Source of the DNA: Clostridia bacterium
GTDB lineage: Bacteria; Bacillota; Clostridia; TANB77; CAG-508
Direction of reading: 5' to 3'
NCBI GenBank assembly: GCA_030539155.1
Contig: JAUNSP010000005.1
Span: forward strand, 1-38,027
DNA: 38,027 nucleotides
This document shows, piece by piece, positions 1-38,027 of this stretch; the stretch's first letter is position 1; each line of letters begins with the position of its first letter. A program made the translations under genes and the position numbers. Under the pieces are notes generated by a model that was given only the letters and a program-made list of their open reading frames with translations, had not been told where the DNA came from and did no database searches.

Positions 1-733
1 ATCCCCCAGTTTTACTTAAAATTTCTTTTTTTATTTTAGTTATTATCTTTTTTTCTAACCTAGATATATAACTTTGCGAAATTCCAAGCATATCCGCAAC
101 TTCTTTTTGTGTTTTCTCATCATCATTATTAAATCCAAACCTTAATTCCATTATATTTTTTTCCCTTTTATTTAACCTAGATATAGAATCCTTTAATAAC
201 ATTTTATCAACTTCATCCTCAATTCCTCTTGATGTTATGTCCGCCTCCGTTCCCAATATATCCGATAGTAATAATTCATTTCCGTCACCATCCTTATTAA
301 GAGGTTCATCAATAGATATTTCCCCTTTTATTTTATTACTCCTTCTTAAATACATAAGTATTTCGTTCTCTATACATCTAGATGCATATGTCGCAATTTT
401 AATTTTTTTATCGGTATTGAATGTATTTATAGCCTTCATCAATCCTATTGTCCCTATTGAAATTAAATCTTCTATACCGATACCAGTATTTTCAAATTTT
501 TTAGCTATATATACAACCAATCTCAAATTTCGTTCTACTAGTATCTGTCTAGTTTCTAACTTTCCTTTAGAAAGTTCATTTAATAACTCTTCTTCCTCCT
601 TCTCTGTTAACGGCGCAGGTAAACTTTGACTCCCTGCAATATAAAATATGGGTAAGTTCTCAAGTGTTTCTTTCTCTATGTATTTGTTATAGATAACAGT
701 TATATTATCCTTTAAAATTTGCAATATATTCAT
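1..733 (-). CDS. sigE: Sporulation sigma factor SigE (pro-sigma-E), 3' end off the window
   Basis: Mother-cell RNA polymerase sigma factor, made as an inactive precursor and processed by SpoIIGA. The reverse frame is open from the ATG at 733 to base 1, about 244 codons. It shows the sigma-70 region 2 signatures [32 protein letters not shown] and [18 protein letters not shown], then the region 4 helix-turn-helix [23 protein letters not shown]. Bacillus SigE is 239 aa and ends a few residues after this helix, so only the stop codon should be missing. The first 25-30 residues correspond to the removable pro-peptide. AAAGGAG lies 8 nt before the ATG, and the start overlaps the end of spoIIGA by 29 nt, which suggests translational coupling of protease and substrate. 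Confidence 0.96.
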
Positions 734-1613
734 TTCTTTCGCTCCTTTCAATTACGTCCATCCCTATTAGTGCATTGTACTTATTATTTTTTGTAAAGGA
801 TTTATTATAAATTGCAACTACTACATCTTTTATTTCTTCATTTGAATATTCACCTTTTAATACTATTTTATCTACTCTAAATCCCAAAAGTATACCATTT
901 TGTTTTCCTATCGATGTGTACGGTATTGCCTTAAATCTTGATAAAAGATTTTTATTTTTGATTTCCATATCACCTCCTATTATTTTCTCAACATTTTTTA
1001 ATATCTCGGAGTCTATCAAATTGTATAACACTTCTTTTTCTACTAATATTACTGGATTACCTGTTATGGGCTCTCTTAGCATATTTCCAGTGTCTAACAT
1101 TGCCTTTACTTCTATTTGCTTTTGTTCTATGATTATACCTAAAATATATATCATATCTTTCCTTGTTATTTTACTCTTTACAAATTTGAATACTAATGTC
1201 ATTACGAAAAGACCTAGTATTGCACCCAATATTCCTATTTTTATTGGATAGTTTCCTATAAAACTTTCATTTATATTAATTATATTTTGTGGTTTTATAA
1301 AATAAACAAGTGAAAAAGCCGCCCCTCCAAAGACAAATGATACTAAATAAAATATTAATAATTCCCTATATATTGTTTTTGCCTGCGTTCCAATATACAC
1401 CATTACTACTGATAATATTATTTTCATTATCACTCCAGAATATATCTCTAATATATTTAAATATACTATTATAGAGTATATGGCTCCTATAGTACTTGCT
1501 ATTACTATTTTTATTATTTTTACTTTCTTTTTTAATATGTAATTTGTAGCATATAAAATTATATAGTTCATGATAAGATTTTCAAAAAACACAATATCCA
1601 GGTAAATTATCAT
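705..1613 (-). CDS. spoIIGA: SpoIIGA, membrane aspartic protease that processes pro-SigE
   Basis: 302 aa. The N-terminal half (about residues 1-145) is a run of hydrophobic segments, consistent with a five-pass membrane domain. The C-terminal half has the catalytic motif LDTGN (Asp about residue 174) followed by LREP, and the conserved LIGMDVI near the end, as in the SpoIIGA family of aspartic proteases. The known role is cleavage of the SigE pro-sequence at the sporulation septum after a signal from the forespore. It lies between ftsZ and sigE, the usual Firmicutes order, and its 3' end overlaps sigE. The ATG at 1613 is preceded by AAAGGAAA. The 168-nt spacer after ftsZ probably carries the sporulation promoter, but I could not place a convincing Spo0A box. 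Confidence 0.95.
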
Positions 1614-1781
1614 TTTCTTTTTCCTTTCTTTTATATTTTATTTGTTTTATTGTATATTATTCTATTTAAAAAGACTGTCACTTTATAGTCAAAAAAAAAA
1701 GAAATAATCTACAAATATAGATATATTTCCTTTTTTTTTAATGTTTTTCACATTATTTTTTTAATATTTTACTTTTTTCTA

Positions 1782-2900
1782 TTATTTATTCGCTTTATTT
1801 TTGTTTCTAATAAAAGATGGAATCTCTAAATCTCCTAATGCTGTATTATTCTCTATTGATGCTGGGATTGAATTCATTTTCTTTTCCCATACTCTATCCA
1901 CAATGTTTGAAGCTATTCCACTTGTTCCTAATTGCTCTTTTTCAAAGCCTGTTGCAATAACAGTTATTACTATATCTTCATCTAAGCTTTCATCTATAAC
2001 TGCTCCAAATATTATGTTTGCATCTGGGTCTACACTTCTTTGAACCAACTCAGCTGCTGTATTTACTTCATGTAATCCTAAGTTTGCTCCACCTGTTATA
2101 TTTATTATTACTCCTCTAGCTCCCTCTATTGATGTTTCAAGTAATGGACTTTGTGTTGCTTGTTTTGCAGCTTCTTCTGCTCTGTTTTCGCCTGATGCTC
2201 TACCAATTCCCATATGTGCCATTCCTGTATTTAACATTACTGTTTTAACATCAGCAAAGTCTAAGTTTACTAAACCTGATACTGAAATTAAATCTGATAT
2301 ACCTTGAACACCTTGTCTTAACACGTCATCTGCCATTTTGAACGCTTCTAACATTGATGTTTTTCTATCAATTATTTGAAGTAATTTGTCGTTTGGAATT
2401 ACTACTAAAGTATCTACCTTTCCTTTTAGGCTCTCTATTCCTCTTTCAGCTTGAGAAAGTCTTTTTTTACCTTCAAATGTAAACGGTTTTGTAACAACTC
2501 CTATTGTTAATATTCCCATTTCTTTTGCGCATGTTGCAACTATTGGAGCTGCCCCTGTACCTGTTCCTCCACCCATTCCGGCTGTAACAAATACCATATC
2601 GGCTCCTCTTAATGCCTCTGCTATTTCTGCCTTACTTTCTTCAGCAGCTTGAGCTCCTATATCAGGATTAGCTCCTGCTCCTAAACCTCTAGTGATTTTT
2701 TCACCAATTTGAATTTTTGTTCCTGCTTTTGATAATTTAATATCTTGCTTATCTGTGTTTACTGCTATAAACTCTACTCCTCTTATTCCTGCATCAATCA
2801 TTCTGTTTACAGCATTGTTTCCAGCGCCTCCTACACCTATTACTTTTATTGTAGCTACACCATCTAACATTGTGCCTTCTTCCATATTGTCCATAATCAT
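1782..2900 (-). CDS. ftsZ: Cell division protein FtsZ
   Basis: Tubulin-like GTPase that polymerises into the cytokinetic Z ring. 372 aa, normal for the family. The nucleotide-binding [13 protein letters not shown] is at about 22-34, the tubulin signature GGGTGTG at 110-116, and the T7-loop region NLDFADV follows. The C-terminal conserved peptide is [10 protein letters not shown], the docking site for FtsA and other partners. The ATG at 2900 has AAAGGGGG about 8 nt upstream; an ATG two codons later is possible but less well spaced. A 136-nt AT-rich spacer containing a short palindrome (TGCTTAAGCA, 2989-2998) separates it from ftsA. It is followed by spoIIGA, linking division to asymmetric septation. 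Confidence 0.98.
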
Positions 2901-3036
2901 TATGTTTTCCCCCTTTTTTTATTTATCTTTAAATATTGTATTTTATTCATTTGTTATTATATTTTAAAAATATTAAAAACTATTTTACTGCTTAAGCACT
3001 AATATTTAAAATGTGCATCTTTTAAGCGAGGTTGTC

Positions 3037-4266
3037 TTACGAATAAAAAAATTCTCTAACTTTTTCAAGTGTTTTCCTTAAGAAATTATTTTCAGAAAAT
3101 TCTTCTATACTACTTGATACAGTTTTCATATAGGCCTTTCCAGCTATGTATCTAACTAATGAATATGCGGTCCTATATTCTGGTCGTATTGTGCTTACTA
3201 ACCTTCCTGTTGCAATCTTTACTGGTATATTTAAAATAATTTTTCCAGCTACATCACTCTTATTTATGTTAGTAATCCCTTGACCTGTTAATATCACTCC
3301 ATTAATCTTTGATTTCAATCCTTGCATCATTATATCTTTGTTAATTATAGTGAATATTTCTTCTATTCTAGCTTCCATTATTTCTATTAATTCCGAACTC
3401 TTAATAACCTTTCCTTTTGAATCACCCTTAGGTGTGGTTAATAATATTTCGTTATCATTATCTATATATGATCTTAATGCTAATCCATATTGCCTTTTTA
3501 ATTTATCTGCTTCTTCTTCAGATATATCTAAAACTAATGATATATCTTTTGTTATGCTATTTCCACCAAGAGGTATTGTATTAGTGTATAGATAACTATT
3601 TCCATCAAATATTCCTATTTCTGTGTTTTCTGCCCCTACATCTAATAATAAAATATTTTCATTTAATTCATTGTTATCTAATATAAAATTTCTCTCGGCA
3701 AGCGTTATTGGTATTATTCCATCTATTTCTAACCCTGCCTTTTTCAATATCGATGTAATCTGCTTTACGTATTCTCTCTCTGCTAAAATTACTTGTCCAT
3801 TAACTGTAAACTTTGAACTAAGCGATCCAACAGGATCTTGTACTACTTTTCCATTATCCAAAATATATGTATCTGCCACTACATCTATAATATAACTTCC
3901 CTCTGGAACATCTATATCTTTTACTAATTTAATTGAAGAAGTTACATCTTTCACTGAAATACCTGCATATCTATCTTTTACTTCTTTTACTATACTATTT
4001 TGAACTATCGTAATATATTTCCCTGGAATAGTGAGATATGTTGAATTAATTTTCATTCCAATTTCATTTTCCGCATTTTGTATAACTTTTGAAATTGCTA
4101 AGGAAATTTCATTTTCATCTATTATCTTACCTTTTTTTATTCCATTACACTTACATTCGATGTTGCTCATTGTTTCTATTTGATTAAAATTATTAATTTT
4201 TCCTATGTACAAGCTCACTTTAGAACTTCCTATATCCATCCCTACAATTATATCATTTACTGCCAC
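3037..4266 (-). CDS. ftsA: Cell division protein FtsA (GTG start)
   Basis: Actin-like ATPase that anchors FtsZ filaments to the membrane. Visible are phosphate-1 loop VGMDIGSSKVSLYIG near the N-terminus, phosphate-2 LLLDVGAENTEIGIFDG, adenosine motif GVILTGQGI, and a C-terminal amphipathic helix (FLRKTLEKVREFFYS) matching the membrane-targeting sequence. The frame is open further upstream (to 4401), but that extension would cross the promoter. GTG at 4266 has GGAGGAG 9 nt upstream and gives 409 aa beginning VAVNDIIVGMDIG, as in the family. A TTGACA promoter lies at 4325-4354. The gene sits between sbp and ftsZ. Confidence 0.95.
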   Translation of the reverse strand: MAVNDIIVGMDIGSSKVSLYIGKINNFNQIETMSNIECKCNGIKKGKIIDENEISLAISKVIQNAENEIGMKINSTYLTIPGKYITIVQNSIVKEVKDRYAGISVKDVTSSIKLVKDIDVPEGSYIIDVVADTYILDNGKVVQDPVGSLSSKFTVNGQVILAEREYVKQITSILKKAGLEIDGIIPITLAERNFILDNNELNENILLLDVGAENTEIGIFDGNSYLYTNTIPLGGNSITKDISLVLDISEEEADKLKRQYGLALRSYIDNDNEILLTTPKGDSKGKVIKSSELIEIMEARIEEIFTIINKDIMMQGLKSKINGVILTGQGITNINKSDVAGKIILNIPVKIATGRLVSTIRPEYRTAYSLVRYIAGKAYMKTVSSSIEEFSENNFLRKTLEKVREFFYS

Positions 4267-4324
4267 TGTACATTCTCCTCCAATAAATTTTAGCTTTATA
4301 TATTTTAAATTTTTACCTGCTCCT

Positions 4325-4354
4325 AGAATATTATATTTTTTGAAAATTGTCAAG
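4325..4354 (-). promoter_or_regulatory. Sigma-A-type promoter for ftsA(-ftsZ)
   Basis: Minus strand: consensus -35 TTGACA (4354-4349), 18-nt spacer, -10 TATTCT (4330-4325); overlapping AT hexamers (TAATAT, TATAAT) could also serve as -10. It lies about 60 nt upstream of the GTG start of ftsA, so ftsA-ftsZ can be expressed separately from the upstream cluster. No factor site is visible. Confidence 0.6.
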
Positions 4355-4448
4355 GGTTTTTGTAATATTTTTGTAATATAATTGTTATACAATTGACACA
4401 TTTCTGTAATAATGCCGTAATACTAGGTATTTCTACATACTTTATTCT

Positions 4449-4784
4449 TTAAAACTTTTTCATATAATATCTTCTTATAGAACCTAAGTTGTTAAACATT
4501 CTTCCAACTAAAATTACTATTACCGCTAAATTTATGTCTATATTTAATTTTTTACCTAGATATGTTAATAAAATTGCAAGTATTGCATTTCCAAAAAATC
4601 CTGACAAAAATATTTTCATATCAAATTTGTTATTTAGATATGAATTGATTGCCCCCAATACTGAATCTAATGCTGCAATTATGGCAATTGCTAAATAACT
4701 TGAATATGTATATGATATGATAGGTGCATTTACCCCTATTATCACCCCTATTAAACATCCTATAATTATTGTTAATACTATCAT
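4449..4784 (-). CDS. sbp: Small basic protein Sbp (DUF1290 membrane protein)
   Basis: 111 aa, strongly hydrophobic, with three to four predicted membrane segments and the family-typical NAPIISYTYSSYLAIAIIAALDSVLGA and a GRMFNNLGSIRR tail. Its biochemical function is unknown. DUF1290 genes sit next to ftsA in many Firmicutes and Actinobacteria, which suggests a link to division or the envelope. The ATG overlaps the stop of the upstream DUF881 gene (ATGA, 4-nt overlap), so it is probably translationally coupled. Confidence 0.9.
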   Translation of the reverse strand: MIVLTIIIGCLIGVIIGVNAPIISYTYSSYLAIAIIAALDSVLGAINSYLNNKFDMKIFLSGFFGNAILAILLTYLGKKLNIDINLAVIVILVGRMFNNLGSIRRYYMKKF

Positions 4785-5482
4785 TGTGCTACACTCTCCC
4801 TTATATATTTTATTTTCATTTGACTATTATACTTTACAACTATAACTCTTTCACTAGTTTCTAATTTCACTGATTTTCCACTGTTACTATATTTATCTAT
4901 AAAACCTGTATCCTTTAAACTCAATGTACTTGTTAAGTACTTTTGGTTTCCTATTGCCCTAACCTCATATGGATCAGCAATTCTTTGCCCCCCTATTATA
5001 ATCGTATCTCCGACGTCCACTATATCAGTTCTGCTAGTTAACCTTTGTCCATTAATAGATATTGCTTCTGCCCCCGCATAATTCAGTTCATTTATTAACT
5101 CTAATAAATCAGAAGCCGTTATGTCATATTCATCGTTATCATTTAATGTTATAACAACACCTTCTCCTATGCAATCCACCTTACCTAACAATATATTTGT
5201 TTGTTCTAATTCTTTACTTAATAACTCCGACGATTCTTGTTCTGTATTTACATTTTTTTCGTATTCTTGTATCTTTGAAAGATTTTCTTCTATCTTTAAA
5301 TTTACTTCTTGATACTTAGTTTTCCAACTTGATAATTGTTCCCTTAATTCTGTCTCTCTAAGATTCTCTATATCACTTAAATTAGTTTTTTCAACTGTTT
5401 TAAATTGAATAAAAATAAGGGCCATAAGGAACATTGTAATTATTCCTAAGGTTACAATTATTGTTAATTTTCCCTTTTTCAA
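4781..5482 (-). CDS. ylxX: DUF881 protein, YlxX type (TTG start)
   Basis: 233 aa. One N-terminal membrane anchor (about 8-26), a heptad-like region (about 40-90) expected to form a coiled coil, and then a DUF881 domain with VDCIGEGVVITLNDND, ELNYAGAEAISINGQRL and PYEVRAIGN. The domain is expected outside the membrane. Function is unknown, but the family is conserved beside divIB and sbp in division clusters. The start is TTG at 5482 with GAGGTG 7 nt upstream. It follows the broken paralogue by 18 nt and overlaps sbp by 4 nt. Confidence 0.88.
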   Translation of the reverse strand: MKKGKLTIIVTLGIITMFLMALIFIQFKTVEKTNLSDIENLRETELREQLSSWKTKYQEVNLKIEENLSKIQEYEKNVNTEQESSELLSKELEQTNILLGKVDCIGEGVVITLNDNDEYDITASDLLELINELNYAGAEAISINGQRLTSRTDIVDVGDTIIIGGQRIADPYEVRAIGNQKYLTSTLSLKDTGFIDKYSNSGKSVKLETSERVIVVKYNSQMKIKYIRESVAQ

Positions 5483-5500
5483 ACTCTTTCACCTCTTAAT

Positions 5501-5989
5501 CTATTTAAAAACTCTAGCATATTTAAAGCTCATGATCCCATTATATTTTGGAATCTCTATACTATTTGATTTATTAATTTCTACTATTACCCCAGTGTCA
5601 TTTAACAACTCAATATATCCCCCAGGTCTAGCTAATCCATATAATAATTCTGGGGACCCTATAGCCTGTATTGTAAATGGGGATCCTATCTTTTCTCCAT
5701 TTATCTTTATAACATTTCCCTCACAGGTTACTGCTGATGTAGAAATTATTCTTTGTTCATTTATTGAAATTGCCTCGGCCCCTGCATTTTTTAATTCATT
5801 TATCAATGATCTTATATCCATAGCATGCACCAAATAGTATTCTATACTATCTAACGTACTCAAACTTTCCGCCGTTACCTCGGAATTATCTTTTAGTGTT
5901 ATTTCAACACCACTGCCCTCAACATCTGTAAGTCCTAATGATAAATTATTACTTTTTATTTCTTGTTCGATACCGTACCGCACTTTCAT
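5501..5989 (-). CDS. ylxW: DUF881 protein, YlxW type: C-terminal fragment of a frameshifted gene
   Basis: 162 aa holding the DUF881 domain: LGLTDVEGSGVEITLKDN, LKNAGAEAISINEQRI, GSPFTIQAIGSPE and GGYIELLNDTGV align with the same landmarks in the intact paralogue next door. It has no membrane anchor of its own. The anchor and coiled coil are in the frame ending at 5949, which overlaps this one by 41 nt. One extra nucleotide near GTGCGGTACGGTATCG (about 5965-5985) would account for the break. The ATG at 5989 has only a weak AAGG upstream, so independent translation would be poor. Possible explanations are a pseudogene, a sequence error, or +1 frameshifting. Confidence 0.8.
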   Translation of the reverse strand: MKVRYGIEQEIKSNNLSLGLTDVEGSGVEITLKDNSEVTAESLSTLDSIEYYLVHAMDIRSLINELKNAGAEAISINEQRIISTSAVTCEGNVIKINGEKIGSPFTIQAIGSPELLYGLARPGGYIELLNDTGVIVEINKSNSIEIPKYNGIMSFKYARVFK

Positions 5990-6233
5990 TATCCTTGGTT
6001 GAAGTTTCCCTTATTTTTTTTAACTTTTTTTCAGTATCTTCAAACTCTCTATATTTATTTTCGTATTTCTCCCTCCATTTTAAAACCTGATTTCTTAAAT
6101 CATTATCAGTATTTGTTTCTGCTACTGTTAAATTTATATTTTTTATTGTTTTTATTTGTACGCATATAGAATAAGATAATATTATACATACTAATGCTAA
6201 AGATACCACCATACTCTTTTTATTTTCTTTCAT
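5949..6233 (-). CDS. ylxW: DUF881 protein, YlxW type: N-terminal fragment of a frameshifted gene
   Basis: 94 aa with a membrane anchor at about 9-27 (MVVSLALVCIILSYSICV) and a charged coiled-coil stretch (KWREKYENKYREFEDTEKKLKK), which is exactly the part missing from the fragment at 5501-5989. After ESAV the frame reads RYRTRNKK and stops, where the paralogue continues into the DUF881 domain. The start is strong: TAAGGAGGCAAA precedes the ATG, and TAA is the divIB stop codon. Alone this would be a membrane-tethered coiled coil with no DUF881 domain. Confidence 0.8.
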   Translation of the reverse strand: MKENKKSMVVSLALVCIILSYSICVQIKTIKNINLTVAETNTDNDLRNQVLKWREKYENKYREFEDTEKKLKKIRETSTKDNESAVRYRTRNKK

Positions 6234-6242
6234 TTTGCCTCC

Positions 6243-7205
6243 TTACACACTTTCTCTAAAATATGGATTTGATTGATTTAGATCCATATTAACGAAAATT
6301 TCTCCCTTATATTCTTTTTCCCTTTGTAATATTCCTTTTATATATAAAATTTTTGTAGTTAAATTTGAAGTATAATCTAAATACGCTTTTTTATTTTCAG
6401 TTTCAAAATCTATTATATAATTATTTCTATCTGAAATATCAATACCTGATACTATATTTAATATATCATTACTGCTACAAACCTCTACTATCTTTAAAAC
6501 TTGTCCTAAACTTTCTAAATCTTCATCACTTATTCTTTCCCCTGTTTTTATATCTTTCTTTTTTGTTTTAAATCCCTCTATAGCTATTTTATCTATTTTT
6601 TCAGTAGAAATTTCAAGTATGAATCCCTGGTTATTTATATAAGCATAATTATCTTCGTATTTCAACATAAATGTTGCTACTCTCTCTTTTATATCTAATT
6701 CGATTATATTTGGCAAAATCCTTTTTATTTGTAAATTTTCTATGTAAGAATTTGCCTTTATATTATGGGTAATTTGTCTTTTATTAATTTTAAATATACT
6801 CTTATTCAATTTTATCTGTGATAATGAAATTATTTGTTCTGCCGATACCTTATTATTTCCTTTTACTCTTATTTCTGATATATTAAATATTGGAGAGTAA
6901 AGTGCTATCGTTAAGGTTGCTAAAATAATCATTATGAGAATCAAAATAGTAATTATTCTACCGCCTTTTTTGCTTACACCCCTTTTTTTCTTCTTTATTC
7001 TTGTTCTCTTAGGTCTTGTCCTCTTTTTTTGCTTGACCTTCTTTTTAGTTTTCTCTGGAATTTTTGTTATACCTATTATTATTTCATTATCAGCATCAAA
7101 TTCTTTATTGTTTTGATTGTCAAAAGTTCTATTTTTCTTGTTCTTTACTTTCTTTTTTTTAGCATATACTAAATTTGTATTTTTTTCTTTTTTTACCTTA
7201 AACAC
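6243..7205 (-). CDS. divIB: Division protein DivIB/FtsQ (GTG start)
   Basis: 320 aa bitopic divisome protein. The cytoplasmic N-terminus (about 1-80) is extremely Lys/Arg-rich. One membrane segment (about 84-105, IITILILIMIILATLTIALYS) is followed by a POTRA domain starting ISEIRVKGNNKVSAEQI and a beta domain with AYINNQGFILEIS. The family scaffolds the FtsL/FtsB-type partners that activate septal wall synthesis. GTG at 7205 has GAGGTG upstream. It follows murA by 73 nt and precedes the DUF881 genes directly. Confidence 0.92.
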   Translation of the reverse strand: MFKVKKEKNTNLVYAKKKKVKNKKNRTFDNQNNKEFDADNEIIIGITKIPEKTKKKVKQKKRTRPKRTRIKKKKRGVSKKGGRIITILILIMIILATLTIALYSPIFNISEIRVKGNNKVSAEQIISLSQIKLNKSIFKINKRQITHNIKANSYIENLQIKRILPNIIELDIKERVATFMLKYEDNYAYINNQGFILEISTEKIDKIAIEGFKTKKKDIKTGERISDEDLESLGQVLKIVEVCSSNDILNIVSGIDISDRNNYIIDFETENKKAYLDYTSNLTTKILYIKGILQREKEYKGEIFVNMDLNQSNPYFRESV

Positions 7206-7278
7206 CTATCACACCTCTTTTTTTCTCCTATATTTCTATAATAGACTAAATACATAGTCTACTATAGAAATAATTTAT

Positions 7279-8535
7279 TTATTTATTATCTTTTATATAT
7301 ACCTTAGCTCCCAATTTATTTAATTTTTTATCCAAACTTTCATATCCTCTTAAAATGTATTCTATATTATCAATTTTAGTTTTACCTTTAGCAGACAAAG
7401 CTGCTATTAGTAGTGCCGCTCCCCCTCTTAAATCTGTTGCTTTAACATTACTTCCTGTTAACTTCCTTACTCCCTTTATAACTGCAATTCTATTATCAAT
7501 AGTAACCTTTGCCCCCATTCGCTTTAATTCACTCATGCACTTATATCTACTTTCAAAGATATTTTCTGTGATTATGGACGTCCCTTTTGCAACTGTAAGT
7601 ACAGCCGAAAATATGGATTGCAGGTCTGTTGGAAAACCCGGATATGGCATTGTCTTTATATCTATTGCCTTTATTTTCCTTATAGATTTCAATTCTACCT
7701 GTCGTTTTTCTACTTCAAGTTCACACCCCATATCTCTCAATTTATCTATAATTGCCTCTATATGTTCTGTTTCTATATTTTTAAGTTTTAAATTTCCCCC
7801 CGTAACTGCCGCTGCACAAAGTAATGTCCCTGCCTCTATTCTATCTGGCATGACATTGTACGACACCTCTTTTAAATTCTTTACACCAGTTATTTTTATT
7901 ATACTTGTTCCAGCTCCCTCTATTTTTGCACCCATTTTATTTAAAAATTTTTGCAAATCGACAATTTCAGGCTCTAATGCAGAATTCTTTATATAGGTAA
8001 CCCCTTCACAAAAAATACTTGCAAGCATTATATTTTCTGTAGCACCAACGCTAGGAAAATCGAGTGATATTTCATTTCCAACTATTTTATCACAAGTGCA
8101 TGTAATAAAACCCGATTTCTCTTCTATTTTTATGCCCAATTTTCTAAAAGCTTTCAAATGCAAATCTATTGGCCTTGAGCCTATATCACATCCTCCTGGA
8201 TATGAAAACTTTACCTTTTTAAACCTTCCAATTAATGCTCCTGCTAGTATAATTGATGACCTCATCTCTCTCATTAATTCCTCTGGTATTTCTGTTATGT
8301 ATATATTTTTAGAATCGATTACTATTTTACCTTTTTTTGATTTTACTTCACAACCTAACAATTTTAATATTTTTAATGTAATTTTTGTATCTTGAATTCT
8401 AGGTATATTATATAATTTTGTTGTATTCGCATTTAATATACTTGCAGCTAAAATTGGCAACGAAGCATTCTTCGAACCAGACACCTCTATTTCCCCACTT
8501 AATATATTTCCTCCCTCAACTATGTAGGATTTCAT
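7279..8535 (-). CDS. murA: UDP-N-acetylglucosamine 1-carboxyvinyltransferase MurA
   Basis: 418 aa. First committed step of peptidoglycan synthesis: transfers enolpyruvate from PEP to UDP-GlcNAc in the cytoplasm. The catalytic loop SYPGGCDIGSRPIDLHLKAF places the reactive Cys at residue 116, equivalent to Cys115 of E. coli, the residue alkylated by fosfomycin. Also seen are GSKNASLPILAA near the N-terminus, PYPGFPTDLQ, and DLRGGAALLIAAL near the C-terminus. GGAAGGTGG precedes the ATG. First gene of the division cluster here; I saw no clean promoter in the 157-nt upstream spacer. Confidence 0.97.
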   Translation of the reverse strand: MKSYIVEGGNILSGEIEVSGSKNASLPILAASILNANTTKLYNIPRIQDTKITLKILKLLGCEVKSKKGKIVIDSKNIYITEIPEELMREMRSSIILAGALIGRFKKVKFSYPGGCDIGSRPIDLHLKAFRKLGIKIEEKSGFITCTCDKIVGNEISLDFPSVGATENIMLASIFCEGVTYIKNSALEPEIVDLQKFLNKMGAKIEGAGTSIIKITGVKNLKEVSYNVMPDRIEAGTLLCAAAVTGGNLKLKNIETEHIEAIIDKLRDMGCELEVEKRQVELKSIRKIKAIDIKTMPYPGFPTDLQSIFSAVLTVAKGTSIITENIFESRYKCMSELKRMGAKVTIDNRIAVIKGVRKLTGSNVKATDLRGGAALLIAALSAKGKTKIDNIEYILRGYESLDKKLNKLGAKVYIKDNK

Positions 8536-8692
8536 AATTCCACCTTCCTTTTTTTGCTTTCTTATTTTGTATATATTATGCTAACTTAACAGAAAAAGTA
8601 CCAGTTTTGCGGTAGAGGAGTAAGATGTCATTTTTTAAATTAATATAAAAAAATGAACACAGCAATCAATAATTTGTCAACTTTTTTATTTC

Positions 8693-8869
8693 TTATCTCT
8701 TTACATATAACTTACACTTACATTCACCTTTTTTTATAAATTCATCACACGGACAAAGTGTTGTATCATCAATATTTACTCTACATGGACAATGACCCTC
8801 TTTTTTATAGATTCCTTCCAATATTGTTTTTACATATTCCTTATCTGGATTTAACTTGTAGTTTTTCAA
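8693..8869 (-). CDS. Ferredoxin-thioredoxin reductase catalytic-chain-like mini-protein (TTG start)
   Basis: 58 aa with three paired-cysteine motifs: CPC at 27-29, CPC at 39-41 and CKC at 50-52. In the FTR catalytic chain (CPC-x16-CPC-x8-CHC) four of these cysteines bind a 4Fe-4S cluster and two form the redox disulfide. Here the first gap is 9 rather than 16 residues, and the active-site His is Lys51. I chose TTG at 8869 because AAAAAGGAG stands 9 nt upstream; the frame is open to 8899, but that TTG lies ahead of the ribosome site. Own promoter at 8910-8937. No FTR partner subunit or thioredoxin is nearby, so the electron donor and target are unknown. Confidence 0.75.
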   Translation of the reverse strand: MKNYKLNPDKEYVKTILEGIYKKEGHCPCRVNIDDTTLCPCDEFIKKGECKCKLYVKR

Positions 8870-8909
8870 ATTACTCAACTCCTTTTTATATAATAACAAT
8901 TTTATATTT

Positions 8910-8937
8910 ATTATACCACTTTTTCGCTAAAATGCAA
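8910..8937 (-). promoter_or_regulatory. Sigma-A-type promoter for the FTR-like gene
   Basis: Minus strand TTGCAT (8937-8932), 16-nt spacer, TATAAT (8915-8910), about 40 nt upstream of the TTG start. Confidence 0.6.
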
Positions 8938-9003
8938 TACAACAAAGCAGACAATTTTAATAATTTGTTAATTTAGTCATATATTTATCCACAATATTAT
9001 ACA

Positions 9004-9045
9004 AAAGAAGAAAATAGCAAAATATAAATTGCTATTTTCTTCTTT
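9004..9045 (-). terminator. Intrinsic terminator after the 121-aa gene
   Basis: Perfect 17-bp inverted repeat: AAAGAAGAAAATAGCAA (9004-9020), 8-nt loop, and its complement (9029-9045). On the minus strand it is followed by TTTTG. It lies 41 nt past the stop of the minus-strand gene at 9086. Confidence 0.75.
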
Positions 9046-9085
9046 ACTAAATTTTATAAATCTCCTTAAAAAGTTACACTATTAT

Positions 9086-9451
9086 TTACCAAATTAACAG
9101 TTCACTTCTTCCATCTGATTTAATAATCTCTCCAGATTGGTTATCAATTACCCTCACAATTAGAGATATATCTTGAGGAACAATAATGAGACATCCCTCT
9201 ATATCAACATTCTCAATAGTTATGTCTGACTTCTGCTCTGAATATTCTTTAAAACTAACACTTCCTATTTGATTTGACTCCCCATTTACACTTATTCTAA
9301 TTACATCACTAGAGTCACTTTCAATTATTTTAGGTAATGCTGAATTATTTAGTCTAATAACTAAATAGTTTGTTTTAGGGTTAACTGCAAAACTTAGTTC
9401 CCCTGCTATAACGCCATTACCGTTTGGTTTAATTTCAAAACTATTATCCAT
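9086..9451 (-). CDS. Unknown 121-aa protein, beta-rich
   Basis: No family recognised. 121 aa, no signal peptide and no membrane segment, acidic, one cysteine. The alternating hydrophobic pattern (NYLVIRLNN, DVIRISVNG, CLIIVPQDISLIVRVID) predicts a small beta domain. A TTG two codons upstream (9457) is only 3 nt from the ribosome site; ATG at 9451 has AAGGAGG 8 nt upstream and is preferred. It is transcribed from a near-consensus promoter (9510-9538) back-to-back with that of the plus-strand gene at 9661, and ends at a strong terminator, so it is monocistronic. Its strong promoter and monocistronic layout argue for a real, well-expressed protein. Confidence 0.75.
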   Translation of the reverse strand: MDNSFEIKPNGNGVIAGELSFAVNPKTNYLVIRLNNSALPKIIESDSSDVIRISVNGESNQIGSVSFKEYSEQKSDITIENVDIEGCLIIVPQDISLIVRVIDNQSGEIIKSDGRSELLIW

Positions 9452-9509
9452 TGGCAAAACCTCCTTATTTAAGGTGCGATTTTCTACTACTTAAATTAGT
9501 TACTTTACT

Positions 9510-9538
9510 ATTTTACATAATTTTTCACGTTTTGTCAA
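9510..9538 (-). promoter_or_regulatory. Near-consensus sigma-A promoter for the 121-aa gene
   Basis: Minus strand TTGACA (9538-9533), 17-nt spacer, TAAAAT (9515-9510). Its -35 is only 27 nt from the -35 of the divergent promoter at 9566. Confidence 0.75.
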
Positions 9539-9565
9539 GTACTTTTTTAAATTTTCTCAAACTTA

Positions 9566-9594
9566 TTGACACAATCCCTTTTTAGTGTTATAAT
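9566..9594 (+). promoter_or_regulatory. Consensus sigma-A promoter for the 139-aa gene
   Basis: TTGACA (9566-9571), 17-nt spacer, TATAAT (9589-9594): full consensus. The 5' UTR is about 60 nt and carries an AT-only hairpin (ATTAATTTT, 6-nt loop, AAAATTAAT; 9622-9645) directly before the AAGGAGG ribosome site. Confidence 0.85.
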
Positions 9595-9660
9595 ATTCTT
9601 GTAACTTTTTAGTAGTGTTCAATTAATTTTAAAATTAAAATTAATTAAGGAGGAATTTTT

Positions 9661-10080
9661 ATGAATGAGAGATCAATGAAAAAATTCGAGAGATTAAGAA
9701 AAGATTTTTTAGACCTTCAAGAAATTACTGAAGCTTTAAATGATGAAAAAAGAGATTTATTTAAACAAAAGGATAAACTATATGACTATCATTTTAACGG
9801 GAATGACAGTTCAAAACAAATAAAAATCATTCAAGATCGAATCAACGAGATACATTATTTATTAAAATTATACTGGAAAAAACAAGATAAAGTCATAAAA
9901 AAACTCACAAAATTCTTTTTTAGGAATTTAGACTACAGAACAAACGATTTAGATTATGAAGATGAAACAATTTTAGAAATGTTTGAATTTTATCTTGAAT
10001 ATTCTATAGTGCAACAGGGTGACTGTAGTTCATACTGTAACTTATTATTAAAAGAAAGAAAAAAACAAGAAAAAGATTAG
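9661..10080 (+). CDS. Unknown 139-aa coiled-coil protein
   Basis: No family recognised. 139 aa, highly charged, with no signal peptide. Residues about 5-85 are helical with heptad-like spacing (ERLRKDFLDLQEITEALNDEKRDLFKQK, IKIIQDRINEIHYLLKLYWKKQ). An aromatic, Phe/Tyr-rich segment and a GDCSSYC motif follow near the C-terminus. AAGGAGG precedes the ATG. It has a full-consensus promoter and a strong bidirectional terminator, so it is a highly expressed single gene. Divergence from the 121-aa gene over 209 nt may mean joint control; no operator is obvious. Confidence 0.75.
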   Translation: MNERSMKKFERLRKDFLDLQEITEALNDEKRDLFKQKDKLYDYHFNGNDSSKQIKIIQDRINEIHYLLKLYWKKQDKVIKKLTKFFFRNLDYRTNDLDYEDETILEMFEFYLEYSIVQQGDCSSYCNLLLKERKKQEKD

Positions 10081-10114
10081 ATTTTAAATAAAATCCCTAA
10101 TTGGGTGAAATTCT

Positions 10115-10156
10115 AAAAAAATAATGTTTTGGTAAATTCCAAAACATTATTTTTTT
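10115..10156. terminator. Bidirectional terminator between the 139-aa gene and uvrA
   Basis: AAAAAAATAATGTTTTGG (10115-10132), 6-nt loop, and its complement (10139-10156): 18 bp with A-tract and T-tract at the ends, so it works on either strand. It serves the convergent genes on both sides and abuts a family-1 repeat (10151-10190). Confidence 0.85.
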
Positions 10157-10190
10157 ATATAATCCTATTAATCATGCCACTTTTGTTCTT
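10151..10190 (-). repeat. Family-1 post-stop repeat, copy A (shortest form)
   Basis: On the minus strand it starts at the base after the uvrA stop: AAGAACAAAAGTGGCATGAT TAATA, then directly the family right end GGATTATATAAAAAA. Compared with copies C and D everything between the two ends is missing, so it reads as an internal deletion derivative. Confidence 0.75.
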
Positions 10191-13010
10191 TTATAAATAT
10201 TTTTTTAAAAATTCTCCTGTATAAGATTCCCTTATTCTAGATACTTGTTCTGGTGAACCTACACAAACAATTTGTCCCCCTTTATCTCCTCCATTTAGCC
10301 CTAAATCAATTATATAATCAGCTGTTTTAATTAAATCTAAATTATGCTCAATTACAACTATACTATTTCCAGTATCAACCAATTGCTGAAGTATATCAAC
10401 TAATTTATGAACATCTGCTATATGTAGACCTGTTGTTGGTTCATCTAAAATATATAAAGTTTTCCCTGTTGCCCTTTTAGAAAGCTCTGTTGCAAGTTTA
10501 ATCCTTTGAGCCTCTCCTCCAGATAGAGTCGTTGAGGGTTGACCTAATTTTATATAACCCAAACCTACATCATATAAACTTTTAATCTTATTTTTTATTT
10601 TTGGGACATTTTCAAAAAATTCTAACGCTTCCTCAACTGTCATATCCAAAACATCAGAAATATTTTTACCCTTATACTTTACCTCTAGAGTTTCTTTATT
10701 ATATCTTTTTCCACCACAAACCTCACAAGGTACAAATACATCGGATAAAAAGTGCATTTCAATCTTTAGAATTCCGTCACCTTTACAAGATTCACATCTT
10801 CCGCCTGTTACATTAAAACTAAACCTACCTTTTTTATATCCACGAATTTTAGCTTCATTTGTAGCCATAAAAATATCTCTAATTAAATCAAATGCTCCTG
10901 TATATGTTGCTGGATTTGAACGAGGTGTCTTTCCTATTGGTGATTGATCTATATTTATTATCTTATCAATATTTTCTAAACCAGTAACATCTTCGCACTT
11001 ACCTGGTATCTCACTGGCTCTATTCTTTACTTTTGCAACTGTTTTATATAATATTTCATTAATTAAGGTTGATTTTCCAGAACCTGAAACTCCTGTCACA
11101 CAAACAAACTGACCTAATGGAATTTTCACATCTATATTTTTTAAATTATTCTCCGTAGCCCCTTTTATCTCGATGGAATTTCCATTCGACTTTCTTCTTT
11201 TTTTAGGTACTTTAATTTGTCTTTTTCCACTTAAATATTGACCTGTTATAGATTCTGGTATACGTTTTATTTCCTCCGCAGTACCTTGAGCCATTACTTT
11301 TCCTCCATGTACTCCCGCTTCTGGTCCTATATCAATTATTTGGTCTGCAGCATACATTGTATCTTCATCATGTTCAACAACTATTACAGTATTCCCTAAA
11401 TCTCTCAATTTCTTTAAAGTTCTAATCAATTTTTCGTTATCTTTTTGATGAAGTCCAATGCTTGGTTCATCGAGTATGTATAAAACACCTGTTAATCCAG
11501 AGCCAATTTGTGTTGCTAAACGAATTCTTTGAGCTTCTCCCCCTGATAATGTTTTTGAGGGTCTTGAAAGAGTTAGGTAATCTAAACCTACATCAACCAA
11601 AAATTGCAATCTCTCATTAAGTTCCTTTAATATTTGTGCTGCAATCATTCTTTGCATATTATTTAATTTTAGATTATTTAAAAATTCTTTTAATTTTACA
11701 ATAGACATTTCAGTCATTTCCACAATATTTTTATTTCCCACAGTAACGGATAAACTTTCTTTCCTTAATCTCGCACCATCACAATCTGTACAATGACTAT
11801 CTTTCATATACATCTCATAAAATGAAACCATTCCTGGTGATTTTGTTTCACTATATCTTCTTTCTAAAGTAGGAATAATTCCCTCAAAAGAACTTGAAAA
11901 TTTTCTCTCGCCGGCCGATGTTACATAGCTAAAATCAACTATATCATCACCTGTTCCATAAAGTATTTTATCCATAAAATCTTTTGGCAATTCTTTAATT
12001 GGTTTAGAAATATCTACTCCATAATATCTAGCAATACTCTCAAAATACATTTTTGCCATGGTATCACCCTTTTTCATATTACTAGCACCAAAAGCTTTAA
12101 TCCCATCATATAAAGTTTTTGTTTTATCTGGAATTACTAAATCCACACTCATCTTCATTAAATACCCAAGTCCCATACAAGTTGGGCACGCCCCAAAAGG
12201 ATTGTTAAAAGAAAACATCCTTGGAGTCAATTCTTCTATGCTTATATTACAATCAGGACATGCATAATTTTGGCTAAATAATTTTTCTTCCCCCCCGATA
12301 ACATCTATTAGGACGAGTTTATTTGCATACTTAAGCGCTAACTCAACAGACTCTGTAAGTCGTGAACGAATTTCGGGTTTAACCTTTAATCTATCTACAA
12401 CTATTTCAATGTTATGTTTTTTCTTTCTATCTATATCAATATCATCAGATAATTCATAGATCTCACCATCTATCCTAGCACGAACAAATCCTTCCTTTGA
12501 GAATTCTTGTAATAATTTTGTATACTCACCTTTTCTACCCCTTACAACAGGTGCTAATACTTGCAGTTTTGTTCCTTCCTCGAGTTCTAATATATTATCT
12601 ATTATTTGATCTATTGATTGTTTTTCTATTTTCTTACCACATTCAGGGCAATGTGGAACTCCAATCCTCGCATATAACAATCTCATATAATCATAAATCT
12701 CTGTAACAGTTCCTACTGTTGAACGTGGATTTTTTGAAGTTGTCTTCTGATCTATTGATATAGCTGGTGATAATCCATCAATTTGGTCCACATCTGGCTT
12801 CTCCATCATCCCTAAAAATTGCCTTGCATACGATGACAGACTTTCCATATACCTCCTTTGCCCTTCTGCATATAATGTGTCAAAAGCTAAAGAAGATTTT
12901 CCAGACCCTGAGAGTCCCGTAATTACGACTAATTTATCCCTTGGAATTTCCAAGTTAATATTTTTTAGATTGTGTTCTCTTGCACCTTTTATTACTATTC
13001 TATCATTCAT
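10191..13010 (-). CDS. uvrA: Excinuclease ABC subunit A (UvrA)
   Basis: Damage-recognition ATPase of nucleotide excision repair. From ATG 13010 it is 939 aa, the family's usual length. Two ABC modules: the first Walker [11 protein letters not shown] at about 31-40, the second GVSGSGKST near residue 640, and LSGGEAQRI signatures in both. Zinc motifs are CPECGKK, CPDC...CPTC, and CESCKGDG with [10 protein letters not shown]. The frame is open 14 codons further upstream, but [20 protein letters not shown] is the family N-terminus and AGGGGG lies 8 nt before this ATG. uvrB and uvrC are not adjacent. Promoter 13058-13086; the 5' leader has a perfect 8-bp hairpin. The stop codon abuts repeat copy A. 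Confidence 0.97.
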
Positions 13011-13027
13011 TTTTTGCCCCCTATTTT

Positions 13028-13047
13028 GGAGAAAATCCCTTTTCTCC
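13028..13047 (-). other. Hairpin in the uvrA 5' leader
   Basis: Perfect 8-bp inverted repeat GGAGAAAA / TTTTCTCC with a 4-nt loop, inside the transcript and ending 8 nt before the AGGGGG ribosome site. It could modulate initiation or mRNA stability. It is not followed by a T-run, so it is not a terminator. Confidence 0.5.
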
Positions 13048-13057
13048 GTCACTAATT

Positions 13058-13086
13058 ATTATATCATATTTTACATAATAGTGCAA
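13058..13086 (-). promoter_or_regulatory. Sigma-A promoter for uvrA
   Basis: Minus strand TTGCAC (13086-13081), 17-nt spacer, TATAAT (13063-13058). No clear LexA-type operator was recognised. Confidence 0.75.
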
Positions 13087-13197
13087 GAGGATTTTAATTA
13101 AATTACGTTACAAATGTTACTGATTAAGGGTTATTATAAACTACACCACAGAATAGACAAATTTTATAATATATATTCTATTAATTTTCATTTTTTT

Positions 13198-13227
13198 GTC
13201 ATAACTTCCAAATGCTCTTAATATATA
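13198..13227 (+). promoter_or_regulatory. Possible sigma-E promoter for spoIVA
   Basis: GTCATAAC (13198-13205), 14-nt spacer, AATATATA (13220-13227), against the Bacillus sigma-E consensus GTCATATT / CATACAAT with the same 14-nt spacing as the dacB promoter at 24787. The -35 is good and the -10 only partial. spoIVA is a known sigma-E gene. Confidence 0.5.
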
Positions 13228-13272
13228 TTAACTAACATTTATGTACAAACATTTTCTTTAAGGAGGTTTTTT

Positions 13273-14754
13273 ATGGAAGAAAATATAAAATTATATCAAG
13301 ATATAGCAAAACGTACTAATGGTGATATTTATGTTGGTGTTGTTGGTCCTGTTCGAACAGGGAAATCTACTTTTATAAAAAGATTTATGGATTTAGTGGT
13401 AATTCCAAATATTAATGACTCATATCAAAGAGAGAGAGCTTTGGATGAATTGCCACAAAGCGCTTCTGGTAGAACTATTATGACCACAGAGCCAAAATTT
13501 ATTCCAAATGAAGCTATAGAAATTTCACTAAACAATAATTTAAAATTAAAAACAAGATTAGTTGATTGTGTAGGTTATTTGGTTAACAATGCAATTGGTC
13601 ATTTGGAGGATGATACTCCTCGAATGGTTAAAACACCATGGTCTGATGAAGATTTACCTTTTGAAGTTGCCGCCGAAATGGGAACTCGAAAAGTAATAAC
13701 CGAACACTCCACAATAGGTGTTTTAATAACAAGTGATGGAAGTATTACTGATATTCCCCGCTCAGACTATATTCAAGCAGAGGAAAGAGTAGTTAATGAA
13801 TTAAAGGCCTTAAATAAGCCCTTTGTAATAATTTTAAATTCAAATAATCCCTACTCAGATTATACTAGAAATTTAAAAGATGAATTGGAAAGGACCTATC
13901 AAACCCCCGTACTTGCTATTGACTGTAATAATATGAATATAAATGACATTGAAACAATATTTGGAAAAATACTATATCAATTTCCTATCGAAAAAATTAA
14001 TATCAATTTCCCTAATTGGGTAAATAATTTAACAAATTCACACTGGTTAAAAAATCAACTTTTCGACGAAATTAGAAACACTTTTTCCAATATTAAAGTG
14101 TTAGATGAGGTTGCAAACTGCGCTAATAATCTAAAAAATAGTGAAATTATTCAAAATGTTTCAATTGACGAAATAAAACTTGAAAACGGTGAAGTATGTA
14201 TTTCTGTTATTATTGATGATGAATTATTTTATAAAATACTATCCGAAGTTTCTGGAATAGATGTTACAAATGAGGGTGATCTATTTTCTATTATCACCGA
14301 CTTATCTTCAACAAAAAGAGAATATGATAAAATTGCTTTTGCTTTAGAAGAAGTTAAAGCAAAGGGATATGGAATTGTTACTCCGTCAATAGAAGAATTA
14401 ATCTTGAATGAACCTGAAATGGTTAAACAAGGTTCACGTTTTGGAGTGAAATTAAAAGCAAAAGCTCCTTCTATTCACATGATTAGGGCAGATATCGAAA
14501 CAGAGGTCTCTCCTATCGTTGGTAGTGAAAAGCAATCTGAGGAACTTGTTAATTACCTTTTATCTGAATTTGAAAATGATCCAAAAAAGATTTGGGAATC
14601 AAATATCTTTGGAAAAAATCTTCATGAACTGGTAAACGAAGGCTTACAAAATAAGCTTTGCAAGATGCCCGAAGATGCACAATATAAGCTTCAAGAAACC
14701 TTAGAGAGAATTATTAACGAAGGCAGTGGTGGACTAATTTGTATTATTTTATAG
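13273..14754 (+). CDS. spoIVA: Stage IV sporulation protein A (SpoIVA)
   Basis: ATPase that polymerises on the outer forespore membrane to make the base of the spore coat. 493 aa, against 492 in B. subtilis. Walker A GPVRTGKST at 25-33; the conserved block RTIMTTEPKFIPNEA and LVDCVGYLVNNAIGH follow, and the family C-terminus GGLICIIL is intact. Mother-cell expression fits the sigma-E-like promoter upstream. AAGGAGG precedes the ATG. Its membrane partner SpoVM is encoded about 4 kb away (18847-18930). The stop codon is followed at once by repeat copy B and then a terminator. Confidence 0.97.
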   Translation: MEENIKLYQDIAKRTNGDIYVGVVGPVRTGKSTFIKRFMDLVVIPNINDSYQRERALDELPQSASGRTIMTTEPKFIPNEAIEISLNNNLKLKTRLVDCVGYLVNNAIGHLEDDTPRMVKTPWSDEDLPFEVAAEMGTRKVITEHSTIGVLITSDGSITDIPRSDYIQAEERVVNELKALNKPFVIILNSNNPYSDYTRNLKDELERTYQTPVLAIDCNNMNINDIETIFGKILYQFPIEKININFPNWVNNLTNSHWLKNQLFDEIRNTFSNIKVLDEVANCANNLKNSEIIQNVSIDEIKLENGEVCISVIIDDELFYKILSEVSGIDVTNEGDLFSIITDLSSTKREYDKIAFALEEVKAKGYGIVTPSIEELILNEPEMVKQGSRFGVKLKAKAPSIHMIRADIETEVSPIVGSEKQSEELVNYLLSEFENDPKKIWESNIFGKNLHELVNEGLQNKLCKMPEDAQYKLQETLERIINEGSGGLICIIL

Positions 14755-14817
14755 AAACAAAAGTGGCATAATTAATATACTCAAACATTTTAAACTTCTT
14801 TCCTATTATATAAAAAA
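14755..14817 (+). repeat. Family-1 post-stop repeat, copy B (internally deleted)
   Basis: Begins at the base after the spoIVA stop: AAACAAAAGTGGCATAAT and TAATATACTCAAACATT, then jumps to the family right end CTTTCCTATTATATAAAAAA. The left part matches copy C through ACTCAAACATT, and the right part matches copy D, so the middle (hairpins 2 and 3) is absent. Confidence 0.75.
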
Positions 14818-14819
14818 TA

Positions 14820-14843
14820 GGGGTATCCTTAAATGGGTACCCC
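14820..14843. terminator. Terminator between spoIVA and the ABC transporter gene
   Basis: GGGGTATCC, 6-nt loop, GGGTACCCC (one wobble pair), then ATGTTTTTTATT on the plus strand. On the minus strand CTATTTTTTATAT follows, so it can serve the convergent gene too. Confidence 0.75.
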
Positions 14844-14850
14844 ATGTTTT

Positions 14851-17800
14851 TTATTCATTTCTTAATGCCAATACTGGATCTTTTTTTGTTGCCTGTTTTG
14901 ATGGAATTAATCCCCCTATCAACGTTAAAATTACACTTAAAATTACTAATGCTATGGCTCCTTCTACAGGGAGAACTGCCGTTATTCCAAGATTTCCTGT
15001 TAATGTATTTATAACCTTATTTATTGGGAATAATAATATGGTGGTAATTAAGATTCCGCAAATTCCTGCAAAAAGTCCTACAATAAATGTTTCCGCATTA
15101 AATATTGATGATATATTCCTCTTCGATGCCCCTATCGCCCTTAATACACCTATCTCCTTGGTTCTCTCTAATACAGAGATATATGTTATTATTCCTATCA
15201 TAATTGATGATACAATTAATGATATACTTACAAATGCTATTAAAACATAACTTACACTATCTACAATTACCTTTACTGAGGACATTAATGTCCCTGTTAT
15301 ATCTGTGTATTTTATAACTTTTTCTTCATCTTCATTTTCCATTTTCTTATTATAATTATCTAAAAAATCTATAAATTTTTCTTTTGACTGAAAATCCTTA
15401 AAGTAGAATGATATACTAGATGGTTCTTCTATATCTTGATATCCAAGTGTACTTAAATTTGCTTTTGCACTCCCAGTTGCATTTTTAGAATACATTGTTT
15501 CTATAAGTCTTTTCATTTCATCCTCATCTAAATTAAATTTAAACGCCGATGCTATTTTTTTCTCATCCACTTTGAAGGCACTTGCCATGCTTTTCATTAA
15601 TTTCGATGTAAGTTCTCCAACTTTTGATAATACATTTTTTTGCATAGCCGCTTCAGTCATTTTTACCGCTATCGTTTTTGATGCTTGAGCTATTGCCTCT
15701 TGATTCACAAATGTTTCAACCATCTGGTTTACTGCACTCTTTACTAACACTGCGCCACCAACTTCACCCATATTTTCATTTTGGTTAGTTTGCTCATTCT
15801 CCCCACTTCCCGCAGAACTTATGCTAATGTATTGTGTTAAAAATCCTTTAATCATATTTGTATACATCGTAGAAAAAGTATCTTGTGGAATTATATAATC
15901 ACTTTCCATTTTTGAGAGTAGTTCCTTACTACTTTCTGTTTTTAAAAATTCATCTACAACACTATCTACATCTCTTCCTTTTATTGAAGCAATCCCAGCC
16001 ACCTGATTTTTATCTATATAATCATTCAATAAGTTTTTTGTAAGTGTGCCCAATGTAGTTTTAAAGTCTTTTTCCGCCTTTTCCGTATCTGCTGTGATAC
16101 TTGAGGAAATCTCATTCATATATCCTTGTGTCATATTTTTTATATCATTTTCGCTAATTTTCCCTCCAAATGCAGACTCTAATGCTTTTTTATCTATCGA
16201 AATCATATCTTTGAAATCTAATCCTGATGCCTTATCATCATCCTCAAAACTTTTGTTACTAAATACATTTATGTCCCCATTTGCTAATTGTTTCTTAACA
16301 ATTTCTGATTTTGATGCCTCTTCTATTACATATCTCGTTAAATCTTTTGTGTATGCAATTCCAGACATTAAACTAATTGAATTTGAGTTATCCTTTGGGC
16401 ACACAATACCTACAATTTTTAAATTCAATGCATTATGATATACACTTTCCATAAAATCTTCATCCTCTGTCATACTTTCGTATACCTTATATTTATCATT
16501 GTATCTATACGTACTTGTGGCATCTAATAATTTTAATTGTATATCCATTAAATCCTTATAGGAAAACTCTAAAGGTATATTATCATTTTGAACTTCTTCC
16601 CCTTGCAAGACTTTAGATATCATATCTTCTAATTCTTTTGATTCCCTTAATCCTAAACTATATAGTAATAAATCTGAAATACTATTTGGATCTGGCAAGA
16701 TTAACATTACTTCATCATATTTTTCCGGTAAGTTTCCTGCTAGAACTTTATATTGTGACTCGATTATTTCCCTTTCATCAATCATTTCATTAAAAACTGA
16801 AGCATTTGATGCTGGCAACATTGAATTCGAACTTCCACTTATATTCGAAATTAGCGTACTTGGATTAAGTCTTGTTATCTCTTGTTTATTATTTTTTGTA
16901 TATATTAATGGTTTTATATCATATAAATACTGTGTAAACGATACCATTTCATCCACTGTTTTTTGATTCTCATCCAAATAATTTTTGAAAGATTTTAAAT
17001 CATTTTTTCCTATTTTTGAAAACATATTTGCCATATTTTGTGTTTCTTTTATTACGCCATCCTTTCCTGTTTCCTCATCATTTTTTTCAACCATCGAAAG
17101 TAACATTGATGTTGTATCTGCTGTTTCTGATGTAACCGTTAATGGATATGAGGTTAGGGTGTCTTCTTGTACCTTATTTATATAATTCTGAAACCCTGTC
17201 GATAATGATAATATTAAAGCTATACCGATTATACCTATCGACCCCGCAAACGATGTTAATATTGTACGCCCCTTTTTTGTGAGTAGATTATTCAAGCTAA
17301 GTGTGAACGCTGTAAACATCGACATTGATGTCTTTCCTAAATTTTTATGTTTCGGTTTTACTACCTCTTTCTCATTAGATATAAATGGGTTTGTATCTCC
17401 TATTATTTTTCCATCTCGCAAATTTACAATTCTTGTTGAATATGCACCTGCAAGCTCAGGGTTATGCGTTACCATTATTACTAATCTATCATCTGCTACC
17501 TGTTTCAATAGTTCCATTATGTTCAAACTTGTTTGTGTATCCAATGCTCCTGTAGGCTCATCCGCTAATAAAATATCAGGATTATTAACTAAAGCTCTTG
17601 CTATTGCAACTCTCTGCATTTGCCCTCCTGACATTTGATTTGGCCTTTTATGTGCTTGTTCCTTTAATCCTACCTTTTCTAGTGCATCGATTGCCCTTTT
17701 TCTTCTCTCTCTTTTTGATATTCCTCCAATTGTTAATGCTAATTCTACATTAGATAGTATTGTCTGATGTGGTATTAAATTATAACTTTGAAAAACGAAA

Positions 17801-18057
17801 CCAATCGTATGATTTCTATAAGAATCCCAATCCCTATCTTTATACCTCTTTGTAGAAATATTGTTTATTACTAAATCGCCATCATCATATCGGTCTAATC
17901 CACCAATTATATTTAATAGTGTCGTCTTTCCAGAGCCTGATGGACCTAAAATTGAAACAAACTCATTATCCCTAAAATTTAGACTTACATCATTTAATGC
18001 TATTTGCACTAAATCGCCTGTTTTATATTGTTTTGAAATCTTTTTTAACTGTAACAT
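14851..18057 (-). CDS. Fused ABC transporter: ATPase plus FtsX-type permease (MacB-like)
   Basis: 1068 aa. The N-terminal ABC ATPase has Walker A GPSGSGKTT (38-46), signature MSGGQ (142-146), Walker B ILLADE (162-167) and the H-loop His in VTHNP (about 198). A membrane segment at about 266-287 is followed by a non-membrane region of about 640 residues, then three membrane segments (about 935-1055) with the FtsX motif VLERTKEIGVLRAIGASKR. This is MacB topology with one enlarged external domain. The class includes mechanotransmitting exporters and wall-hydrolase regulators; the substrate is unknown. AAGGGGGAAGAA precedes the ATG. No partner lipoprotein or two-component system is adjacent. A TATAAT at 18107-18112 is a possible -10 without a good -35. 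Confidence 0.9.
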   Translation of the reverse strand: MLQLKKISKQYKTGDLVQIALNDVSLNFRDNEFVSILGPSGSGKTTLLNIIGGLDRYDDGDLVINNISTKRYKDRDWDSYRNHTIGFVFQSYNLIPHQTILSNVELALTIGGISKRERRKRAIDALEKVGLKEQAHKRPNQMSGGQMQRVAIARALVNNPDILLADEPTGALDTQTSLNIMELLKQVADDRLVIMVTHNPELAGAYSTRIVNLRDGKIIGDTNPFISNEKEVVKPKHKNLGKTSMSMFTAFTLSLNNLLTKKGRTILTSFAGSIGIIGIALILSLSTGFQNYINKVQEDTLTSYPLTVTSETADTTSMLLSMVEKNDEETGKDGVIKETQNMANMFSKIGKNDLKSFKNYLDENQKTVDEMVSFTQYLYDIKPLIYTKNNKQEITRLNPSTLISNISGSSNSMLPASNASVFNEMIDEREIIESQYKVLAGNLPEKYDEVMLILPDPNSISDLLLYSLGLRESKELEDMISKVLQGEEVQNDNIPLEFSYKDLMDIQLKLLDATSTYRYNDKYKVYESMTEDEDFMESVYHNALNLKIVGIVCPKDNSNSISLMSGIAYTKDLTRYVIEEASKSEIVKKQLANGDINVFSNKSFEDDDKASGLDFKDMISIDKKALESAFGGKISENDIKNMTQGYMNEISSSITADTEKAEKDFKTTLGTLTKNLLNDYIDKNQVAGIASIKGRDVDSVVDEFLKTESSKELLSKMESDYIIPQDTFSTMYTNMIKGFLTQYISISSAGSGENEQTNQNENMGEVGGAVLVKSAVNQMVETFVNQEAIAQASKTIAVKMTEAAMQKNVLSKVGELTSKLMKSMASAFKVDEKKIASAFKFNLDEDEMKRLIETMYSKNATGSAKANLSTLGYQDIEEPSSISFYFKDFQSKEKFIDFLDNYNKKMENEDEEKVIKYTDITGTLMSSVKVIVDSVSYVLIAFVSISLIVSSIMIGIITYISVLERTKEIGVLRAIGASKRNISSIFNAETFIVGLFAGICGILITTILLFPINKVINTLTGNLGITAVLPVEGAIALVILSVILTLIGGLIPSKQATKKDPVLALRNE

Positions 18058-18168
18058 TTCTTCCCCCTTACTTATAAGTAAATTTCTGTAAAATAACTTC
18101 TCTTTAATTATATCATAAAAAATTAAAAAAAAGAATACTTTTTCAATACATACTCAACAAAAGCAAGA

Positions 18169-18221
18169 ATAGTGTATAATATGGTGTGTGGATTTTAAAA
18201 GCACATCATATTATACACTAT
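18169..18221. repeat. Long inverted repeat in the divergent spacer
   Basis: ATAGTGTATAATATG (18169-18183) and its exact complement (18207-18221). Six further pairs (two wobbles) extend the stem inward, giving about 21 bp with a loop of about 10 nt. Each arm contains TATAAT on its own strand. No U-run follows. It could be an operator dyad, a small structured RNA, or a relic repeat. Confidence 0.7.
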
Positions 18222-18339
18222 CCTCCTTGTTTTAATTTTTTTATTTTAGGGTTTCCCCCATCCATAAATTAATTATAAAATTTATTTTTCAAATAGTGAA
18301 CACAAATTAGAAAAGTTTTGAAAAAAATACATAAAAGAC

Positions 18340-18368
18340 TTGTTTTTTTTTGTTTTTTATGTTATTAT
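18340..18368 (+). promoter_or_regulatory. Possible promoter for rpmB
   Basis: TTGTTT (18340-18345), 17-nt spacer, TATTAT (18363-18368), about 48 nt upstream of the start. The region is very T-rich, so chance matches are likely. Confidence 0.4.
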
Positions 18369-18415
18369 ATTATATAGTCAAAGTGTTAATTTTTAACATA
18401 TAGGAGGTGCAGAAC

Positions 18416-18613
18416 ATGGCAAAATGTGAAGTTTGTGAGAAATCGATATCTCATGGAAATAAAATAAGTATAGCTCGTTCTCATGTTTCAAGGAGAAGTT
18501 CAAGAACATGGAAACCTAATTTAAGAAAAGTAAAAACTCTAGAAAACGGAGAAAAGAAAACTATTTCTGTATGTGCAAAATGTTTACGTGCTGGAAAAGT
18601 TACAAGAGCTTAA
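18416..18613 (+). CDS. rpmB: 50S ribosomal protein L28, zinc-binding type
   Basis: 65 aa, full length. Cys4, Cys7, Cys53 and Cys56 (CEVC and CAKC) form the zinc site of the C+ type of L28. The core SHVSRRSSRTWKPNLRKV is typical of the family. ATG at 18416 has AGGAGGTG 7 nt upstream; the in-frame GTG at 18407 lies inside the ribosome site and is rejected. Next to spoVM, as in Bacillus, but here the two are convergent. Repeat copy C starts 8 nt after the stop. Confidence 0.95.
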   Translation: MAKCEVCEKSISHGNKISIARSHVSRRSSRTWKPNLRKVKTLENGEKKTISVCAKCLRAGKVTRA

Positions 18614-18621
18614 TTCTTAAA

Positions 18622-18771
18622 AAGAACAAAAGTGGCATGATTAATACACTCAAACATTGCTGCGTCTTTGTTCATGCGCCAAAAATTTTTTTTAATTTTT
18701 GTGTGCATTAGTTTGGGGCGTAGCCCTTTTTATATAATAAGTGATTGCAAAAACTTTCTATTATATAAAAA
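18622..18771 (+). repeat. Family-1 post-stop repeat, copy C (full length)
   Basis: Starts 8 nt after the rpmB stop with AAAGAACAAAAGTGGCATGA. Then ATTAATACACTCAAACATT; a hairpin built on ATGCGCCAAAAATTT (from 18674) and TTTTTGTGTGCAT; the terminator GGGC-GTA-GCCC-TTTTT (18716-18731); and a terminal inverted repeat CTTTTTATATAATA / TATTATATAAAAA. The right partner of the first stem (CATGCCAC in copy D) has decayed here to GCTGCG. Confidence 0.75.
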
Positions 18772-18846
18772 ACAAATATGCAGACAAATATTTAATAATC
18801 TTTATTGAATATTTGTCTGCATATTTGTTTGTGTGCCAAAATTTTT
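18726..18846 (-). repeat. Family-1-like element behind spoVM, copy F, sharing its end with copy C
   Basis: Read from the spoVM stop: AAACAAATATGCAGACAAAT starts the left arm of a long stem, then comes its complement, then TTTTTTATATAATAG leading into the same terminal hairpin used by copy C. It has the family layout (A-rich anchor, stem, TATATAATAG end) but a different stem sequence. C and F are therefore tail-to-tail and overlap over 18726-18771. Confidence 0.55.
18770..18830. terminator. Strong hairpin between rpmB and spoVM
   Basis: 23-bp perfect inverted repeat (18770-18792 with 18808-18830), loop 15 nt, arms containing GCAGACAAATATT and AATATTTGTCTGC. On the minus strand it runs into TTTTTTATA, making a good terminator for spoVM. 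For rpmB the GGGC/GCCC hairpin at 18716-18731 comes first. Confidence 0.75.
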
Positions 18847-18930
18847 TTAACCTTTATCATTATGTATCCCAAATATCATTTTCACAATTCCCCTTAAACA
18901 TTTGGGTACTTTTTTTACTACTATCTTCAT
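18847..18930 (-). CDS. spoVM: SpoVM, amphipathic peptide that anchors the spore coat base
   Basis: 27 codons: MKIVVKKVPKCLRGIVKMIF then GIHNDKG. Position by position it matches B. subtilis SpoVM (26 aa): Lys7, Pro9, Lys10, Leu12, Gly14, Ile15, Val16, a basic residue at 17 and Gly21 are shared, and Pro9 is the residue known to matter for curvature sensing. The known role is to bind the convex forespore membrane and recruit SpoIVA, whose gene is also in this window. AAGGAG lies 8 nt before the ATG. It follows the 49-aa membrane-protein gene by 26 nt and sits next to rpmB, as in Bacillus. It is short enough that length-based gene callers would miss it. Confidence 0.88.
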   Translation of the reverse strand: MKIVVKKVPKCLRGIVKMIFGIHNDKG

Positions 18931-18956
18931 TTACTCCACTCCTTTTTTTATTATAT

Positions 18957-19106
18957 TTAGCATATTAACCACATTAACCCCACTATTAAAATAATTGCCC
19001 CTATACAAAATAACCAACCTACTAAAGGCAGTAATAATACTAATAATATTCCTAATCCAAACCCTATTAAACATACCCCTATGGTTTTTCTTAGAGCACA
19101 CAACAT
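18957..19106 (-). CDS. 49-aa membrane protein upstream of spoVM
   Basis: MLCALRKTIGVCLIGFGLGI continues into LLVLLLPLVGWLF and ends GLMWLIC: a short cationic head, then two hydrophobic segments (about 8-28 and 30-48). A stop codon lies three codons upstream of the ATG, so the start is fixed; GAGGGGTGG lies about 9-12 nt before it. It is in the same direction as spoVM, 26 nt apart, and probably cotranscribed. I know no named function. A role in the outer forespore membrane is a guess from its neighbour only. An overlapping 62-codon frame on the same strand has no such pattern. Confidence 0.65.
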   Translation of the reverse strand: MLCALRKTIGVCLIGFGLGILLVLLLPLVGWLFCIGAIILIVGLMWLIC

Positions 19107-19178
19107 AATACATTACCACCCCTCTTTAATATATTATATTATTTTATATTTTTTTTGTTACTATTTTCATTATTTTTA

Positions 19179-19207
19179 TTGACTTTTTACCCATAAAGAT
19201 ATATATT
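19179..19207 (+). promoter_or_regulatory. Sigma-A promoter for the bactofilin-like gene
   Basis: TTGACT (19179-19184), 17-nt spacer, TATATT (19202-19207), 34 nt upstream of the ATG. Confidence 0.65.
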
Positions 19208-19241
19208 TAATTTATATTATTAAATTAAAGGGGGATTTTTT

Positions 19242-20396
19242 ATGTCTATAAAAAATTTAAAGATTGTAAGTATTATCTTTATTTTTGTTTTACTATTTAA
19301 CTTTTCATTTACTTTTGCCACTAATGACGATAACGAAACATTAATTAAAGATGATATCTCTACAGGATCTGAAGAAACACCTGTTAATGGTGAACAAGCA
19401 ACACAAGAGGAAAACAAAACTGAGGACGATAAATGGATTTATGAAGATTATTACATGTCAGGAGATAATATAACGGTAGATAAAATCATCGATGGAAATG
19501 CCTTTATTTCAGGAAGTACAGTTACTATTTCCGGAGAAATAGGTGGAGATTTATTTGTAGTAGCTGAAAAAGTTATTATCGAAAGTGGATATATTTATAG
19601 TAATTTATTTGTTGTAACTCAAGAATTGATTATAAATGGTATTGTATATGACCTATACGGATGTGCAAGTAATATTACTCTATCTGATGAAGGTCTTATT
19701 GCAAGAGATTTCCGTGCATTTGCAAATAATGTTACTATTAACGGTCAAATAAATAGGAATGCATATATTTCAGTTAATGAATCGCTTTCAATAAGTGATA
19801 CCTGCTCAATATCAGGAAATTTAAAATACAGTGTACCAAGTGAAATTAATGTTCCAGAAGGCGTGGTAAATGGTGAAATTTCATCCAAAATAACTACACC
19901 TCGTTCAAAAACTCCTACTGTATCATCATTATTCGAGTCAATTTTAGGATTACTATTCTATACTATAGTAGTAGCTTTCTTTACTCTCAAATTTGCACCA
20001 AAATTCGTTGATAATTTAGTAGAAAGATTTAAGGCTCCACAAACATATATCTACGGATTACTTACTTTGATACTTGCACCTATAGTAATTGTTTTACTAT
20101 TAGTAACATTTATTGGAATAAAATTATCACTACTATTAACATTATTATATTTACTACTAATTACATTATCAACAGCAATTGTAAATATTACGGTTGGAAA
20201 ACTAATTTCTAATAAACTTAGTGAAAAAAGTGGAAAAGTATTTACTCCTATGAATTGTATTATTCTTACAACAATTGCACTTTGGATTTTAGATAAAATA
20301 CCATATATTAACGTATTTACTTCACTATTAATCTTTATCGCTGGATTTAGTTTATTAATTCCATCTTTCAAATCAAAAAAACAGAAAGATAGCTAA
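19242..20396 (+). CDS. Exported bactofilin-like beta-repeat protein with C-terminal membrane domain
   Basis: 384 aa. Signal peptide about 1-27 (VSIIFIFVLLFNFSFTFA). An acidic Thr/Glu-rich linker follows, then at about 75-215 a repetitive valine/isoleucine pattern (GDNITVDKIIDGNAFISGSTVTISGEIGGDLFVVAEKVII in sections) resembling the right-handed beta-helix of polymer-forming bactofilin domains. Four hydrophobic segments occupy about 225-378, and the tail is basic. The arrangement suggests an extracytoplasmic beta-helix tethered by a membrane domain. Function unknown, possibly envelope architecture. AAAGGGGG precedes the ATG. Single gene with its own promoter and terminator. Confidence 0.75.
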   Translation: MSIKNLKIVSIIFIFVLLFNFSFTFATNDDNETLIKDDISTGSEETPVNGEQATQEENKTEDDKWIYEDYYMSGDNITVDKIIDGNAFISGSTVTISGEIGGDLFVVAEKVIIESGYIYSNLFVVTQELIINGIVYDLYGCASNITLSDEGLIARDFRAFANNVTINGQINRNAYISVNESLSISDTCSISGNLKYSVPSEINVPEGVVNGEISSKITTPRSKTPTVSSLFESILGLLFYTIVVAFFTLKFAPKFVDNLVERFKAPQTYIYGLLTLILAPIVIVLLLVTFIGIKLSLLLTLLYLLLITLSTAIVNITVGKLISNKLSEKSGKVFTPMNCIILTTIALWILDKIPYINVFTSLLIFIAGFSLLIPSFKSKKQKDS

Positions 20397-20420
20397 TTAA
20401 TAAAAATAAGAAAGTAAACA

Positions 20421-20454
20421 AAGAACTGGGAAAAGTTACTTTTTCTCAGTTCTT
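20421..20454 (+). terminator. Terminator after the bactofilin-like gene
   Basis: AAGAACTGGGAAAA, 6-nt loop, TTTTCTCAGTTCTT (one wobble), then TTTATATAG. It starts 24 nt after the stop and merges into the right end of repeat copy E. Confidence 0.8.
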
Positions 20455-20590
20455 TTTATATAGTAGGAAATTTTACAATTACCTATTATATAAAAAAGTC
20501 TACGTCCTAAACTAATATACACAAAAAATACGCGGACAGTTATATAAGTACAAATCAATGTATTTATATAATTGTCCGCTTGTTCTTTAT
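20453..20590 (-). repeat. Family-1 post-stop repeat, copy E (diverged, covarying stem)
   Basis: Minus orientation, 3 nt after the stop of the 278-aa gene: AAAGAACAAGCGGACAATTA opens the first stem. Its two arms (20532-20550 and 20561-20579) pair over 19 positions with two wobbles. Then TTTTTTGTGTATATTAGTTT and AGGACGTAGACTTTTTT align with copy C (TTTTTGTGTGCATTAGTTTG, GGGCGTAGCCCTTTTT), followed by the terminal inverted repeat TATATAATAGG / CCTACTATATA. The stem sequence differs from copy D but the pairing is kept. Confidence 0.7.
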
Positions 20591-20593
20591 TTA

Positions 20594-21430
20594 TTAAAAT
20601 TCTCCTCTTCCCTCTGGAAGTGCTGGTAATTCTAACACTACTCTTATTTGGAATACGTATTTTATAGCTCTTACTAATTTACTACTTTTAAATTTAGACC
20701 AAATAGATTGCTTTACACTTACTCTGGTTTCTTCGAAATATTCTTCCATTTCTTGTTCTTCAATAGCTTCAAATTCCTCAACCTCTTGTATTTCTTCCTC
20801 TGGTTTAGGTATAAGTTTTAGTGCTTCAGCAACTTCTATACCTATATAACTTAAGGCTTTAGACCTATCCTCTATTCTCTCCATATCTATTTCAATATGA
20901 AGATTTACCTCTAAATTATTTATTTTTGAATTAATTAGTTTTACCGCTTCTTGATAATTTTGAGAATCCTTTGTTTTTAGTCTTCCTATTTGACCTAAAG
21001 TATCTATTATATCACCTTGAAAATCATTAGAAATTTCTTTTATTCTATCCTTCCAACCTGATTCTTTATTCTCAACTGCTCCAAGTGTATTTTTTAATAC
21101 ACCTGCCAAAGAGATGTTTTTTTCCCTTTGTCTTATTAATTCTTCTATTTGTTTTGTATTCTCCTCAAACTGATTTGTAGCATATTCTACTAATTCATAA
21201 GCTGCCTTATATACACTAACTGGAAAATTCTTTTTCTTCGGATATTCAATCAAATATGTTTTTACAGATTCAATTAAATCTTTAAAATAAGAATCCTCTT
21301 CTAATTCTATAATTTGTTTCTTACTATTTGGATTTATTATCCTATGAATTTTATCTATGTTTGATAAAATTTTTTCTTCTGTGATTACCATTCTCACGTT
21401 TACTATGCCGGATCTACCCCATCTTGACAT
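20594..21430 (-). CDS. Unknown 278-aa helical protein with LPALPEGRGEF tail
   Basis: No family recognised. 278 aa, no signal peptide. Mostly helical and charged (RMVITEEKILSNIDKIHRII, KQIEELIRQREKNISLAG). A strongly acidic stretch at about 212-236 (EEEIQEVEEFEAIEEQEMEE) is followed by a basic amphipathic segment (KFKSSKLVRAIKYVFQIRVV) and the sharply different tail LELPALPEGRGEF. The basic segment could contact membrane or nucleic acid. GGGGGG lies 6 nt before the ATG. Own promoter (21500-21528); repeat copy E follows the stop. Confidence 0.7.
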   Translation of the reverse strand: MSRWGRSGIVNVRMVITEEKILSNIDKIHRIINPNSKKQIIELEEDSYFKDLIESVKTYLIEYPKKKNFPVSVYKAAYELVEYATNQFEENTKQIEELIRQREKNISLAGVLKNTLGAVENKESGWKDRIKEISNDFQGDIIDTLGQIGRLKTKDSQNYQEAVKLINSKINNLEVNLHIEIDMERIEDRSKALSYIGIEVAEALKLIPKPEEEIQEVEEFEAIEEQEMEEYFEETRVSVKQSIWSKFKSSKLVRAIKYVFQIRVVLELPALPEGRGEF

Positions 21431-21499
21431 TGTAAACCCCCCTTTTCCTATTATTTTATATCTTACATATTTTATCTATAAATACTAATCTACATTATA

Positions 21500-21528
21500 A
21501 TTTTATTACATAAAAATCGAGTTGTCAA
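21500..21528 (-). promoter_or_regulatory. Near-consensus promoter for the 278-aa gene
   Basis: Minus strand TTGACA (21528-21523), 17-nt spacer, TAAAAT (21505-21500), about 70 nt upstream of the start. Confidence 0.75.
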
Positions 21529-21559
21529 TAGAAAAAACAAAAAAATTTATTTTTTACTA

Positions 21560-23419
21560 TTATTTTTTTATTTCTGCAAATCTTTTTATCTTCATAGTTG
21601 TAGTTTTCTCAAATTCACCTTTTTTTATTTCCAGTTTTTTTATTGCTTTATATGATGTTAATGTCCTATTTACTGCCTTTATCTGGTTCCAGATTATATC
21701 ATAGATTTCATCATCTGTCTTGTTTTTTCCATGAATTACTGCAATTTCATCATAATTTGGAATTACCCTAACAGTTAAAATAAGTTCTCTGTCGTCTTTT
21801 TTATTTTCATTTTCCTTTCCATATACCATACACTCTTTTATCTCTGGTATATCTCCCAATAGTAATTCTATCTCCTCTGGATAAATATTCTTTCCATTCT
21901 GTGTTACTATCACATTTTTACATCTTCCTGTAATGTATAAAAATCCATTTTTGTCTAAATACCCTACGTCCCCTGAATGAAACCATCTTTCACCATCAAT
22001 TAGTTCAATTGCCTCATTTGTCGCCTTTTCATCTTGATAATATCCCAACATTAAAGTTTTACTTTTTATGAGTATCTCACCCTCGCCCTTATCATTTGGA
22101 CTATCTATTTTTAATTCTGAACAATTTACTGCTCTCCCTGCTGAACCTACCTTTGTTTCAAAATCAGGTGTAAGCGCACAGATTGGCGCTGTTTCTGTTA
22201 GACCATATCCTTGAATAAATAATATTCCTATATCCTCAATCCATTTTCCAACCTTCGCATCTATCGGAGCTGCTGCCGAAACTATTAACCTTAAATTCCC
22301 CCCCAAACTCTCATATATTTCATTAAATATTTTTCTTTTTATATCTACATTAACCGTTTTAAGCGCATTTGTTACATGTATCATTGAATTTACCATTGTG
22401 TCCTTCTTTGTTTTTACAATATTAGCATTTATTTTTTTATATAAATTTTCAATTAAAAGTGGTACCCCTAACATTATTGTTGGTTTTATCTCTTTTAAAT
22501 TTTGAACAATATATTTTAAACCTTGACAAATACCTATTGATGCACCCACGGAAAAAGGTACTAAAAAGCCAATTGTTGATTCATAAGTATGATGAAGTGG
22601 AAGTACTGAAAAAAGTCTATCCTTTTCAGTAACTATTACATATGCTCTAACAGCATTTATATTTTCAGCCAAATTTCTACTGCTAAGCATTACACCTTTA
22701 GCATTTGACGTCGTTCCGGAAGTAAATAATAGTACTTTAAAGTCATCAGGTTGAACAATTACCTTTTCAAAATAATCATCACCCTTCTCAATCATTTTAT
22801 TTCCCATATTTATTAAATGGTTTAATCCAACTTTTCGATCCTCTATTTCCTTATCTGAATTCATTTCTATAAAGAAATTCACACCTGGTAAATTATCCTC
22901 TACTTTTTTTATAACATCCTTTTTCTTTGTACTATAAATAACTGCTTGAACTCCTGCTCTTCTTAATACATTTTCAATCTCATTTGCTGGTAATTCTTTA
23001 TCTATTGGGACTACTATCCCCGAGCCACAAAGCATTGCCATATAGGAAACGTACCATTGATATGTAGTTTCACCAATAATTGCTACTCTTTCATTTTTTA
23101 AATCCAGCAAACCTGAAAGTGCAGTTCCAAGGGCACTTACATCCTTTTCGAATTGAGAATATGTTATCTCTTTAAACACTCCCTTTGTTTCATATTTTTC
23201 TAAAATGCATACGTTTTCACCATATTTTCTTGTAACCTCTTTAAAAACCTCTTGAATAGTAGTATATGAAGTTGTTTCATAGTTTTTTACTCGCTTTCTT
23301 TCCTTATCTTCTTGATTTTTCTTCATTTCATCAAAATTTATTTTTAATTCACCAATTTCACCTAATCTGAATTTAGGAAATTTAAAATTTGGTATTTTAA
23401 ATTCTTTTAATATTCTCAT
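21560..23419 (-). CDS. AMP-binding acyl-CoA synthetase (long-chain fatty acid type)
   Basis: 619 aa. ATP-dependent activation of a carboxylic acid, probably a fatty acid, to acyl-AMP and acyl-CoA. AMP-binding motifs: P-loop LLFTSGTTSNAKGVMLS, GYGLTETAP, and the hinge and C-terminal motifs WFHSGDVGYLDKNGFLYITGR and NGKNIYPEEIE. The length and layout fit the FadD/long-chain ACSL group. A short Lys/Phe-rich N-terminal extension (about 40 aa, KIPNFKFPKFRLGEIGELK) precedes the domain; it has no membrane segment. The chain-length preference cannot be read from sequence. Preceded by its own promoter, which overlaps the end of the glucosaminidase gene. Confidence 0.9.
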   Translation of the reverse strand: MRILKEFKIPNFKFPKFRLGEIGELKINFDEMKKNQEDKERKRVKNYETTSYTTIQEVFKEVTRKYGENVCILEKYETKGVFKEITYSQFEKDVSALGTALSGLLDLKNERVAIIGETTYQWYVSYMAMLCGSGIVVPIDKELPANEIENVLRRAGVQAVIYSTKKKDVIKKVEDNLPGVNFFIEMNSDKEIEDRKVGLNHLINMGNKMIEKGDDYFEKVIVQPDDFKVLLFTSGTTSNAKGVMLSSRNLAENINAVRAYVIVTEKDRLFSVLPLHHTYESTIGFLVPFSVGASIGICQGLKYIVQNLKEIKPTIMLGVPLLIENLYKKINANIVKTKKDTMVNSMIHVTNALKTVNVDIKRKIFNEIYESLGGNLRLIVSAAAPIDAKVGKWIEDIGILFIQGYGLTETAPICALTPDFETKVGSAGRAVNCSELKIDSPNDKGEGEILIKSKTLMLGYYQDEKATNEAIELIDGERWFHSGDVGYLDKNGFLYITGRCKNVIVTQNGKNIYPEEIELLLGDIPEIKECMVYGKENENKKDDRELILTVRVIPNYDEIAVIHGKNKTDDEIYDIIWNQIKAVNRTLTSYKAIKKLEIKKGEFEKTTTMKIKRFAEIKK

Positions 23420-23474
23420 TTTTACCCTCTTTTCTCAAATTAACACTTTCTATTTTTTAATAAAGTCTTTTAAT

Positions 23475-23503
23475 ATTATACACTTTTATTTAAAAAATTG
23501 CAA
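23475..23503 (-). promoter_or_regulatory. Sigma-A promoter for the acyl-CoA synthetase gene
   Basis: Minus strand TTGCAA (23503-23498), 17-nt spacer, TATAAT (23480-23475), 55 nt upstream of the ATG and directly after the stop of the upstream gene. Confidence 0.7.
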
Positions 23504-23504
23504 G

Positions 23505-24710
23505 TTACAATCTATTATATAGGTATTCCATCCATTTATATACTCCATTACACCATTTTTTATCTGTTGCGTACTTCGTATTTACACCTCTTAATGTAGG
23601 TCCATTGTAGTTACTTCCCGTTGCACTCTGCCCCTCATAGATAGATGTACCCTTTGGATTTAAATAGTATTTTACAAGTACCCTTGCGATTAAATCTATT
23701 CCTTCATTATAATCTTTGAAATCATACGCCGAAGTATACGCACTCGAATCATATGCCCCATATCCAAATAAATTCTTTTTGTCCTTAGATATTTTTGATG
23801 TTCCCCAGGCACTCTCATGAATTCCTATTGCAGCTATAAATATACCATTTACATTATATTGCTGTTCTGCATAATAAAAGTATTGTGCATTACTATTAAA
23901 TATACTATTTTTATCTCCACTATTATCTGCTAATACTTTATTAAACTGCTCTAATGATAATCCACTTTTCTTGTTTAAACTCATATCAAAATTTAAAGTA
24001 GCAAGCAATTCCCCTCTTGATTTATAACCTGATGCTATCTGTTCTATCTTTGCTTGACTTAGGTATGTTAAATTTTCTTTCTCTATCCAACCTACATACT
24101 TACCATATTGTATTTTGTACCATTCATCTTGCATTTCAAGTAATTTTACATCTTTCCCGTTTCCTATTGAAACAATCTTTCCACTATCTTTATTAGGTTC
24201 AAATTTTATAGAAGCATTAATCGGTGTTACATATAGAGTATCTCCAATTTTTACGTTGTATGAACTTGTATAAGCTGCCGTTCCTACTTTTACAATTTTA
24301 TTTACAGAAGATTTTATTACTCTACTATCTAATTGTTCCTCTTTTTGTAATTCATTATTTACATATATTTTTCTCACTGCAATCTCTTGCAGTCCATTTT
24401 GTCCTGCCTGCTCTACCTGCATTACCCCTTTTGGTAAACTATTATCATTTCTATATTTAGTAATATACTCTAAATCAATTTGTTCTTTTATGATTTCTTG
24501 AGTTTCAACTGTATTTGAATTTTTTTCAATAATTTCATCTATTTTAGGCTGTTCATTCAATTTTGTGCCCGTTATATCAAAATAATCATTATTAACCGTT
24601 TGTTTCGAAATAGCATCGGATATTTCTCCACTATTTAATGTAAATATAAAAATAGGTAATAATAATCCTATGAAACTTAATAAAACTATTTTTCTTTTCT
24701 TCCCCTTCAT
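23505..24710 (-). CDS. Secreted wall hydrolase: G5, SH3b and glucosaminidase domains
   Basis: 401 aa. N-terminal signal/anchor (KGKKRKIVLLSFIGLLLPIFIF). A G5-like region at about 78-135 (ITKYRNDNSLPKGVMQVEQAG, then GLQEIAVRKIYVNNE), an SH3b-like region at about 140-215 (VKLLEMQDEWYKIQYGKYVGWIE), then a C-terminal GH73-type N-acetylglucosaminidase domain with the catalytic-region pattern AAIGIHESAWGTSKISKDKKN and NLFGYGAYD. The Glu in HESAWG is the likely acid catalyst. Cleaves the glycan strand of peptidoglycan outside the membrane. Divergent from the carboxypeptidase gene, with promoters about 12 nt apart, so control may be shared. Confidence 0.88.
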   Translation of the reverse strand: MKGKKRKIVLLSFIGLLLPIFIFTLNSGEISDAISKQTVNNDYFDITGTKLNEQPKIDEIIEKNSNTVETQEIIKEQIDLEYITKYRNDNSLPKGVMQVEQAGQNGLQEIAVRKIYVNNELQKEEQLDSRVIKSSVNKIVKVGTAAYTSSYNVKIGDTLYVTPINASIKFEPNKDSGKIVSIGNGKDVKLLEMQDEWYKIQYGKYVGWIEKENLTYLSQAKIEQIASGYKSRGELLATLNFDMSLNKKSGLSLEQFNKVLADNSGDKNSIFNSNAQYFYYAEQQYNVNGIFIAAIGIHESAWGTSKISKDKKNLFGYGAYDSSAYTSAYDFKDYNEGIDLIARVLVKYYLNPKGTSIYEGQSATGSNYNGPTLRGVNTKYATDKKWCNGVYKWMEYLYNRL

Positions 24711-24745
24711 ACTTTTTTCTCCTATTCTCTTCCTAATCTATTTAT

Positions 24746-24774
24746 ATTGTAATATTTTTTTTTAAAAAAGTCAA
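24746..24774 (-). promoter_or_regulatory. Sigma-A promoter for the glucosaminidase gene
   Basis: Minus strand TTGACT (24774-24769), 17-nt spacer, TACAAT (24751-24746). Confidence 0.65.
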
Positions 24775-24786
24775 ATAAAAAAAATA

Positions 24787-24816
24787 ATCATATTCTTAAT
24801 ATTTGTCTCATATGAT
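24787..24816 (+). promoter_or_regulatory. Sigma-E-type promoter for the D,D-carboxypeptidase gene
   Basis: ATCATATT (24787-24794), 14-nt spacer, CATATGAT (24809-24816): 7/8 and 6/8 matches to the Bacillus sigma-E consensus GTCATATT / CATACAAT at the right spacing. There is no sigma-A pair in this spacer on the plus strand. The ribosome site TGGAGGG and the ATG follow within about 25 nt. Confidence 0.65.
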
Positions 24817-24839
24817 TTAATAATTATTGGAGGGATTTT

Positions 24840-26165
24840 ATGAAATTTTTAATAAGGTATTTAAAATTATTTGCTATGATATGCATTCTATCTTTTATTT
24901 GTTCACCCATATGTTTTGCATCAAGTTTAGACAATGTATTTGTTTGGTCCGCTGAAGGGGATAATATTACCAACTCCCCTGATACTATCGATAATCAAAA
25001 TAATAACATTGAAACAAATGCAAGTAGCATCTCTTCTGACGAAAATATAATAAATACGGTTGAAACATCTGGGGATGTTATTGAATCTACAAATTCCTTA
25101 ACTATAGAATCTGGTTCTGGAATTCTAATTGAACAAAATAGTGGCAAAGTTTTATTTGAACATAATTCTCATGAACAACTAAGACCCGCAAGCGTTACAA
25201 AAGTAATGACAATCCTCCTTATTATGGAGGCTATCGATTCTGGAAAAATAACACTTGAAGATTCTGTTCCTTGTTCTGAGAATGCAAGTAATATGGGTGG
25301 TTCTCAGATATGGCTTGATCCTAAAGAAACTCTTACAGTTCATGAAATGTTAAAAGCAATCTGTGTTGTTAGTGCAAATGATTGTACTGTCGCAATGGCA
25401 GAATATCTTGCTGGAAGCGAGGAAGCCTTCGTTGAACAAATGAATTCCCGCGCTTCTGAATTAGGAATGAATGATACGTGTTTTAAAAATTGCCACGGAT
25501 TAGATGAAGATGGACATTTAACTTCAAGTTTTGATATTTCACTAATGTCAAGGGAACTGTTAGTTAATCATCCATCTATCACAAATTACACCACCATTTG
25601 GATGGATTCCCTTCGTGATGGGAAATCAGAATTAGTAAATACTAATAAATTAATTAGAAATTATAATGGGACTACAGGTTTAAAAACAGGTTCTACCTCC
25701 CTTGCATTATATAATTTGTCCGCTTCCGCAACACGAGATAACCTTTCCTTAATAGCCGTTATTATGAAAGCCCCAACAACTAGTATCCGTTTCGCTGATA
25801 GCCAAAAATTATTAAATTATGGTTTTTCAAATTACATTTATAAGAGTTTTGGAAATAAAGGAGACACTGTTAAGAATATTAATGTGTCAAAAGGAATTTC
25901 CACAACAGTAGAAGGGATTTTAGAAAATAGTTCAGGCGTCCTATTAAGAAAAAATGATGAACAAAATGTAGAACAAATTATCAATATTCCTGATATTACT
26001 TCTGCCCCTATTGAAAGTGGAAGTATTTTAGGGAAGATTGAATATAAATTAAACGACGAAATAATAGGATCTGTTAATGTAGTATCAAAAAACTCAGTGA
26101 AAAAAATAGGCTTTTGGACCACAACAACCCACCTTTTGCAAAATCTATTTATACGAAGTAAATAA
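24840..26165 (+). CDS. D-alanyl-D-alanine carboxypeptidase (S11; DacB/DacF type)
   Basis: 441 aa penicillin-binding protein that trims terminal D-Ala from peptidoglycan stems outside the membrane. Signal peptide about 1-28. An Asn/Ser/Thr-rich linker (about 38-88) is unusual in length. Catalytic motifs: SVTK (118-121), SAN (178-180) and KTG (282-284). A C-terminal beta domain and an amphipathic tail (KKIGFWTTTTHLLQNLFIRSK region) match the membrane-tethered PBP5 group. The sigma-E-like promoter suggests a sporulation (cortex) enzyme such as DacB, but homology alone cannot separate DacB from DacF. Repeat copy D follows the stop. Confidence 0.9.
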   Translation: MKFLIRYLKLFAMICILSFICSPICFASSLDNVFVWSAEGDNITNSPDTIDNQNNNIETNASSISSDENIINTVETSGDVIESTNSLTIESGSGILIEQNSGKVLFEHNSHEQLRPASVTKVMTILLIMEAIDSGKITLEDSVPCSENASNMGGSQIWLDPKETLTVHEMLKAICVVSANDCTVAMAEYLAGSEEAFVEQMNSRASELGMNDTCFKNCHGLDEDGHLTSSFDISLMSRELLVNHPSITNYTTIWMDSLRDGKSELVNTNKLIRNYNGTTGLKTGSTSLALYNLSASATRDNLSLIAVIMKAPTTSIRFADSQKLLNYGFSNYIYKSFGNKGDTVKNINVSKGISTTVEGILENSSGVLLRKNDEQNVEQIINIPDITSAPIESGSILGKIEYKLNDEIIGSVNVVSKNSVKKIGFWTTTTHLLQNLFIRSK

Positions 26166-26167
26166 AT

Positions 26168-26320
26168 TAAACAAAAGTGGCATGATTAATACTCTTTAAA
26201 CTTTTAAATTTCTCTCCATGCCACGTTTTTGTTCATGCGCCAAAAATTTTTGTGTGCATTAATTTAGGGCAAAGCCCTTTTTATATAATAGGGAAGGAGA
26301 ACTTTCCTATTATATAAAAA
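26168..26320 (+). repeat. Family-1 post-stop repeat, copy D (full length, best preserved)
   Basis: Starts 2 nt after the dacB stop. Stem 1: AACAAAAGTGGCATG (26170-26184) with CATGCCACGTTTTTGTT (26217-26233). Stem 2: ATGCGCCAAAAA with TTTTTGTGTGCAT (26235-26259). Stem 3: GGGC-AAA-GCCC-TTTTT (26267-26282), a small intrinsic terminator. Stem 4: terminal inverted repeat CTTTTTATATAATAGG / CCTATTATATAAAAAG (26277-26321). All four helices can form in the same RNA. Confidence 0.8.
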
Positions 26321-26366
26321 GGGCAAAAAAAATATAAAAAGATTTCCCTTTTTATATTTTTTACCC
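26321..26366. terminator. Bidirectional terminator between dacB and secY
   Basis: GGGCAAAAAAAATATAAAAAG (in two parts), 6-nt loop, CTTTTTATATTTTTTACCC: about 18 pairs with small bulges and long A/T runs on both sides. It ends the minus-strand ribosomal operon 15 nt past the secY stop and backs up the stem-3 terminator (26267-26282) on the plus strand. Confidence 0.8.
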
Positions 26367-26381
26367 TTAATAATATATTTT

Positions 26382-27701
26382 CTATTCTAAGAATCCTTTG
26401 TAATGTCTCATTACCAATTGTGACTCTAATTGTTGTACCATTTCAAGCGCAACTCCAACTACGATTAAGATAGTTGTTCCTCCAAAACTTAAATCTATTG
26501 GCATAAATCTTGCAAGCATTGGAAGTATTGCTATTATCGCAAGGAATAATCCACCAAACCATGTTAATTTTCCTATTATACCTGATAAATACTGTGTTGT
26601 TGGTTTTCCCGCTCTAATTCCTGGTATAAATCCTCCATTTTTCTTGATATTATTTGATACTTCTGCTGGATTAAATGTAGCATAAGTATAGAAAAATGTA
26701 AATCCTAATATCAATAATAGATAAACTAACGCATTTGCTACTGTATATCCAAAGCCTACACTTGATGATGATGTTGCTACTGAAAATTTATATATTGTTG
26801 CCCAGAATCCCGTTGCTGTAGCAATATTTTTATCAAACATTTGTATAATCATCGCAGGGAAAGTCATAAATGATGAAGCAAAAATTATTGGCATAACCCC
26901 TGCCATGGCAAGTTTTAATGGTATATGCGTATTTTGACCTCCCATCATCTTCCTTCCTACAACTTTTTTTGCATACTGCACAGGCACTCTTCTTTCAGCT
27001 TGTTGTACAAATACAACCGCTGCAACTAATATAACTGCCCCTACAAGTACCCCTAAAGCTGCTAAAAAACCTGTTGTACTAAATACTCCTGTTTTAAATA
27101 TTAAATTCCATAGCGTTACTATCGTTCTTGGTAATCCTGAGATAATACCAACAAAGATTATCATAGATATTCCATTTCCAATCCCTTTATCGGTGATTTC
27201 ATCTCCTAACCACATCAATATTGCTGTTCCTGCCATAAGCGATAGTACTACCGTTACCCCTGTAATAAAGCTTGTATCCACGAATACTCCTGATGATTTA
27301 TATGTAATAAATAATCCTAATCCTTCTATAAATGCTAATACTACTGTAAGTAATTTTGTATATTTAGCAATTTTACGTCTGCCTTGTTCCCCACCTTCTT
27401 TTGTTAATCTCTCTAAAGATGGTATTACCATACCCAATAACTGTATTACTATTGATGCGGTAATATATGGACTTATAGACATTGCAAATAATGAAAATCT
27501 CGAAAATGCCCCTCCTGAAATAATATCTATCAGTCCCGCAATTCCTGATGAACTGCCCATTGCTTCTGCTAGGGTAAATAAATTTACTCCTGGTACTGTT
27601 ATGTAACAACCTAATCTAAATATTATTATTAATATTAATGTATATATTAATCTCTTCCTAACATCTGGTGTTTTTAGTGCATTTTTTATTGTTTTAAACA
27701 A
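26382..27701 (-). CDS. secY: Protein translocase channel SecY (TTG start)
   Basis: 439 aa, ten hydrophobic segments, the central channel of the SecYEG translocon in the cytoplasmic membrane. Typical motifs are KRLIYTLILIIIFRLGCYI at the N-terminus, the plug-region GGAFSRFSLFAMSISPYITAS, and the cytoplasmic loops around GGFIPGIRAGKPT. The start is TTG at 27701: GAGGTGA lies 6 nt upstream within the end of rplO, and only one base separates the rplO stop from the TTG. Last gene of the operon: adk, map and infA, which usually follow, are absent and a terminator comes next. Confidence 0.97.
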   Translation of the reverse strand: MFKTIKNALKTPDVRKRLIYTLILIIIFRLGCYITVPGVNLFTLAEAMGSSSGIAGLIDIISGGAFSRFSLFAMSISPYITASIVIQLLGMVIPSLERLTKEGGEQGRRKIAKYTKLLTVVLAFIEGLGLFITYKSSGVFVDTSFITGVTVVLSLMAGTAILMWLGDEITDKGIGNGISMIIFVGIISGLPRTIVTLWNLIFKTGVFSTTGFLAALGVLVGAVILVAAVVFVQQAERRVPVQYAKKVVGRKMMGGQNTHIPLKLAMAGVMPIIFASSFMTFPAMIIQMFDKNIATATGFWATIYKFSVATSSSSVGFGYTVANALVYLLLILGFTFFYTYATFNPAEVSNNIKKNGGFIPGIRAGKPTTQYLSGIIGKLTWFGGLFLAIIAILPMLARFMPIDLSFGGTTILIVVGVALEMVQQLESQLVMRHYKGFLE

Positions 27702-27702
27702 T

Positions 27703-28137
27703 TTAAATCACCTCAGCCTTTCCTCCTAAAGCTTCTATCTTTTCTTTCGCAGCTTTAGTAAATCTCACAGCTTTAACTGTTAATTTTTTTTCTAAATTTC
27801 CTGTTGCAATTACTACTATACCGTCGTTTATTTTACTTATTATTCTTTCAGCGATTAAGCTCTCTCCTGTGACTTCTTCGCTTTCAGATTTATTTAACAT
27901 TGTTAATGTTACCTCTGTGTAATTTTTCCTATTTATGTTTGTAAATCCTCTTTTAGGTAATCTTCTATATAATGGTGTTTGACCTCCTTCAAAACCACGT
28001 CTCACACCTCCACCACTTCTTGCTTTTTGACCTTTATGTCCCTTTCCTGAAGTTTTTCCAGTTCCAGAAGCCATACCACGACCAAGCACTTTTCTAGATT
28101 TTCTTTTTTGTGTAGATTCCAATTCTCCTAGTTTCAT
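27703..28137 (-). CDS. rplO: 50S ribosomal protein L15
   Basis: 144 aa. Basic Gly-rich N-terminus ([28 protein letters not shown] in sections, [24 protein letters not shown]) and C-terminal globular part typical of L15, a late-assembling 23S rRNA binding protein. It follows rpsE after 48 nt, with no rpmD between them, and is coupled to secY. Confidence 0.97.
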
Positions 28138-28185
28138 CGTATATTTACACCTCCTTTTTTTTGAAGTATCCTGTATAAATTAAAT

Positions 28186-28677
28186 TTATAAAATTTCTTC
28201 TACTGATTTTCCTCTTTTTTTAGCCACTTGCTCTATTGTACTCATACTTTTTAATCCTTCTAAAGTTGCATATACAACATTTCTTGGATTGTTTGTTCCT
28301 ATAACTTTTGTTCTAATATCTCTATATCCTGCAAGTTCTAGTACTGGTCTAACACTTCCTCCTGCTATAACTCCTGTACCCTCACTAGCTGGTTTTAATA
28401 CTACCTTTGCACTACCAAAAGTTCCTACATATTCATGAGGTATAGTTGTTCCAACTACTGGAACTTTTACTAAATTCTTTTTAGCCTCTTCAATTGCCTT
28501 TTTGATTGCATCTGGAACTTCTGATGCCTTTCCATTTCCTACACCAACATGTCCATTCTCATCACCAACTACAACTACTGCACTAAATCTAAAAGTTCTA
28601 CCACCTTTAACAACTTTTGCTACCCTGTTTATTGCAACAACTTTTTCTTTTAATTCTGAATTATTATTTTCTTGCAC
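28186..28677 (-). CDS. rpsE: 30S ribosomal protein S5 (GTG start)
   Basis: 163 aa. S5 core motifs [25 protein letters not shown] and [20 protein letters not shown]. The protein helps translational accuracy and mRNA entry. The start is GTG at 28677 with AAAGGAG about 10 nt upstream. The upstream spacer is occupied by a family-2 heptamer repeat. Confidence 0.97.
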
Positions 28678-28698
28678 TCCCTATTCACTCCTTTCGTT

Positions 28699-28815
28699 TT
28701 AGAAATTAGATGTTAGAAGTCATTTAGAGTTATATAGTTAGAATGTTAGATAATTAAGACTTTTTGTTCTAATTTCTAACCTCTCACTCCTCAACTCTTA
28801 CTTCTCACCTCTTAT
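28699..28815. repeat. Family-2 heptamer fold-back repeat, rplR-rpsE spacer
   Basis: Plus strand: TAGAAATTAGATGTTAGAAG, then TTCTAATTTCTAACCTCTCA and further pyrimidine-rich repeats. On the coding strand it reads GAGGTGAGAAGTAAGAG and so on with a 7-nt period, and its ends can pair (TTAGAAATTAGA with TCTAATTTCTA). The spacer is 138 nt, where spc operons normally have short ones. Confidence 0.6.
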
Positions 28816-29175
28816 TTAAAATTCTAATCCGGCCTCTCTTGCGGCTTCCGCAACTTCCTTAACTACACCGTGATATATACATCCACCTCTATCAAAAACA
28901 ACTGTCTTTATATTTTTTTCTAAAGCCTTCTTTGCTATTATTGTTCCTACTTCACGAGCTGCTTCCTTATTTGAATGTTTATTTTTTACTTCTTTATCTA
29001 ATGTTGAACAACTTACTAGTGTATTTCCTGCAACATCATCAATTACTTGTAAAAATAAATTTCTATTACTTCTATAAACACATAATCTTGGGCATTGTTC
29101 TGTTCCACTTATTTTTCTACGTACCCTAATATGTCTTCTTGTTTTTTCAGCTTTTCTATTTATCTTCTTTACCAT
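28816..29175 (-). CDS. rplR: 50S ribosomal protein L18
   Basis: 119 aa, full length. Binds 5S rRNA with L5. [13 protein letters not shown] near the N-terminus and [26 protein letters not shown] at the C-terminus are characteristic. Between rplF and rpsE, the usual order. Confidence 0.97.
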
Positions 29176-29242
29176 TTTATCACCTCTTTATATAATTTTT
29201 CAAGTATTTTTATCGAATTCTTAAATTTGAATCTATTTAATT

Positions 29243-29782
29243 CTATTTTTTACCTGATTTACCTTCTTTTCTTCTAATATGCTCTTCTGCATATTTAATT
29301 CCTTTTCCTCTATATACTTCTGGTGGTCTCTTAGTCCTGATAACAGCTGCTGTTTGTCCAACAACTTCCTTATCTATTCCTCTTACAATTATCTGATTTG
29401 GATTTGGCACATCAAAAGTTATTCCTTCTGGTGCTTCCATTTCTACAGGATGAGAATATCCTAAATTTAAAACTAATTTAGTTCCTTTCTTCATTGCCCT
29501 ATATCCTACTCCATTAACTTGTAATTCCCTTTTATATTCATTAAGAACACCTTCTATCATGTTACTTATTAATGTTCTTGTTAATCCATGTAAACTTCTA
29601 TTTTCAGGATTATCATTAGGTCTAGTAACTTTAATTATATTATTATCTATAACTACTGTCATATTTGTATGTAAGTCTCTTTCTAAAGTTCCCTTTGGAC
29701 CTTTAACTGTTATATGATTATTTTCTAATTTTACTTCAACCTTTTCAGGTATTGTTATAGCTTTATTTCCTATTCTTGACAT
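29243..29782 (-). CDS. rplF: 50S ribosomal protein L6
   Basis: 179 aa. MSRIGNKAITIPEKVEV start, VNGVGYRAMKKGTKLVLNLGYSHPVE in the middle and KRPPEVYRGKGIKYAEEHIRRKEGKSGKK at the end are typical of L6, which lies near the factor-binding site of the 50S subunit. Its upstream spacer carries a family-2 repeat. Confidence 0.97.
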   Translation of the reverse strand: MSRIGNKAITIPEKVEVKLENNHITVKGPKGTLERDLHTNMTVVIDNNIIKVTRPNDNPENRSLHGLTRTLISNMIEGVLNEYKRELQVNGVGYRAMKKGTKLVLNLGYSHPVEMEAPEGITFDVPNPNQIIVRGIDKEVVGQTAAVIRTKRPPEVYRGKGIKYAEEHIRRKEGKSGKK

Positions 29783-29800
29783 TTAATTCACTCCTTTCGT

Positions 29801-29891
29801 TCTAGAAATTAGATAGTTAAATATATATTACTCTAAAAAATTTTTTTGATATATATTTCTCACATCCCACTTCTTATCTATCACTTCTCAA
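29801..29891. repeat. Family-2 heptamer fold-back repeat, rpsH-rplF spacer
   Basis: Ends are TCTAGAAATTAGATAGTTA on the plus strand and, on the coding strand, GAGAAGTGATAGATAAGAAG. The coding-strand tail TCTAATTTCTAGAACGAAAG leads straight into the rplF ribosome site. The middle differs from the other copies (AT-rich stretch with a run of T and A). Confidence 0.5.
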
Positions 29892-30290
29892 TTACCATAT
29901 ATATGCTAATACTTCTCCCCCTAATTTTTGTGCTCTTGCTTCTTTATCTGTCATTATTCCTTTAGAAGTTGAAATTAAGGCAATTCCTAAACCATTTAAT
30001 ACTTTTGGCAATTTATCATTTGCCGCATATATTCTTAATCCTGGTTTACTAATTCTCTTTAATCCTGAAATTACTTTTGTACCTTTTTCACTGTATTTTA
30101 AAGTAATTCTTATTGCTCCTTGTACATCATTTTTTATTTCTTCATAAGAACTTATATATCCTTCTTTTAATAATATTTCAGCTATAGCCTTTTTAACATT
30201 TGAAGATGGTATATCTACAGTCTTATGTCTTGAACTCCCTGCATTTCTTATTCTTGTTAACATATCTGCTATTGGATCAGTTGTAACCAT
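29892..30290 (-). CDS. rpsH: 30S ribosomal protein S8
   Basis: 132 aa, full length. [13 protein letters not shown] at the N-terminus, KGLRI-type block [31 protein letters not shown] and C-terminal GGEVLAYIW are typical. S8 organises the central domain of 16S rRNA and is the known autoregulator of the spc operon in E. coli; no such site was identified here. Confidence 0.97.
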
Positions 30291-30329
30291 TTAGATTCAC
30301 TCCTTTCTTTTTTTATTTTTATATCCTAA

Positions 30330-30435
30330 TTCTGTGTTGTCTAAGTTCTATCTAAAGCTTAAAGTTTTAAGTTATATCTGTGTATCTCTCTTGAAAATAT
30401 ACATTCCAACTCTCACTTCTCACCTCTCACTTCAA
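30330..30435. repeat. Family-2 heptamer repeat, rpsN-rpsH spacer (diverged)
   Basis: Coding strand begins GAAGTGAGAGGTGAGAAGTG, a clear 7-nt period (GTGAGAG GTGAGAA GTGAGAG), next to the rpsN stop. The second half has only traces of the repeat. The 145-nt spacer is otherwise unexplained. Confidence 0.5.
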
Positions 30436-30621
30436 TTACCAACTTGCTTTTTTAACACCTGGGATTTCTCCTTTATGTGCTAATTCTCTAAAACATACAC
30501 GGCATACTCCAAATTTTCTAATATAAGCATGAGGTCTTCCGCATATTTTACATCTATTATATTCCCTTGTTGCATATTTTTGAGTTTTTTGTTGTTTTAC
30601 TTTTAAAGATTTTTTAGCCAT
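30436..30621 (-). CDS. rpsN: 30S ribosomal protein S14, zinc type
   Basis: 61 aa short form (S14Z). Zinc ligands Cys24, Cys27, Cys40 and Cys43 ([20 protein letters not shown]), tail [11 protein letters not shown] as in the family. Between rplE and rpsH. Confidence 0.97.
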
Positions 30622-30663
30622 GAAAAATCTCCTTTCCTTTAATTTTTATTTTGTTTTTAAAAA

Positions 30664-31203
30664 CTAATTTTTAAACGGCATTCCCAATAATGTCAATAAT
30701 TCTTTTGCTTCCTCGTCAGTTTTGGCTGTTGTAGCAAAAATTATATCCATTCCTCTGATTTTGTCTATTTTATCATATTCTATTTCTGGGAACATAAGTT
30801 GTTCCTTAACTCCCATTGAGTAGTTTCCATTTCCGTCAAAAGAATTGCTTGAAACTCCTCTAAAGTCTCTAACTCTTGGAAGTGCTACATTGAATAATTT
30901 ATAAACAAAGTCATACATTTTTCCTTGTCTCAATGTAACTTTACATCCTATATTAACACCTTCTCTTAATTTAAAAGCTGCTATAGCCTTTCTAGATTTT
31001 GTAATTATTGCAGATTGTCCTGTAATTAATTTTATATCATTCATTGCATTTTCCAATGATTTTGGGTTATCTTTGATATCTCCTAATCCTATATTTATAA
31101 CTACCTTATCAATTTTTGGAACTTCCATCACTGATTTGTAGTTAAACTTTTTCATCATTGCTGGTATTACTTCTTTTTGATATTTTTCTCTTAAAATTTG
31201 CAT
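30664..31203 (-). CDS. rplE: 50S ribosomal protein L5
   Basis: 179 aa. [43 protein letters not shown] and [34 protein letters not shown] (in sections) are diagnostic. Binds 5S rRNA and contacts the P-site tRNA. Confidence 0.97.
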
Positions 31204-31228
31204 GAGTTTTAAGTCCTCCTTTCATCTA

Positions 31229-31537
31229 TTATTTTATTATTGTTCCACATTTTTTACAAATACGAACTTTCTTATCATTTTCTATTTTATATCCAATTTT
31301 AGTAGCTTTTGAACATTTTGAACATACTACATTAACTTTGCTTGCATATATTGCACACTCTAGTGGTATTATTCCACCTTCTTCTCCTTGTTTTCTTGGT
31401 TTTATATGTTTTTTTCTTACATTTACACCCTTAACAATTATTTTTTGTTTCTTAGGTATAACTTCTAATACTTCTCCTGTTTTACCTTTATCGTTACCTG
31501 ATAAAACTTGAACATTATCACCTTTTTTTATTTTCAT
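31229..31537 (-). CDS. rplX: 50S ribosomal protein L24
   Basis: 102 aa. KOW motif KIKKGDNVQVLSGNDKGKTG at the N-terminus. A CSKC...CKKC pair near the C-terminus (about residues 76-97) can bind zinc, as in many Firmicutes L24 proteins. An initiator of 50S assembly. Confidence 0.97.
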   Translation of the reverse strand: MKIKKGDNVQVLSGNDKGKTGEVLEVIPKKQKIIVKGVNVRKKHIKPRKQGEEGGIIPLECAIYASKVNVVCSKCSKATKIGYKIENDKKVRICKKCGTIIK

Positions 31538-31562
31538 ATTTTAATTTCACCTCTATTTCTTG

Positions 31563-31752
31563 AACTAGAAGTTAGACAGTTAGATGTTAGTTAGTTAGAA
31601 TTCTTCAACTTCTATACTATTCACTAATTTCTAAATTCTACTTCTTTTAATTATTGTTTTAGATATCAGATAGTTAGATGTTAGTTAGTTAGAATTTTTT
31701 TACTTCTATACTATTCACTAATTTCTAACTTCTATACTCTAATCTCTAAATA
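31563..31752. repeat. Family-2 repeat with 94-bp-offset tandem duplication, rplX-rplN spacer
   Basis: The unit GTTAGATGTTAGTTAGTTAG, AATT, then ACTTCTATACTATTCACTAA and TTTCTAA occurs at 31579 and again at 31673, nearly identical over about 58 nt. Each unit has a purine-type left part and its pyrimidine complement on the right, so each can fold on itself or pair with the other. This makes the 215-nt spacer the longest in the operon. Confidence 0.75.
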
Positions 31753-32121
31753 TTAAAGTACTTCTGGGGCTAATGATAATATCTTCATATATTCCTTATC
31801 CCTTAATTCTCTAGCCACAGGTCCAAATATACGAGTTCCTTTTGGATTACCATCCTCTTTTATAATAACTGCTGCATTTTCGTCAAATCTTACATAAGAA
31901 CCATCCGCTCTTTTTGTAGGTTTCTTTGTTCTAACTACAACGGCTTTCACTACATCACCTTTTTTTACAACTCCACCTGGTGTTGCGCTTTTTACTGATG
32001 CTACTATTACATCACCAATTCTTGCATATTTCCTAAATGAACCACCTAAACATCTAATGCACATAATTTCCTTTGCTCCAGTGTTATCAGCAACCTTTAA
32101 TATACTTTGTTGTTGTACCAT
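31753..32121 (-). CDS. rplN: 50S ribosomal protein L14
   Basis: 122 aa. [18 protein letters not shown] start and [25 protein letters not shown] core are typical. Lies at the subunit interface with L19. Confidence 0.97.
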
Positions 32122-32147
32122 GATTTTTAGTCCACTCCTTTCATTTA

Positions 32148-32411
32148 CTATTTTATTATCGCTTTCTCAATTACTTCTACAACTCTCCATCTCTTATCTT
32201 TTGATAACGGTCTTGTTTCCATAACTTTTACTTTATCTCCAGCCTTACAAACATTCTCTTCATCATGGGCTTTCAATTTGTAAGTTCTTTTTTGAACTTT
32301 TCCATAAGTCAAATGTTTTTTACTTGTTTCAACTGCCACTACAACTGTCTTTTCCATTTTATCTGAAACAACTGTACCCACTAATACTTTACGAAGATTT
32401 CTCTCTTCCAT
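32148..32411 (-). CDS. rpsQ: 30S ribosomal protein S17
   Basis: 87 aa. [22 protein letters not shown] and [27 protein letters not shown] (in sections) are diagnostic. A 16S 5'-domain primary binder. Confidence 0.97.
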
Positions 32412-32431
32412 ATTAATTACTCCTTTCTTAT

Positions 32432-32499
32432 TCTAGAAGTTAGATAGTAGTTAGATGTTAGATAATTAAATCTTTAATCCTTTCTCCTCTAATTTCTAG
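32432..32499. repeat. Family-2 fold-back repeat, rpmC-rpsQ spacer, reaching into rpmC
   Basis: TTCTAGAAGTTAGATAGTAG at the left end and TCTAATTTCTAG (32488-32499) at the right are near-perfect inverted ends. The right end covers the last codons and the stop of rpmC (ACT AGA AAT TAG), so the repeat supplies the C-terminus Thr-Arg-Asn of L29. Confidence 0.65.
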
Positions 32500-32689
32500 T
32501 TGCTATTTCTCTTTGCCTTAACACTGTTTTAATTTTAGCAATGTCTTTTTTCACTTCTTTGATTTTCATAGGATTATCTAAACCATTAGTAGCTAATTTA
32601 AATCTTAATTTAAATAGTTCAGTTTTTAATTCTCCTAATTCTTTTTCTAAATCTGGTGAAGACATTTCTTTTATTTTATTTATCTTCAT
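32489..32689 (-). CDS. rpmC: 50S ribosomal protein L29
   Basis: 66 aa from ATG 32689. Core [27 protein letters not shown] and [19 protein letters not shown] is typical. Sits at the peptide exit and binds trigger factor/SRP. Adjacent ATG at 32692 and two GTGs upstream are in frame, but AGGTGG lies 8 nt before 32689 and the family begins Met-Lys. The start overlaps rplP. The last three residues and stop lie in a family-2 repeat. Confidence 0.95.
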
Positions 32690-33119
32690 CATTATCACCA
32701 CCTATTTCTGTTTCCCTCTTAACAAATTTACATTTAACAGATAGTTTCATTGAAGCCAATCTTAAAGCTTCTCTAGCAACCTCTTCAGGTACCCCTGCTA
32801 ATTCAAACATTACTCTTCCAGGTTTTACTACTGCTACCCAATATTCAACTGCACCTTTACCTTTACCCATACGAGTTTCTGCTGGTTTCTTTGTTATAGG
32901 TTTATCTGGGAAAATTTTGATCCAAACTTTTCCACCTCTTTTTATATAACGAGTCATTGCAACACGGGCTGCCTCTATTTGATTTGTTGTAATCATTCCA
33001 GCTTCTAAAGATTGTATTCCATATTCACCGTCTGTTACTCTATTACCCCTCATTGCTTTTCCTCTAATTCTACCTTTTTGTTGTTTTCTATATTTAGTTC
33101 TTTTTGGCATTAATGGCAT
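32676..33119 (-). CDS. rplP: 50S ribosomal protein L16
   Basis: 147 aa. [20 protein letters not shown] and [29 protein letters not shown] (in sections) are diagnostic. Binds near the A-site. Its ATG shares one base with the rpsC stop (TAATG), and its 3' end overlaps the rpmC start, so translation is coupled on both sides. Confidence 0.97.
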
Positions 33120-33781
33120 TATTTTTCTCCCCCTTCCACTTTTGCTTTCTTAGTTGGAAGAACTTCTCCTTTATATATCCAAACTTTTACACCTATTTTA
33201 CCATAAGTTGTATCAGCCTCCGCAAATCCATAATCTATATCTGCTCTTAAAGTTTGAAGTGGTATTGTACCTTCTTTATAAAATTCTGTTCTTGCCATGT
33301 CTGCTCCACCTAATCTTCCTGATACAGCAGTTTTAATTCCTAATGCTCCAGCTTTCATAGTTTTTTGCATACATTGTTTCATTGCCCTTCTAAATGAAAT
33401 TCTTCTCTCTAATTGCGCTGCAATATTTTCTGCAACTAATTGGGCATCTATATCTATATTTCTAACCTCAACTATATTTAAATTTACTTCCTTATTTATC
33501 ATTTTTTCTAATTCTTTTCTAAGGATCTCTGAAAGATTTCCACCTTTTCCTATCACTAAACCTGGTTTAGCTGTGTAAACATTTACTTTTACAAATTTAA
33601 CTGTTCTCTCAATTTCTATTTTAGAAATTCCAGAAACATATAATTTTTTCTTAATATATTTACGAATCTTGTTATCTTCTACTAAATAATCCGCAAAATT
33701 CTTTGAGTTAGCATACCATTTTGAATTCCAATCTCTTATAACACCAACTCTATTCCCATTTGGGTGCATTTTTTGTCCCAT
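33119..33781 (-). CDS. rpsC: 30S ribosomal protein S3
   Basis: 220 aa. [20 protein letters not shown] start; KH domain [50 protein letters not shown] (in sections). Part of the mRNA entry channel. Confidence 0.97.
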
Positions 33782-33796
33782 TATTAATCCTCCTTC

Positions 33797-34174
33797 CTAT
33801 ACTTTCTCTCTTAAAATTATTGTAATATGACTTGTTCTTTTTCTTATTCTAACTGCTGAACCTTTTGCTGCAGGTCTAATTCTTTTTAATGTTGGTCCTT
33901 GATTAGCATATATTTCTGATATATATAAATTTTGTGATGTCATATTATGATTATTCTCCGCATTAGCCATAGCTGATTTTAAAATTTTCACTAATATTTC
34001 TGATGCTGCCTTTGGTGTAGTTCTTAATATAGCAATCGCTTCTGCTGCATCTTTTCCCCTTATTAAATCTGCTACAATTTTTACTTTTCTACTTGAAATT
34101 CTAGCATATTTTAATGTTGCTGCTGCCTCTGGAATTATTTCTTCCATTGCTTCCACTTCTTGGTTTTTACTCAC
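33797..34174 (-). CDS. rplV: 50S ribosomal protein L22 (GTG start)
   Basis: 125 aa, about 15 longer than usual because of the acidic N-terminal extension MSKNQEVEAMEEIIPEAAAT before the core ARISSRKVKIVADLIRGKDA. Its hairpin RIRPAAKGSAVRIRKRTSHITI lines the exit tunnel. GTG at 34174 has GAGGAGG 8 nt upstream. The internal ATG at residue 10 lacks a ribosome site. Confidence 0.95.
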   Translation of the reverse strand: MSKNQEVEAMEEIIPEAAATLKYARISSRKVKIVADLIRGKDAAEAIAILRTTPKAASEILVKILKSAMANAENNHNMTSQNLYISEIYANQGPTLKRIRPAAKGSAVRIRKRTSHITIILREKV

Positions 34175-34280
34175 TTTATTTACCTCCTCATTTATTACTT
34201 AAGTTATGAGTGTGTATTTTGTAATAAGTATCAAGGCAATATATTTTTACCTTTTTACATTTTCACATTTCTCCACACAT

Positions 34281-34559
34281 TTATTTCTTTTTAGTTGTTT
34301 TTTCTCCAGCATGACCTTTATAAGTTCTAGTTGGAGCAAATTCTCCTAATTTATGTCCTATCATTTCTTCTGATATATATACTGGAACATGTTTTCTTCC
34401 ATCATGAACTGCTATTGTATATCCAACCATTTGTGGATATATAGTAGATGCTCTTGACCATGTTTTAAGAACTTCTTTAGTTCCAGATTCATTCATTGCA
34501 TCTACTCTTTTTAATAATTCTGGTGCAATAAAAGGTTTTTTCTTACTTGATCTTGACAT
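34281..34559 (-). CDS. rpsS: 30S ribosomal protein S19
   Basis: 92 aa. [19 protein letters not shown] and [24 protein letters not shown] (in sections), [18 protein letters not shown]. In the 30S head with S13. The 106-nt spacer upstream of it towards rplV has no family-2 repeat. Confidence 0.97.
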
Positions 34560-34564
34560 TGCTT

Positions 34565-35392
34565 TTATTTCCTCCTTTTAACTATAAATTTATCTGATTT
34601 TTTATTTTTCTTTCTTGTCTTATATCCTAACGCTGGTTTACCCCAAGGTGTCATTGGTCCGGCGTGACCTATTGGAGCTCTACCTTCACCTCCACCATGA
34701 GGGTGATCTACTGGGTTCATAACAGAACCTCTTACTGTTGGTCTAATTCCCATATGTCTTTTTCTTCCGGCTTTACCAATTTTGATATTCTCATGATCTG
34801 CATTTCCTATTGTTCCAATTGTTGCTCTACATCTAGCTAAAATTAATCTCATTTCCCCTGAAGGTAATCTAACGTGTGCATATCTTCCTTCTTTAGCCAT
34901 TAATTGGGCATCTTGACCAGCAGCTCTAACTAATTTTCCACCTTGTCCTGGATTTAATTCGATATTGTGAATCATAGTACCTACTGGAATACTTTCAATT
35001 TTCATTGTATTTCCTACTCTGATATCTACTTTATCTCCTGATATTACTTTACTTCCATCTGTTAATCCTTGTGGAGCTAATATATAAGATTTTGTTCCAT
35101 CTTCATATTCAATTAGCGCTATGTTTGCACTTCTATTTGGATCATATTCAATACCAATTACTGTTGCATACATATTATCTTTATTTCTTTTAAAATCAAT
35201 AATTCTATATTTTTGTCTATTTCCACCACCTTGATGTCTAACAGTTATTCTACCATAAGAATTTCTTCCTGCATTTTCTTTCTTTTTAGCAAGTAAAGAT
35301 TTTTCAGGAGTTTTTTTAGTAATCTCTTCGAAAGTAGAACATGTCATATTTCTTAATGACGGTGTTGTTGGATTATAATGTTTAATTCCCAT
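34565..35392 (-). CDS. rplB: 50S ribosomal protein L2
   Basis: 275 aa from ATG 35392. [17 protein letters not shown] start, [19 protein letters not shown], and [15 protein letters not shown] with the conserved His near the peptidyl transferase centre. An in-frame ATG three codons upstream lies 1-2 nt from GGAG, too close; this ATG is 9 nt from it and matches the family start. Confidence 0.97.
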
Positions 35393-35451
35393 TTTTTTCA
35401 TTCTCCTTTAATTTGTATTTCGAGGTTTTATTATCCTAGTCCTCTCCTAGA

Positions 35452-35520
35452 TATTATTCTAGAAGTTAGAGATTAGAATTTAGAGTTTAGAACTCTATTT
35501 TCTACTTTCTATCTTCTAAT
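35452..35520. repeat. Family-2 heptamer fold-back repeat, rplB-rplW spacer (clearest period)
   Basis: Plus strand GTTAGAG ATTAGAA TTTAGAG TTTAGAA in tandem (35465-35492), followed by a pyrimidine segment whose complement is again a 7-nt series (ATTAGAA GATAGAA AGTAGAA). The two halves can pair into one long hairpin. Confidence 0.7.
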
Positions 35521-35865
35521 TTATGCATTAAATGATTCTATTTCTGATTTGTATTTTTTGTTTAATTTAACTTCTTTTCCGCCTTTTCCAATATATTTAA
35601 TATCTGATGCTTCTGTGTCTATTTTTACGATTGCTTTTTTCCAGTCAGAAGTTCTACCTTGCGTTCTACCTTGTTTCTTCATTTTTCCCCTAACTGATAT
35701 TGTATTAACTCTTAATACCTTAACTTCAAATAATTTTTCTACAGCATTAGCTATGTCTATTTTTGTTGCTTTTTTATTTACTCTAAAAGTATATTTACCC
35801 TCTGCTGTCTCCATAGTACTTTTTTCTGTAACTACTGGTGCTATTATAATGTCTTCTGGTTTCAC
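35521..35865 (-). CDS. rplW: 50S ribosomal protein L23 (GTG start)
   Basis: 114 aa. [28 protein letters not shown] and [25 protein letters not shown] (in sections). Docking site for trigger factor and SRP at the exit. The GTG touches the rplD stop with no spacer, and its ribosome site GGAGGTG is inside the rplD coding end. Confidence 0.96.
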
Positions 35866-36489
35866 TTAAGCATACACCTCCTCTAATTTTTTTACTGTAT
35901 CTAGTGTTATTATAAGATTTTTATATTTTAATAAATCATATACATTTATTGTATTTACTAAAGTTGTCTTTGTTCCTTCTATATTTCTACTAGACTTTTG
36001 AACATTTTCATTTTTTTCTGGTAATAATATTAAAGTCTTTCCTTCAACTTTTAAGTTAGTTAAAACTTTAACCATTTCTTGAGTTTTAATTGCTGGTATA
36101 TTTAACTCATCAATTACAATTAATTCATTTTCTAAAACTTTTGAACTTAGTAAAGATTTTATTGCTAATCTTTTTTCTTTTTTATTTACCGTATATTTAT
36201 ATGAACGAGGTTTTGGTCCTAGTGCTATACCACCTTTAACCCACTGTGATGCTCTAATACTTCCTTGTCTTGCTCTACCTGATCCTTTTTGTTTCCAAGG
36301 TTTTCTTCCTCCTCCTGAAACCTCACTTCTTGTTTTTGTACTTTGTGTTCCTTGTCTTTGATTTGCTAAGAAATTAACAAGTACACTATGTATTACTGCT
36401 TTATTTGGTTCTATTCCAAATATATCTTCTTTTAATTCTACTGAATTAACTTTATTTCCTTTTATGTTATATACATCTATTTTAGGCAT
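35866..36489 (-). CDS. rplD: 50S ribosomal protein L4
   Basis: 207 aa. RQGTQSTKTRSEVSGGGRKPWKQKGSGRARQGSIRASQW (in sections) is the tunnel loop and its flank, followed by the GGIALGPKPRSYKY block. In E. coli L4 represses its own S10 operon through the leader; whether that applies here is unknown. Confidence 0.97.
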   Translation of the reverse strand: MPKIDVYNIKGNKVNSVELKEDIFGIEPNKAVIHSVLVNFLANQRQGTQSTKTRSEVSGGGRKPWKQKGSGRARQGSIRASQWVKGGIALGPKPRSYKYTVNKKEKRLAIKSLLSSKVLENELIVIDELNIPAIKTQEMVKVLTNLKVEGKTLILLPEKNENVQKSSRNIEGTKTTLVNTINVYDLLKYKNLIITLDTVKKLEEVYA

Positions 36490-36507
36490 TTTGTCTTTCC
36501 CTCCTTC

Positions 36508-37137
36508 TTACGCTTTTACACTTGATTTTATTTTAAGTATTGCACCTTTAACACCTGGTACACTACCTTTTACTAATAGTATATTTTTATCCAAATCAAC
36601 CTTAACGACATCTAGATTTTGTATTGTTACTGTTGTAACACCCATATGTCCTGGTAATTTTTTACCTTTGAATACTCTACTTGGTGTTGAACAAGCACCC
36701 ATTGAACCTGGTCTTCTGTGATACATTGAACCATGTCCCATTGGACCTCTTGATTGTCCGTGTCTTTTAATAACACCTTGGAATCCTTTTCCTTTTGTTG
36801 TACCTTGAATATCAATTCTGTCTCCTTCTTGGAAAACATCTGCATTTAATTCATCTCCAACTTTAAAGTTCTTAATTTCATCTACTCTAAATTCCCTTAA
36901 ATATTTCTTTACTGCTAATTTTGATTTAGCAAAGTGTCCGTTTTGTGGTTTTGTAATTTTATTCTTTTTCATTTCTCCAAAACCTAATTGAATTGCATTA
37001 TATCCATCTGTCTCAACATTTTTAATTTGTGCTACAACACATGGACCAACTTCTATTACTGTTACTGGAATAACTTTCCCCTTTTCATCAAATATTTGTG
37101 TCATTCCTACCTTTTTACCTATTAATGCTTTTTTCAT
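36508..37137 (-). CDS. rplC: 50S ribosomal protein L3
   Basis: 209 aa. [20 protein letters not shown] start and the long finger with [22 protein letters not shown] and [26 protein letters not shown] (in sections). One of the first proteins in 50S assembly. TAGGAGG precedes the ATG. Confidence 0.97.
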
Positions 37138-37213
37138 TTTTTTAATTCCTCCTAACTATTGGCTAACTAATAATATTATTGTCAGCATGGTTTAATATTT
37201 TTTATTTTTTAAT

Positions 37214-37540
37214 TTACAATTTGATTTCGATATCAACACCGGCTGGTAGCTCAATTTTAGTTAAGCTTTCTACAGTTTTTTGTGTTGGATAAAGAATATC
37301 AATAACTCTCTTATGTGTTCTCATTTCGAATTGTTCTCTTGAATCTTTGTGTTTGTGAGGAGAACGTAAGATTGTTATAATCTCCTTTTGTGTTGGTAAT
37401 GGAATAGGACCTGAAACTTTAGCCCCTGTTCTTTTAGCAGTTTCTACTATCTTTTCAGCAGACTGTTCTAAAACTACGTGGTCATAAGCCTTTAATCTTA
37501 TTCTGATTTTTTCACTTGTTACTGTTTGGTTGTTTGCCAT
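37214..37540 (-). CDS. rpsJ: 30S ribosomal protein S10
   Basis: 108 aa, slightly longer than usual because of [10 protein letters not shown] at the N-terminus before [31 protein letters not shown] and HKRVIDI are diagnostic. First gene of the operon; AAGGAGGG lies 8 nt before the ATG. Preceded by a leader of about 360 nt. Confidence 0.97.
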
Positions 37541-37903
37541 AAAATTTCCCTCCTTCTTTGGACCTAAGCTTACATCAAAAAGTCTGTTAAAGTTTGAAAT
37601 ATCAAGTAATCTTTGAATTTGAAAATTCTTTATATTATAAATTCTTTTAATATTCCTTAAACCTGCCTTTTCGTTAATACCTGTCCATTTTTACTACATT
37701 GTAGCAGGAAAGTTTTAAATGCACCCTAGTGTTTTCAAATTTCACATTTTAAAACCCAAGTTCGTTGCATGATACGCTTGGGATAAGTGCTTTTTTCAAA
37801 ACTTACCGCCTGGTCTTTGCCATGACATACTCCATAGAAGTTCCCTCCAGCCCTATTTTTCAAGGGTGTAGCCACATTCTACTTCATCGCTACATTTACA
37901 TGC
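37541..37903 (-). promoter_or_regulatory. Structured S10-operon leader with uORF and hairpins
   Basis: About 363 nt from the predicted transcription start to rpsJ. In order on the minus strand: stem TGTAGC/GCTACA (37894-37867); a short stem CCCT/AGGG; the uORF (37835-37803); stem GGTAAGT/ACTTATC (37807-37782), which includes the uORF stop; stem CCCAAG/CTTGGG with inner CGT/ACG (37782-37755), followed by TTTTAAAA, terminator-like; and CCTGC/GCAGG pairs further down. This resembles an attenuator. I do not match it to a named leader family. Confidence 0.55.
37803..37835 (-). CDS. Candidate leader peptide MEYVMAKTRR in the S10 leader
   Basis: 10 codons plus TAA. GGAGGG (37848-37843) stands 7 nt before the ATG, a better ribosome site than many real genes here have. 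The peptide ends Lys-Thr-Arg-Arg, encoded with AGG and CGG, which should be rare in this AT-rich genome. The stop codon lies inside the base of the next hairpin, so a ribosome pausing or terminating here would alter the folding. No homology can be claimed for a peptide this short. Confidence 0.45.
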   Translation of the reverse strand: MEYVMAKTRR

Positions 37904-37909
37904 TCTCTC

Positions 37910-37938
37910 ATTATACAATATTTTGAATACTTTGTCAA
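37910..37938 (-). promoter_or_regulatory. Full-consensus sigma-A promoter of the S10 operon
   Basis: Minus strand TTGACA (37938-37933), 17-nt spacer, TATAAT (37915-37910). It drives rpsJ and probably the whole run to secY. Confidence 0.9.
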
Positions 37939-38027
37939 TCACTTTTTTCCATTTTTTCAAAAAAATGGTTGCAGGTTGAATCAAATAGTAAATGCACATT
38001 TTTTCTCTTTTCACCTCTATCCACGAT
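37939..38027. other. Upstream edge with terminator-like inverted repeat
   Basis: 89 nt with no coding frame that I can support. CCATTTTTT/AAAAAATGG (37949-37968) is a symmetric hairpin that could terminate a gene lying beyond the window edge. Confidence 0.45.

Follow-up and report, generated by a model that had tools for sequence, protein, structure and literature searches.

Five gene ends in a stretch of DNA from a Clostridia bacterium carry the same hairpin-forming sequence just behind the stop codon. Are these copies of a mobile element, or is the sequence a functional part of the messenger RNA end? A preliminary description, made from the window alone (the whole 38,027-nucleotide stretch analysed), had given the copies features both of a MITE and of a 3'-UTR or terminator module. 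By sequence, pattern search and covariance model, the five copies (A to E, Table 1) were confirmed and found to be members of a dispersed family. The left end that they were said to share has the common sequence GAACAAAAGTGGCATGA but is not identical in all, being GAAACAAAAG in B and TTAAACAAAAG in D. Each copy does start after a stop codon, except that B overlaps it by one base. Copies A and B had been taken for internally deleted copies, which agrees with our results, such deletions being common in the genome.

Table 1. Element copies in the window, the hairpins of copy D, and the adjoining terminators. Gene names uvrA and dacB are those of the preliminary description.
Feature	Position	Strand	Remarks
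Copy A	10151..10190	-	after uvrA; left end fused to right-end remnant, internal deletion
Terminator hairpin abutted by copy A	10120..10151	.	A-tract, stem, T-tract
Copy B	14754..14817	+	internally deleted; first G is also the last base of the TAG stop that ends the spoIVA ORF
Terminator hairpin and T-tract right of copy B	14820..14852	.	fold z -2.8
Copy C	18622..18771	+	after rpmB; nearly full, H1 shortened
Terminator-like hairpin right of copy C	18772..18829	.	fold z -14.4
Copy E	20453..20590	-	after 278-aa ORF; diverged; 58.2 bits (covariance model)
Terminator hairpin of convergent 384-aa ORF, right of copy E	20421..20454	.	sequence and fold
Copy D	26168..26320	+	after 441-aa ORF (dacB); full copy
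H1 of copy D, left-end hairpin	26170..26233	+	fold; compensatory changes across genomes
H2 of copy D	26235..26259	+	fold; compensatory changes
H3 of copy D	26266..26278	+	fold; small, missing in some subfamilies
H4 of copy D, palindrome at the right end (ends in TATTATATAAAA)	26279..26319	+	fold; compensatory changes
Terminator hairpin right of copy D	26321..26367	.	fold z -6.1

The covariance model gave 174.3 bits for copy D, 133.8 for C and 30.5 for B; folded as DNA, D had a z of -7.2 and C of -3.45. Copy A was found by the left-end pattern only. There, a TAA stop and 2 nt precede the GAAC with which the copy opens, and the terminator hairpin lies beyond it; the 60 nt to the right of the copy have a fold z of -4.3. 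The right flank of copy E also folds well (z -3.8), yet so does its left flank (z -3.3).

Searched with up to 3 mismatches, the left-end pattern occurred at 39 places in the 1.41-Mb source genome, and at none for the reversed control. The profile search that had been proposed for this and related genomes found further copies. Within the taxonomic family, represented by 145 genomes, covariance-model matches (E up to 1e-8) were present in at least 28, the source genome included, and in at least 18 of 39 genera; 20 candidates were scored per genome, which makes this genome count and the copy numbers lower bounds. The copy number of the source genome, sole representative of its genus in the comparison set, is likewise a lower bound, from 150 scored candidates out of 3071. 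Full copies measure about 150-160 nt. Truncated copies are common in the source genome, as are internally deleted ones, and at least eight matches comprise the right part of the model alone (from position 71 or later onward). The family is short, non-coding, dispersed and, as detailed below, mobile. In the window and five loci, no Rfam family passed its gathering threshold; five sub-threshold matches with E of 1 or less belonged to four microRNA families and one snoRNA. A blastn search for distant matches with one source-genome element found none in phage and plasmid collections, and three left-end patterns gave 0, 0 and 0 matches in viral contigs.

A full copy is a row of hairpins preserved through compensatory change: 22 of 40 base pairs have changed on both sides across genomes. 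In the alignment, 95.0% of cells were paired, and the covariation score was 0.286, versus 0.102 for shuffled and at most 0.057 for slid alignments. Departures from pairing were 27 G.T versus 25 A.C, one conserved G.T pair (29 cells) being excluded, and from these figures the pair changes look DNA-like. The conserved G.T pair itself, seen in 29 of 34 rows, would also fit an RNA, as would the better folding of the top strand (25/34 with DNA parameters, 27/34 with RNA parameters). The left end GAACAAAAG.. and the right end ..CTATTATATAAAAA are each the foot of their own hairpin, inside which they pair. They are not inverted repeats of each other, contrary to the terminal inverted repeat first described.

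The family is mobile, as filled and empty sites in sister genomes demonstrate. At E up to 1e-5, 17 matches were found in genome G154 and 3 in its sister G153. Both flanks of 12 of the 17 copies could be matched in G153: one copy (L316) was common to both genomes, nine were absent, and at L308 and L317 G153 has a short stretch resembling a left-end remnant. The empty orthologous sites that had been asked after therefore exist, six of the nine being base-exact; L315 was resolved at its left junction only. None of the six base-exact sites has a target duplication, short A-rich junction matches leaving 1-2 bases of play. At L311, the right junction is in register with the target A-tract, and 3 target bases are lost. 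All 17 matches in G154 retain the left end, and 4 are without the right end. One filled/empty difference between sister genomes runs in the reverse direction. A copy at L092 is missing from L067; this insertion precedes a sequence resembling a ribosome-binding site, and no terminator is evident. Between G151 and G150, both flanks were matched for 9 of 17 copies, and all 9 were absent in G150, at a divergence that precluded exact junctions. Similarly, one locus of G066 was compared with five genus relatives, whose divergence left the junction inexact: four had the two flanks with no copy between them, and one had no left match. Because the two ends are not mutual inverted repeats and no target duplication was seen, the element is not a classical MITE. 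What stands of the MITE-like description is a dispersed, non-coding, mobile sequence with fixed ends and internal deletions.

Target preference was examined on 96 strict intact copies, drawn from 222 loose candidates of which many were false or duplicate, a set biased toward copies with intact ends. Another copy directly followed in 20 of the 96, forming head-to-tail arrays. For the 76 others, equal 68-nt windows were scored on both sides: a strong hairpin (score 8 or more) started within 12 nt of the element in 44 right flanks versus 15 left flanks, an excess that could partly reflect survival after selection; by the same score, 32/76 right flanks had no strong hairpin. The base before the element was A in 84/96 copies, usually as TA or AA. 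The right end is made up of TATA, a T or G and an A-run, and joins an A-tract in which a terminator hairpin commonly has its 5' foot. AAA was present in 67/76 right flanks, partly as the element's own, since the element ends in an A-run. Fold z was below -2 in 26/41 right flanks of the source genome, 6/41 left flanks and 46/161 intergenic stretches, the last including element-bearing ones. As 32 right flanks are without a strong hairpin and the L092 site has no evident terminator, the A-tract may be more important than the hairpin for targeting.

Gene context was counted without opposite-strand matches to H4 only, which are palindrome echoes. Orientation, described as always that of the upstream gene, is so in the window, but genome-wide the strand was the same in only 27 of the 44 copies with both neighbours assigned. 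It was opposite in 17, of which 15 lay antisense between co-directional genes and 2 between divergent ones. Of the outcomes that were to refute the preliminary description, the one on orientation is borne out, but the copies are many and remain tied to gene 3' ends: 19 of the 27 same-strand copies start 0-15 nt past the stop codon, and 19 copies lie at convergent versus 2 at divergent gene pairs, a scarcity that probably includes selection. The position after the stop codon is thus explained by frequent insertion into the gap that separates this codon from the A-tract of a terminator hairpin already present and specific to the locus. As for the proposed 3'-UTR or terminator module, its place, often between stop codon and terminator, is best explained by the way the element chooses its target.

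Taken together, we regard the sequence, with a probability of roughly 85%, as a mobile DNA element that is non-autonomous, measures about 150-160 nt and favours intrinsic terminators. An enzyme acting in trans would read the element's hairpins as DNA, either single-stranded or extruded, and would join an intermediate, whether single-stranded or circular, to the target hairpin on its A-tract side. Since H1 is itself an A-run, a stem and a T-run, like the target, new copies would insert ahead of old ones and arrays would build up. Insertion between stop codon and terminator would spare both genes and termination, and for that reason copies would accumulate there.

Landing between gene end and terminator probably does little harm in these gut Clostridia. 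Homing to this place, where flanking genes should survive, suggests a safe-haven strategy for compact bacterial genomes. The filled and empty sister genomes are ready-made material for studying the mover. If it reads terminator hairpins as DNA, this would be a new kind of targeting, and could serve to place cargo at gene ends without damage.

Among known repeats, YPAL and EFAR would come close, being palindromic, about 170 bp long and located near gene ends. BOX, RUP and SPRITE of pneumococcus are short folded interspersed repeats enriched at gene 3' ends, SPRITE most, and BOX sometimes provides the stop codon (PMC3049150). The element resembles them as a short folded interspersed repeat of a Firmicute at gene 3' ends; however, BOX and RUP have terminal inverted repeats that pair together, and SPRITE itself resembles a terminator (PMC3049150), whereas here each end forms its own hairpin and the element adjoins a separate terminator. 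Literature searches found no description of the family, which does not prove that none exists. It is conceivable, though we hold it doubtful, that the element represents a new class: a terminator-homing chain of DNA hairpins, without terminal inverted repeats or ORF, whose left hairpin imitates the target, and which is moved by an undescribed enzyme reading terminator hairpins as DNA or, in the manner of a bacterial counterpart of SINEs, by reverse transcription primed at the A-tract.

IS1272 is a member of the IS1182 family. Its new copies target inverted-repeat structures without target duplication (PMC5678879). IS1272 differs in encoding a transposase and in having terminal inverted repeats, and it is said to take the place of the target repeat, while our element leaves the target hairpin intact.

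Which enzyme moves the element? Candidates were compared in 16 genomes, 11 high-copy and 5 low-copy. No autonomous copy with the same ends was seen within the retrieved stretches. Movement as single strand by a Y1 HUH transposase, of the IS200/IS605 or RAYT-like kind, appears unlikely, although it would account for the absence of target duplication, the hairpin ends, the orientation-specific joining and the tandem arrays. Several genomes do encode Y1 ORFs, about 250-275 aa long and by that length putatively RAYT-like, and one such ORF, at L367 of G154, has just beyond its 5' end a piece resembling the element's right end (ACTTTCCTATAATATAAAAA), followed by a terminator-like hairpin. However, Y1 matches were found in 4/5 low-copy genomes and in none of five of the 11 high-copy genomes (G000, G017, G066, G073, G119), drafts in which absence is uncertain, and the covariance model found no copy in 12 Y1 loci, about 1.5 kb each side, 8 further Y1 matches being left out. 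Y1 was thus rejected as mover for lack of consistent presence in high-copy genomes. REP/REPIN hairpin repeats, hypothesised to be moved by RAYT tyrosine transposases reading single-stranded DNA, are 20-40 bp long with a GTAG tag (PMC3733652), whereas our element is about 155 nt, starts with GAAC and is not linked to Y1. Hairpin ends and lack of target duplication are common to it and to REP/RAYT or IS200/IS605-derived elements.

Improbable to a somewhat greater degree is RNA-mediated, SINE-like copying, which would keep mobility and target and differ in mechanism only: a transcript ending in the A-run anneals to the T-tract strand of the terminator and a resident reverse transcriptase copies it in place. 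The register and base loss at L311, the lack of target duplication and the right-part-only matches of the source genome, as from 5' truncation, are in line with it; in G154, however, the loss of right ends with all left ends kept is the opposite of 5' truncation, and the structural changes are DNA-like. RVT_1 was present in 10/11 high-copy versus 1/5 low-copy genomes, a split set after copy numbers had been seen, and high-copy G104 (88% complete) had no RVT_1 match. The source genome does encode a group II intron reverse transcriptase (L369), but the enzymes are of mixed kinds: among 10 scanned, L369 alone passes the group II cut-off, L370 is one bit short and eight are clearly below. Reverse transcriptase was rejected as mover, its correlation with copy number notwithstanding, since no consistent link was seen. 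Recognition of terminator hairpins is reported for group IIC introns (PMC3898094). They are ribozyme retroelements, whereas the window and five loci, searched against Rfam with E as high as 1 allowed, gave no intron match and no group II ribozyme core. The end and strand of these introns that face the hairpin also seem unlike the element's.

A non-mobile, cis-acting 3'-UTR or terminator RNA held by function, which the frequent post-stop position and the conserved hairpins would suit, is very improbable, being contradicted by the empty sites and disfavoured by the 17 opposite orientations, by the 117 of 145 relatives without a match at E up to 1e-8 (20 candidates scored per genome) and by the lack, over the window and five loci, of any Rfam family reaching its threshold.

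IS110 was rejected as mover as well, its DEDD transposase not being consistently present in high-copy genomes: of the 16 genomes, only G000, G136 and G154 had matches above cut-off (3/11 high-copy), and the covariance model found nothing in the corresponding loci L380-L382. Most IS110 matches were weak and below cut-off, many of them in ORFs of about 1450 aa that are probably DNA polymerase III exonuclease domains. Over the 12 Y1, 12 reverse transcriptase and 3 IS110 loci, the model found one copy, at the reverse transcriptase locus L372, about 0.9 kb from the ORF.

The dispersed hairpin repeat moves. By their sequences, genomes G154 and G153 of the same taxonomic family are sisters: their spoIVA loci are 92.3% identical across 18.5 kb, and identity was 90-98% in 12 of 17 flank matches. 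At E ≤ 1e-5, 17 copies were found in G154 and 3 in G153, and both flanks of 12 of the 17 were recovered in G153. One of these 12 copies (locus L316) is common to both genomes, two sites (L308, L317) show in G153 a short stretch resembling a left-end remnant, and at nine G153 is without the element (L303, L305, L306, L310, L311, L312, L314, L315, L318). At L314 and L318 the differences between the genomes exceed the element alone; junctions are base-exact at six sites (L303, L305, L306, L310, L311, L312) and at L315 on the left only. The empty sites read AATATTAA^CAAAAAAGAC, GTTAACGA^TAAAAAGAG, GAAAAATA^GAAACGAAGC, AAAAGTTA^TAAAAAAGGGG, CAAAATA^TAGCAAAACAAC (3 bases lost), TCTATTAA^TAAAAAATAG and ATCTATAA^CTAAAAAGG. 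No target duplication was seen at the G154/G153 filled and empty sites compared; between filled and empty sites some bases next to the junctions differ, apparently more often than in the general flanks. In the reverse direction, a copy in G153 (L092) is missing from G154 (L067) at TCATAAA^TAAAAACG, immediately 5' of a TAA stop, and extends the ORF of that stop by six codons, up to the element's own TGA. For a more distant pair, G151 and G150, two-sided matches were obtained for 9 of 17 copies, and all nine are absent from G150. At L317/L322 G153 has, by the same terminator, what resembles a remnant of another subfamily's left end, and some terminators may thus be repeat targets.

The element prefers terminators. 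We used 96 strict intact copies from 11 genomes, 20 of which are followed directly by the next copy. Of the 76 non-tandem ones, compared in equal windows of 68 nt, 44 had a strong hairpin beginning no more than 12 nt away on their right side and 15 had one as near on their left (45 and 15 when the right windows were made slightly longer); 32 right flanks fell below the hairpin score. AAA occurred among the first right-flank bases in 67 of 76, partly as the element's own end. The preceding base was A in 84 of 96 copies, and the preceding pair TA or AA in 78. In the genome carrying the window, a fold z below -2 was found for 26 of 41 flanks on the right and 6 of 41 on the left; among intergenic stretches, a control that contains element-bearing regions, 46 of 161 had such a z. 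Judged by eye, many right flanks look like a bidirectional terminator, with an A-run, then a stem and then a T-run.

Genes were called with a simple codon-score caller made for this analysis, which assigned both neighbours for 44 of 65 independent copies of this genome and left 21 unassigned. The preliminary description had every copy after a stop codon and in the orientation of the upstream gene. The fixed orientation came from the small sample that the window offers: of the 44 copies, 19 lie between convergent genes and 2 between divergent ones, 15 are antisense between co-directional neighbours and 8 are sense. The excess of antisense over sense is not significant (p = 0.21), and that of convergent over divergent is (p = 0.0002). 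Of 27 copies with a same-strand upstream gene, 19 start within 15 nt of its stop; this closeness would follow if the target is the short space separating stop and terminator. Selection against promoter damage is probably part of the reason why divergent sites are few; in the DNA retrieved around copies, itself a biased sample, 22 spaces of at least 60 nt are divergent and 32 are convergent.

Full copies are about 150-160 nt long. The first hairpin, H1, reads GAACAAA-A-GTGGCATG, a loop of about 31 nt, then CATGCCAC-GTC-TTTGTTC; it is followed by H2, a small H3 (GGGCGAAGCCC), which some subfamilies lack, and H4, the right-end palindrome, terminating in TATTATATAAAAA. A covariance model made from 20 copies of the window's genome (1.408 Mb, 92.3% complete) gave 107 matches there at E ≤ 0.01, palindrome echoes counted and 150 of 3071 candidates scored; 39 places fit the left-end pattern with at most 3 mismatches (reversed control, 0). 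At E ≤ 1e-8 the model matched 28 of 145 family genomes, this one included, in 18 of 39 genera. The copies of the window, on contig C59, are listed below.

Copies of the element in the window
Copy	Position	Strand
A	10151-10190	-
B	14754-14817	+
C	18622-18771	+
D	26168-26320	+
E	20453-20590	-

The RNA fold of one copy had z = -9.4, and DNA folds had z = -7.2 (copy D) and -3.45 (copy C). From 35 non-redundant sequences among the 96 strict copies, 34 representatives of 10 genomes were aligned, one copy with a long H1 being excluded. Pairing was found in 95.0% of cells and changes on both sides at 22 of 40 pairs, and the covariation score was 0.286, against 0.102 for shuffled and at most 0.057 for slid alignments; as the rows are related, cells are not independent events. 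Judged from this alignment, the hairpin structure is selected. RNA is expected to tolerate G-U far above A-C. Once one conserved G.T pair (29 cells) was excluded, single-step departures amounted to 27 G.T and 25 A.C cells, and this near equality points to DNA rather than RNA. Against this, one strand may still have a role, to judge by the conserved pair and by the top strand, which folds somewhat better (in 25 of 34 rows with DNA parameters and 27 of 34 with RNA parameters). In one copy of the window's genome (C112:11411-11571) the H4 loop is flipped, GTTCTCC instead of GGAGAAC, as with an inverted palindrome.

In most rows CTATNATA is followed by T or G, and in 32 of 33 this base is paired with the left arm of H4 (columns 135-171); it is therefore owned by the element or later corrected. 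Junctions in tandem arrays read TATA-GAAC or TATA-TAAC. L001 (C2:1996-2388, in the window's genome) is a tandem of two full copies and a partial third; there the neighbour's left end has a private change, GCAC, and the H4 arm has GTGC, a match that suggests correction inside the palindrome. H1, with its A-run, stem and T-run, resembles the terminator target, and by this mimicry new copies would enter in front of old ones.

Candidate movers were sought in 11 high-copy genomes (G000, which carries the window, G017, G066, G073, G104, G119, G136, G145, G149, G151, G154) and 5 low-copy genomes (G010, G103, G146, G150, G153), a split drawn after copy numbers were known. RVT_1 occurs in 10 of 11 high-copy genomes and 1 of 5 low-copy ones. 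The ten reverse transcriptases scanned are of mixed kinds: only L369, of G000, passed the group II cut-off, L370 was one bit short and eight were clearly below. The covariance model found a copy in 1 of 12 such loci (L372). Reverse transcription truncating 5' ends is disfavoured, because none of the 17 matches of G154 lacks the left end, and in 4 the right one is missing; contrary to this pattern, G000 has at least 8 matches to the model's right part only. Of the 16 genomes, 3 (G000, G136, G154) had IS110 (PF01548) above cut-off, and the model found no copy in the three IS110 loci examined; in G000 an IS110-type ORF (L380, C110), coding for a transposase of 401 aa, looks intact. The Y1 transposase (PF01797) is missing from 5 of 11 high-copy genomes, and 4 of the 5 low-copy ones have it; no copy was found by the model in 12 Y1 loci, of 20 Y1 matches listed. 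In L367 (G154), a Y1 ORF of 274 aa has just beyond its 5' end a right-end-like piece (1948-1967), followed by a terminator-like hairpin. Phages, plasmids and viral contigs gave no match with the queries used.

Recognition of terminator hairpins as DNA has been reported for group IIC introns (PMC3898094). Newly inserted IS1272 copies, like our element, have inverted repeats as targets and no duplication (PMC5678879). BOX, RUP and SPRITE are likewise small and folded and show a 3'-end bias (PMC3049150), and three passages of a MITE review treat terminators through SPRITE and as a general possibility (PMC10969869). The element departs from a classical MITE in terminal inverted repeats and in duplication; for this reason we class it as a new form of miniature mobile repeat, outside any named family.

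Subfamilies with the left ends GAACAAATCGGAAAGCC (G104, G017, G154) and GAACAAATCTCGC (G119, and adjoining copies in G104) are very similar across genomes of different genera or without stated kinship, a likeness across genera hinting at horizontal spread. Copies in G119 (L341, L342) are nested in a palindromic repeat of another kind, larger than the element (GGGATTTCCATCTATTTTTT .. AAAAAATAGATAAATCCC).

The host belongs to a lineage of Clostridia. Among the best 80 of 369 relatives of its spoIVA ORF, identity does not exceed 76%; these 80 come from metagenome assemblies whose titles give Clostridia, Clostridium, Clostridiaceae or Lachnospiraceae, with rabbit (Lapin), wild mice and ruminants where titles name a source, which many do not. 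Another palindrome, with core GGTGTGTGGATTTTAAAAGCACATCATAT, lies upstream of rpmB (18170-18232) and directly behind an element left end at the end of contig C103 (L013, 1583-1611); exact matches occurred in 4 of 389 loci, 3 of them one place in the window.
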